A stretch of 64,000 nt of DNA, taken from Siphonodentalium dalli (taxonomy: Eukaryota; Mollusca; Scaphopoda; Gadilida; Siphonodentaliidae). Location of the stretch: the NCBI GenBank assembly GCA_032622095.1, contig CP136068.1, forward strand, positions 152,049,151-152,113,150, read 5' to 3'. A program made the position numbers and the translations under genes. Under the pieces are notes generated by a model. The model was given only the letters and a program-made list of their open reading frames with translations, was not told the origin of the DNA and searched no databases. This document shows positions 1-64,000 of the stretch, one piece after another (the stretch's first letter is position 1; every line of letters begins with the position of its first letter).

Positions 1-522
1 ATATTGGTTTCGCGAATGACCAACTCAGAATTCCGTTAAAATAACAATAACAACCAGCACCTATAACGAACCGTTTTACTGGACTTGGCCTACTGGTCGC
101 GTAGTTCCGACTTTTAAATAAACGGAATTTCCAACTCTATAAATAAATAAAAGCCCCACAATGCATTCGCCCTGTACAATCACCCAGTGAATTATCGATC
201 GACCATGCGATATAAAAAAAAACAAAAGCTAGAAACACCACACTACGGTGGCGTAATAATCCCTTACTTCAATCATTTGCCGCTTATAGTCTATTCCTCT
301 TTTCTTTTGGTGTTTTAATGGATTGTCCTCTCTTTTTGTATGTTTTTAATGATTTGTCAATTTGGGAACTTGGGTTTTGGAACCTTTGGTGCTGATTCAA
401 TGTTGATGTCAGGACATAATCTGTCATATTTTATTTATCTATTTATGCAAAATAATTAATAAAATACATACAAGGAGATAACAAACATATAACAAATACA
501 CCACAATACTATAACAAAAAGC
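1..522. other. AT-rich flank of the MULE remnant, nothing recognised
   Basis: No coding, RNA or repeat signal seen. The stretch follows the 3' end of the broken MULE transposase on the minus strand and could contain its 3' untranslated or terminal sequence; I could not identify a terminal inverted repeat. Confidence 0.4.
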
Positions 523-1533
523 TCAATGGCGAACTAATTTAGCGATTGAATCTAAGTATTCTACAATGTCGATCTCGTTTTCCCTGAATATTCTCTTGAA
601 CGCCCGATATTTTCTTCTCTGTGGTTGAACTCTGCCGCCACCAGTCAATTGAAGTATCGTCGATTCTGTATAGGCTTGTTCTTTTTTAATGTGGTCGATC
701 ATGACGAATATGTTTGGTTTTGAAGCTGCTATATAACCTTGAAGCTTTCTGTGCCACCCTTCGACGTGGTTTGTGGTCCGGGGGCCGGTTGTATTATCGT
801 GATTCCACTGCACAGTCATAATCGGAAAACTTTGTCACGCGGTCGTCGATTTGGCGGTCTGTTGTTTCCATGTATTCTTCCCATTCTAACAGTACATTGA
901 GCCAAGCATCGCTCAACTGGTCGACGGGGACGAATGGTAAGGCGATGGCACGTATGCACTGGCTGTAGTGAAACATGCACCCTTTGAGTTGCGTTGTTGG
1001 AAATATGTCTTTAATCGCGTTCTGTGCCGCTTTCTCGTAGTCTCGACAGGACTCCATACACAAGTGGCAACATCTTGTTGTCGACGAACGCATGTATCGT
1101 GTACATCTGATGGTAGAGATTCGGACTCTTGTCGAAGGTACCGTCGCAGAACCAGGTGTCGGCGTCTTGAAGAAATTGTAGATTGCTGGCTGTCGCGAAT
1201 ATCATGATGTCGTTGTCTCTTTCTGACGATAGCAGGAAAACTTCGCCGGTGGTTGTTGTTGCGTATCGTTCTGGTATTTGTATCTCGGTTCTCGCTTTTG
1301 GCAACTTTGGCTTCGTTATAAGAATTTGAAATAAGAAAATGCATGTGTCGTACCTGGTCAGAATCAACTAGATGGTTGTGTTGACTCATTGAAGAACTAA
1401 CTATCTCGTTCTTTGTTTTGATGGTGGCACCACAGCCATTCTTACAACACACCAAGTGGACATTCTCATATCGACGTGAAGTTGTTGAAAACGAGGTGTT
1501 TGTCTCCTCGACCGTTGGGGATGAAGAATACAT
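523..1533 (-). pseudogene. Broken FLYWCH zinc-finger / MULE-type transposase
   Basis: Remnant of a Mutator-like (MULE) DNA transposase with an N-terminal FLYWCH finger. The order on the minus strand is right for the family. Near 1480-1370 is a finger with CCKNGCGA and then SQHNH (Cys-x4-Cys then His-x-His). Near 1300-1080 is a MULE core with DADTWFCDGTF followed by YTIHAFVDNKMLPLVYGVL. Near 1040-960 is DYEKAAQNAIKDIFP then GCMFHYSQCI. Near 790-730 is RTTNHVEGWHRKL, the family's C-terminal signature. These blocks lie in at least three shifted frames. After PLVYGVL the frame jumps almost at once to the DYEKA block, so the usual middle segment of the core is missing. A start is available at 1533, just after an in-frame stop. 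Short introns could explain some shifts, but the missing core segment argues for a dead copy. Confidence 0.82.
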
Positions 1534-2199
1534 TTACTTGAGAACTTGCCATGATGAAGATAGAACATTGAATATGCTCAACTTTGGAGAGACATGGGAT
1601 TTTTATAGCTCAATACGATGCAACAACAACATTGCAAACGGGAGCTGGGCAAACTGTTATTTAATTAATACAGACTATAGGCGCGACGCTCACACCTTGC
1701 CGGCGCTATTTTTGCAGGCTCGTCGGCAAAGTGAGAATAAGCGTGTATACAGTACCAGACAGTGCAAAATATATATATTAAAGATGGATTTTCTTTTCAT
1801 ATAATAATTTTGAAATATATATGTGGGTATAAAATAATAAATATGAATTGATCTGACCTCTGTCTTGATCTTGCATATACTAGTAATCAGCATATTAATG
1901 GTTTGTCATCATAAGGCATGACACCATGATTGCACAAGCTCTCCCTTTGGAATGCTGGGCACCTGCTGCTAATATGTTCCTCACACAATGCAACCAAGTA
2001 GATCTCTGTAGACAAGCAACAAGCATTTAATAATAAATTTGATTAACGGATACTGAGGAGTAGTTATTTGATTCATATTTAATTATTATTTACCGATGTC
2101 AGGTAATATAAGGTTCAATAAAAAGCATCGGTAAGGCCGTTCGCTAACCCACAATTGATTGCATTTCTGGGGTACTACAGCATCTAGTTAAAGTTGAAA
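1534..2199. other. Intergenic, nothing recognised
   Basis: AT-rich sequence upstream of the MULE remnant. Short open frames here show no family motif and no splice context. Confidence 0.35.
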
Positions 2200-2201
2200 T
2201 A

Positions 2202-2337
2202 CAGTAACACCCTAAATAATCGACTTCTCAGTGAGAGCTTTCCGATGAATGGCAACAAGCCATATTTCCGACTAAATCCTGAAAAGTTACCCATAATTCT
2301 GCTGTGGTTAAGGAGTCGATTATTTAGGGCTTTACTG
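2202..2337. mobile_element. Partial copy of a TA-flanked foldback MITE
   Basis: Starts CAGTAACACCC and ends GGGCTTTACTG between TA dinucleotides. Its right half matches the full 213-bp copy at 48350-48562 almost base for base (ATGGCAACAAGCCATATTTC, then GTTACCCATAATTCTGCTG). The left arm is largely deleted. TA duplication and CAGT ends suggest a Tc1/mariner-type MITE. Confidence 0.75.
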
Positions 2338-3077
2338 TACCTGAAAATATATGAACGAACTTCTAGTACATTTTTTTGTGTGTATGAAAGATATTTATAT
2401 GAATTTGATTATGTGAGTCAAATATTATAGTCAGCTTTTAACCCTTTGAACCCCGACGTCCTGAACGTTTAATGGTCCCAACCCGAGGCGCCTGACATTA
2501 TATAGTGTTCCGACGATGTAACTCATAATACTCTTAACTCGGACGTATATATATACATGTATACATGCTCAACTATACACAATCTACTATGCTAACTGAA
2601 CTATGTCACAAGGTATTTCAACGTGACAGTCCCTTGTTCAATATACATGAAGATTATATTGCGGCTCCCTTTGGTCGCGCGCTATATATTTATAACGAAA
2701 TTCTTATCATTTGCCAGCTACGATAAAGGGCGTTTCTCAAAATGCTCCTCTGAGTATGCGCGAAGAAACAGACCCCGTCTCCAATTTGGCTACTAAAATC
2801 AGAGGAATGAACATGTGACTCATTCGCGCAAAGTACAAGCACAATTCTAGTTATTTTGTGCTTTGATCGCGAAATTTATAACGAAATACTTCCCCTTCCC
2901 AGACGATAAAAAGCCTCTTTTTTTCTCAAAATATGCCTCTGTGCATGCGCGAAGAAAAACCATCTGTCATCAATTTGTCTATGAAAGTAAAGTGGATAAA
3001 CATGTGACACATGTGTGCAAAGTAAATGTACAACTCTAGTTGATATGTGCGTTTATTGTGCTGTAATTTCGTGTCAA
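2338..3077. other. Intergenic with weak internal duplication
   Basis: Two related stretches near 2700-2850 and 2880-3020 share motifs such as ATGCGCGAAGAAA and AACATGTGAC, so the region contains an old tandem duplication of roughly 190 bp. No gene seen. Confidence 0.4.
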
Positions 3078-3210
3078 CACTGAAAAAAACAACTTAGTCA
3101 TAGCCTTCGTCAACCCGTAACTTAGTTATTTTTTACTAACGTAACCAAAAGTAACTAAGATTGACCTTAGTCACACCTTAGTTACTAAGGTTGGCCTTAG
3201 ACAAACCATG
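3078..3210. repeat. ACTTAGTCA-type repeat, left end
   Basis: Begins CACTGAAAAAAACAACTTAG and runs through alternating ACTTAGT/ACTAAG words. The same sequence recurs at 7935-8062. Its outer end is mirrored by the right end at 8635-8865 (ACTAAGATTTTGTTTTCAGTG shortened to its CAGTG end). It may be one terminus of a larger DNA element into which the LTR retroelement inserted. Confidence 0.6.
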
Positions 3211-3440
3211 GGTAAAATAGTATTCACCTATGTTTATGGGAATTAATCATAGATGCATATACATCGTGTACAAGTGGCGACTCAATGTAATATACATTTA
3301 GGCGATTTCAGGGAGGATACTACATGGCTGATCATAAACACATAAACCCTGGATTTCAACTTCAATTTACCCACTCCCCCCATATTATTTGAGCATGCAT
3401 GGATTTGATACATGTCCACATATAAAAGCTATATATATTA
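3211..3440. other. Spacer between repeat and LTR element
   Basis: Unique-looking sequence ending in ATTA, which is the left copy of the 4-bp target duplication of the LTR retroelement. Confidence 0.4.
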
Positions 3441-3894
3441 TGTTGTACGGCTGGATTTAACGTAGATATAGTAACTCCAACAACAAATTAAAGGGTTAAT
3501 AAAGTGTATTTAAAATAAAGGCATCAACATAATCATATCACAGCAGTCAGTATTAAAAACCATTAAAGATACTCCATAAAATGAAATCTGCATTTCATTA
3601 TATATATCTAGAATTGGTGATCCAAAATAGTACGTCCGACCATTTCAAATATTAATTACTGAGTGCCCCCCAGACCACGCTAATTTTCCCGCCAGTCCCA
3701 GGTGAGTGCTAATCAGTGTGCAGGTGACACAATCATTCATGCTCGCTCTCACGCGCACACACACTGACACACATTTCAGTTAACCCACAAAAGGCTGAAA
3801 TAACAAAGCAGGATGCGCGCAAGTATCATGATATATAGAAGATTATATACAACCGCGCAGTGTACTAAAACAGATAAAAACGGCACCTATAACA
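3441..3894 (-). repeat. 3' LTR
   Basis: 454-bp terminal repeat, nearly identical to 7212-7669. The visible differences are few: four bases missing near 3671 (CCATGCAGACC versus CCAGACC) and single substitutions such as one near 3830. Confidence 0.9.
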
Positions 3895-3906
3895 TTCACC
3901 CCCTCC
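3895..3906 (-). promoter_or_regulatory. Polypurine tract of the LTR element
   Basis: Minus strand reads GGAGGGGGTGAA directly next to the TG start of the 3' LTR, the expected place and composition for the plus-strand primer of an LTR retroelement. Confidence 0.8.
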
Positions 3907-4705
3907 AGGTGAAGAATGGCTCCTGACATTCACAAAAATAAATGAACGATTTAGGTAGGCATTTCCATTTAGAATATCACCATCTTACAATAGTAAATGC
4001 TGAAATAAACTGCAAGTCAAAATCTGCAACAGGTAGCTGCAAAAGTGGCAGCATGTATACTAGTACAGGTTATTGCTGAAACTGTACAACCTGATATCAA
4101 ATGAAAAACACATCACTGATGCCGGGTATCAGATCTGAAATATCTAATAATTACAGCTGGTAACATGTAGAGGAATCTGTAGTACAATTTACAATTTAAC
4201 ATGAGAGGCTGAAATAAAACCTACAAGTCATTTCTGCAATAGGTTCAGTCTCTGCAAAGTTAATATGCTCAAATTAAATTGATTTATCACTAAATCAAAT
4301 ATCTGACATGAAATACTAATGAAGGAATGTGGTTATATAATAGTGGAATAGTATATACAATACTATCTCCAAAGTTGAACCTGGAAAGGAAAATTTCTTA
4401 CATAGCTGGAACATCAGTCAGTTTTTACACGGCACAGGGTCTTCAGCTGAAATAATCTTACTTGGCCTTTGACCGGAATGAGACAGTATGTATAACAAGT
4501 CATTACATAATAAAAAATACACAATAAGATTAAAATATGAGAAAGCAGCACAATACTATCCCATGAGATACCTGGAATTTACAAAGGACATTTCTCATGA
4601 ACTGGTACCTCAGTAGGTTTTGACCATTACTGGATCTTCAGCTGAAATTCCTACCAGGCCCTCTTTCATACAGATAAGCATGTGTTTTAGAATCTCAAAA
4701 TAGAT

Positions 4706-5275
4706 TTATAAAATGAATAGCAATGCAGAAATGATCACACAGTTGATGTTAGACAAATACAATTGTATCTGCAACTTGAGGACAGACCCAGGATCCAAGT
4801 CGATCTGCCGGGCCTTCTTGTGCCTAACTGGTCTTTGATGTCTATACTGAAATTGATCATTTATAGGGGTTGAAGCTGAAATTCCATCTGTAATGTTGTT
4901 AAGTGTGGACTGAGATGCTGGACTACTCTCAAAGTTACCTGGAATATGAGAACTTACATTATAAGGGTGTGTTTCAGAAGTATTACTATTTCTGTGACCT
5001 GTAATGTAAGAACGAGAATCCATAGGCGACATATAAGTAGAAGAGTGAATAGGAGAAGACATCTGAGAAATCTCAGGGATTCCAGAAGGAACAGATTGAT
5101 GAGGATCCTTATGTATATGAGATTTGGATCTTAAAATAAGACCATTATCTGAATCACTATCTTCACTGCTGGAGCTTACTTCTACATCCTTCTGAACTTT
5201 CTTCTTTTTCATCTGCCTAGCTTCTTTAGTCTCTTCAACCACATTGGAAGAAATATAATTAAATGGCAACAGCAT
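4706..5275 (-). pseudogene. Remnant coding frame of the LTR element
   Basis: 189-codon open frame inside the retroelement. The N-terminal third is Lys- and Ser/Asp-rich (MKKKKVQKDVE, then SSSSEDSDSDN), the middle is Ser/Thr/Pro-rich, and the end has QRPVRHKKARQIDLDPG. The last motif resembles the basic tails that follow integrase in Ty3/gypsy polyproteins (family knowledge; assignment is inference). No catalytic motif is present. It could be the tail of a deleted polyprotein or an unrelated accessory frame. Confidence 0.4.
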
Positions 5276-5648
5276 ATTTCCAAGTCATGCCTGTAGTAAG
5301 TAAATATTAACTAAATTTACTAATCACGGAGTAACTGAGACTAAGTCAGCTGAAAAAAAAAAGTTATATCAGCTAAACATGGAGAAAATGTAACGTAATT
5401 TCAGACCAAGTTGGCTGCAAAAGCTGAAATGTTTGAAATTCTGACTAAGTCTGATACAAGTACACATGAGCGTAAACTGAAATAGAAATATTCTAAGTCC
5501 GACTACGGAGTAATTGCAATCTATCACAGGTAAACAAATGCTGAAAATATTCTAAGTCGAAACTAGTCACCTAATTTCAATAATAAATGCGGACGACACA
5601 ATAAATTTTCAAAGTCCAAAAAATATATGCTGAAAATATTCTATGTTG

Positions 5649-5870
5649 AAACAAGTTACCTAATTCCGATGTATAACAACGTCGGACAAATCTGAAAAGT
5701 TATAAAGTTGAAACAAGTTGCCTAACTCCGATGTATAACAACTTCGGACAAATCTGAAAAATTTATGAAGTTGAAACAAGTTGCCTAACTCCGATGTATA
5801 ATAACTGCGGACAAATCTGAAAAGTTGAAGTTGAAACAATTTTCCTATTCTCAAGCTACTGCGGCCTCGG
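5649..5870. repeat. About 62-bp tandem repeat inside the LTR element
   Basis: Three and a half units beginning GAAACAAGTTRCCTAA at 5649, 5711, 5774 and 5834. Each contains CCGATGTATAA and CGGACAAATCTGAAAA. The last unit is partial and diverged. The repeat keeps a minus-strand frame open (5660-5854) but this looks incidental. Confidence 0.85.
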
Positions 5871-7189
5871 ACAATGAATATAAATTTTCATAGACGCAAG
5901 CGCAGCTGAAATATAATAACTCAAAACACAATCATGCAATTCTCGAACAAACACACAAGTGCAAGAAAAAGTGCAGGGGTGAGAGCCTAATGCACAAAGA
6001 TTTTCACACGCCTAGCGACTACTTACACCAAACACACTCACAAGTGCACATACTGAAAAAGGTTAAAGAAAACTGCAAACCCACATAAGAGAAAAGTGGA
6101 GCTAAATTACATGAGACCCATGTTAGTTGGTGCGGGAAAAAAACAGACGGCAAAAAATAGCAAAATCCAAAATGGCCCAATAAAATGTGGACAATTTTCT
6201 TTTTAATTGAAACCTATAAACTATTCCTAATGATAAGTTGGTCAGACGCACAGATCGCCTACCTGAATAACATCAACAATATAGTATATAAAAAATTCCA
6301 TGAATTGAATGGAATTTAGCACCATATAACAAATCACCATACAAATATGAAATGTCACTTTAAGACAGACAATGACATTTATCATAACATGTCGACTGTC
6401 ATATCACATCAATGGAATAACTATCATAAATACATTTGAATATAATTATAGTCAAGATTATTTAGTGTCTATTTCATAGCACCTATAAACTGACAGAAAC
6501 ATTGTCACGGAAATGAAAGTCAACAGTTTCCAACGACGAACAAATCTCAATAAATCGACAAGCGACGGTATCCCAAAGTGTACAGATCGAAGTTCCACGT
6601 TTTGACGGTCGCGAACGCGAATGGTAGGCCTACGCAACAGTTTTAACGCGAAGCCGGCTATAACGAATACCTCATTCTGTCTCACCAATGCACTGATAGT
6701 ATTATACACAGTTTAAAACTTGAATAAATAGTTGATTTTCAAGCGACACAAATTGTGTTGACATCTTTTTCGCTGATCACTTCAAATCAGGGAAACCCAA
6801 TTTATTTATAGAAAATGAGATGTGACGTCACTCGCCACCGGTGTCCAAGAAATAAGGTCCGGGCTTCTCAGTCAGTGGGAGGGGGGTGTATGAAAACTTT
6901 GCCCTACCTCAATGGTCTCTGATTCCCAATCTCTTGAACACATCGTTACCACGATTCCTTAGAAAACCCGAACATTCTGTGATCTTTAGTCTTTGTGCAC
7001 AGAATTGAGTATCCGGAGAATCCCAAGTTCACACGTAGCTTGCAACTGTGTAGGTTACACGAACAGCGACACACAAGAGTCCAGATGGTCGATTCCTCCC
7101 GCGATGGTGTTAACCCCGTGGTGATTTTCTGCGAAGAAAATCGGGCACCATCTCGTTCTCTGGAATCGCCGCTGGATCACACTTTATTA

Positions 7190-7207
7190 GTCCCATATCG
7201 GGCGCCA
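7190..7207 (-). promoter_or_regulatory. Primer-binding site of the LTR element
   Basis: Minus strand TGGCGCCCGATATGGGAC starts four bases after the 5' LTR. It begins TGG, complementary to a tRNA CCA end, and resembles the lysine/aspartate tRNA-type sites starting TGGCGCCC. The exact tRNA cannot be fixed without a tRNA set. Confidence 0.82.
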
Positions 7208-7211
7208 AGTT

Positions 7212-7669
7212 TGTTGTACGGCTGGATTTAACGTAGATATAGTAACTCCAACAACAAATTAAAGGGTTAATAAAGTGTATTTAAAATAAAGGCATCAACA
7301 TAATCATATCACAGCAGTCAGTATTAAAAACCATTAAAGATACTCCATAAAATGAAATCTGCATTTCATTATATATATCTAGAATTGGTGATCCAAAATA
7401 GTACGTCCGACCATTTCAAATATTAATTACTGAGTGCCCCCCATGCAGACCACGCTAATTTTCCCGCCAGTCCCAGGTGAGTGCTAATCAGTGTGCAGGT
7501 GACACAATCATTCATGCTCGCTCTCACGCGCACACACACTGACACACATTTCAGTTAACCCACAAAAGGCTGAAATAACAAAGCAGGATGCGCGCAAGTA
7601 TCGTGATATATAGAAGATTATATACAACCGCGCAGTGTACTAAAACAGATAAAAACGGCACCTATAACA
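7212..7669 (-). repeat. 5' LTR
   Basis: 458-bp terminal repeat matching 3441-3894, followed on its outer side by ATTA, the right copy of the target duplication. Confidence 0.9.
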
Positions 7670-7892
7670 ATTATATAACTGTTGATATTAATTGTTTTGT
7701 TATACTAGATGCCAGGTTACTCGGAATTTCCACGCGTAAATATAATTTTGGATTTTAGGACAACAGGAGGCGACGCATGATCGAGTGACGTATCCCTCTC
7801 CTTCCATCCTGGAATCCGACTTTGGTGGTGCATTATCTTCTGAACACAATCCGATAAGAAACACTATTCGAGACCGTCCGAAGTAGCATAGC

Positions 7893-8062
7893 ATTTGACT
7901 AACGTAACCCAAAGTAACTAAGTTTGACCTTAGTCACAGAAAAACTTAGTCATAGCCTTAGTAAACCCGTAATTTAGTCATTTTTGACTAACGTAACCCA
8001 AAGTAACTAAGTTTGACCTTAGTCACAGCTTAGTTACTAAGGTTGGCCTTTGACAGACCTAT
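7893..8062. repeat. ACTTAGTCA-type repeat, internal copy
   Basis: Contains two copies of a segment ACTAACGTAACCCAAAGTAA followed by CTAAGTTTGACCTTAGTCAC. The segment from 7935 matches 3090-3210. It marks the sequence to the right of the LTR insertion as related to that on its left. Confidence 0.65.
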
Positions 8063-8634
8063 ATAGCTAGGTGGTTCAGTGCAGAGGTCAAATGTTAGTA
8101 TATATACTTACGTAACGATGTGTATATTTATGCAAGTTTATTGATGCAGGCTGAGTTGTTGTATTTGCCAGGGGTTAATTTATTCATATATAAATTATAA
8201 TGAAAGTGTCATTCGTTTCGGTTTTGGGTTTTATATTTTTACCAACTTTCGGCATTATCTCCCTTAGATTACTCTTTCGAGTCTTTGCAGACGATACAAC
8301 TAAAAGGCGTCTTTCGCGCTTGTCAGAATCTGGATTAAAATCCGTTACAGATCACAATTCTAGTAATTTCTCAGAGGAGCTAATTTAACTTATAATTATA
8401 TAGTCATACTAGAGAATACACCTGCATCCGATATAAAGAGTAACTCTTTCTGTGTGATGTGAACATATTTGATTGAAATTCAGACTACAGAAGTTCAGTG
8501 TTTGGACAACCTACATTGTTTATATTGTTTAATTGTTTCAATAGTTAATAAAATTTATGTTGATAAGTCATTATTTTCATTGCAGGGTTATGATATCCCT
8601 AATAATTAGGCCCAATTACATGTACTAATGGATA
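8063..8634. other. No supported gene
   Basis: Holds a 62-codon frame at 8200-8388 with a hydrophobic start but no splice context or family match. It lies between related TTAGTCA repeats, so it is probably the interior of a transposon. Confidence 0.35.
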
Positions 8635-8865
8635 CAGTGATGCCTTAGTCAAGCCTTAGTTATTTCCGACTAAGGCCTTAGTTATTTCTGACTAAGGCCT
8701 TAGTCATTTATGACTAAGGCCTGAGTCAGAATTGACTAAGGCCTTAGTCAGAAATGACTAGGGCCCGCCTTAGTCATTTCTGACTAAGCTAAGTTAGTTA
8801 GTTTTGAGACGGGGGTTCTGACTAAGGTAACTAAGTTACTTTTGACTAAGATTTTGTTTTCAGTG
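8635..8865. repeat. Tandem palindromic ACTAAGGCCTTAGT array
   Basis: Five or so short units built on GACTAAGGCCTTAGTY separated by ATTTCTG/TTTATG/AATTGA spacers. Every unit is self-complementary. The block ends CTTTTGACTAAG then TTTTCAGTG, an inverted counterpart of the left end at 3078. Confidence 0.75.
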
Positions 8866-9460
8866 AAATATCATATGAATTCCGGACAGGTCTCCCGGGA
8901 TATGGGAATATAAGGATTGGACCGGTATTCCGGTCTCTCGGGTTCAAAGGGCTAAGGCCAACCAAAATTGTTTCTCAGGCAATTTTATTTTCAGATCAGT
9001 ACGGGAGGGAGGACTTAATTCAGTGATGAATGACTATTAGTATCCTGACTAAGTATGAAGTATGGGAAGCCGTTTTCACATTTTTTATTTATTTAGACTT
9101 AAGTGCAAATATGCACTTTATGACGTCCAAATAAATAAAAATGAGAAAAAGGCTTGCCATAAATAATGAGACAAAATTGAAATATATGTAATGTAATGGC
9201 CAACTCCAATGAATATTTTGTTGGCAATTTGGCCCAGTGTAAGACCATATCTATTTATCACTGAAACCATTGACCATTTTTGTACGATATCGCAACCGAA
9301 AACAGCATGGTTTCCTCATCGATATGGAAACGAGTTGGTATGATTTCTCAAATTTGAAACCAGGCAAAACAGCTTTCCTGGCACATTTTGTTTCACCGCA
9401 TGACACGTCGCATCAGAAAGTAGAACTTCTTGGGAATTTCCCACTGACGACAGACATTTA
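8866..9460. other. Intergenic, nothing recognised
   Basis: A 63-codon frame at 9270-9461 shows no motif. A weak hairpin with TTTATTTATTTAGACTTAAG lies near 9090-9145. Confidence 0.35.
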
Positions 9461-9478
9461 GGTCCGAATCGGCATCTC

Positions 9479-9665
9479 TGGTTTAGACTAGGTTTTATTC
9501 TAGACCAGGTTTAACTCCAGTTTAAACTAGGTTTAAGTAGGGTTTAAACTTGGTTTTACAGTAGTTAAACCAGGTTTATGGGAGTAAAACTGGGTTTTAG
9601 CGTACTTAAACCAAGTTTTGTGATAAACTCAGTTTAAGTTGAAACTAGGTTTTATTAACGTGATA
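9479..9665. repeat. GGTTTAAACTAGG-type subterminal repeats
   Basis: About eight loosely spaced words related to AGGTTTAAACTAGG on both strands, echoed at 9820-9860 and in reverse at 11808-11872. They behave like the subrepeats of a foldback terminus. Confidence 0.7.
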
Positions 9666-10199
9666 AAGTTATGGTAATATTACTAATTGTTTGTGGTGAA
9701 TTGGCTATATAATCATCAGTATAAGCTTAGGTATATATGATTTATACGTACCATACGTCTCGCCTCGAACATATACCTTTAAATATACTTTGAAAAAAAT
9801 TCAAAGTTAAACCACCCTACCCCAGGTTTGACTAAAACCTAGTTTTTTGGGTTTAATTATTCGGCCGATATTTTTCGCCCAATATTGATGTTGTTTCTTC
9901 GTGAATATGGGAGTGTTTATTTTGAATTGGGGGAGGCGTTTATGCGCGGGCGTTTGTCACTCAATGTAGATGCAGGAGAGTCTTAGTGGAATTCGGGGAG
10001 GCGATGTCGGTACTTATGAGATAAATTCTAACAAAATATGTGTAAGTGTGATGGATGATTTCTTGCTATATATGTCTGTTTGCAATTCGCTCGTTCGGAT
10101 GTCGATTTGGCGGCTGAGAGCATGGCGGGATCGGACTGATCAGATTGACACGTTAGACACGAACATGACTTTTGAAACTGATTCCTTATTCACAAAAAG

Positions 10200-11520
10200 G
10201 TCTCTTTCGGTCAATTTGGCGCATGGGTTGGTGGCCCGCCCAAATACCTATCAGAGACACCACAGCCTTCACCCGGGGGAGGTTAACGGCCACCCTGAGG
10301 GGGTGGAGTATGGACTATTTTGGAGAACTGTAATGATTTCGACCAATTTGATAGTATGGGTGGGTGGCTCGCCCCAAATAACCCATAGAAACACCCCACC
10401 CCTCACATCCGGGGGGGGGGGGGGGGGTACCACCGATGGGGTGAACGTGGGATATGGACCATTTTCGAGACTGGTAAGGATTTCGGCATGGATGGATGGC
10501 CCGCTCAAATGTCCCATAGAAACAGCCCACCCCTGAACGCTGGGGGACCACCCCAGGAGGTGAAAATGGGGTATGGACCATTTTCGAGAACGGTAAGGAT
10601 TTCGGTCAATTTGACGTCAGCAGTGTGGGTAGCCCGCTTCAACTACCCCCTATAAAAACCTCACCCGGAGGTACCACCCCGAGGGGGTGAAATGGAGTAT
10701 GGACCATTTTCGAGAACGGTGGGTGGCACATCCCAAATGCCCCCCATAGAAACACCCCACCCCCACTCGGACCCCATTTTCACCCGCGGTAAGGGTGGGG
10801 GTGTTTCTATGACTATATTTGAGGGCGGGCCGCCCACCAATGACGTCATATTGGCCGAAATCCTTACCGATCTCGATAACGGTCCATACCCCATTCTATG
10901 GGGTATTTGGGGCGGGCCACCTACACAATCGTAATATTGACCAACAGAGGCATGTTTTTGCGAATAATGAATAAAATGCTCCATACCCCATTTTCACCCC
11001 AGCAGGGTGGTACCCTCCAGGGATGAGGGTAGGGTGTCTATATGGGATATTTGGAGCAGGCCACATACCATCTTCAACCCTCGGGTGGTAACCCACCCCA
11101 CCCCGCCCGGATGTGAGGGGTGGGGTGTTTATATGTGTTATTTGAGGTACCCTTCCCCGGGGGTGAGGGTTGAGGTGTTTCTATTCGGAATTTGGGCGTA
11201 CCCAATTTCCACCTCCTCTGGTAGGACCCCTCCCCCCGGCAAGGGGTGGGTAGGGGTGGTTCTATGGTGTATTTTGATCGTGCCACCCACTCCTGCTGCC
11301 AAATTAATTAGCCTAAATCCTTACCGTCCATACCCCTGTTATCCCGGGGTGAGGGGTGATGTTTCTATCGGGTATTATGGGCGAGCCACCCATTCATGCT
11401 GTCAAATTCGCAGAAATCCTTCCCATCTCAAAAATGATCCATACCCCATTTTCACCCGTCCGGATGGTAACCCCGGGGTGGTGGTGTTTCTATGGGGTAT
11501 TTGTGGCGGGCCCCCACCCA
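10200..11520. repeat. GC-rich satellite, about 130-bp unit, with inversion
   Basis: Units contain CCCATAGAAACACCCCACCC, then GGTGAAAATGGGGTATGGAC, CATTTTCGAGAACGGTAAGG and ATTTCGG. Units run in one direction to about 10770 and in the other after about 10790 (GGGTGTTTCTATGGGGTATT). Open frames across it, on both strands, are Pro/Gly-rich shadows of the satellite. A G run occurs at 10411-10427. Confidence 0.85.
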
Positions 11521-11955
11521 TGCCCTCAAGAGATATTTTTGAGTTCCAAAAGTCACGTTCGTCCATGATATTAGATAATATCTAACCGTTATACAACAGA
11601 CCGTGCATTCGTCGTGATTTCTCAAAGCGCACGGGTTATTCCCCTGATTAGGAGATTATATAGCGACAACAGGTCGCGTGACCGGACAATGAATTGACAA
11701 GTAGCGATAATAAACAGACAGACCACGCCTCCTATTCTTGCAATTGGACAAGTGAGGCCCACAGGTAACGCAATCGACCAAATCTATGTCGTCCCAGCGG
11801 TGGAGAAAAACTTGGTTTTACTAATAAAACCCAGTTTAAACTGGTAGTTTAAACTAGGTCTAAACTGGAGATGTAGCCTAGTACCCAGGCCAGCAAACGT
11901 ATCTATCGGTAGATTGAGTCAGGGTACGAGACTACTGGAGATGCCGATTCGGACC

Positions 11956-12440
11956 ATTATCTTCATATGATAGATAGTATCCCATCTCTGGCCATTGAAT
12001 CAACCCTATATAGATATTCACAACGCATTTTTTTGCATCCGCGATAAAAATTATCAACGCTTGTAAAAAAAAATTCAATGTGGCAGTGACTGATAAACAA
12101 ATATTTAATTTTGGATGGGCAAAAGCTTCCATTTGAAATATCCACTAACCTTAACATTGTAGGAGTATCCAATACTATCATTTAATTTTGGTTCGCCTGT
12201 TTTGGATGATCTCGAATGTTGATACTGGTTACAGATTATATGGTTGTCAGTTTCGGTGGTGGCATTCTGTATCAGTAACTGCATGGTTCAGTGCAGGAGC
12301 CTAGCAAATGTATATAAGCATACGGTGATGTGATGTTCCTGTTCATCCACAAGACTTTGTTTTGTTGTCTTTTTGGTATATGCTAGGGATATTTTCGTGG
12401 ATGGACGGTTTGTATGTATTTCTTCCATGGTCTTTATCTC
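11956..12440. other. Intergenic, nothing recognised
   Basis: AT-rich, no motif, no repeat match seen elsewhere in the window. Confidence 0.35.
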
Positions 12441-12760
12441 TTAGTGACTCAGGTTGGTAATGTCGTCAGCTATTTTTGGCCACTTCCCCTTTTTGAAGGC
12501 ATTGATTTTGCGCTCTATTTGCTTCTTGGTGTTAGGTTTGTTTGTGCAATCTGTCACTATGATGTCATTATCAGATATCCCAAGTGTCTTGCTTGTCGCT
12601 TTGATCAATTCAGGATTGTCAGTACAAGGTCAAGGACATTTTCTTCTCTTGTTGGATTTCTCTGTACCTGCAGTCCATGTTCAACGCATATGCCGATCAG
12701 TGCTCTCTGGACATCAATATCAGCTGCCCTGGCATTGAAATGTGGTTATGCTGCTGATAG
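12441..12760 (-). pseudogene. Non-LTR retrotransposon endonuclease fragment
   Basis: Minus-strand remains of the apurinic-type endonuclease domain at the start of a CR1/Jockey-like ORF2. Seen in order: HFNARAADIDVQRALIG, where the family normally has GDFN; ICVEHGLQVQRNPTREENVL followed by DLVLT; then, after a one-base frameshift, NPELIKATSKTLGISDNDII, the usual G-x-SDH-D block with Asn in place of His. It continues into NTKKQIERKINAFKKGKWPK and stops at 12441. The altered catalytic-loop residues and the frameshift mark it as dead. No reverse transcriptase follows. Confidence 0.8.
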
Positions 12761-12900
12761 GTCTTTCTTGAATGTGGCGATTGATACTCCTGCATGATGA
12801 TCTTGTTTTGTACCTCATTCTTCTTAGGCATCAACCGCTATGGGAGATCCGGGATCAGATTGAAGTTCCCCAGTTGAAGTTATTGATGTTCACACATTAA

Positions 12901-13379
12901 AGGTACTCAATCCGTAAAGAGGGTCCCCATCTCAACAGATTCCAACAACAACAATCCGATCAGAGGGTCCTATATTACTATTTCTTTGGCTTTGGTGGTA
13001 AAAAATATTTGATTCGAGTCGAGGAACCCATCAAACAAAGCTCAGAGTTATTAGATATTGATTTTTTTAATTTGTTAATTGCTCGAGATGAGTACTAATA
13101 ACTGCCGTCAATTTGGTAACCTGCTCGAGATTTTACGCCAAAACTCTATTCAAACAGACAAGGATGGATAACTCTATAATCAAGTGGTAATAATAACGAA
13201 ATTTTGACTGTCTTCTGGGCCAGAAAGAATTCCCGATAATGAAAAATAATAGACTTCTAAAATCGATATCTAACAAATCTGAGCTTTGATGGGTGACTTC
13301 CTCGACTCGAATCAAATATTTTTGACCCCCGAAGCCATTGAAATAGTAATTGAGAGGAGTTTTATTGGATTGAGTACCT
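12901..13379. mobile_element. TTAA-flanked 480-bp MITE, copy 1
   Basis: Begins AGGTACTCAATCC and ends GGATTGAGTACCT, with TTAA on each side (12897-12900, 13380-13383). The outer 150 bp or so of each end are imperfect inverted copies (TTTGATTCGAGTCGAGGAA in both arms). TTAA targets are typical of piggyBac and Kolobok-type transposons; assignment to piggyBac is inference. It is 90-plus percent alike by eye to the copy at 17690-18169. Confidence 0.87.
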
Positions 13380-13456
13380 TTAATCACCTGCATTTTCTCT
13401 TCTGCAAATTAGAGCAAAAAGAAACTTAAGAGAATAGTTACTTCCCAGACATTGAG

Positions 13457-13550
13457 GCCTTAAGCAGAATGAGGTCCCCAGAGGGTGAAGTTGGTGATGC
13501 TAGTCTGCTGTGTGGGGTAGCATCAGTAAATTTTGATCATGCCATGAATC
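13457..13550. repeat. CAGAATGAGGTCCCC palindromic repeat fragment
   Basis: GCAGAATGAGGTCCCCAGAG, then GGTGATGCTAGTCTGCTGTG and GGTAGCATCAGTAAATT. The same family recurs at 39171-39355, 39765-39850 and 43940-44175, often as a complete palindrome. Confidence 0.7.
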
Positions 13551-13582
13551 TCTACTCTGGCTAACATCCGTAGAGATATTAA

Positions 13583-13690
13583 CCCTTTCAGTGCCAAGTC
13601 CGATTTTTGTATCAACCCATATTTCTTTGATCATTTTTCAAATTTATTGATTGTAATAATGTGATACATTGATGGAAAGAGCTCTTAGAA
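13583..13690. mobile_element. CCCTTTCAGTGCC MITE fragment
   Basis: Follows TTAA and reads CCCTTTCAGTGCCAAGTCCG through ATGTGATACATTGATGGAAA. Same arm as the MITE at 51729-53442. The second arm is missing. Confidence 0.75.
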
Positions 13691-13774
13691 TACTGGTGAA
13701 AAGGCGGGTCAATTGAGCACAATATGTTACCAGTACAGTGTAACCCTTTGAAATAAAAGCGCCAAAACTACAAC

Positions 13775-13943
13775 CACAGGAGCTTGGAATTTGGTCAAAC
13801 CCCCTCTTTTATTGGCAGAACCACCACCCGGGACCATATTAATTTGGTCAAACCCCCTCTTTTATTGGCAGAACCACCACCTGGTCCCGGGTGGTGGTTC
13901 TGCCAATAAAAGAGGGGGTTTGACCAAATTCCAAGCTCCTGTG
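13775..13943. mobile_element. Palindromic MITE with 7-bp target duplication, copy 1
   Basis: Starts CACAGGAGCTTGGAATTTGG and ends with its complement. Flanked by CTACAAC on both sides (13768-13774, 13944-13950). The left arm contains a short internal duplication of the TTTGGTCAAACCCCCTC segment. Confidence 0.88.
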
Positions 13944-13999
13944 CTACAACGCAATGTTTGGTGTGCAGTCAAATTGTGACGTTGTATACAGCGTAATAC

Positions 14000-14123
14000 C
14001 ACAGGAGCTTGGAATTTGGTCAAAACCACTCTTTTATTGGCAGAACCACCACCGGGGACCTATGTCCCCGGTGGTGGTTCTGCCAATAAAAGAGGGGTTT
14101 TGACCAAATTCCAAGCTCCTGTG
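14000..14123. mobile_element. Palindromic MITE with 7-bp target duplication, copy 2
   Basis: A 124-bp almost perfect palindrome with the same ends as 13775-13943. Flanked by GTAATAC on both sides (13993-13999, 14124-14130). Confidence 0.9.
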
Positions 14124-14130
14124 GTAATAC

Positions 14131-15069
14131 ACATGAAAATGTCGTGGTAACATCAAAGAATGCCGGACTGCTGCTGAGTATGGATATTTTGTGCACGGAA
14201 TTTCTGTGCATGAAACAACTCACGCTCTGAGATCCCTTGCAAAACATATCCCCAATATGGAGATAAAGTCAAAGTATGGTCAATAGTTTCGTTATCCCGC
14301 GTGAGGCCCAAAACACAAATGCATAAACAACGACCCACGTGTTCACATTTCCCACCAAAATGCAATTCTATTTCATAACATGGGCTAAAACTCTGTTCCA
14401 TAGCAGTGGTCGTCAGTACAGTTGTTGGACTAATGCAGGCGTTCGGAGTTTGAACGATTTCGCTACCATTCATATTTTGCCACTATAAATATCTTCTGCA
14501 GTATTATGACGTAACAGCGCACAAATAGTTTTATGATTTACAGAATATATCCTTTCGGATTCATTTTCACGGAAGCTACCTGTTTTTCGGAAATTATTTG
14601 GAAATACGTAATTCAATTCTCCTTGCTAGGTATCAATGGTCAATGCATAGATGCTTTTTTGTGTTTAATTATACCTGCCAGAATCGAATAAATTTGTAAA
14701 CACTATAACTGGTAGCTTGTTCTTTTATTTAGTCTTCAATCAGATGGTGGTCTCATACTATCTTTGAATCTATTTCGTGTCCATGTGATTGAACCCAATA
14801 ACTTCATATTACACGGGATATGTCGGGCAGGTGTATTGCCATGCTTATATTTAATCATATCAGACTGTTTGCGTGATGCCAATAGCTTCTTTTTAGGCTG
14901 TTACAACTGCGTTTTACATTCAATACTACAGTTGTATTGCGTACGTTTATTGGGTGCATATTGCGCTTAGATATTAGAATATTTTTGTTGGTAAAAGCCG
15001 ATGTTCAACTGCGAGGTACGATTAATATCCGATGGGCTATTATCGGCCGATTCCGATTATCGGAACATC
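14131..15069. other. Intergenic; one short palindromic remnant
   Basis: Near 15030-15065 is ATTATCGGCCGATTCCGATT followed by ATCGGAACATCACTA, resembling a hAT-type terminus. The 106- and 68-codon frames here show no family motif. Confidence 0.35.
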
Positions 15070-15344
15070 ACTAACATTGAAGGGACGGGCGGTCTTTGTT
15101 TTAAGTTATAATTTAGAAATAACATAAAATTATGATAATTTCCTCAAGAATATATACTAATAGTACAGCATAATGATGATATGAATGCGATATTATTCAC
15201 AATTTTTAATTTCTCGCGAAAAGCAGTGGATTGTTTGTATGACGAGTCACAATATTGCGCCATTTCCTTATTTAGATTCGCGCGCTTTACGTCGGTTGTA
15301 GAACACCTAATTTGGGGCGCTTAAAACTTACAATACGATTCATC

Positions 15345-16241
15345 TAGGGTCCTGCGAAAATTCGATATTCGATTTGAGATTCGAAATTCAAATTCAATTC
15401 GAATTCGATTCGAAATTGCCAACTCGAAATTTCGAATATACACTGATGGAAAAGTAGGCTGTTTACGGGCAGGTACACACGTCGATCTTAGCTGTTTTGT
15501 GCCATTTAATTACAGAAAATAATGTATATATGTACCTTATAATTCTCATTGTACATCGCGATTATATATATTAAATATAAGTATAGACAGCAATTAGCCA
15601 CTATAGGACAACTAAATACGCCTGATTTCTATCTTTGAACATGGTAGCCAAAAGCTCGGAGATCGCCGATGGACCGACGACGCGCGTAAATTATAATAGC
15701 TATGAGACTGATCAACCGCTAGTGTTATCCGCGGTCTATCTGTCTCAGATTCCGCGTTATGTAATATAGCTCAGAATTTAAACAACACGCAAGCATCTGG
15801 GACAACGACCCAGCTATGGAATCATCTGTCCAAGAAGCATCCAGCACTACATAAACAGGCTACACTGCGACTGTTGTTGCATCTTAAAGTTTTTAACAAC
15901 GGGTGATTCCGAATGTTGATTAGCAATTTTGCATGCACATGCAATCTGTACAAATTTTGCGTGATTTTAATAATCCGTTTAGTGGTTATATATTAATCGT
16001 CATGACGGCCTCATGGACGTTTTAATCAATTATCAATTGAAGTTAATAGTATTGCAAATGACGGTTCATCGCCACATAAGTTATGATGGAACTTCGTGCA
16101 CGTAGTTCATGGAACGTTTCACAAATCGTTGACAAAACATGCCCAATTGAGATTACAACATACAGATATGATTCGAATCGATATTCGATTCGATTTCCTG
16201 AATTCGATTCGATCAAAATCTCCAATTCGCAGGACCCTATA
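15345..16241. mobile_element. hAT-like element with ATTCGAT-rich ends
   Basis: Left end TAGGGTCCTGCGAAAATTCG and right end CGCAGGACCCTATA are inverted. GATTCATC flanks both sides (15337-15344, 16242-16249), an 8-bp duplication typical of hAT. Inner ends are rich in ATTCGATTCGAAT words. A BED-finger remnant lies inside. Close in design to 50831-51685. Confidence 0.8.
15730..15885 (+). pseudogene. BED-type zinc finger remnant of hAT transposase
   Basis: Plus-strand frame reads ALCNIAQNLNNTQASGTTTQ then LWNHLSKKHPALHKQATLRL. The GTTTQLWNHLSKKHP part matches the C-terminal helix of BED fingers in hAT transposases (the His-x4-His pair). The upstream Cys pair is reduced to one Cys. No catalytic core follows, so the frame is dead. 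Confidence 0.72.
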
Positions 16242-16790
16242 GATTCATCGTAATATTCCTTATTTGGTATGTATTACCAGATATATAGGTTTATAGGAGA
16301 AAATACTAACAGGATTGAAAAATATTCATCTCTTTGCGAGAACAATTATATTATATACACGTTTTCTGTCCCAATCACGAAGTAATGTGGATTAGCTTCA
16401 TTTTTAACTGATAGCGGGTAGAATGGGTCGATTAAAATAAAATGTTTTGGGATTTGAATGCGATTATTGATTGCGCCAATAATTTTATCTATGCATTCCA
16501 CAGTGCAACGGAACATTTTCATTGGACGATCAGTGTTTGTCTGTGAACAAACGTAACCTTTTTTATGTTTGTTTACATAGCCAATGATACAAACATGACA
16601 ATAACATGCAATCTCTGATATTTATGATTTGTATAAGAACATCTGTCTATTATATAATATTCTTTCTGTTTATGGCGGTTTTAGTGGATGTGACGATTTT
16701 AAAACCTATATCCACAGGGAAAGCCGCCCGTATCTTTAAACATACAATAATCTACTTCACATTAGGGGGTGGTCCCAGCCAGGGCCCAAG

Positions 16791-17404
16791 CTAGGTATTG
16801 AAAACAGGGAGAAATGAAGTCTCCCTCTGCAGATTTTAGGGAGACTTGAGCCAGAATAGGGAGACTTATAAAAAAAAATACTTACTAATTTCAAAATTCG
16901 CTTTATTTATCTGCACATCAATAAATAAGATAAAACAACAAGATAAAACATATTTAGCAAGATACAACACAAGTATAGCACCTGTATAGATCGATAATCT
17001 AAAATTTTAACTAAATTTATAACTTGAATTTTTTTTTAAACTGTTGACTTTTATCTGAAGAAATTAATTGTCTACTTCATAACTTTTAATATCTGAATTG
17101 TTATTATAAATTTAAATTTTTGGAAATGGCTTTTGGCCACTGCTGTAATGTGGGTGTCCGTTAACATAAACAATAAGGACTAATTAAGGAGGTGTAAAAG
17201 CTTTTAATTTTGTTTCTAGAGAGTTTATTGTTGAATACCATCATCACGACCGTCAGTGTTGTCTGATGATATAAATCCGATTAAAGCAATAAACTTGACG
17301 ATAGTGGTTAATGTGTTCTTAACAGAGACCAGTTGAGCTTATAATATGCACCAGCAGGTTATTTAAATACCAGCATTGAAACGAAGTAGGCCTACATATG
17401 GAGG
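16791..17404. other. Intergenic, nothing recognised
   Basis: Near 16806-16870 are inverted AGGGAGAAATGAAGTCTCCC and repeated AGGGAGACTT words, perhaps a transposon terminus. The rest is AT-rich. Confidence 0.35.
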
Positions 17405-17426
17405 GTTATTAGGGTCACAATCCTAA

Positions 17427-18305
17427 CTTCACATTTTAATTCTAACTTAACATTTTAATTCTTACTTAATATTTTAATTCTAACTTAACATTTTAATTCT
17501 TATATTTTAATTCTAACTTAACATTTCAATTCTAACTTAACATTTTAATTCTTATATTTTAATTCTAACTTAACATTTCAATTCTAACTTAACATTTTAA
17601 TTCTTATATTTTAATTCTATTTACATCATATTTACATTCTATTTACATTCTATTTACATTCTATTTACATTCCGGAAACATTCTATTAAAGGTACTCAAC
17701 CCGTAAAGAGGGTCCCCATCTCAACAGATTCCAACAACAACAATCCGATCAGAGGGTCCTATATTACTATTTCTTTGGCTTTGGGGGTAAAAAGTATTTG
17801 GTTCGAGTCGAGGAACCCATCAAACAAAGCTCAGAGTCATTAGATATTGATTTTTGAAAATTCTTATGTTCTCGAGATGAGTACTTATAACTGCCGTCAA
17901 TTTGGTAACATGCTCGAGATTTTACGCCAAAATTCTATTCAAACAGACAAGGATGGATAACTCTATAATCAAGTGGGTAATAATAACGAATTTTTTACTA
18001 TCTTCTGGGCCAGAAAGAATTCCCGATAATGAAAAATAATAGATTTCTAAAATCGATATCTAACAAATCTGAGCTTTGATGGGTGACTTCCTCGACTCGA
18101 ATCAAATATTTTTGACCCCCGAAGCCATTGAAATAGTAATTGAGAGGAGTTTTATCGGGTTGAGTACCTTTAACTCTAACTTAATATTTTAATTCTTACT
18201 TAATATTTTAATTCTAACTTAACATTTTAATTCTTATATTTTAATTCTAACTTTACATTTTAATTCTTACTTTACATTTTAATTCTTATATTTTAATTCT
18301 ATAAT
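17427..18305. repeat. AT minisatellite TTAATTCTAACTTAACATTT
   Basis: About 20-bp tandem units, some with a shortened TTCTTATATT variant, plus a run of TTCTATTTACAT units near 17625-17670. The same array in the opposite orientation fills 20860-21195 and 23990-24350. Confidence 0.85.
17690..18169. mobile_element. TTAA-flanked 480-bp MITE, copy 2
   Basis: Same ends and inverted arms as 12901-13379, flanked by TTAA at 17686-17689 and 18170-18173. It sits inside the AT minisatellite of repeat unit A, which continues on both sides, so it inserted after that array formed. Confidence 0.9.
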
Positions 18306-18863
18306 TGTTGAAATTGAAATGAGCATAAAACGGATCTCAGAATTGAAAGGCAAAAATTAAAACAAACATAAAATGGATTCTAGAAGTTGTAATTGTGACC
18401 CTAATAACGCGCCTGCACTTCTGTAACAATTATAACGAAAGGGGTCGCTGCGATCGGACGGCGTGACATGACAATCTGCGGGATGGGATGGAATATGGAA
18501 TAGAACGACAATCTGCGGAACAGAACTTCAAATTGCGTGTAACGGTCGATATCTCGAGGAATACAACACATAGAGGGCTCCGTTTTGTGATTAACGAAAG
18601 GCCCACATTCGCCCTATCCACACATATTAACCCCGCCACTGACCGGATACCAGAAGTTGTATTATTTGGTCGACAACTGACCTAACATGAAAGTTGTCGA
18701 AATCAAGGACGTGGAACAGCTGCAGAAATGCATTTTTACAGCGATAACACTATGCCCACAAGCAGACTTGGTATTAAAATGAAGTTTATCATCTATTGCA
18801 CAGCAAGAGACCGATTAACCCACCCATGTGAAGGTGCCATGAAACACGAAAAACTGCGTTCGA

Positions 18864-19529
18864 GGGAGGATCCCATATTATACGCCAGTCAAACACGGGT
18901 GAGGTTCTCATATGAGAACCTCCCCCGCGTATGACTGGTGGATAATATGAGAACATCCCTTGCGTATGACTGGCGGATAATATGAACCTCCACCGCGTAT
19001 GACCGGCGGATAATATGTTCATATGAGAACCTCCCCCGCGTATGACCGGCAGATAATATGAGAACCTCCACCGCGTTCATATTATTCACCGGTCATACGC
19101 GAGGGAGATTCCCATATGTGGGGGAGGTTCTCATATTATCCGCCGGTCATACACGGTGGAGGTTCATATTATCCGCCGGTCATACGTGAGGATCAGACCA
19201 GTCATACGCGGGGGAGGTTCTCATATGTGTTTGACTGGCGTATATATAATATGAGAACCTCCCTCGCATGAATAATATGAACCTCCACCGCACATGACCA
19301 GCGGATAATATGTTCATATGAGAACCTCCCCTGTATGACCGGAGGATAATATTAGAACCTCCCCCGCAGATGACCGCGGATAATATGAGAACCTCCACCG
19401 ACTATGACCGGCGGATAATATGTTCAATGAGAACCTCCCCTGCGTATGACCGGCAGATAATATGTTCATATGAGAACCTCCCCCGCGTATGACCGGCAGA
19501 TAATATGAGAACCTCCACCGCGTATGACC
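18864..19529. repeat. About 35-bp minisatellite with inversions
   Basis: Units read GTATGACCGGCGGATAATAT plus GAGAACCTCCCCCGC. Most run in one direction, but 19075-19230 carries the complement (ATTATCCGCCGGTCATACGC). About 18 units, with spacing varying between 30 and 45 bp. Minus-strand frames with RRSYAVEVLILSAGHTRGRF are shadows of the array. Confidence 0.88.
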
Positions 19530-21216
19530 GGCGGACACATAAGTTTTTAAGTCTATAAACACTATTTGATTTGAATATTCTTTCAAACAGTCTCACCATT
19601 GACATGTTCGTGCGTTCAACGCAGTTAATCTATTTTGTAACTTGGCTTGTAATCGCCGGACACCGGCTTCCGGCATCTGGGCTTTTAGCCACAACTGAAA
19701 TAAAAAATAAGTGCGAATTATAACAAATGAAGAGCGCAAAGCCATTAAAAAAATCACATTTGATACGTCTTCTGATACATGGTGTATATTCGTACTTGCT
19801 GCTAAGAACAGGCTTAGTTGGAACGATAAAACGGCTTCAGTCGGCCATTCTATTTTGTACGAGAAAAAGTAGCGCTCTTTCTTGGAGCGAATTTCTGCAA
19901 CAATTTCACTGCGTGTTGGATCCATTTGGACAAAATTACATTCCCTGTGTCTACATTTTGATATACTATACGCCCCATTATATGGAATATATCAGCTGAA
20001 ATCGATCCTGTTATTGTAACCATGCATTGAGTCTATTTTTAGTTGTTTTCATCGGCGCGTGTTTGCGATTTCGCCATTACATTATTCGTACTAAAACAGC
20101 CATATTGTAGCTAAAAACGAATGCGCAGTATTCCAGTTTGTCATTTGGTACCTAACACTTGTTGTTTGCTAGCGTATTCATCGAGAAATCTAAATTCTAA
20201 ACATTGACGTCGATCGCAGTTTTTCGTGTTTCATGGCACCTTCTCGTGGGTGGGTTAATCTGTCTCTTGCTGTGCAATAGATGATAAACTTCATTTTAAT
20301 ACCAAGTCTGCTTGTGGGCATAGTGTTATGGCTGTAAAAATACATTTCTACAGCTGTTCTACGGCCTTGAGTTCGACAATTTTATGTTGGGTCAGTTGTC
20401 GATCGAATAATGCAACTTCTGCTGTCCGGTCTGTGGTGGGGTTAATATGTGTGGATAGTGCAAATGTGGGCCTTTCGTTAGATACCAAAAGTAGTCCTCT
20501 GCGTACTGTATTCCTCGAGATATCGGCCGTTCCACGCAATTTGAAATTCTGTTCCGCAGATTGTCATTCTATTCCATCCCATCCCGCAGATTGTCATGTC
20601 CGGCCGTTCGATTGCAGCGACGCCTTTCGTTATAATTGTTACAGAAGTGCAGGCGTGTTATTAGGGTCACAATTACAACTTCTAGAATCCATTTTATGTT
20701 TGTTTTAATTTTTGCCTTTCAATTCTGAGATCCGTTTTATGCTCATTTCAATTCCAACTTTTTAAATATACTATTTTAATTCAAACATTACAACTTTTAT
20801 AGATGATTTGTGTTTAGCTTCTTATTTTATAGATCATTAAATTAAAATATTAAAATAAAAATGTTATGCTAGAATTAAAATATTAAGTTGGAGTTGAAAT
20901 AATAAGTTAGAATTGAAATACTAAGTTGAAATTAAAATCTTAAGTTAGAATTAAAATGTTAAGTTAGAGTACAGAGATTGTAAATAGAATGTAAATAGAA
21001 TGTAAATAGAATGTAAATAGAAGAATTAAAATGTAAAGTTATAACTAAAATGTAAAGTTAGAATGTACATAGAATGTAAATAGAATGTAAATAGAATGTA
21101 AATATAAGAATTAAAATGTAAAGTTAGAATTAAAATGTAAAGTTAGAATTAAAATATAAGAATTAAAATGTTAAGTTAGAATTAAAATGTGAAGTTATGA
21201 TTGTGACCCTAATAAC
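19530..21216 (+). repeat. Repeat unit B
   Basis: A 1.69-kb unit from GGCGGACACATAAGT to CCCTAATAAC, repeated as unit C at 22707-24370 in the same orientation. It contains a segment with parallel open frames in B and C (19727-19999, 22888-23193), a 450-bp segment shared with unit A, and a minisatellite bounded by GTTATTAGGGTCACAAT and its complement. Confidence 0.85.
20860..21195. repeat. AT minisatellite of unit B
   Basis: Tandem GAATTAAAATRTTAAGTTA-type units of about 20 bp with interspersed AGAATGTAAATAGAATGTAA runs near 20985-21015 and 21065-21105. Confidence 0.85.
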
Positions 21217-22379
21217 TCTCCATACATGCGCACCAATTCATTTAAGTACCGTGAGCACGAATATGTCCAATTTAAACATTTATTAGTGTCCGGTGGTCCC
21301 GCTTGACGTCCATTTATAACGATTTCCATGAACACGAGTAGTGGAGAATTGGCATTAAACTCCCAGGTTGTCCATTATTCATAATTAAGTCTTTATATCT
21401 AATAGTCACTTCCCGGGATATATTTTTTTCTCACGTGTTATTGCACTATTATTATCCGTCGACTAGAGTCCGGTCATCATGTACTCAGATACCCACTCTC
21501 ATTCGTTTAGCTACATGGTATTCCGTTTGGAGTAAACCGGTCTACGGTTGTATTGGGACCACACAGGGCGAAACGATACGATACGCGTCAACGCTTTGTC
21601 ATAATCATATTGATTTGACACACTCTCTCGCTCGTAACCACTTGAGGAGACATTTACTCGATTAACATATTGCTACATCACTGACTTTCGTTGAATTATC
21701 GGATCTGATATATAAATATTGTATTGCTATAATGCCGCGTCGTTTCAAGAGAACCAGGCTGTAATGTGAACACTTTAGACATATCTATCAGATATAGTTC
21801 TCCCGCTTGTTACGCGCCAAACGTTTCCGCCAGCGGTAAATGGTCAGAAATTGATATTATCATATGACTCAATCATTATTTACGTTGGAAAGTATGTCAT
21901 AAATCAATCTCATATGAACTACTAGTTCATATCACCTTCCGATAATTTGATTGGTTTGTTGACAAAAAGTGTGTTCTGATTGGCTGAATGGCAGCCTGAA
22001 CCGAGCCGCATCTCTAACTAAATGCAGGTCAAATTCGTGCGCGTCAATCAACGCGATGCCGAAATTCTCAAAATTATAATCTTGAAATATATAGTTTTGG
22101 ACATTGTTATACGATAAATAGAATATGTAATTCGTATTTATCTAATAAACATACTATATAATGTCAACAAACTGAGAACAGAATAGCGCACTATATCTTC
22201 GCGTGCATATTATTTCTGCTAGTTCACCAGGTGTAATTGAGCTTCCGGTGCAATGAAGTGACGTCACATTAACCTTTTGCTGCCGATGTCATATAGCTAT
22301 TTAGTTATTTGTGTGCGTTTTGGACACCATAATCAATTTATAGGTGTCATATGATAAATAGAATATGTAATTCGTGTTC
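21217..22379. other. Intergenic, nothing recognised
   Basis: Separates units B and C. A 76-codon frame at 21435-21665 has no motif. GATAAATAGAATATGTAATTC occurs in part twice (22110 and 22355), a small direct repeat. Confidence 0.35.
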
Positions 22380-22487
22380 CTCTCATATTATATTTATGAA
22401 ACTCGTCACGAATTTTCAGTTTTCTCTCGCCGGAGGCTCGAGAAAACTGAAAATTCTTAGACTCGTTTCATAAATATCATATGAGAG
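22380..22487. repeat. About 46-bp-arm hairpin
   Basis: Left arm 22381-22426 and right arm 22439-22487 are inverted (TCTCATATTATATTTATGAA against its complement; CAGTTTTCTC against GAGAAAACTG) with a 12-base loop. Probably a MITE. Confidence 0.75.
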
Positions 22488-22566
22488 AAACACTCATTTC
22501 ATATCCTCTATGTATGTATTATACCAGAAAATTCGAAATAAAATCAACATTAGAGACATACTATGA

Positions 22567-22690
22567 ACGTGTCCGGGTGCGTGAAACTGATAAGTTAGTA
22601 GGCCTATATAATCGGGCAAAGTGTCAACTGGAGGAATGTAGCACTCTATACATGTACTATCCTAAATCCTAAAGCGATGCATCAACCGTA
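22567..22690. repeat. Fragment of a dispersed repeat (AACTGGAGGAATGTAGC family)
   Basis: GTGTCAACTGGAGGAATGTA, GATAAGTTAGTA and CCGTACCACTCCATAGAA match 45905-46000 and 53660-53770. Confidence 0.6.
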
Positions 22691-22706
22691 CCACTCCATA
22701 GAACTC

Positions 22707-24370
22707 GGCGGACACATAAAGTCTTAAAGTCTATAAACACTATTTGATTTGAATATTCTTTCGAACAGTCTCACCATTGACATATTCATCCGTTCAAACC
22801 AGTTAATCAATTTGTAACTTGGCTTGTAATCGCCGGACCCCGGCTTCCGGCATCTGGGCTTTTAGTCACAACTGAAATAAAAAATAAGTGCGAATTATAA
22901 CAAATGAAGAGTGCAAAGCTCTTAAAAAATCACATTTGATACGTCTTCTGATACATGGTGTATATTCGTATTTTGTTGATGAAGTGCTGCTAAGAACAGG
23001 CTCAGTTGGAACGATAAAACGGCTTCAGTCGGCCATGCTATTTTTTACGAGAAAAAATAGCGCTCCTTCTTGGAGCGAATTTCTGCAACAATTTCACTGC
23101 GTATTGGACCCATTTGGACAAAATTACATTCCCTGTGTCTACTCCTACATTTTGATATACTATACGCCCCAGTATATGGAATATATTAGCTGAAATCGAT
23201 CCTGTTATTGTAAACATCGAGTCTATTTTTAGCTGTTTTCATCGGCGCGTGTTTGCGAGTTCGCCATTACATTATTCGTACTAAAACGGCCATGTTGTAG
23301 CTAAAAACGAATGCGCAGTATTCCAGTTTGTCATTTGGTACCTAACACTTGTTGTTTGCTAGCATATTCATCGAGAAATCTAAATTCTAAACATTGACGT
23401 CGAACGCAGTTTTTCGTGTTTCATGGCACCTTCGCATGGGTGGGTTAATCTGTCTCTTGCTGTGCAATAGATGATAAACTTCATTTTAATATCAAGTCTG
23501 CTTGTGTGCATAGCGTTATCGCTGTAAAAATGCATTTCTACAGCTGTTCCACGGCCTTGATTTCGACAATTTCATGTTAGGTCAGTTGTCGACCAAATAA
23601 TGCAATATGTGTGGATAGGGCGAATGTGGACATTCGTTAGTCACCAAAGGGAGCCTTCTACGTGCTGTATTCCTCGAGATATCGGCCGTTACACGCAATT
23701 TGAAATTCTGTTCCGCAGATTGTCGTTCTATTCCATATTCCATCCCATCCCGCAGATTGTCATGTCCCGCCGTCCGAACGCAGCGACCCCTTTCGTTATA
23801 ATTGTTACAGAAGTGCAGGCGCGTTATTAGGGTCACAATTGCAACTTCCAGAATCCATTTTATGTTTGTTTTCATTTTTGCCTTTCAATTCTGAGATCCG
23901 TTTTAGGCTCATTTCAATTTCAACTTTTTAAATGTAATATTTTAATTCCAACATTAGAGCTTTTTGTAGTAGATTTAAAATATTAAAATAAAACTATTAA
24001 GTAAGAATTGAAATATAAAGTTAGAGTTAGAATTAAAATTTAAGAATTAAAATATTAAGTAAGAATTAAAATATCAAGTTATAATTAAAATATCAAGTTA
24101 GAATTAAAAAGTCAAGTTAGAATTAAAATATAAGAAATAAAATGTTAAGTTTGAATTAAAATATTAAGTAAGAATTAAAAGATTAAGTTAGAGTTAAAAT
24201 GTTAAGTTAGAATTAAAATATAAGAATTAAAATGTTAAGTTTGAATTAAAATGTAAAGTTAGAATTAAAATATAAGAATTAAACTGTTAAGTTAGAATTA
24301 AAATATTAAGTAAGAATTAAAATGTTAAGTTAGAATTAAAATGTGAAGTTAGGATTGTGACCCTAATAAC
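22707..24370 (+). repeat. Repeat unit C
   Basis: Direct copy of unit B with a few percent differences and small indels (for example an extra TTTTGTTGATGAAG segment near 22970). It shares both the minisatellite and the segment with paired open frames. Confidence 0.85.
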
Positions 24371-25069
24371 CCTCCATAGTATTCTTGCTAAAACCTAACC
24401 CCGACTATATATATGCCGCTAAAGTCGCGCGTACACTGACCGTAATTCTACGAAACATATAAACCATACTCGTATTTAAATTCGCGCAACACTATTTTTC
24501 GCTCAGTTTTGAATTCGCGCACTTTAAATTCGCACACATAGCTGCGCGATTCAAAACTGACAAAAATATTTTCGTAATATTTCTGTGATATTTTCGTATA
24601 TCTTGGAGCTGATGCCAGTTGGGTTCTTAGTCATTGCTTTGAGATAGTATTATCACAGGAGCTTGGAATTTGGTCAAAACCCCTCTTTTATTGGCAGAAC
24701 CACCACCCGGGACCATAGGTCACGGAAGGAACGAAACACGAATTTGTTGCCACCCATTTTGAACTCAACTGTGTTCCTACAAAAAATATATTTTCACTAA
24801 AAACTTTTGGTACCTCTTACACCTTAGATGCCAATCTACAACATTCCATAGGTATATTTTTCCAGTTCTTCGAAAACCTCACTTTATTTCGGTAATGTAT
24901 TGTAAATTCACCAACGAAGACAAATCTGCGTATTCTCCATCACCCGTTCTAGAATCTGAGTAGCGGAACTGGTACCAAAATATGCGGAAACTTTAAAACT
25001 ATGATCCGGAGACGGATAGCATGAAAGTACCGTTTATAATTTCGAACATAGCTGCTGATTACATGTTTA

Positions 25070-25180
25070 TTACATGACCGTACCGAGATCATCATGAACT
25101 TTTTGATGGATGATAACATTGGCGTCTAGATGGGAACGAATCATTTTGGGCTCATTTGCATAAAAACATGGCCGCTGACA
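25070..25180. repeat. Diverged single monomer of the 160-bp satellite
   Basis: ATGGGAACGAATCATTTTGG followed by CATAAAAACATGGCCGC matches the core of the arrays at 32326-35705. Confidence 0.6.
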
Positions 25181-26110
25181 GTTTGCCGACAGAGAAAACA
25201 ATGACTTTGAAATAAAGGGATATAATCATATAACAAGGCCCACGTGCATTTTCGCATAATTTTTTTGAGTTATATCCCTTCGACCATAGCGCTCAACACC
25301 ACACATTAAGGACCACATTCGGTTTCAAATTTCCATTTTATTTATTCATGAGGAATTGGTCATTTGTGAGACTATTTATTAGTGGTAATTGGTAGTTGGT
25401 AGCACCGTGAGACTTCAATGCACATAGTATACGGCAGCCCTGGGAATTAGCATCGACAATGGGCAGTGCCGAGGCAAAAGCCGACGCGAAATGAATTTGC
25501 GTCAGCATTTTTTTAGCCGAGGAAAATAAATATAGACATGTTCAATTAGTTTGTGAATTTGACGTTCGTTGAAGTGATAGTGATGCCATGATCCGTACGG
25601 CACATGTCCACAAAATAATTTTACTCGCAATTTGCACACATTGACACGATCAGCTAGTTTGGTCAATAAAAATCTGACATCGTTATCCGCCTCCAAGCAA
25701 CCGGTTACGGTTGATAGAGCAAGCTGCACCAACTTGAAAGGAGGTCATTGTGCCAGTCGCATGCGCGCGACATACCAATGATCTCACAACGTCGCCAACT
25801 AATGCTAGCGCTTTGATGTTTCCGATGAAGCATATCCAACTTGACAAGCACGTGCTCCGATGTTTTTTTTAAAACTTTTTCGACTGCGCATTTCCGGGAA
25901 GTTTGGGACTATTATACATTTATACTTGCTCTAACTTCCCTGTTTGTTGCATATGATGGGTTTCAACCTACATGGAGAATATTATAACTTGGGACGGTAT
26001 TACGATATTTTTATTTCAGACGATATTATTGACGATATCAAAATTAAAACCGGCTATACCCGATATATCGTCATATCGCCCAGCACTATTCAGTGGGGCC
26101 CGCCTGAATA

Positions 26111-26195
26111 TGAAAAGCTGGCTACGAATGTGATCGCCATAGAAAAGCTGGCTACATTTGTGATCGATTAAAAAACCTGGCTACGAATGTGATCG
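26111..26195. repeat. Short tandem repeat AAAAGCTGGCTACGAATGTG
   Basis: Three units of about 32 bp ending GATCG, with the last unit starting AAAAACCTGGC. Confidence 0.75.
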
Positions 26196-26540
26196 GATCG
26201 CGGAGCCTTGTGACAATGACCCCATCAGCGAAAGTTACATTAAGTAATGTTTTTAATATTTTTTTGGTATTTTTGATTTTGAGAAAATCAATGCCGATGG
26301 TGGCTAGCTGTCTTGAATTTAAAAATTGAATTTCCAATTCATGAGCACAGGCTATATAATCATATGCATAAAGCCATTCTTTTAAGAGTTTTGGTGCTGA
26401 TCCGTTACGACACACGAGTCACGAGTGACGTATAATATTTATAGATCCTGGTACCGGTGCAGTTAACAATACTTATAGTTGCTTATTACATAAAATTTAT
26501 GTTAGCGAGTTTATCACTAACACAAATTTATAAACTAGTT

Positions 26541-26544
<4 letters not shown>

Positions 26545-26584
<40 letters not shown>

Positions 26585-26595
26585 GAGAGAGAGAG
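26545..26595. repeat. (AG)n microsatellite
   Basis: About 50 bp of AG dinucleotides with one AGGGAGGGG interruption. Confidence 0.95.
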
Positions 26596-27749
26596 TTTTG
26601 GCCCCCTTATGACCAATAATTGCAACCAGTAGCATTACAAAGTCAAGTAGTACATATAGGCCTACCGGTACATAACGAACATAAAACAAGAAGAAAAAAA
26701 CAATACCACGTGGTCGTGCCATAAATAGAAATAAATTATATATGAAATATTTGTACAAATTACCATTCAGTCAAATGAAGAATATCTTCTTGGACAGTCG
26801 TCATTTTCATCAGATGATAACAGCAGACAGACAAATACAAAAAATTTCAAGAAAATACACAAAACATCAGGATAAGATCATCAAAAACGCGCATAGTATG
26901 ACGCAAACATAAACTGATTTAAGTTTTCTGGCGCCTAAGTTCGAAAACCGCACGCACTTTCAAATATTTTTGAATTTCGCGGGCTTTAAATTTAGGTTTC
27001 GATTTTATTTCGTTCCGACTTTGTTATTCCGGAAAAATGGTTTTGTGCCATTTGTCATTCAGATTCTAGAACGGGTGATGGAGAATACGCAGATTTGTCT
27101 TCGTTGGTGAATTTACAATACATTACCGAAATAAAGTGAGGTTTTCGAAGAACTGGAAAAATATACCTATGGAATGTTGTAGATTGGCATCTAAGGTGTA
27201 AGAGGTACCAAAAGTTTTTAGTGAAAATATATTTTTTGTAGGAATACAGTTGAGTTCAAAATGGGTGGCAACAAATTCGTGTTTCGTTCCTTCCGTGACC
27301 TATGGTCCCGGGTGGTGGTTCTGCCAATAAAAGAGGGGTTTTGACCAAATTCCAAGCTCCTGTGGTATTATATTAAACACCATCGCGGCGGATTTACATC
27401 GTGTGGACAATAAACTGGTAACTACATACATCATAATTTTGTGGCGACCTGGACTATTAGCATTTCTTATACAAGCATTTTCAACAATGCGTCTATGTTA
27501 CCATGATTTGTCGCTTGGCATTGTGAGCAATGATCTTGGTATAGTGGTTGGCCGGATGTAAACATGTGCAGGTGTAATTGTCTATTTATCCGTTCATAAT
27601 ATATGTAAACTCAGCAACATAGCCCTCTTGTATTTCCTATGGACTGTGGTTTAGATTAAACTTGGCAGTCGTACTATTTTTCGCTCAGTTTTAAATTCGC
27701 GCACCGATGGGTGCGCGAAAAATAGTTCTGCGCGAATTTAAATACGAGT

Positions 27750-28164
27750 AAGGTAGTTATGTATCTACTCCAACAAGCGGTGCCATAATGCACGTACCGA
27801 GAACAGCTGCATGGACTCTATGAGTTGATGTTCAACCTTGAAATGTTTGATCGTTTCGTTTCATCAGATTATGCCTGATGCATTAGATTTTTCATTTTTA
27901 TTTGAAATGTAATGTTTTGTGGCAGGTGCGCTCGACTTATCGCCCTGTGTCATCGAAATATAGTGTAGATAAAAAGATCCCGCGTGGTTATCTATACCGA
28001 TGATGATCGATAGCATGGCAATAACTCTTCATATAAGCAATCAATACGTTTGAAAGACATGTGTGGTTCAGTCTGTATGATGCACAGCCATGGAAGTGGG
28101 TGGCGGGTCCGGGTCCAACTTAGAATTTCCAACTTGATCTTAGTGATATCAATAAATAGCCTTT
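27750..28164. other. Intergenic, nothing recognised
   Basis: No motif or repeat match seen. Confidence 0.3.
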
Positions 28165-28285
28165 TCATCCGAATCAATTATATCACAAAATGAATATATG
28201 ATATCACAAATTCGAATAAGTGATATCACAAATTCATTTTATGATATCATAAAATCGAATATGTGATATCAATAAATGCTTACTT
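28165..28285. repeat. GATATCA tandem repeat
   Basis: About five units of 25-32 bp with TGATATCACAAATTCGAATA; each unit contains the palindrome TGATATCA. Further single TGATATC words occur to 28345. Confidence 0.75.
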
Positions 28286-29332
28286 ATTTTATATAAATAA
28301 ATCGGGTGAAAAGACTATATATTGATATCACTAAATCACCCGAGGGTATCACCAGACCATGCGGTTTTGATAAATGAACATATCTTCCTTCAGATGAAGC
28401 TATATATCTCCCAGTTAGATGTTGATATCCACTATTAAAAACATAATTTCGCAAAGCGGAATGTTCCCTCAATGGGATAGCGGCCATAGCTTGCTCTCAC
28501 CCGATAAATTTAATAGAAATTCCGACATTTCCGTTTTTATCATAAATAGTAGGCACTTTTTGACTTTAGGTTGTTCGTTTGAAACATAATTATCAGTCAG
28601 AGATGGCGGATAATGCGTGTATCAATAGAAAAATATATGTTTAATTAACCATAAAATTGTCTAGCCTTCAGAGCTGTTCGCAAAAATACTATCTGCGTCC
28701 AAGTGTGGATACCCACCATAATTTCGGGTATCAAAGCCGCAGATCGATCCTGGGATGAGATGTCGCCAAACCAGAGCTGAGATGTCAAAGATGCGAATGA
28801 TATGCTTCACATTTTGACCGTTTCTGCTTGAAAATATCCCAATTATCATTCGGACAAGCCGGCACATGGATCATCTTTAGGGTGGGGATGCATGTGCAAG
28901 AGTGAATTAAAACGTGTATGTTTGTTTGTGTTTTATGTTCTAATGTCATATTAATAGTATAGACTATTCTGTGTTATTCGATAATATAGGCCCGGAACTG
29001 TACAACGAATGGAAAAATTAAATCAGTGTAAATCATGAGTTAGCAGGGACGTGGCTAGAGGGTCACTTCTATTTGCACCCCCATGTTAGGTTCGAGTTTT
29101 CATCGAGTTTACAACGGGTTCTTCTAACTGCTGGATATGACAACCCCTAAGTTTAGATTTTTTCATCTGGTGACCATTTCAGTTCACAAATATGACCGAA
29201 ATTATTTAAATTATCTAAATATGCGGGTTTTTTGTATGAAAACAGTGTCCAAATGTCCGAGTCAAAAGATGTCCATGTGGTATTGGGAATTTTGTCTGAA
29301 TCCAATTTTAACTTGTTTGTGAGACTTATTGG
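28286..29332. other. Intergenic, nothing recognised
   Basis: Contains several 60-83 codon frames without family motifs or splice signals. Confidence 0.3.
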
Positions 29333-29560
29333 AGAATAATCTTGCTCAAAGTTGTTCTTTTTATGAATATTATAAATCCAAATTGCCAACACACACACCG
29401 TCATTCTGATGTATTAATTAAATGCACTGACTCTGGATGGCGAAATCATTTGTGTTTGTTTATCGCCGATTCTTGCGTCCCGAATCCAGATGTAAATATT
29501 TACAATTGAGCGTAGTTTTGACGATGTTTTCTATTGAGCGGTATGGTCGATTTGCTACAT
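29333..29560. repeat. Dispersed repeat (GGCGAAATCATTTG family)
   Basis: GAGAATAATCTTGCTCAAAG, then GACTCTGGATGGCGAAATCA and AATATTTACAATTGAGCGTA match 41595-41800 and, inverted, parts of 46080-46170 and 53800-53970. The 140-codon frame at 29437-29859 starts inside it. Confidence 0.7.
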
Positions 29561-29954
29561 TGACGAGGTTTCACGAATTCGAACAAGTCCATAATATGTC
29601 TTTAATAATGAGACAATATACACTAAATTTGTGGGACTCTCACGTGTATAACGGTGAACTTGTTAGAGGACATTCACATTTGTTATATAATCGTATAGGC
29701 CTACGTGATCTGCCCGGCGAGTTTGTGGCATCACTCTATCAGATTGACGTCTATCAGATTATTTCTGTGGTTCGAGACGCGAACTGTCTCGTTGAAATGG
29801 CACCTTTAAGACAGTGTGTGTGTCATCTCAATCTAAATATTGCCAAGTGCTTCAATTGATTCAATTAGACTAATGTTTTATAATGAGTTATCAACCTGTA
29901 GACTGGAACAAGAGTGGCTTTTCTCAGCACTCCAATTACTATTTAGTGTTTTAA

Positions 29955-30346
29955 CCCTTTACCCAACAAACCGGCCAAAACCGGCCAAATAAAGCTTCAA
30001 CAGCCTAAAATATCTTCGGTCTGTCTCAATAGAACCATACAAATATGGATATCATTGGAACCGGCTCATTGACTACATTGTGATAGTTACAGTTATGCCC
30101 TGTGCCAATGCATTCTCTTATATATGCGAGTCGACCATAGGTCGCCTCGCATATATAAGAGAATGCATTGGCCTAAACAAAATCTTTTTTTAACACTTTT
30201 TACCATTTTTTCTTACATTCTTTAACAATTTTATAATTTTTAATGTGTTAAGCCAATGCATTCTCTTATATATGCGAGGCGACCTATGGTCGACTCGCAT
30301 ATATAAGAGAATGCATTGGCACAGGGCCCTTCTGTTGGGTAAAGGG
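29955..30346. mobile_element. TTAA-flanked CCCTTTACCCAACA MITE, copy 1
   Basis: Ends CCCTTTACCCAACA and TGTTGGGTAAAGGG between TTAA sites. Contains two blocks of the palindrome AATGCATTCTCTTATATATG...CATATATAAGAGAATGCATT, each with a GTCGACCATAGGTCGC-type centre. Relatives at 37604-37945 and 62039-62493. Confidence 0.9.
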
Positions 30347-30350
30347 TTAA

Positions 30351-31084
30351 ATGGGTCACTCTGGTGCCAAATCGTTGGAAATGCCAAGGGCTTGTGCACG
30401 AAATTGCAAATATGAATGAAAGAACAGCGTTCGCTCCTCTTGGATCCTCTTTTAAAATCATCTCAACGTGATAAAATTATCACAGGCCGGCTAGACTAGT
30501 TAGGAATTTTGGCACAGATGTATTCGTTAATGAAATTGCGTCATATTTTGCAACATGCGGGTTTGCGTGATTACAAGACAGTTGTTTCCATCGCGTTATC
30601 CTCTGCTTCGCCAAAAGAGATATAACTCTATACAGTTACGCGGGTAACGTAGGTTTGCTGAACATACTAATTGTCTAATTTGGCTTTGAAAACAGAAAAA
30701 GGTTACATGCATTGCATGGGAATGATGTACCTGGGATCCACTAAACACGTGTAGTAAGCGTGTTGAACAATAATGTATTTATTGCCAATTAACTCATCGC
30801 CAGAACTATATATATTCATTACTGCTGGCAGCGCGTTGGCCTTTTGGCCTCTCCGTAAGTGTAATGTCAATATCGGAATCAGTAAAACTATCAAACCATG
30901 TGTTATTAATAAATGTTAGTTGGTGACAATGAAAATGCTATTGCCATTCGAAATACTAACATGTATAAGGGCTCTTCTGCGTGCGCATGACATTAAAAGG
31001 GCAATTGACAGGGTGTTCTAAACGCATGCAAGTCTAAAAAAAAAAGAGGGTGTCACCCACCCCCTGTAAAATTCTGAAAATCTC
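30351..31084. other. Intergenic, nothing recognised
   Basis: No coding or repeat signal beyond short unassigned frames. Confidence 0.3.
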
Positions 31085-31527
31085 AAAGGCCCACTTAATT
31101 TTCGAACCATGCACCAGATTACATTATATACAACATATTCCATATTATATACCATTTGAAAGAGGCAGCTCCAAAACATTGTATTATCAACTGATCCGGT
31201 CGAATAAACTGGGTATACATTGTTTTTGTCGAGGTATACTGAGGTGTGTTCTGTGATTAATTTTGATCCAGACTGTACTATAAAGTCTATTATTCTCAAT
31301 GGAAGGGGAATAACTCTATATCTTAGTTTGAATTCTGGGCTGACAAGGGGGGGGGGATGAATCTGAGAATCTCTATCACTTGGTGGACACTCCAAGGCGG
31401 CCACAGCCGTTCCGTATTCTGGTGGAATATACATATTTTTGGTTCCTCTTCCAAATGGTATATTTTATCTTTATGGGATATGTTGTGTATAATGTAATCT
31501 GGGCATTCGAAAATTAAGTGGGCCTTT
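31085..31527. mobile_element. MITE with AAAGGCCCACTTAATTTTCG ends
   Basis: Left end 31085 and right end 31527 are inverted over about 75 bp (CAGATTACATTATATACAAC against its complement; CCAAATGGTATAT). A further end of the same family lies at 42155-42232. A G run at 31350-31359. Confidence 0.75.
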
Positions 31528-32325
31528 AAATAAAATATTTGAAATACCTGCGTGATGATCAGCGATGTTTGTTGACAAATCGCCGTTGCGGTATTGTTTA
31601 CATAACCGTGGTTTCAACTTGCGAATATCATTCTTGGAGAATTATTTTCAGTGAAAAAACGTTGATAACTTTCTTCTTGATGATGATGTATTTAGAGATT
31701 TTTACTACTCACAGTTTCTCAGAATGATGCAGAATGAATTGTAACCTACAAAAGTTTCAAATAAATAAATGCGACATTTCTTCACATCCCGGGTAGGTGC
31801 GGGCAGCGGTAAGTCCTGCGTAGCAACGTAGGGGCCTGAAATCTGCATGGAGCTTGTCTCGTGGTATCATGCGCGGCGTCGCAGGGACGGAGGTCGGGTA
31901 GTCACATCTACCAACAGGTTCCAAATTGACCCCACCCAAATAATACTCATAGGATTAAGTGTTATTGGGGTGGGGTCAATTTATGTATACCTCCGTGTGA
32001 CATACCACCTAGGGTCGGCATACCCTATATCAATCGGCAAACCTCGGTGATTTCGGTAGCAAATAATATTTTCGCAAGAACGATAATCCGAGAAGTTGCG
32101 ATTGACCCTATATAAGTAGTCATCAGTAAGTCACAGGACCATGACCATTTTTGATCACGTCAACGGATTCTCTTTTTTTTTTAAAGCTGTCCTTGTATTG
32201 AATATCTCCACCCAATTCCATTGAGATCTGATGACCCATATTTGAGACATTCGTGCGGACAGACAATATATCATTATTTATATATTTAAAACAATCTAAA
32301 TCTAAATCTAAATAACCCTAGAATG
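31528..32325. other. Intergenic with one strong hairpin
   Basis: Nothing coding seen. The hairpin at 31921-31982 is listed separately. Confidence 0.3.
31921..31982. repeat. Hairpin AAATTGACCCCACCC
   Basis: AAATTGACCCCACCCAAATA at the left is inverted as TATTGGGGTGGGGTCAATTT at the right, with about 20 bases of loop. Confidence 0.85.
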
Positions 32326-32379
32326 AATGAAAGTGTCAATGACACTGTAACTCAACTTAGGTAGGAGGAATAATTTAAT

Positions 32380-34000
32380 GGTTGACCAGCGGCCATGTTT
32401 TTTGGCTGAATGACCCCCAAAATGACTCGTTCCCATCTACATGTCAATATCAACATTCATGACAAGTTTCATAATGATCGGATCAGGGATGTGGTCTGTA
32501 GGGTGTGCCAAAGGATTTAGTGATGCAAAGAATAAATTATAAAATGGCCACCGGCGGCCATGTTTTTTTGCCGAATGACCCCAAAATGACTCGTTCCCAT
32601 CTACTTGTCAATGTCAACATCCATGACAAATTTCATGAAGATCAAACAAACAGATCGGTCTATAACCCATGCTAATGGATTTTGTAGAAATATTAAGTCA
32701 TACAAAGAGTAAAATCCAAAATGGCCATTGGTGGCCATATTTTTTTTGCCGAATGACCCCAAAATGACTCGTTCCCATCAAGAGGTCACTCGGATAATTC
32801 ATATGAAGTTTGGTGATGATCAGATCAGGGATGTGGTATGTAGGGTGTGGCAAAGGATTTAGTGATGCAAAGAGTAAATTCTAAAATGGCCACCGGCGGC
32901 CATGTTTTTTTTGCCGAATGACCCCAAAATGACTCGTTCCCATCTACTTGTCAATGTCAACATCCATGACAAATTTCATGAAGATCAAAAAAACAGATCG
33001 GTCTATAACCCATGCTAATGGATTTTGTAGAAATATTTAGTCATACAAAGAGTAAAATCCAAAATGGCCATTGTTGGCCATATTTTTTTTGCCGAATGAC
33101 CCCAAAATGACTCGTTCCCACCAAGAGGTCACCCCGATGATTTATATGAAGTTTGGTGATGATCGGATCAGGGATGTGGTATGTAGGATGTGTCAAAGGA
33201 TTTAGTGATGCAAAGAGTAAAACCCAAGATGGCCGCCATCGGCCATGTTTTTGGCGGAATGATCCTAAAATGACTCGTTCCCATCTACATGTAAAATGTC
33301 AACATTCATGACAAATTTTATGATGATCAGACAAACAGTACGGCCTGTAGTCCATGTTTTTTGGCCGAATTATCCCAAAATGATTCGTGCCCAACTAGGG
33401 GCCACCGCAATGATGAATATGAAGGTTGGTGATGATCGGATCAGGGTTGTGGTCTGTAGGGTGTGTGAAAGTATTTAGTGATGCAAAGAGTAAAATCCAA
33501 GATGGCTGACGGCGGCCATGTATTTTTGGCAAAATGACCCCAAAATGACTCGTTCCCATCTAGAGGTCACCCCGATGATCCATATGAAGTTTGGTGATGA
33601 TCGGATCAGAGATGTGGTCCTTAGGATGTGTCAAAGGATTTAGTGATGCAAAGAGTAAAATCCAAGATGGCCACCAGCGGCCATGTTTTTTGGCGGAATG
33701 ATCCTAAAATGACTCGTTCCCATCTACATGTAAATGTCAACATTCATGACAAATTTTATGATGATCAGACAAACAGTACGGCCTGTAGCCTGCGCCAATG
33801 GATTCAATTTTGAAATCAAAGATGGCCACCAGCGGCCATGTTTTTTGGCAGAATTATCCCAAAATGACTCGTTTCCATCTACATGTCAATGTCAACATTC
33901 ATGACAAATTTCATAAAGATCAGACCAAAGATACGACATGTAGCCCGCGCCAAAGGAAATTGTTGACGGACACACACGCATACACGGACGACAACCCATG
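32380..34000 (+). repeat. About 165-bp satellite, left array
   Basis: Around ten monomers with GGCCATGTTTTTTGGCCGAA, TGACCCCAAAATGACTCG, TTCCCATCTACATGTCAATG and CATGACAAATTTCATGA. Some monomers carry AGAGGTCACCCCGATGAT in place of the TGTCAATG part, so at least two monomer types alternate. Confidence 0.9.
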
Positions 34001-34479
34001 ACAATAGCTCAAACTTACAAAGTAAGTTGAGCTAAAAATGCTCATTACAGTGACCATTCAAATCAGATTCCATTGAGATCTGATAACCCTTGACAGATAT
34101 TTTTACAGACACAAAAAAAGCAAGATTTCTCGAACGAAGGAGAATATTAGTAACCCTAGATTGAAAAATGTAAACAAACAGCGATTGACATTTCAATGAA
34201 AGCCCTTGTGGTAGTGAACACACATACCAAATTTTATCATGGCTGAGATCGTCAGGCAGATGTGCAAAAAAAAAAAATTCAACCCATGGCCGAGATAATC
34301 AGACTTGCGTATTTCATTGCAAATATGACGATGGATGGATACATAGGGAACCAGTCTATGTAAACATACACTCAGATTCATACTGATACTATTTTTAGCT
34401 CAATTTTACTTTGTAAAGTTTGAGCTATTGCCATGGCTTTGTCGTCCGTGTGTGCGTGTGTGTAAGGCGTCAACAATCC

Positions 34480-35610
34480 AGGCTACAGGTCGTACCTTTG
34501 ATCGGATCATTATGAAATTTGTCATAGCTGTTGACATCAACATTTGTACCGGAATGATTCATTTTGGGGTCATTCGGGAAAAAAACATGGCCGCCAGCGG
34601 CCATCTTAGATTTCAAAATTCAATCCATTAGCACGGGCTACAGGCCGTACTGTTCGTCTGATCGTCATGAAATCTGTCATGGATGTTAATATTGACATGT
34701 AGATGGGAACGAGTAATTTTGGGGTCATTCGGCCAAAAAACATGGCCGCCAGCAGCCATCTTGGATTTTACTCTTTGCATGACTAAATCCTTTAGCACGG
34801 GCTACAGGTCGTACCTTTGGTCAGATCATCATAAAATTTGTCATGGATGTTAACAATGACATGTAGATGGGAACGAGTCATTTTTGGGTTATTCGGGCAA
34901 ATAAAATGGCCGCCAGCAGCCATCTTGGATTTTACTCTTTGTATGACTAAATCCTTTAGCACGGGCTACAGGTCGTACCTTTAGTCTGATCATCATGAAA
35001 TTTGTCATGGCTGTTGAAATTGGAATGTGGGAACGAGTCATTTTGGGGTCATTCGGATAAAAAACATGGCCGCCAGAGGCCATCTTTGTTTTAAAAATTG
35101 AATCCATTAGCACGGGCCACAGGTCGCATTGTTCGTCTGATCATCATACAATTTGTCAAGGATGTTAACAATGACATGTAGATGGGAACGAGTCATTTTG
35201 GGGTCATTCAGCCAAAACACATGGCCGCCTGTAGCCACCTTGGATTTTACTCTTTGTATGACTAAATCCTTTAGCATAGGCTACAGGTCGTACTTTTAGT
35301 CTGATCATCATAAAATTTGTCATGGATGTTAATATTGACATGTAGATGGGAACGAGTCATTTTGGGGGTCATTCGGCCTAAAAACATGGCCGCCAGCAGC
35401 CGTCTTGGATTTTACTCGTTGTATGACTAAATCCTTTAGCACGGGCTACAGGTCGTACCTTTGGTCTGATCATCATGAAATTTGTAATCGATGTTAACAA
35501 TAACATGTAGATGGGAACGAGTCAATTTGGGGTCATTCGGCCAAAAAACATGGCCGCCAGCAGCCATCTTGGATTTTACTCTGTGTGTGACTAAATTCTT
35601 TACTGCTCAT
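34480..35610 (-). repeat. About 160-bp satellite, right array
   Basis: Seven monomers; the ATGGCCGCCAGCAGCCAT box recurs at about 34587, 34742, 34905, 35066, 35221, 35386 and 35550, a spacing of 155-165. Same monomer as the left array, inverted. Confidence 0.92.
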
Positions 35611-35739
35611 TTTTACACTCCTTTTTAATCTCTCTATTCATTGCTCATCACAAAAAAATTTACTTCTTTACAAAGTTGAGCTACAGTGTCATTGACACTT
35701 TCATTTATATGTGGGTATGTAGTTTACTCCAGACTGATA

Positions 35740-36540
35740 GGGAACATGACTGTGTACGAAAGCATTCAGAGGACTGTATAGGATTCGACAAATTCGGCAA
35801 TAACTTGACATCGATTCTACAAATTCTCTAATTCAAGCATCTGTGACATCTCATTTAGATTATTGTAATTCTCTGTGTTGTTTTTGGACTTCCTCAGTAC
35901 CAGTGTAAACGCCTGCAGAAATTGCTAAATGCAGCTGCAAGGTCTGTATGCTGTATCCCAAGACCCCACTCAAGACGAATTTGCATTGGCTTCCAGCCCA
36001 GTACAGGGTTATATAGAAGATAATCGCATTGTTAATTTGTTATTGGTTCACAATTCAGGACAGTGTAAGGTACCTTCATATATATATATATAAGACCTCA
36101 CTTGTCTCCTGCTAGATCAAACAGTCTTGCGCTGTTACACATCCCAACAAACAAACGCAATATTTATGGAACATCTATGGAACAATGTTGATCCCTATTT
36201 GACACTTAATATCACTGAATTGTCAAACTTCAAGGCTGAGCTAAAACATGTTTGTTTAAGAGAGCTTACCCTCACTCTGTATAAAGTGTCTCTATTGACA
36301 TAATTGTGTACCTGTAACTAAAAGGATTGCCTTTTGGTTCTGGTTGATATTACCTCATGAGACAATCTTATAATTTATATTGTATTATTTTCTTGTTTCA
36401 TTTCTATACATACATGTATGTTTTGACTAGAATTAATTTGTGGAGCTCATCGATGTAAAGCGCCTTAGAATAAGTACAGGGTCATTCATTTAGTCTCACC
36501 CTTAATTTTGGCGATATACAAATGGATTTATTATTATTAT
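35740..36540 (+). pseudogene. 3' end of a CR1/L2-like non-LTR retrotransposon
   Basis: Plus-strand remains of the C-terminal part of a reverse-transcriptase polyprotein: IQASVTSHLDYCNSL, RLQKLLNAAARSVC, LHWLPAQYRVI and, after further shifts, LWNNVDPYLTLN with FKAELKHVCLREL. These are the conserved blocks downstream of the polymerase core in CR1/L2-type elements. Stops and frameshifts separate them. The 3' end has GTAAAGCGCC, GGCGATATACAAATG and a (TTA)n tail at about 36520-36540, typical of these elements. The 5' part is missing, as expected of incomplete reverse transcription. Confidence 0.85.
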
Positions 36541-37599
36541 GGACAAAAAATTGCCATTTCCAGATAAACAAAGGTGAATAACTCCAGAACGGAAAACCTG
36601 AACAAAACGATTGAACACTCCTCTGAATGTCCGCATAGCAGTGAAAATCCATATCACCCAATTTCAGTAAGATTTAACAACCTGTTGTTGAGATATGTGA
36701 TGGATGGACGGGTGACTAGACAGACGGGCGGAGAATCAGTTGCATGTAATCCAGTATACCCACCATTTACTTCGGTCATGGGGGTATACAAATAATGCCA
36801 ATAGTGCCAATAGTGACATTGATTTCCAGTATCAATTTGGTAGAAAACCATGACATTTTAGGAAAGAGGTAAAAATTTATTATCTTTGCTTGCTGACATT
36901 GTTAAAATATTATTGTATTTATACATGAATGACATTTACAAATATAAATCAGTACTAGACTGTCAATAGGGATTTATATAAATAGCCGAAATCCATTGCA
37001 GTTAATTCCAGACAGCATGTAACATTCGCTATTCACGTGGCATGTGCGTTTGATAGTTCTCAAGCATCTTGGGCACCTAGCTGCCAGAATTGTTTTCATG
37101 CTGCCTCGAGTTTCCCTACACAAATGCCAAGCGGCATAATTTAAATTAATTAGTTGCTTGTAATCTGAAGAATGAGGAATGGCTAACAAAGATATATTTA
37201 AAGCCAGGCAATATTAATTAGAATCTATTATTTGATTGGCTCCCTGCATTCATTAATCAAATCAATGTGAAATTTAGTGAAGAGAACTGAACTATTTTCT
37301 CCAAATGTTGGTAATAAAAAATGAATATTATACATATGAACAATGTTAAAGGTCTACCTCTTCCTAAATATGTTTTATATAGATTCCGGAGTATAAAATA
37401 ATAAATATGAGTCGAGGACACCTGTCCAGAAATGCTTCTATCAATTAGTATTGATTTTATATAAATATTTTCTTGTATAATGCGATAATCAATTGGGACA
37501 TTTTTTATGTACTATTTTTAGAGCAGAAAACGTTCAGGTGATCTCAGATAGAGATAGCATTCTCTCGCTTGTTCAATGCTCCAAATGTTTCTGCGAGCC
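36541..37599. other. Intergenic, nothing recognised
   Basis: Near 36550-36790 is sequence with CAGACGGGCG and a GGGGTATA end that looks like repeat DNA, but I found no second copy in this window. Confidence 0.3.
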
Positions 37600-37603
37600 T
37601 TAA

Positions 37604-37945
37604 CCCTTTACCCAACAGAAGGGCCCTGTGCCAATGCATTCTCTTATATATGCGAGTCGACCATAGGTCGCCTCACATATATAAGAGAATGCATTGGCTT
37701 AACACATTAAAAATTATAAAATTGTTAAAGAATGCATTCTCTTATATATGAGAGGCGACCTATGGTCGACTCGCATATATAAGAGAATGCATTGGCACAG
37801 GGCATAACTGTAACTATCACAATGTGGTCAAGGAGCCGGTTCCAATGATATCCATATTTGTATGGTTCTATTTAGACAGACCAAAGATATTTTAGGCTGT
37901 TGAAGCTTTATTTGGCCGGTTTTGGCCGGTTTGTTGGGTAAAGGG
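37604..37945. mobile_element. TTAA-flanked CCCTTTACCCAACA MITE, copy 2
   Basis: Inverted relative to copy 1. TTAA at 37600-37603 and 37946-37949. Contains both AATGCATTCTCTTATATATG palindromes; the segment between them is shortened. Confidence 0.9.
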
Positions 37946-38383
37946 TTAAATGCTCCAAATGTTTCTGCGGGCCGTAAAATCTCCAAAGTTGATTGTATGT
38001 ATTATGCCAGAAAATTCTAAATAAAATGAATATTAATTGATAGAAGCATGACAGGGGTCTTCGATTCACATTTATTATTTTATACCCAGAACACTATATA
38101 AAACTTGTTATAGGAAGAGATATACCATCTTTAAGGTGAATTTAAGTGGAAGGTGTAAACAATGAAATATACATATGAGGTATGAGAATTTAAAATATAT
38201 ATTCATGGTTGATGATTTTGAGATGGGTAAGTAAAATGGCAGCTTTTCTTAAAAAAAAAAAACTCCAATGTGTTCTCTCACATATGTATTGGCCCTCAGT
38301 GTAGCTTACAGGATAAATGTGAGTGCTTTATTTCACTAAAACCAACTATGTTAAATGCACTCTGTACAAAGCATGGTACTTAA

Positions 38384-38513
38384 CCCTTCTATGACCCTTC
38401 TTCTTTTTTTTGCGAAAACCCTGTGCCAATGCATTCTCTTATATATGCGAGACTCCCTATGGGAGACTCGCATATATAAGAGAATGCACTGGCACATGAT
38501 CTGTCATGAAAGG
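38384..38513. mobile_element. Small relative of the AATGCATTCTC palindrome MITE
   Basis: Starts after TTAA with CCTTCTATGACCC and ends GTCATGAAAGG. The core is AATGCATTCTCTTATATATG with centre GAGACTCCCTATGGGAGACTC. A second copy at 47373-47901 carries an insertion. Confidence 0.75.
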
Positions 38514-38707
38514 TTTATATACACAACTGAAATGGTGAGATTAGGGTCTATGAAACATGGGTATGAATTTTAATAAAAATGAAATTCATAGTGCACTATG
38601 GTTAGGTTGATGTTTTCAAATGGATGGAAATATAATATAACATTATTGAAAATCAAACTGAATCACAGTTTCACATTCAAAATTGAACAGAATCTTGAAG
38701 TTTTGCA

Positions 38708-39081
38708 CAGGAGCGCCGGAAGCATCCAAGGGCAGGGGGGGCAGAGCCTACAAAAAGCGCACTTTTCCGCAAAAAAGCGCATTTTCTTCGCAAACTCGGG
38801 AAAATAACCACAAATTAATTGTGGCAAAAATCCCTATTTTAATGGTATTTGTCGGTTTTTATGGCCGTTTTGTGATAAAATTGACAAAAAATTAATATTC
38901 CTTGTGAAATTGGTGGTATTTGGACCAAAAAAGTCACATTTTGCTATTAAAACATGAGATTCAACACACAAAAAGCATTTTCTGTCTCCAGAAAAAGGGC
39001 AAGTCCTGCCTCCGCTCGCCCCCCTTGGTCAAGGGCAGGGGGGTCAGCTGCCCCCTCTGCCCCCCTCTTCCGGCGCCCCTG
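38708..39081. mobile_element. 374-bp hAT MITE
   Basis: Ends CAGGAGCGCCGGAAG and CTTCCGGCGCCCCTG, flanked by the 8-bp duplication GTTTTGCA (38700-38707, 39082-39089). Interior includes GC-rich GGGCAGGGGGGCAG blocks. No transposase. Confidence 0.9.
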
Positions 39082-39170
39082 GTTTTGCAGGGTCTCTGAT
39101 GTTTTACGAAATCGTCTGGATACAAGTTTGATGAGCAGGCCTGAGAATATGGTCCCGGACATTTGCAGAA

Positions 39171-39355
39171 TGAGGTCCCCAGAGGGTGAATTTAGTGACG
39201 GGGGTCACGGAGATCAGAGTGAGGTCCCCAGAGGGTGAATTTAGTGACGGGGGTCACGGAGATCAGAATGAGGTCCCCAGAGGGTGAATTTAGTGACGGG
39301 GGTCACGGAGATCAGAATCAGAATCACCCAGAGGGTGAATTTAGTGATGCGAACC
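39171..39355. repeat. 49-bp tandem repeat TGAGGTCCCCAGAGGGTGAA
   Basis: Units start at 39171, 39220 and 39269 with a partial at about 39318. Each ends GGGGGTCACGGAGATCAGA. It is a local amplification of the palindromic family also seen at 13457, 39765 and 43940. Confidence 0.92.
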
Positions 39356-39764
39356 TATGCATACGAGTTCACCAATAACTGATACAAAAACAGATATTTA
39401 GTCAATATCTACAAGTAAGCATTGACCAAGCTTTATAGTATACCATACACAAAATATATCGTCTGCATCTGTCCCCCCACTCAGCGGGCTAGCATTACTA
39501 AATTCAGTCTGGGAACCTCATTCTGCTTAGGCCTTATCTTCTCTGGAAAGTATCTTTATTATCAAATTAAGTTTTTTTCAGTTCTTTAGAAATTTCTTCA
39601 CAAACATACATTTTCTTGTTTAATTTACTTTCTCTATATCCCCAAATTGGCAGACGTCACATTGCATAATTGAGGTGCCCAATGGGTACTCATCACAATA
39701 TTCACCATCTGGGAACTTATATATGAGTCTAGGTCTCCCATTACAGCTAGATGAGGCCATGCAT

Positions 39765-39855
39765 AATGGGGTCCACAGAGTATGAATTTGGTGATGCTAG
39801 CAAGCTGTGCAGGTTAGCGTCACTAAATTAACCCTCTAAGGACCTCATTCTGTGA
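39765..39855. repeat. CAGAATGAGG palindrome, near-complete copy
   Basis: GGGGTCCACAGAGTATGAAT, GTGATGCTAGCAAGC, GGTTAGCGTCACTAAATTAA and GGACCTCATTCTG form an imperfect inverted repeat just downstream of the Ig gene's stop. Confidence 0.7.
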
Positions 39856-39912
39856 ATGTCAGACACACTATATCCAGGCTTGATGAGAGAGGGTTTTCAG
39901 ATCCGGAGTTCT

Positions 39913-40034
39913 TCACCTATAAATCATTGATAGAATGACTGACATCAGTAGGAACAGACTTGTTGGCATCAGTGATATTGCAGATGAACCCACTTTGAAA
40001 GATGGGCAGTTGGGACCTTGACACTCCATGGTTT
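39913..40034 (-). CDS. Ig gene exon 7: C-terminal GPI signal and stop
   Basis: Acceptor TTTTCTTTTTCAG. Encodes residues 344-383: ETMECQGPNCPSFKVGSSAI, then SLMPTSLFLLMSVILSMIYR and TGA. Small residues followed by a hydrophobic stretch at the very end are the pattern of a GPI attachment signal. Frame and phase match exon 6. Confidence 0.9.
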
Positions 40035-43000
40035 CTGAAAAAGAAAATTAATTTTAGATAGTGTTTGCTGAATGCGTTTATTCTCTAATCAATAGATATT
40101 GAGAAATACAAATAGAAGATATATACAAAAGATTGAGAATGTTGCAATTCATGCACATTGCACAATATACACACAAACTTCCCATCATTATTATCATCAC
40201 CCCATGATAATAATCACCGCACAGTCATCGTAACCACACCAATCAGCCGAGTCAAATACAAAAGATGAGAAATCCTTTATTGTGAAGAAATAGTGGCATG
40301 TTTTTAAACAGAAACGGTTCAATATTGACGCAAACGCTGATTAAATAATTCAATCCAATACAAACAAAAAGATCTCAAATTTATCAAAAATTACTTTCAA
40401 CGAAATTTGTTCGGAAATCTTCCACATATGCATGTTTTGAGATATCTCTTTATACCAAAGTATTTTATAGATACTTTGGTAAGAGATATCTCAAAACATA
40501 CATACGCGGAAGATTTCCAAACAAATTTTGCTGAAAATACGTATATTTTTTGATAAATTTGAGATCTATTCGTTTGTATCAGTTCAAATTATTTAATCAG
40601 TGGTTGCATAAAAATTGTAGACCATGGGAAGAACATCTATACAGATGTCTTTGCTCTGAAATGTTGTAAACATATTTATTACATGATCCTACCCTTATTC
40701 CATTCAATAAACCCATTCTATACATTTTGATATTAAACGTTCGTTTAATAACAGGAAATAGTGCCAGGTGACCTTTGACTTCCAGTTTGTCGTCTGTTAA
40801 CATTCTGTATGCTATGTCTCAAAATACTATGGCTTCCAATATTTTTCCACCAAACTATCACGAATGAAGAGTTTGAAATGTTATGTCATTAAATATATGC
40901 TATTAAATGCACCAGAGTATTTATTTATCTGGGTCTATTTCTTTACGCGGGCAAACAACAAATAGTTCGTGAAACGTCATCGTATGCCTTACAGAAGCCG
41001 ATGTTAGTTTCGCGTCCCATTTGTTGATTTAAGTATTTTTTGTCGATGTTTTGGATAAACAAATAAATAAATAGAATCTACAACTCGTCCCCAGTTTATA
41101 GCGGAAATTACAAAACTCGTCCAGTAAATTAGGTCTGGACCTAGATTTACTGGACTCGTTTTGTAAATTCCGCCATAAACTGGGGACTCGTTGTAGATCC
41201 TCTATTTACACATGTTATTGTATTCTACTGGGCATATTGTAGACAATATTTTTATTTTAGATGTCATTCTCCCAGTGTAACATTGTAAAACCATGGTGGA
41301 TGAAGATGCCTCATTTCATGCAAATACATCAATTATACATGTTATTGTAATCCACTTTTTGAGATCATAGCCAGAACTACTACTCTGGTGCTATTTTTAC
41401 ATCTATCAACTGATCTTACTAAGTTTTTTCTGTTGACATTTGATAAGAAATGAATATTTATTTCCGTTAAATTTAAAGAATTTTTTTAGAAATGAATTTT
41501 TTTATTCTGAGAACAATAATTGAATCTTTGCTTCCAACTGTCTATGTTGTTAAAGTGATGTGAAACACTTCGGTAGGGTGATCAAAGAGATATGGAGAAT
41601 AATCTTGCTCAAAGCAGTTATTTTTGACGAATATTAATCCAAATTGACAACACACACCGTCTTTCTTATAAATGAATTAAATGCAATGACTCTAGATGGC
41701 GAAATCATTTGCGTTAGTTTATTGCCGATTGTTGCGTCCGGAATTGAGATGTAAATATTTACAATTGAGCATAGTTCAGACGATGTTTTCTATGGAGTGG
41801 TATGGTCGATTCATTTGAAATTTTCGGTGATCTTAGTAGAATGATACATTCCCCAGGTTGGCACAGCGCATAGTACTAACTTATAAGTTTATCGCACTCG
41901 ACCAAGTCCATAATATGTCTTTAACATGCCTTGATTTATTTGATTTGACACCATGCAGAATAATCAGTATTAAATTCTAAATCGACAAGTGCCATACCTG
42001 CAGTAAAAATGAGTGGACCACAACCATATTAAAACTTTACCTATATTTTAATGTGAGTAATCCTTATACAAAATTAGAAAACTATCAGGTAACTAAAACT
42101 AACATCCGGAAACCAAAATTGTCTGCAAATTCTAAGTCAACGAGGACCATAACTCTTTCAACTGGTATATAATATCGTTTAGATTGTATATAATGTAATC
42201 TGGTAATCCGAAAATTAAGTGGGCCTTTAATGAATATATAACATTCAACAATGAAACATTCTAATAGCATGGATTTATAAGAACCTGCGAATACAGGAAT
42301 CAGTTACGTGTATCAATTTTCGGATATAATTACTTAGATGGATTTACATGAACCTTTGAATACAGGAACAGTAACGTGTATAAACTTTCAGACACAATTA
42401 CGTACATGGATTTATAAGACCATGCGAATACAGGAACAGTTAGTGGTAGAAATTGGCAGGCCTCAACCATATTCAAACTTGATCTGTGCCCATAACCAAT
42501 AAGCTCACATACTAAATATTGTTTAATTTCATTAATTATTACTGAAGATATCATCATGTAAACCATTTGGGATGGATGAATGGATGCACAAACAGAGACA
42601 AAGGTGATTGCTGTAGTCCCTGGAATTTTTTTTCAGGGGATAAAAACCTGAAGTTGCAGACACTATTCATGGTTTTAACTCTTTGAGTGCCAAGTCCAAT
42701 TAGATCAGCCTTAAAAACGGCTGAAAATTGTTTTTTAAATCAATTTATTTTTATTTTTGGGGCATAAATAAGCATGTCATAGACGATATAAAAAGCGCCT
42801 GGATCAATTATTTTGGGCAGTTTAAGACCCAGAATCACCATCAGGAATTTATAGTAACAATTTCTGAAAAGTGAAAAACTGAAAGAGTTAAAAATAGTTT
42901 ATAATGTTTCAGACAATACATGTAAATACTGACCGAAAATGTAGAATGAGGTTTGGTTGCTGCCATATCGGTTGGTTGCCACACACTGATATTCTGTGTA

Positions 43001-46000
43001 ATCATTGGCCTGAACGTTCTTTATTTTCAGCGAGTACCACGATTGGAACGCCTTCAGCATATTACTCGTCTGTTTGTTGATGTCAAACTTGTCATCGTCT
43101 CCAAGTCGTAGCCATGAGTTATCTTTATCTGTCTCCTTTCTCTGCCAGTAAACTGTTGGCTCAGGGTAACCTGTATTAAATACACACATATCATGTTTTA
43201 ACCTTTTATATACTGATCGGGGGGGGGGGGGGGGGGGGGTCGTATGCTGATTTTTTACTTTCGACCCTTGTTGGGACCCACCCACCCCTGTGTCCAAAAT
43301 GTTTTCCGTTTTCGGCAGTTTTTTCCGACCATTATTGGACACCCAGCCCCATTTAACACTAAAACAGAGATTTGCGGGGTGAAATTCACTGTAAACAGCT
43401 GTATATGAATCTATGTGCATACTGTTTGTCATGGATGTTAACATTGACATGTAAATAGGAACGAGTCATTTTGGGGTCATTCGGCCAAAAAATCATGGCT
43501 GCCAGCAGCCATCTTGGATTTCAAAATTTGCAACAACTTACAACACAATAACTGCCTGCAGTTAGTTTAGCAGTTAGAATTACATCATTTCTCTTATTCT
43601 AAGATGTTTTAAGCCAAACTCATTGCAAAAACAGTCAAAAAGACTTGCAGAAAAAAAGAATTTGAGTTGCGGAAAAAATTGTTTGTTTCGACCACCCACC
43701 CACCCCGGCATACGTGCCCAGAAACCCCCCCCCCTGTACTGATGAGTAGTTATCCCGTAGGTCCTTTGTTGAACTTATTATCTAAACATTTCCCTTAATA
43801 AATAGGGCTCCTTCTGCACTTTTATTTATCTGTGATCAGAATGTTCCACAAGGAACATTCCGGGGGGGGGGGGGGGGGGGGGGGGGGAAAGGGATATCTC
43901 TCTTCATAGCCCGGCCTGGGAATAAGGTGCCTTTCATTTGCAGAATGAGGTCCCCAGAGGGTGAATTTAGTCAAATTGGCAGATGTCACATAGCATAATT
44001 GAGGTTATCAATGGGTGTACATCAAAATATGCACCATTTGGGAACAATCTGAGTCTGTCTCCCATTGCAGATGATGCCATGCAGAATTAATGAGAGTGAA
44101 TTTGGTGATGCTAGCCCACTATGCAGGATAGCGTCACTAAATTCACCCTCTAGGAATTTCATACTGCAAATGACAGGCACACTAAACTCAGGCTTGTTCA
44201 AAGCATGTAATGTCAATAAAGGTGCTTTTCTTGCAATTTCAATTGAAATTTTGGTGAACTGAATTACAGTGAATATAAACGTACCCCGCTTCAATAGATA
44301 TTCGGGAATTCAAGCATTAACTCTTTTAATACCAAATACTCATTGACTAGTAGTTCCCTTAGGAAATAATCAAATATTAAGTTCAAAGAAACAACAGTTA
44401 AACTTATTATCTAAACATTTCCCACATTACCGGTAATATATCAAAAATAATATCAAAACTCAGAAAAAAATATTTATAACATATTTATATGGACTTGTTT
44501 TAGACCGGCCCCCAGATGAGGGTAGTGTCACACGAAAGGGTAGAAATTTTGACCCTATCTCCAATTATCCTTGCCCCATGGGGTCCCAAAACACTGAGGT
44601 ATCCAGGGCGGAGCAGGTGGAAAATATATTTTTTTGACCTTTTTGGTGTTTTTGACCTGCAAATTTCAGTATAATCAGGAAAACCAATAAATAAGACAAA
44701 TGTTGAATAAAATATACTTGAATATCAGATATTTATTCTATCTGGGTTGCTTAACATTTATGATATGCAAAAAGTTACATTATCCAACAATTTTGTTGAA
44801 AAATTCACGAAAAATGCCCAAAAAATGCGTAAATTGCAGTGCTTTTTCAAAACAATAACTCCCTTTATACATATTCACCTGATGAAATTGACAGTGACAG
44901 TGAAGATGAGATTACATAATCCGTGGGCAGAACTATTGCAATTTATTATAAGAATTCTATCAACTAGTATGAACGACCTTTCGAGTTTAGTATAGCATAA
45001 AATTGAAAGCATTGAGAACACTATCTTGGGGTAGGGTTAAGTTTTACTTTATTTCTTAACTGTGGTGTGGTACATGATTATAGCATTTCATGTCTGATAT
45101 TGGGGAAGAATTCATGCTTATTGTGGTGCATGATGTGCAGCTGTATCCATAAAACTGACAAAGTCATGGGAATATTTTTTTAAATTTCACTTAAAAATAA
45201 TCAAAATTTTAGCCAATTTACCCCCAAAAAATCAAATGTTTAACAAAATAGACTCTACCATAACATAAACCTCATCAGATACATGCTAATTCCATGATAT
45301 ATGATAAGACTCTGAATTGGTTAACAAAACGGAATGAAAACGGGCTATTCTGACTTGACAGGTATTTTCAGATAGAAAATCAGTTTTAGGGGGGTGGGTT
45401 AAGTTTTTGGAAATATCTCGGCTTGTTGGATATCATTGCTTGTGATGTTGATGTTAATAAATCAGGTATATAATGCTGAAAATTTTGATGCACCAATGAG
45501 AGCTTTGTACCAAAAAATGAAAATTTTATGGGAAATCTTCTGGAAAACTTTTTTGAAAAAGCACTGCAATTTATGCATTTTTGTTGCATTTTCATGAATT
45601 TTTCACAAAAATTGTTGGATAATGTAACTTTTTGCACATCATAAATGTTAAGCAACCCAGATAGAATAAATATCCGATATTCAAGTATATTTTATTTAAC
45701 ATTTGTCTTATTTTATTGGTTTTCCTGATTATACTGAAATTTGCAGGTCAAAAAGGTCAAATAAAAATATTTTCCACCTGCTCCGCCCTGGATACCTCAG
45801 TGTTTTGGGACCCCCATGGGGCAAGGATAATTGGAGATAGCGTCAAAATTTCTACCCTTTCGTGTGACACTACCCTCATCTGGGGGCCGGTCTATTTGGG
45901 CACGTGAAAATGATAAGTTAGTATTCAGGTGCTATTCCAACTGGAGGAATGTAGCGTTCTACTAACATTGCCGAAAATCTTTAGCAAACCGACTACATTG

Positions 46001-49000
46001 AAATATTGTCTGAACATTGCTCAATTTCTCGATTCGGGATGACACTATCGGTGATAAACTAACGAAAACGATTTCTACATCGAGAGTCACTAATTAATAT
46101 ATAAAAATGACGGTATAATATTTTATATAATATTGGTAAAAATAACTAATATGAGCAAGATTATTCTTCATTTCTATTTGTTCACCCTACCATGTTCACC
46201 CTACCTGAGTGTTTCACATCAATAAAAGGAAAATCTATATAAAAAATAATTAATGTAGTTTGAGTGTATTTTATTGAGGATTGTAATACGACCCTGCCTA
46301 ACTATGCTTAAAAGCCATGTCCTGATTGGCCAGTGGCCCGAGTTACCATGGCTATCTCGTTCCAGTTTTGTGGTACAATTCTACTATTTCCAATTGTACC
46401 ACGAAAAAAATCGGTTTATTCAGATCGCCGCACGCGACTTTTCCCGTCTTTTCTAACTCCGCGCAAACGGGGCATTAACGGAGTACACCCGCACCCGTAA
46501 TCCTTTGAATTTTGCTACATCTTGCGAATTTTCTAGCGATTTTGTCGCGTGAAACCAGTTTGGTTGCCAATGAATATGGTCCAAATGATGTTATGGTATA
46601 TTGATATATGTTATGACCAAAGAAAGTTACTTAATAAGTATATTAAATGACAAAATAAATCCATGCGGCCGGGCTGTGCCTTAGTCGATTCGAATCTCGA
46701 TCATATTCGATATTTCGGAATCAAGTTGAAAATGAAAGCGTTTGTTCACCAGTACAGAAGGGGAATAAGATTAGTTTAGTAAACTAGATAATTTAGATCG
46801 CTTTGTGTAAGGAAAATGGTCCATAGTCGATGATCATATTCATGTTGTCCCAACAACGTTCAACACAGAAATGACCGCAATCGTATTTCCTGTACAATTT
46901 AAATGAAAGGCACGGCGCCGCTGAAAACACATCGTTTTTTAGCCAATCACAACGATTATTTACGCAAACAAATTACCAGAGCACTCCATGCAAAGAAATC
47001 AAGTACGCCCAATACGAATTACACCACAAAATGTTTTCTCACCTGAGACCGAAAAAGCGCAGTATTTCGTTGACTATTCAGTCGAATTGTGACCATAAAC
47101 TTTCAGTCGTATTACAAAAGAAATAAATACACGGTGTATCGGTGTGTATGGTCAAGTTGTACCACAAAAAACTGATTGTAGGACGACGCATAGCATCGTC
47201 CTACAATCAGTTTTTTGTGGTACAACTTGACCATGCACACCGATACACCGTGTATTTATTTCTTAAGTGTGGTGCTGTGTCTGTTTAGTGTAAACCATCG
47301 GGAAAAATGTGCCCCGACAGCCAGAGCACCATACCCTTCAATAATCACACACAAACTACATTCATTTCTCAACCCTTCCATGACTGGAGCTTCCTCAAAT
47401 TTTGCGAAAACCATGTGGCAATGCATTCTCTTATACCCTGCTTGACAAAACAAGTGTCCACCTAACCGCGGTGCAGTTAGCGTTGCCACCGTGGCTGAAA
47501 TGCAACCACACCGCGGCTCCACCGGCTAACTACAGTTGGGCCGCGGTGTACTTGCCGTTTGGCCATGGTGTAATTGCCGCGGTGTAGTTGCCTTTCGGCC
47601 GCAGTGTACTTGCTGTTGGGCCACGGTGTACTTGCCGTTCGGCCCGCGGTGATCAACTGCAGTTACAAACTCTGACACCGCGGGCCGAACGGCAAATACA
47701 CCGCGGTGCCAATGGACACTTGTTTTGTCCAGCGGGGTATGTGTGAGTCTCCCACAGGGACCCTAACATATACTAGAGAATACATTGGCCTAACAATATT
47801 TACTTTGACTTTGTAAGCCAGTGCATTCTCTTATATATGCGAGGCTCCCTATGGCACAAGATATTTAATGCTGCACCAGCGCAGCTTCTGTCATGAAAGA
47901 GTTAATTGAAATGTATCTTAGTTACCTGATACAACACATTCTAGCACTGTATCATATTGTCTGTTCTGAGCCTGTCCCACGGTGTCCTGGATGGCAAATG
48001 CTTCTGGTTTGAAGAAAACTCTCAATTCAGCGAAATGTTCAGCGGGAGGTGGTACATTGTTGTCAGCAATGCACCTGTAAACGCCTCGTTGTTCCTTTAC
48101 AACTTTCCCCATTGGCATTATGTTGCCCTGTAAATATACTATAAACTGTCAGAATAACGCAACATCCAAATTTGTCTGGTATTTTCATTGTCTTGCATGG
48201 AGTTCTAGCTTTATGGGTGATGGTAGATCATACATCATGTCTACCTTGGTTACAACTGAGACCCATAGAGATAATATTCCACCAGTATACTGGGGAAGTT
48301 TTTATCTTCTGATGGGGAACATAATAACACAGAAAAAATACTGCAGGTACAGTAATGCCCTAAGTAATTGACTCCTTAACCACAGCAGAATTATGGGTAA
48401 CTTTTCAGGATTTTCTTGGAAATATGGCTTGTTGCCATTCATCGGAAAGCTCTCACAGAAAGCTTTCTGATGAATGGCAACAAGCCATATTTCCGACTAA
48501 ATCCTGAAAAGTTACCCATAATTCTGCTGTGGTTAAGGAGTCGATTACTTAGGGCATTACTGTATTTATATTTCTCAGTTAATTAAAATTCCTATAAACG
48601 GCCATATGTCATTTGTTGAGCTAATATTACCTCAACATTTCCAACCAAATAATAGGAAGTTTTCAGCTCTTACATGCATATTATCTGTTCGTTTGTCTGT
48701 CTTCTGCTTATGTTTCCTAAACATCCCTCTAGATGAATAATAGACCATTCTAATATAAACATTTATAACTGAATAGAAGAATCTATTCAGTGTAGAAAGG
48801 GTTCATAGACATGATGAACATACCCTTTGTTTGGCAGCACCAGTTGGTAGCCAGCCTCCGTCAGCTCTTGCCCATGTCACATTTGGGAAGGGCATTCCAG
48901 TTGCGAAGCATGTCATGTTGTATTCATCACCCTCTCCCAGCTCCACAACACTGGTTGTTCCTGCCTGCTGCACTTCCGGAGCGACTGTAAGATTAAAGTC

Positions 49001-52000
49001 ATATTATGTACATCTATACTTAAAAGTAATTACCCACTTCTAACGTGGTGTCACCCTGATAATACTGCGGTATTATACCACAGTAACCTCCGACACTGCA
49101 GTAAGGTAACCGTTTCAACACTGTGTCAGACAGTCTGTGTGTACTGTCGTTACACCACGATGCATGCAGTCATGATTCGCATGAAAATATAATGCAGTGA
49201 TTCTCCTTATATCTGTGGAACTTAAAAGGCACAGATGGCCTTCGTTATAGGTTATAATTTAGGAGCAGTTACCAAATTATGAAAATTTCCCCAAAAATAT
49301 ACTAATAGTATAGAATAAATATTATATGAATGCGAAATTTATCCACAAAAAACATGCACTTTGTGTGAGCCGAGCATCTGTTTAAATACAGCACGTAAAT
49401 AGTGAACTATAAGCAAAACACTCAACACTGTGGCGATTGTTTAGGAGAGTGATTCATGGTGACCCATTCAACACCAAAATCTTGAGAGGTGAAGATTAGC
49501 GATAGCTATAACGGTATGTTGTAAACAACTTGGTGGCATTTCTAACCAAAGTTCAATTATTGGGGGGTCTCCTCGGTGTTGAGTAGTATTTTGCTTATCA
49601 CATACTCTTTATGTACTGTTTGTTTACATAACATGACGTTTGTTTACATAACCCAGAGTACTTACATGACAATAACATGCCGCAATTTACACGATATTTA
49701 TGATTGGTATAAGAAAAAAGTTTGTCTGTAATATAATATTATTTCTGTTTATGGCTGTGTTAACAGATGTAACTAATTTAACAGCAATACCCACCACCAA
49801 CGCTTACCATATCTAATATTTTCTTCAACTTTTGGTGTGACGACCCACTGATGGACCACGGCATCATAACCGAACGGTACCGTAACTGAGGTAACTCCAC
49901 CGCAGTGACCGTTTCGACACCGATGTGGATGCCATATACTATTGGTAATATCGTGGTCATTACTGGGGTATCACCGCATTTTTCAAGTCAATTGAGAGCT
50001 TTCCGATGAATGGCAACAAGCCATACAAATACTCTTCAGTTTGGGATGAATTTTTTATGGTAAACAAACAGTAATGATTCCTCCAGCGAGAGTCGCTGCA
50101 TACGGTAGTAAAGGTACTCAATCTGATTCAGTGCTGTCACTCTTCAAAATTCAAATATAACTAATATATATTGAATTTATATGTCATATGTTCATTCACA
50201 GAGGCCTGCAGCCATGTACGATTCTTCATTAACACCATGCCATACTCTATGGGGGAAATCCCATTTCACCTATGGACTATGGCATTTAATTGGTACATGT
50301 CTGCAGGCCATGCTTCATCTATGTTGCCAGAATCGTGTAAATAAAGTCATACAATATATATGCTGATGTTATTATTAACTTGTATATATATGCATGGTAA
50401 CCTCAAGCAATAAATATGGCATATCACTTAAATGTTGTTTCTCACTCTCAATTGCCCAAAAATAATGCTAACCACAGTCAATTATAGCAGAGACGTATAT
50501 TGTATAAAATTGCCCAAAACCTGTTATTTATCAACATTTTGTTCAAAAAAGTTTTGTGCTTTGTCAAATATCCGACACAAAAAAGCCACTTGATCCGTCT
50601 TCTTCCGCAATTTGGTCCGAGACAGTCTTCTGGTCGACTTTACTGGGCCACTTAATATTATCGGTGGTGAAAAATAATTGATTTTAAAAATTGATATCTG
50701 ATCACTGAGCTTTGTTGGGTGGGTTCCCCCGAAGCCAAGGAAATAGTAATTTACGAGCGTTAATAATGGATTATGCATCTTTAATGTTTATATGTATCAA
50801 GGCCAAATAGATAAAATTCTGTGTTTTCAGTAGGGACCGACGAATCGGCAATTTCAACATCGAATCGAATCTCGAATCGAATCATGATCATGATTCGAAA
50901 TCGAATCGAATCTCGAATCGAATCTTTTGCCGACACTTTAGAAGATTTGCGGTACATGTCGTGGGAGGTATGAGCAAAATGAGGGCAAATGTCAGACGAT
51001 ATTATAACATCTGTGAAATAATGCGAAGCTTACGAAGTTACAATGGAGGTTCATTAAACTACAGTTTTATGAGATGGTATGATCAACATTTAGTTTAATA
51101 TGAGAATGGCACGTCAGTTTATAGTTTTTTTGTTTACACTGCCACTAGTCTATGCGAGGCATACATGCGCAGAATAGTTTCCGTTTGCAATTGAGTCTGG
51201 TGCGAGTCATTGTAATCAGAAACGATTCTGCGTATGTACGCCTCGCCCTGTCGCGTGCATGGCAGCATGCACGCGCAATATCAGAATTGCGCATTCTGAC
51301 AAGGGATTTTTGTCCAACCGTGCTGAAAACATGAAGTGAACCATCACCGATCACCGACCTACATGTATATATGTTGTTGTATGAGTAACCTGCCAACTTT
51401 CCGCGTCCGCGAGTAACCACCACTGGGACTGGGAAGCCTATGTGCAGTGGGTTATTTGGCAACCTATATATACATGTTAGACCACGGAGGTAGCAGATGG
51501 TCGCGGAAGGAGATTCAGGTTACGAATTGGGGATATAATGAACATTTTTAAAGATACTGCAGGCGATAAAGGATTTTTATACAACGATTCGAAATATCCC
51601 GAATCACACGACCGCTTTCGAATCGAATCGAATCAGAACGTAAGATTCGAAATCGAATCGAATCTCGAAGCTTCGCCGGTCCCTAGTTTTCAGGCACCTT
51701 CCTCATCACTGATGTGTTCTTTAATTATCCCTTTCAGTGCCAAGTCCGATTTTTGTATCAACCCATATTTCCTTGATCATTTTTCAAATTTATTGATTAT
51801 AATAATGTGCAGGGTTCGCGCTGCCGCTTGCCAAATTTGCCAATGGCAAAAAAAATCTCATTTGGCAAAAAAAAATCTCAGTTGGCAAAAATTTTGCCAA
51901 GTGGGTTTTCAATTCTGTGATGTGAAATATCTAGTCCGGAAACATCGAAAGTGGGAATATATCGCCGACTGTACAAAGGGAAACCACATCGCGGACACTA

Positions 52001-55000
52001 CAAAGGGAAACCCGGTCGACAACTATTAACCAAGCGATCACAAAGTGAGATGCAATCGTCTTTAGTTTTCATAAGATGGTAACACCTTATTTAATTCATA
52101 ATCAAACTCACTGATGGGAGTTCATTAATGCTCGCATGTCAGGTGGTGTTGTTACAGAAACTGTGTTTATTTTAGATTGCTTAAATAGTGACTGCGATAC
52201 CAAACGCCAAATCATTTGTAAAATGAGTCTCAAACGAAAACATTCCGAGTGCGACGATGCCGTGACGAAAGGTAAAAAACTGACGGACTTCTTTGGACGC
52301 AAAACAGTTTTGCCTACGTTACCTACGTCTGACTGTGTATTGACTGACATACAAAAAGACGACGTACGACATGCAGATGTAACTGTTGTTGACGATGTGA
52401 CAGACGAACGTGTGATTGATTTACATAGATGGACAGACATTAGTAACCAGACTCCGACGACGCCTTCGAAATGACTAACATACCGACATTACTGACAAAA
52501 CGGACCTTCAAAGACGCGTGGACATTAAACCGACCGTGGTTGATTTATGACAATGTGAAGAAAGCTATGTTTTGTAAGGTGTGCACCGACGCAGGTATAA
52601 GCAATTTGTTTGTAACAGGCTGTTTTAATCTGAAGAAAGATTACGTCACTCTGCATGAAACAGCAAAAGGTAATTATTTTACATTTAATCCTCTAATCCC
52701 ACCCATTGTCTGTCTCGTCACTCACGGGGCTACTGCACAATGCGTATTTATGATGACATTGTATTTATGACGGTCAAGGTTTATGAGCACCAAGTGTAAG
52801 ACAATAGGTTAATCAGCCAAATGTGAATCAGGCGTATATATTTATGGCTATTTGTCGTCAATACCGATATAGTCAAAATAATAAGTATGCTTTTATGAGA
52901 TTGTAACATGATAATGGTGTAACAATATTAAGTTATTAGTTCCCAGATGTCGCTTTGATATTTTTCCAAGGATAAATAGTTAATGTTTAAAACAAAATTA
53001 ATTAATAATATTTTTTAATAAATGATATATATCAAAATACTTCTAGCTCATAAAAATTATTTTAATGATTGTGTGTATATGTGGATATATTTAATTTTCA
53101 GGCATAAATTCTCACAACATTGCCGTACAAATGATCAACGAATCAAAAAACATGAAACCTGTGTCTGTTTACATTTTATATGAATAAAGATAAAAACGCT
53201 AATTTTCCTTATTTTACCCCAATTTGACCTTCGATTTAATTTGGCAAAAAAATATTTCATTTGGCAAAAAATTTGGCAAGAGAAAATTTTGGTCCAGCGC
53301 CAACCCTGATAATGTGATACATTGATGGAAAGAGCTCTAAGAGCTCTTTCCATCAATGTATCACATTATTATAATCAATAAATTTGAAAAATGATCAAGG
53401 AAATATGGGCTGATACAAAAATCGGACTTGGCACTGAAAGGGTTAAAAAGCCTCGACAAACAATTTTTTCCAGTATCTTCTGTTAGAAATATTGGATTTT
53501 ATCAATGAAAATGAATGATTGTTGTTTCTGGAGTATGTTTTCCAGATTTTAAGGAAAAAATAAAAATAAATAGCCTCCCTTCCTCATCTCAAATTAGAGA
53601 TCTAATATTAGTTTATTAGTATAGAAACGGTTAAAGACATATTATGTACTTGTTCTGGTGCATGAACCTGATCAGTTAGTATCCAGGTGCGATGCCAACT
53701 GGAGGAATGTAGCATTCTACTAACATTGCCAAAAATCTGAAGCAAATTGACCGCACCACTCCATAGAAAACATAGTCTGAACTACGCTCAATTGTAAATA
53801 TTACTACTCGAATCGGGACGCATCTATCGGCGATAAACAATGAAAACGATTTCGCCATCGAGAGTCATTGCATTTAATTAATATATAAGAATGAGGGTGT
53901 GTGTTGTCAATTTGGATTAATATTTGTAAAAATAACTACTTTGAACAAAATTATTCTCCATTTATATTTTATCAATCCTACCGGAGTGTTTCACATCACT
54001 TTAATATACAATTACTCACCGAGGACTGTGATAATTCCTTTCTTTCTTGGCCATTTACTCTCTGCTACACTCTGCATTTGTACATAGCATGTGTAAGTCC
54101 CGGCATCTTTATCACCCAGGTTATTGATGATCAGCATGTACGTTTCCCTAGCACCATTCACAACCTTCGTAACATCGTACTTGTACTTGCCAAGTCCCAT
54201 TATAATGTTATTCTGAATCTTTATCTCGGTGTCACTAGTGATGACTATGGCTGACTGTCCAGCAACGTTCTGACTCCATACCACCTGAAGACAATTAGAA
54301 TAAATAAAAGCATATACGTAAAGCCATTAAAATAAATACCTACATGTATGTGTACTCAGACAATTATATCATGGTGGGGAATCACCATGGTTTCCAGGTT
54401 GGTGAGTATCATGCATTTAAAATGGCAGAGGAGAACGCAAAGGCACAAAAACATAATATACTACATGTACATGTAGCTGATGTACTCGACTTCATCAGGG
54501 CTATTTAGGGATTTCTTTGTGATCGCCTCCATCTGGGCAGAATATGCAGCATCTGAGAACGTTGAACAATACTGGGCGAACAACGTTGAAAAGTATTAGG
54601 AGAAAGAAAAAAACTATTGTTCGATAGGTCCAGAAACATGCCCATATGAGCGTGGTCAAGGACAAGGTCGAATGTGAAAATGGAGCCACCCATATTGTTT
54701 CCGGGAACAAAGTAGACTTACATACCAAATTTGAGTCTGATCGGTCGAGCAGTTTTCGAGTCTATAACACACATACATACATACACACAGAAGTTCCAAA
54801 ATATATAATAGACTAGCCGATGAGCCCGACGTTGTCCGGGCTATTCAAAAACCAAATTTCAAGTCGATAGCTCCACCCGTTTCCGAGATCTCGTCTGCGC
54901 ATGCGCGAAGCTTGCGTCGCACGGGCTCGGCGACCCAATAAAATTCGTATCCGGGGCAAGATACATTCACATAGCAAATTTCAAGTCGATATCTCCACCC

Positions 55001-58000
55001 GTTTCCGAGATCTGGTCTGCGCGAAGCTTGAATCGTACGGGCTAAGCGACCCGATAAAATTCGTATCCGGGGCAAGATACATTCACATAGCAAATTTCAA
55101 GTCGATAGATCCACCCATTTCCGAGATCTCGTCTGCGCATGCGCTGCACGGGCGTCGCACAGGCTCGCCAATATGACAACGACGACCGCCTGATCAAACT
55201 ACACACACGTACCAAGTTTCGTCCCGATCGGTCGAGAATCGTAGATTTGTATAAATGACAGACAGAACATGTATGTTCCAAAATACTTAGTTCTATAACA
55301 TTCTGTCCAAAGCTGCCAGACCTACATATACATGTATGGTTGTTTGTTTAACTTATCATCTCAAAATTTTCAAAAGTAACGACTGGTCAATGAGTATATA
55401 CATATACCGGTAGTACAGAAAGGGATAATCAAGAGAATTATTGGGTGATGATAAACATTAGGCAACGATTCTGGGACAAACATTCATTGCACGTTATTCA
55501 TTATAAAAATGAAGCTGTTTTATGTGGGAGCCAAATTCCCATTTAATAGCCAATTACACTAAAGCATAATTCCATTACACTTAATTACACTTAAGTGTAA
55601 TGCCATTACGCTTAAGCATAATGGAATTTGTATTACTCTTAAGCATAATGGCTTCATGCTTAAGCGTAATTCAAATTCCATATCACAAAACTCCCCTGGA
55701 GCTGAAATAGATGCAGCCATGCATGCAAATACTGATGCTAGTAACTTTTGATATTTTATTTTCAACTTTGCTCAAAATAAATATGAATACCCACAGACTG
55801 CTTCTCTTTGTTTTTAATGTACGATAAACTAATAAAACTAAGTACATAATATTAGAATATAAGTGTAATTTATTGTTTTATTGAATAAAACATGAAAATG
55901 GAAAAAAAAAGTTTGATTTGAATGTGAACTAATTGAAGTTTGGTATAATTTCCGGTTTAACAGTACACGCGATGTGTCCATTTTACACGGAAATGAATCA
56001 GTTTACATGGAAAATAAGATATGATGCGTACTAAATTTTGCAAAATCAATAAAATGAAAATGGTTGGGGGCGCCAGAAGCCAGAATAGGGGCGGGCGGGT
56101 CACCAGAAACACAGGTCTTTTTTATTTTGGCTTAAGGAACATGTAGTAAGGCTATGAAAACCTATTACGCTTAAGCTTTAGGGAGTTGTGAGTGAGGCAA
56201 TGGACCTATCTGTAGGTACTGCCCCAATTTCAATTATAGCCAATGAGCCGATAGCTTAAAACCGGAAGCGACATACGCCTGCCTAGTGATATGAATCGCA
56301 CCACAAGCCAGTCCCTAACTACAGTTGTAAGCTATAGAGAATTACGAACACGAGAGCAAAATATGTCTTAAAAAGCTAGCGTATATGTACAATGTTGTTG
56401 ATATGTGCATGGGGAAAATGTCCGGTTGACGAACGATATTTATACATGTTTTAGTTCGGTTTCCTAAATAAAAAAGAAATTGAAAACCAGCGAGAGATCG
56501 ATTGCGCACCTAGGCCAAATACAGAGAGCGAAGTTGGCCGAACCTTATAACGCTATTTTCAGTGTCTACCCAGACGAGATTGGTTAATAATGTGTCCCAT
56601 TTTCCGTTTTATTACCCCGTTACAAGAATGCCTGTATGATGTGTCACGAGATCAAAGGTGCCGTGACCTAGTTACCAATTCCACAACTTTCCATTCACAG
56701 TGCGGTGTCAATCAACCCGCCCGATGTTTGATCACCGACACCAGTAAATTATTTGAGGTCACACGGTGTCGAATGCACTATCTGTCTGGATGATTCGTTT
56801 AAGCTAAACATACATTTGAATGATTTATATGTATGGCTTATGACGTCACATAAATATCTGGAAAATCAAAGCGAGACCACGTGGCCGGGAGATGTTGATA
56901 TTATTCTGTCAGCATGGAATCGGAGTATTAAATTTATTCTTTATTAATAATTATGAATTACAATTAATATAGGAGCATGTACAATATAAAACATAGTGTG
57001 TGACATTCACTTGTGCTTATGGATAGTGGATTAAGCAGTGTTAAACCATCAAAGAGATTCACTGGACATCGATCGTGAGTTACATGTAACTACCAGTAAT
57101 TCAATTTACACAGCATTTATGAATGTGTTTCCGGCAATCCGTTGTTTATTTTATCTTGATAGAAACTGCGCGCCTGGGCCCAAAACCCAGCGAGCGAGAC
57201 TATGCGCGCCTACATTTTCTAAAAATGAAAGTCTGATAATTGTGATAAAGGTTCACAGTGCTGCATTGACGCTGTTGCTCGAACGAACATAAATTATATA
57301 TATTTATGGAATGCATGATGTTATACCAGTATATACATGTATACACTTTAATGGTCAAACTCAAAGTGTAGTGATATACATAATTCGCAAACGATCAGGT
57401 ATACATATCCAATCAAAAGACATTACGAAATGAAGAATGTTATAATGTTTGTGTTACAATTCTTAGAAGCATCTCCCGATCATAAAGGGTTGGGGGGGTT
57501 ATACAGCGCTGAACTTCAAGTGTAGAGTGAAGCTTGAAAGCAGTGTGTGAGCTTGATAAACCAACACAAAGTTAGTAGTGAGAAAAAACTTGCATGAGCT
57601 TATCGTTTTGAATCACAATGAACAGATCGTTCAAGACTACGTAAATCAAAATTTACCCAGTTTGAACAACAATATCCTTTTAAAGATGCATAAACCGATT
57701 AAGCGCCCCCTAAATTACTATTTATTTGGATTCGGGGGTAAAAATATATTTGATTCGAGTCAAGGAACCCACTATCAAAGCTCAGAGTTACTAGACATCT
57801 ATTTTTGAAATCTATTATTTTTCACCATCAAGAATTATTAGTGGCCCAGTAACAGTCGACAAGTAGACGGTCTCGGACCAAATTGGGGATGAAGATGGAT
57901 AACTCTAAATTCAAGAGGCTTTCTGTTGATAATAAGGCAAAATATCATCGAACAACATGTCTATAAATAACTTGTTTCGGGCAATTTTATACTATAGTTG

Positions 58001-61000
58001 ACAATTGTTAGCATTATTTTTGGGAAATTAATCGATTCTGATAACTGAAACAGCATTTCTAAAAATGTTGTTGTTGTTGGAATCTGATTGACTACCTTTA
58101 ACTATTAACTCGCCCTGCAATCTTTACGAAGGTCAATAAATATATTTGCCACAATCTTCTAAACATACCCTATGAGAGCTTTGCTGTTTGTTAATAACTG
58201 TGCAGCTAAGCTTGCCAATCTGACCCTTCCGCTTCACATCTGGCCAAATTTCATCCACAATGTCTGGATCTTGACAGTTCACTGAAAAAAAATACAAGGT
58301 AGATGTTGTAAATATAGTTTATTTAACCCCTTCTTTACTAAATGGACTCTCTCATCAATTGTGGTAAAAAGTACACTTAGGAAAGGTCTATTTTTTATTC
58401 ATCTGGAGGGAAGTTCAGGAAATATAAGCAGATGACAAATAGATGAATAGATCATAAAATTGCAGTTTCGGCACCTCTGATCATGCACTGCACTTTGTCA
58501 TATACTGTATACACCCATCAGTAAGCCCGGGGGGCTTGTACACATTTTTGGTCAAAAAGTGGGTACTGGGCTTACTCACGAGGACCTCCCCATGCAATAA
58601 TTAAGTTAGCCTTCAGGTACTGACCTACCATCATGTTTTTCACTGATGCTTATTAACCAAGCTAATTCTTATAAAAACACAACAGTGAGAAGTGGTGAAC
58701 ACACATCACACTTCTGTATTATCAAAGGATCCTACAAAAACACCAAGTCATTACTCCACATCCCATTGGATTTAATCTGATAGAGGTGTGAACAATAAGT
58801 GACACATCCTTTGATTTTATTGATTTGAAACCTTTTTGACTGATCCAACAACTAAGAATAGAATAGAATAGGATGTGTATAATTCAGAATATTAACAAAG
58901 TGTATCTTTATTATTTAAGAAACTGGTCAAATTCTTCTCCTATTCTACAGGATAGATACATGATTGTATTCACCTTCCAAATGCTCTACGAGGACCACCC
59001 CATGTTTTATTTAGGGTAAAAAACACAGACTGGGCTTATCTTCGAGGATGGGCTTACTGACGGGTGTATACAGTATTCGCTTGGCTCGACATTGGCATGT
59101 CTCTGGCACGTGTTACATGTGTTTGATTTATACAACGAGCCAGCTGGACACGTGCCATAATCATATATTTCGAACAATTTTAGCATTTCTGATACAAAAT
59201 GCCGTCTGCTATAATTCCCTTGGGCAGTTCACGAAAATATGCCACATACATGTATGACAATGCACTATAAACTGGTGTATTTATAACACTTCTACAGTGC
59301 ATGAATCTCGGAAAGCTTTCATTGGTTTCAAAATTGGGATCTTGTCATTCATCTCCCTTGAACCTTCGTATATATCTCTGCAATAAATTTATTCCCACGG
59401 AATATATTTGAACAGGTATTATCATGAGGTCCCCACAAATTTATGAGCTTTGCTTCTGTGGGGGTCCAGTTGTGTGTATCTGTTTACCCATATTTTTGAT
59501 TATCTAATAAACGTTATTGAAATTGAATTTGAAGCATTCCTATTACATGTATAAATATTGATGGGAGATGTTTAGATAATACAGTATGGCCATTTGTTGA
59601 ACTGATTATGTTAAAATTTCCTGAGGGAACTACATGTACATGTACTTGCTGTAGAGTATTTAGTCAAGAAAGGGTTAAATTGTATAACTTGAACTTGCAA
59701 AATCAAATAAATGTACATTTACATCAATTAGTAAATAATACTCATGGGATTTAGCAGTACATGTACTGTACATGTATATACAGGGTTTGACAAATGACTA
59801 GGTATATACTAGATATGTGTATATCACCAAGCGATATCTACTTGGTGATATGTGTATCATCCCCGATGGTAATTTTAATTTCACTTTTCGATAGCCCTTA
59901 TGAGAATTATGAGAATGTCTTATGTTCTTAAACAAACTGTTCATGCATCGCGAATGCGTTAAATTTTATTGAAAATTATCAAATTTAAACACGTAATCTT
60001 AACTGTAAACACTGTTAAATACAAGAATAGAACATATAAAAATATCAGAGGTAGTGACTTTTTTCCAGGCAGGCCTGATGATAAGCAACAATTCGATTTA
60101 GAAAGTCCTCAACATTATAAACAACTGTGATATGGCTGCTCCATAGACCCACAGGGGCCTGTTACTATGGGAGGACACATTTAATAATAAATTGCGCTTA
60201 AGCGCAATTGATCGCAAATAATTGCACAAATACCACATATTGTGCTTAAGCACAAATAGGGCATTTACACTTAAGCGCAATTAGTTGCGCTTAAGTGTAA
60301 CTGTGACTACTATCTAACCTACCCATAAACTATTGGCATGACCTGGTGTATCACCTAGCAACACAAGAGGAGCATTGGGCTAATTTTAACCTGTTTTAAT
60401 TAGCCTGAGTACTCAACAGTCAACTGTGAGTATGTGTTCAACAATGATAATCCCTAAATTGACCCTAATTACATATTATCAGTATCCCTATATCCAAAGA
60501 AGTGATGTCTCCTTCCCGGAACTCTAGTAATTTGTTATACATGTATGATGTTTTTTAATGTATTTTTGCACAGATTTGGGCCACTACTATGGTCATATAC
60601 TTAAGCATGCATGTGGTGTCACTGCATGAGGGCTTGCTTACCTCATATGGTTTACTTATTGACTTAAATCAGGGGAAAACCCTATTTTCATATTATCAGC
60701 AATGTCCCTGTCCAAAAAAATTGGTGTCTCATTCCTGGAGCTTTGGTGTCTCAGTCCTCAAGCTCTAGTTTGTTTTATTAAATCAGCATCTCTTGCACAA
60801 ATCATAGTATTTCTATGGTCATATAGTGTGAATTTGGTGTCACTGAGGGGCAGGCTTGGGGCAATCACTTGTGAATGTAATTAATTACAATTACAATTAC
60901 TTCAACATTTTTCAATTACAATTACAATTCCCATTACATCTATTTCACAATGTAATTAATTACAATTACTTTGAAATGTAATTCAAATTGCCTCCCTCAT

Positions 61001-63093
61001 ATGGTGTGCCTGTATACTTGAACATTTAAGAAAATCAAAGTCGCCCCAACTAATACAGAAAGTAATGCTATTGCGAGTAGCCCCAACTAATATATACCGA
61101 AGATACATCTAATGCTATCACGAGTCGCTCCAACTAAAACAGAAGGTGAAACTATTGCGAATCAGCCATTTTGATAAAGGAGGTGGGTCAATGAAAACAA
61201 GACGTGATATGTCAATAGGAGTTAAGGTTAAGTTATGGATAAACCTATTTATTCACAAGGGGTGTTTAGTTACATATAACCATGAATTGCGCTAAGCGCA
61301 ATTAACTGCTTAAAGGGGTACTGTACGCCAAATGTTGTTGTTGGTTTCTATAGTCTCCGAGTCGGAGAATAAGGTAACAATTTTTTTCATTATTTGAAAG
61401 TCTGTTGAGTATGAAGTAGTGTTACGGATGACAAATTTACCGGAATGCAAAAATACAAATTGTCGTTGTCGAGTAATTTTTGTACAGTTTTCAACCAAAT
61501 GAATCAAATAAAAGTTATATTATAGGCATACTAGTCCCATATAATCATTTAAGTTATTGTATCGTCGCTAGTCAGTGAGTGGCTTGAGTGTTCTCCCCGT
61601 ATCATCATAATATTTTAAGCGATCGTGTGCGCGATCGGTTTAACAATCCAGTATCCCTCAATTACTTTGTTTGATTACGGAAATTCGTAATTTAATTGAC
61701 GCCATTTTATGGCTCCAGTCATAAAATCAATTTAATCAAATTATTAACTTTTAAATTATTAAATTTTAAGATAGCCTATTAACCTGAGTGTTTACAGAAT
61801 ACATCTTCGACTCAACTTACTTATGTTTCTATATATTATCGATATTAGGTCGTTGTTGTCACCGGAAATTTAATGAAAATGGTGTACAGTACCCCTTTAA
61901 GCGCAATTAATTGCGCATATAAAGCGCAATTAATTATTAAATGTGAATTTGGCCTCCCATGTTACCCAATCCGCTGCATGCCCCCCTTTTGCACTGCCCC
62001 TGCATGGCGGTTCTATATATACACCTGCTTCACGTTAACCCTTTACCCAACAAACCGGCCAAAACCGGCCAAATAAAGCTTCAACAGCCTAAAATATCTT
62101 CGGTCTGTCTCATTAGAACCATACAAATATGGATATCGTTGGAACCGGCTCCTTGACCACATTGTGATAGTTACAGTTATGCCCTGTGCCAATGCATTCT
62201 CTTATATATGCGAGTCGACCATAGGTCGCCTCGCATATATGAGAATGCATTGGCCTAAAAAAATTCTTTTTTTAACACTTTTTACCATTTTTTCTTACAT
62301 TCTTTAACAATTTTATAATTTTTTCTTACATTTTTTAACAATTTTTATAATATTTTTATACATTCTTTGACAATTTTATCATTTTTGATAAGTGTTAAGC
62401 CAATGCATTCTCTTATATATGCGAGGCGACCTATGGTCGACTCGCATATATAAGAGAATGCATTGACACAGGGCCCTTCTGTTGGGTAAAGGGTTAATGG
62501 TACTAAATGTGAATAGTGAATCAAGCGTGTACATTGTATATAGACAGGTCAGGGAAAACCCAAACTCGATGTACTAAACATCGATGTACTAAACATCGAT
62601 TTGTGTAAAAAACCTCAATCAGGTGACCACTGGCCAAAATGACTCACCCATGACATACATGTAAGGGATGTAAGGGATATATATCATAAGGGGATACACT
62701 CTAAAACAAAAATGATACTGATGGAAGTAATATAATGTGGAGAATTTCATCTTACACTATGCAGGTGAGTCCATGTAACTGATCACATGATCTCGAAGAA
62801 CCTGGATAGGGGCTTTGTATTTAAATCGAGGTTTAAAACCTCAATTTCAGGATTACCCTTATAGAAGCGGGGTATAGGGGCAGAACAAAAGGGGCGGGCT
62901 CTGTTATTGACCTAACAACCTCGGTTCCTAGCTTTTTTCCTACAAGAGTTGAAATGAACATCTACAAGATTGATACACGCCAGAGTACTTGAAAATTTGT
63001 GCAATGCATTATGAAATTTATTATACACCTGTGTGACTCACCTGTGCTAATAAAACAGATCAAAGCAAAGCATGGTATTAAAAGATACTTCAT
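39913..63093 (-). CDS. Lachesin/IgLON-type GPI-anchored cell adhesion protein (7 exons, 383 aa)
   Basis: Cell-surface adhesion protein of the lachesin/IgLON group, which acts by Ig-Ig contacts at neural and epithelial surfaces (family knowledge). The seven joined exons keep one open frame and each intron is GT-AG. Residues 1-17 form a signal peptide (MKYLLIPCFALICFIST). Ig1, about 24-143, has C44, W58, C121 in DKDAGTYTC. Ig2, about 146-234, has C169, W181, C216 in RGVYRC. Ig3, about 238-343, has C261, W273, C327 in YTEYQC. N-glycosylation sites are N166, N178 and N336. Residues about 360-383 are a small-residue cluster (GSSA) then a hydrophobic tail (LFLLMSVILSMIY), a GPI-anchor signal. Intron phases are 1,0,1,0,1,1, and every Ig domain is cut by an intron. 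Length and order fit lachesin. Sequence alone does not separate lachesin from neurotrimin-like relatives. A divergent gene starts 506 bp upstream. Confidence 0.93.
40328..40608. mobile_element. Foldback MITE in intron 6
   Basis: Arms with CTGATTAAATAATT, GATCTCAAATTTATCAAAAA and GAGATATCTC are inverted around TATTTTATAGATACTTTGG. Overall about 125-bp arms, around 85-90 percent matched by eye. Confidence 0.82.
41069..41209. mobile_element. Foldback MITE in intron 6 (CCCCAGTTTATAGCGGAA)
   Basis: AAATAGAATCTACAACTCGT at the left is inverted as GACTCGTTGTAGATCCTCTA at the right, with CCAGTAAATTAGGTC/GACCTAGATTTACTGG at the centre. Nearly full palindrome. Confidence 0.85.
41590..41830. repeat. 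Dispersed repeat, copy in intron 6
   Basis: GGAGAATAATCTTGCTCAAA, CTCTAGATGGCGAAATCATT and TACAATTGAGCATAG match 29333-29560. Confidence 0.7.
42269..42460. repeat. About 70-bp tandem repeat in intron 6
   Basis: Two full units and a partial, each starting TGGATTTAYAWGA and containing GCGAATACAGGAA and AATTACKTA. Confidence 0.75.
42679..42887. mobile_element. TTAA-flanked CTCTTTGAGTGCC MITE
   Basis: TTAA at 42675-42678 and 42888-42891; ends CTCTTTGAGTGCC and TGAAAGAG. Related to the CCCTTTCAGTGCC group; about 210 bp. Confidence 0.6.
42934..43170 (-). CDS. Ig gene exon 6: main part of Ig3
   Basis: Acceptor TATTTAATACAG; donor GTCAGT is one base off consensus. Encodes residues 265-343: GYPEPTVYWQRKETDKD, SWYSLKIKNVQANDYTEYQC, VATNRYGSNQTSFYIF. 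Reading through the donor would add 11 codons and stop, giving a form without the GPI tail; no evidence that it is used. Confidence 0.95.
43219..43239. repeat. Poly-G run in intron 5
   Basis: 21 G residues on the plus strand close to the exon 6 acceptor. A second run of 26 G lies at 43862-43887. Lengths may be unreliable in sequencing. Confidence 0.95.
43425..43540. repeat. Single satellite monomer in intron 5
   Basis: TTTGTCATGGATGTTAACAT, GGAACGAGTCATTTTGGGGT and CAGCAGCCATCTTGGATTT match the right array at 34480-35610. Confidence 0.85.
43940..44175. repeat. CAGAATGAGG palindromic repeats in intron 5
   Basis: A partial copy at 43941-43975, then GTGAATTTGGTGATGCTAGC and AGCGTCACTAAATTCACCCT forming an inverted repeat at 44090-44175. 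Confidence 0.75.
44501..45894. mobile_element. 1.4-kb element with about 360-bp inverted ends
   Basis: Starts TAGACCGGCCCCCAGATGAG and ends with its complement. The inverted match extends through TCCAGGGCGGAGCAGGTGG, ATTTATTCTATCTGGGTTGC and GTAAATTGCAGTGCTTTTTC to about 44860 and 45535. TA is present at both borders. The central 650 bp has no coding sign. Probably a Tc1/mariner-type non-autonomous element in intron 5. Confidence 0.85.
45905..46180. repeat. Dispersed repeat (AACTGGAGGAATGTAGC family) in intron 5
   Basis: GATAAGTTAGTATTCAGGTG, CCAACTGGAGGAATGTAGCG, CGAGAGTCACTAATTAATAT match 53660-53900. Confidence 0.75.
46181..47117. other. Intron 5 sequence, nothing recognised
   Basis: Contains a small hairpin TTGTGGTACAATT...AATTGTACCAC at 46368-46402 and no coding sign. 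Confidence 0.35.
47118..47264. repeat. 147-bp near-perfect palindrome
   Basis: AAGAAATAAATACACGGTGT is mirrored at the right end and the centre is GGACGACGCATAGCATCGTCC. Arms about 70 bp with only one or two mismatches. Confidence 0.92.
47373..47901. mobile_element. AATGCATTCTC palindrome MITE carrying an insertion
   Basis: Starts CCCTTCCATGACTGG, ends GTCATGAAAGAG before TTAA. The TA-flanked element 47436-47737 sits inside ATTCTCTTATA. Confidence 0.7.
47436..47737. mobile_element. 302-bp TA-flanked MITE with CCGCGGTG repeats
   Basis: Ends CCCTGCTTGACAAAACAAGT and its near complement, flanked by TA. The interior is a set of about 21-bp units GGCCGCGGTGTACTTGCCGT, with the last ones inverted. 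GC-rich against its surroundings. Confidence 0.85.
47926..48127 (-). CDS. Ig gene exon 5: second half of Ig2 and start of Ig3
   Basis: Acceptor TATATTTACAG, donor GTAACT. Encodes residues 198-264: GNIMPMGKVVKEQRGVYRC, VPPPAEHFAELRVFFKPEA and YDTVLECVVS. The Ig2/Ig3 border falls inside the exon. Phase 1 end. Confidence 0.96.
48350..48562. mobile_element. 213-bp TA-flanked foldback MITE, full copy
   Basis: CAGTAATGCCCTAAGTAATT at the left is mirrored at the right; arms of about 103 bp with a short CACAG loop. TA on both sides. Lies in intron 4. Fragments at 2202-2337 and 49994-50023. Confidence 0.92.
48824..48984 (-). CDS. Ig gene exon 4: first half of Ig2
   Basis: Acceptor ATCTTACAG, donor GTATGT. 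Encodes residues 144-197: VAPEVQQAGTTSVVELGEGD, YNMTCFATGMPFPNVTW and GAAKQR. Two N-glycosylation sites flank the Cys and Trp. Phase 0 end. Confidence 0.96.
49230..49770. repeat. Dispersed repeat in intron 3
   Basis: Both ends match 15090-15200 and 16500-16790, which are separated there by a hAT insertion. Confidence 0.6.
50460..50786. mobile_element. Partial TTAA-type MITE in intron 3
   Basis: Ends at 50786 with GGATTATGCATCT before TTAA and shares GAAATAGTAATTTACGAGCG, AGCCAAGGAAATAG and GGTGAAAAATAATTGATTTT with the AGGTACTCAA family, in inverted orientation to 57680-58100. Confidence 0.6.
50831..51685. mobile_element. 855-bp hAT-like element with GAATCGAATC arrays
   Basis: Ends TAGGGACCGACGAA and TTCGCCGGTCCCTA, flanked by GTTTTCAG on both sides (50823-50830, 51686-51693), an 8-bp hAT duplication. 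Subterminal arrays of TCGAATCGAATC occupy both ends. No transposase motif in the centre. Confidence 0.9.
51810..53308 (+). mobile_element. 1.5-kb hAT element nested in a MITE
   Basis: Ends CAGGGTTCGCGCTG and CAGCGCCAACCCTG are inverted with one mismatch. ATAATGTG is duplicated on both sides (51802-51809, 53309-53316). Repeated TTTGGCAAAAA words at both subterminal regions are likely transposase binding sites (inference). Encodes only the N-terminal part of a transposase. Confidence 0.92.
52136..52770 (+). pseudogene. N-terminal fragment of hAT transposase (TTF/ZNF862-like finger)
   Basis: Two frames overlap by four bases. The first has MSLKRKHSECDDAVTKGKKL then TDFFGRKTVLP, the basic start seen in many hAT proteins. 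The second has FKDAWTLNRPWLIYDNVKKA, MFCKVCTDAGISNLFVTGC and LKKDYVTLHETAKGN, which matches the TTF-type finger of ZNF862-like hAT transposases (W-L-x-Y, C-x2-C, the G-C-x-N region and a His). The RNase H core and dimerisation region are absent; the element ends 540 bp later. The frame change, or an unrecognised intron, separates the two. A broken, non-autonomous copy. Confidence 0.82.
53630..53970. repeat. Dispersed repeat next to exon 3
   Basis: CTGATCAGTTAGTATCCAGG, AACTGGAGGAATGTAGCATT, CATCGAGAGTCATTGC match 45905-46180 and, in part, the complement of 29333-29560 and 41590-41830. It ends about 50 bp before the donor of exon 3. Confidence 0.75.
54020..54284 (-). CDS. Ig gene exon 3: second half of Ig1
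   Basis: Acceptor TTGTCTTCAG, donor GTGAGT. Encodes residues 56-143 from VVWSQNVAGQ through LIINNLGDKDAGTYTC to ITVL; ends in phase 1. Confidence 0.96.
54850..55215. repeat. About 120-bp tandem repeat in intron 2
   Basis: Three units with CAAATTTCAAGTCGATA at about 54853, 54975 and 55091, then CCACCCGTTTCCGAGATCT, TCTGCGCATGCGC and AATTCGTATCCGGGGCAAG. The region before it (54500-54845) and after it (to 55290) share CGATCGGTCGAG-type words and look like the body of the same element. Confidence 0.85.
55555..55685. repeat. TTAAGCGTAAT palindromic cluster
   Basis: Six or so words of ACACTTAAGTGTAAT and TACGCTTAAGCATAATGG type. Related words at 56166-56180, 60187-60300 and around 61287-61945. 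Confidence 0.75.
55686..57678. other. Intron 2 sequence, nothing recognised
   Basis: Frames of 60-84 codons at 56590-57292 have no motif, no acceptor/donor pair and no match to the Ig gene's domains. Confidence 0.35.
57679..58099. mobile_element. TTAA-type MITE close to exon 2
   Basis: Starts AGATGCATAAACC after TTAA and ends near ATCTGATTGACTACCT before TTAA. Shares CTAAATTACTATTTATTTGG, TTTGATTCGAGTCAAGGAAC and CAAAGCTCAGAGTTA with 12901-13379 and 17690-18169 but with altered ends. Ends 70 bp from the exon 2 donor. Confidence 0.7.
58169..58281 (-). CDS. Ig gene exon 2: first half of Ig1
   Basis: Acceptor TTTTTTTTCAG, donor GTATGT. Encodes residues 18-55 (VNCQDPDIVDEIWPDVKRKG onward), including C44 in KLSCTV. 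Ends in phase 0 at SSHR. Confidence 0.93.
58502..59076. mobile_element. 575-bp MITE with ATACTGTATACACCC ends in intron 1
   Basis: ATACTGTATACACCCATCAG followed by TAAGCCC at the left is inverted at 59050-59076 with one mismatch. Both ends continue with GGGCTTAC and GAGGACC/CGAGGA words. TA-type target likely. The centre has no coding sign. Confidence 0.82.
59077..60184. other. Intron 1 sequence with one hairpin
   Basis: At 59816-59857 ATGTGTATATCACCAAG is inverted as CTTGGTGATATGTGTAT in imperfect form. Otherwise nothing recognised. Confidence 0.35.
60185..60300. repeat. TTGCGCTTAAGCGCAA palindromic cluster
   Basis: ATTGCGCTTAAGCGCAATTG, TTGTGCTTAAGCACAA and GCGCAATTAGTTGCGC in close succession. 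Same family as 55555-55685 and 61285-61945. Confidence 0.8.
60478..60990. repeat. Diverged 210-bp duplication and ATTAC-rich tract
   Basis: GTGATGTCTCCTTCCCGGA and TTGGTGTCTCATTCCTGGA, each followed by ATGGTCATATA and GTGGTGTCACTG/TTGGTGTCACTG, mark two diverged copies. 60875-60985 is rich in ATTACAATTACAATTAC on both strands. Confidence 0.6.
61314..61896. mobile_element. 583-bp TTAA-flanked MITE with AGGGGTACTGTAC ends
   Basis: AGGGGTACTGTACGCC at the left and its near complement GGTGTACAGTACCCCT at the right, flanked by TTAA (61310-61313, 61897-61900). The flanks are two halves of one AATTAACTGCTTAAGCGCAA palindromic tract. The interior is AT-rich with two short frames, one (61310-61507) without motif. 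Confidence 0.88.
62039..62493. mobile_element. TTAA-flanked CCCTTTACCCAACA MITE, copy 3
   Basis: Same ends, arm sequence (ACCGGCCAAAACCGGCC) and two AATGCATTCTC palindromes as 29955-30346, with an expanded TTTTTTACATTCTTTAACAA spacer repeat between the palindromes. Lies in intron 1. Confidence 0.9.
62573..62603. repeat. 15-bp tandem repeat ATGTACTAAACATCG
   Basis: Two and a fraction copies, ATGTACTAAACATCG repeated directly. Confidence 0.85.
63042..63093 (-). CDS. Ig gene exon 1: start codon and signal peptide
   Basis: ATG at 63093-63091, 17 codons plus one base, ending ACAG at a GTGAGT donor (63041-63036). Hydrophobic core LLIPCFALICFI. Phase 1 matches the TGAACTG start of exon 2. No earlier in-frame ATG is needed. 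Confidence 0.88.
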
Positions 63094-63599
63094 CGTATTG
63101 ATTGTGATAAATTGTAGCTAAATCATCAGGAAAGCTACCCGATTGTTTATCGGAAGCGGCAAAAATCGCCAAGATATTTCAATTATTTTCTTAAATTTTG
63201 GGTGACATCACAGTTGACAAACTGACTGGTCACGTGATCGCAGGTGAAAATAAAATCCACAAACCGAATTAGGAAACGGATATATTATACTTGTCAGTAA
63301 AATAAATTAAGTAATGGATTATAATTCATTTAAAAATATGGTAAGCATAATTTCAACTACCCTTTAGATAAAAACCTATACCTTCATACTAAACTTATAT
63401 CAACTGTAAGAGTCGACCCAGTCTTTTCGAACGTCCCGCTTCATGTGGATATGACAATTCCTAACGTTTGAATTGTCATCTCACCTGTAGGAATGCGCCC
63501 ACGACTGCGCATGCTCAGTTAATTAAGGTGACAATTTCCTCCGCGTACTTATTGATGTAAATAGAGTCAAATTTCGCGATTTTCTTGAAGATTTAGATC
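63094..63599. promoter_or_regulatory. Shared divergent promoter region
   Basis: The 506 bp between the ATG of the minus-strand Ig gene and the ATG of the plus-strand signal exon. Contains TGCGCATGCTCA (63506-63517), one base off the NRF-1 site TGCGCATGCGCA common in bidirectional promoters (established knowledge), and a palindromic E-box TCACGTGA (63230-63237). No clear TATA box. Transcription starts are not determined. Confidence 0.6.
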
Positions 63600-63663
63600 A
63601 TGATTCTGCACGATTGGACATTCGCGACACTATTAGTGTGTTTCATATACACTCTTCGAACAG
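63600..63663 (+). CDS. First coding exon of a divergent gene: signal peptide
   Basis: ATG at 63600 opens MILHDWTFATLLVCFIYTLR followed by T and one split base. A polar start, a hydrophobic core ATLLVCFIY and a short end make a signal peptide. It runs into a consensus donor GTGAGT at 63664, in phase 1, exactly like exon 1 of the Ig gene on the other strand. The remaining exons lie beyond the window. A second secreted or membrane Ig-type protein is the natural guess, since Ig genes often follow a phase-1 signal exon, but any secreted protein with such an exon is possible. Confidence 0.62.
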
Positions 63664-64000
63664 GTGAGTTCAAAGCTATAGTCGCGATCTTTCATAAATT
63701 CAGACATTTTGAGTCTAACAAAAAATTGTGACTCAGGAAGGTGATAAATTTGAAATATCAATGTCCATATTGTGAGTCACCTGCCCGTACCAGAGTGTCG
63801 ATCAAACCGCAGTTACTGAAAAATCGTTTTATTCAAGATTATAGCACCCCTATTGGGGGGGAGGGGCGGATTGGGGTTGGTGCCGAAATCTCTGATAATT
63901 TCGAAACAAAATTGTGGTTAGCACTATATCATGTACTTTCCACTAATACATGTAGATGGCCTTGTGTGGCATGTACGTGCACTATTAGGGTAGGGTAGAG
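63664..64000 (+). other. Start of intron 1 of the divergent gene
   Basis: Follows the GTGAGT donor. An 85-codon frame at 63741-63998 has no acceptor in the right place and no motif, so I treat it as chance. Confidence 0.45.

Follow-up and report, generated by a model that had tools for sequence, protein, structure and literature searches.

A seven-exon lachesin-like gene and its head-to-head neighbour in the genome of Siphonodentalium dalli

Introduction

A 64,000-nucleotide stretch of the Siphonodentalium dalli genome (2.23 Gb in nine contigs), here called the window (C8:152049151-152113150), raises the question of whether raw sequence suffices for a correct reading of a multi-exon animal gene that begins with a 52-bp exon. 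A sequence-only reading of this stretch had proposed a complete gene resembling lachesin, an insect protein with a layout of three immunoglobulin (Ig) domains and a GPI anchor. The label ‘lachesin-like’, as applied to the window gene, is presumptive, drawn from this layout.

According to PMC10863630, most Drosophila Dprs and DIPs (Dpr-interacting proteins), and also the mammalian IgLONs, are GPI anchored; the same paper reports that no consensus motif for GPI attachment is known, that two predictors agree only in part, and that Dpr-DIP cell aggregation stops once the anchor is cut. The two C. elegans IgLON orthologues form a trans-synaptic complex, as described in PMC12881522.

Here we argue that the seven exons in the window very likely form a single genuine protein-coding gene, whose product is an Ig-superfamily protein of the lachesin/DIP/IgLON kind anchored at the cell surface; secretion, GPI anchoring and Ig1-mediated adhesion are its probable steps. 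It is a further member of an already known kind, an ordinary animal gene, and its recovery suggests that genes with so short a first exon can indeed be read from raw sequence. New here are the gene that stands head to head with it and the numerical backing for exons 1 and 7.

Results and Discussion

Structure of the gene

The gene lies on the minus strand, spanning positions 39913-63093 of the window (Table 1), and its seven exons join into a coding sequence of 1152 nt that ends in TGA and encodes 383 residues. The joined reading frame contains no internal stop, all six introns are of the GT-AG type, the splice phases after exons 1 to 6 are 1, 0, 1, 0, 1 and 1, and the ATG of exon 1 is preceded by an in-frame stop upstream. 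The span, exon number, protein length and terminal exons of 52 and 122 bp claimed in the sequence-only reading were reproduced to the base, and the unbroken frame that it described held across six of six GT-AG joins; the span had been given without strand or exon coordinates, both of which are fixed here.

Splice sites were scored with matrices built from the window gene and its head-to-head neighbour, the exon 7 acceptor being left out. The acceptors of exons 2-6 reach 11.8-13.4 bits and the six donors 9.0-12.2 bits; the exon 7 acceptor, at 8.5 bits, is the lowest among the 13 acceptors scored.

Table 1. Exons of the window gene, first exon of the neighbouring gene, and the interval between their start codons (positions in the window).
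Feature	Position	Strand	Description
Exon 1	63042..63093	-	52 bp; ATG and signal peptide MKYLLIPCFALICFIST; phase-1 end at CAG|GTGAGT
Exon 2	58169..58281	-	113 bp; N-terminal half of Ig1 (Cys44); phase 1 to 0
Exon 3	54020..54284	-	265 bp; C-terminal half of Ig1 (Trp58, Cys121); phase 0 to 1
Exon 4	48824..48984	-	161 bp; N-terminal half of Ig2 (Cys169, Trp181); phase 1 to 0
Exon 5	47926..48127	-	202 bp; C-terminal half of Ig2 (Cys216), then the beginning of Ig3 (Cys261); phase 0 to 1
Exon 6	42934..43170	-	237 bp; remainder of Ig3 (Trp273, Cys327); phase 1 to 1
Exon 7	39913..40034	-	122 bp including stop; run of small residues, then a hydrophobic tail at the C-terminus (probable GPI-attachment signal)
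Neighbour exon 1	63600..63663	+	signal peptide MILHDWTFATLLVCFIYTLRT; phase-1 end at CAG|GTGAGT, as in exon 1 of the window gene
Gap between start codons	63094..63599	.	506 bp; putative common promoter plus the 5' UTRs of both genes

Searching the window with the proteins of both genes (E up to 1) yielded no Ig-like exons beyond those already known: the seven matches of the window protein are its own seven exons, and of the five matches of the neighbour protein, one is its own first exon and the others are exons 3, 4 and 6 (the last twice) of the window gene. A tRNA scan and an Rfam scan at gathering thresholds returned nothing in the whole window. The 23-kb gene span is rich in repeats; downstream of exon 7, positions 32391-35602 hold tandem arrays with units of 155-343 bp, and the printed unit of one of them (34481-35602) appears by eye to be the reverse complement of the units of the others.

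Domains and ends of the protein

Against Pfam, the whole protein scores 88.4 bits with Ig_3 and 82.7 bits with I-set. Taken alone, Ig1 just passes the cut-off of ‘ig’ (25.4 versus 21.8 bits) and falls narrowly below those of V-set (24.9 versus 26 bits) and I-set (22.8 versus 23.7 bits), and Ig2 alone scores 36.3 bits with Ig_3 (cut-off 30 bits) and also passes the I-set and ig cut-offs. A Cys-Trp-Cys set is present in each of the three domains (Cys44/Trp58/Cys121, Cys169/Trp181/Cys216 and Cys261/Trp273/Cys327), and the motif ahead of the second Cys of Ig3 is degenerate (NDYTEYQC). These matches and landmarks bear out the three Ig domains that had been claimed. The introns of the gene cut through its Ig domains; in a whole-genome I-set search (805 candidates, 150 scored), its exons are absent among the 150 matches listed.

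At the N-terminus, hydropathy, the phase-1 donor and the shuffle test described below agree on a hydrophobic leader that fits a signal peptide, as the sequence-only reading had it. The C-terminus consists, by hydropathy, of a small-residue stretch followed by a hydrophobic tail, which on that evidence is probably a GPI-attachment signal.

A protein of this layout would most likely enter the secretory pathway by way of its signal peptide, which would be cleaved, and its C-terminal tail would be exchanged for a GPI anchor. The membrane-distal Ig1 would then bind an Ig protein on an adjacent cell as its partner, so that cells adhere selectively. By analogy, the anchoring and adhesion described for Dprs, DIPs and IgLONs may carry over to the window gene; we likewise infer a possible neural role, and a possible co-regulation with the gene next to it.

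A related gene in the opposite direction

A second lachesin-like gene, absent from the earlier finding, starts 506 bp away and runs in the opposite direction, at positions 63600-83151 (+) of the window-extended C8 sequence. It comprises eight exons, seven of them beyond the end of the window. Its first exon is the sole candidate in 63094-65421, and an equal one arose in 0 of 1000 shuffles. The encoded protein of 374 residues has three Ig stretches (Pfam) and a hydrophobic end; of 348 residues aligned with the window protein, 109 (31%) are identical.

The two genes are alike in having a signal exon, an Ig1 and an Ig2 split in equal phases, and a last exon with a hydrophobic tail, which in the neighbour is entered in phase 1 and is of the same kind as exon 7. 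Their first four intron phases (1, 0, 1, 0) are common, and exon 4, of equal length and phases in both, is 38% identical over 52 residues. Unlike the window gene, the neighbour has an added intron between Ig2 and Ig3, and its Ig3 intron lies elsewhere, in phase 2.

The locus contains two divergently arranged lachesin-like genes with a start region in common, which opens their co-regulation to direct test. The gap between the start codons has a CpG observed/expected ratio of 1.33, a value equalled or exceeded in 29 of 254 500-bp windows and so not distinctive; that it serves as a shared promoter of the pair is therefore a suggestion from the arrangement of the genes. More elaborate is the idea of an ancient duplicated receptor pair driven by one 506-bp bidirectional promoter, such that partner Ig adhesion proteins would be made together as a built-in heterophilic (cis/trans) pair; we regard this as a doubtful proposition. 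Our literature search found no paper joining ‘bidirectional promoter’ with ‘lachesin’.

Placement within the Ig superfamily

The search of solved structures with the window protein returned 117 distinct sequences at E up to 0.001, of which the best 60 were considered and three alignments printed. Among these 60, the best single collinear stretch is with Drosophila DIP-theta (residues 71-340, 84.3 bits). MDGA1 stands first by summed score, with a best single stretch of 50.4 bits, and the best single stretch of DSCAM reaches 38.7 bits; the remaining 57 of the best 60 have whole-sequence scores of at most 80.5 bits. The Ig domains of DIP-theta, DIP-alpha and DIP-eta (structures 6efz, 6efy and 6eg0) are collinear with the window protein, DIP-alpha and DIP-eta scoring 80.5 and 76.5 bits over the whole sequence. 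The mammalian IgLONs (neurotrimin, NEGR1, OPCML and IgLON5), compared here by sequence, show the same Ig order and score below the three DIPs, at 65.7 bits (neurotrimin) and lower. The neighbour protein likewise matches DIP-theta in one stretch (97.7 bits); by summed score, DIP-theta ranks there behind DSCAM, MDGA1 and titin. A lachesin entry is absent among the structure matches listed for either protein, and ‘lachesin-like’ was not found among the listed literature matches for that term combined with mollusc terms.

These scores bear on whether the gene belongs instead to another three-Ig branch, for example a lineage-specific family, that merely resembles lachesin. Such a reading concerns the family name and not the gene model, and overlaps with the one we prefer. 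In its favour, the top summed score belongs to MDGA1, which is neither an IgLON nor a DIP; against it, the best single collinear alignment (best 60 of 117) is to DIP-theta.

The reciprocal comparison adds to the case for a separate branch, the match back from DIP-theta being weak. When the DIP-theta segment was compared with the genome (150 of 174 candidates scored), the Ig2 exon of the window gene came 47th (E 0.0096) and the neighbour 40th among the 49 matches listed, in a scoring that proceeds exon by exon and so places genes with intron-split domains at a disadvantage. Other loci score higher, and the window gene is not the genome's best DIP match; the segment finds three matching exons at each of two loci, C3:266.6 Mb and C5:78.7 Mb. 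DIP-theta is a distant match to the window protein, with other loci of the genome nearer to it. Given their place so far down the list, neither the window gene nor its neighbour appears to be the DIP-theta counterpart, and the pair looks divergent within its kind. The low reciprocal rank counts against a DIP-theta orthologue, not against family kinship.

Intron positions agree in part. In the DIP-like gene on C3, three exons of which were read, Ig1 is cut by a phase-0 intron just before V-V-W and followed by a phase-1 intron at its end, and both positions are common to the window gene. The Ig2 and Ig3 intron positions are unlike in the two genes as far as those three exons go: in the C3 gene, Ig2 seems to be split by a phase-1 intron, for which no following exon was found, and Ig3 is encoded by a single unbroken exon. 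Taking the shared Ig1 introns together with the collinear alignment, we consider a separate, merely similar branch rather unlikely. Membership in the lachesin/DIP/IgLON kind remains the preferred reading, and the earlier interpretation is supported at the level of ‘-like’ by the leader, three Ig domains and hydrophobic tail, by collinear DIP and IgLON matches, and by Ig1 introns placed as in the C3 gene.

The terminal exons

Exons 1 and 7 had been read from phase and motif logic, and both were put to a search with explicit filters. For a first exon these were an ATG, an open frame, a phase-1 donor and a hydrophobic 9-residue core; exon 1 is the sole candidate on the minus strand between 63599 and 58282. 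A first exon as good (donor of at least 12.1 bits, hydropathy of at least 2.88) arose in 1 of 1000 first-order Markov shuffles, and an equal candidate in 0 of 1000 when both exon-1 donors were omitted from the matrix. For a last exon the filters were an acceptor, phase 1, a short open frame and a hydrophobic end, and exon 7 is the sole candidate in the 10.9 kb from 42933 to 32001. At cut-offs of 8.4 bits and 2.1, looser than the exon's own values of 13.2 and 2.28 on a further matrix that likewise omitted its acceptor, a last exon appeared in 15 of 1000 shuffles, which covered 42933-39913. Each terminal exon is thus the one candidate that passes its cut-offs, and is rare in shuffled sequence, in line with the original proposal.

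Both tests build in the assumption of a signal peptide and of a hydrophobic tail, and their reach is limited to terminal exons of that kind. It is in this respect that the gene model has a rival, in which the internal exons are right and other terminal exons are used, for example a transmembrane last exon or a read-through from exon 6 into intron 6; the product would then be an isoform that is transmembrane or secreted. Reading on beyond the donor of exon 6 adds a short open extension that ends in SETL before a stop, and intron 6 is about 2.9 kb long. Yet exon 7 is the sole last exon to pass in the 10.9 kb searched, under filters that required a hydrophobic tail, and the neighbour gene also closes with a phase-1 hydrophobic-tail exon. 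We therefore hold alternative ends to be improbable, and the seven-exon model with its probable GPI-type tail to be the better account.

Copies elsewhere in the genome

A partial copy of exons 2 and 3 lies at C7:146456126-146465939 (+), with open frames, the same boundaries and splice phases, and 66-71% identity (70-71% for exon 3). Between this copy and window exons 2-3, dN/dS is 0.57 over 122 codons (one-sided Fisher p 0.035, from rounded counts), a ratio that indicates only weak constraint. Within 50 kb around the copy, exons 1 and 4-7 gave no convincing match (best E 0.25, with the top four listed per exon), and no first-exon candidate was found in the roughly 10 kb upstream of its exon 2. 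Among the matches listed in whole-genome searches, exons 4-6 have no close counterpart outside the window.

That the locus is a decaying paralogue without expression is highly improbable. In its favour, no close copy of exons 4-7 was found elsewhere among the best candidates scored in two genome searches, and the C7 locus, the sole close relative, is partial; against it, each of the seven exons keeps an open frame and every splice site is preserved across 23 kb with many repeats.

In the C7 copy, the 3' end of exon 2 and its 5' splice site have expanded into a 61-bp tandem array of about 94 copies (C7:146456238-146462001), which takes up the beginning of intron 2. Counting the real donor, this array contains GTATGT 81 times, so that most copies keep a donor-like decoy. 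All 49 matches listed in a genome search lie at the C7 locus.

Ig exons elsewhere in the genome also occur as pairs of equal score on opposite strands, 0.33-0.75 Mb apart (C6:48748812/49080900, C6:228320381/228765487 and C4:264496181/265241026), an arrangement that suggests either large inverted duplications or an assembly artefact.
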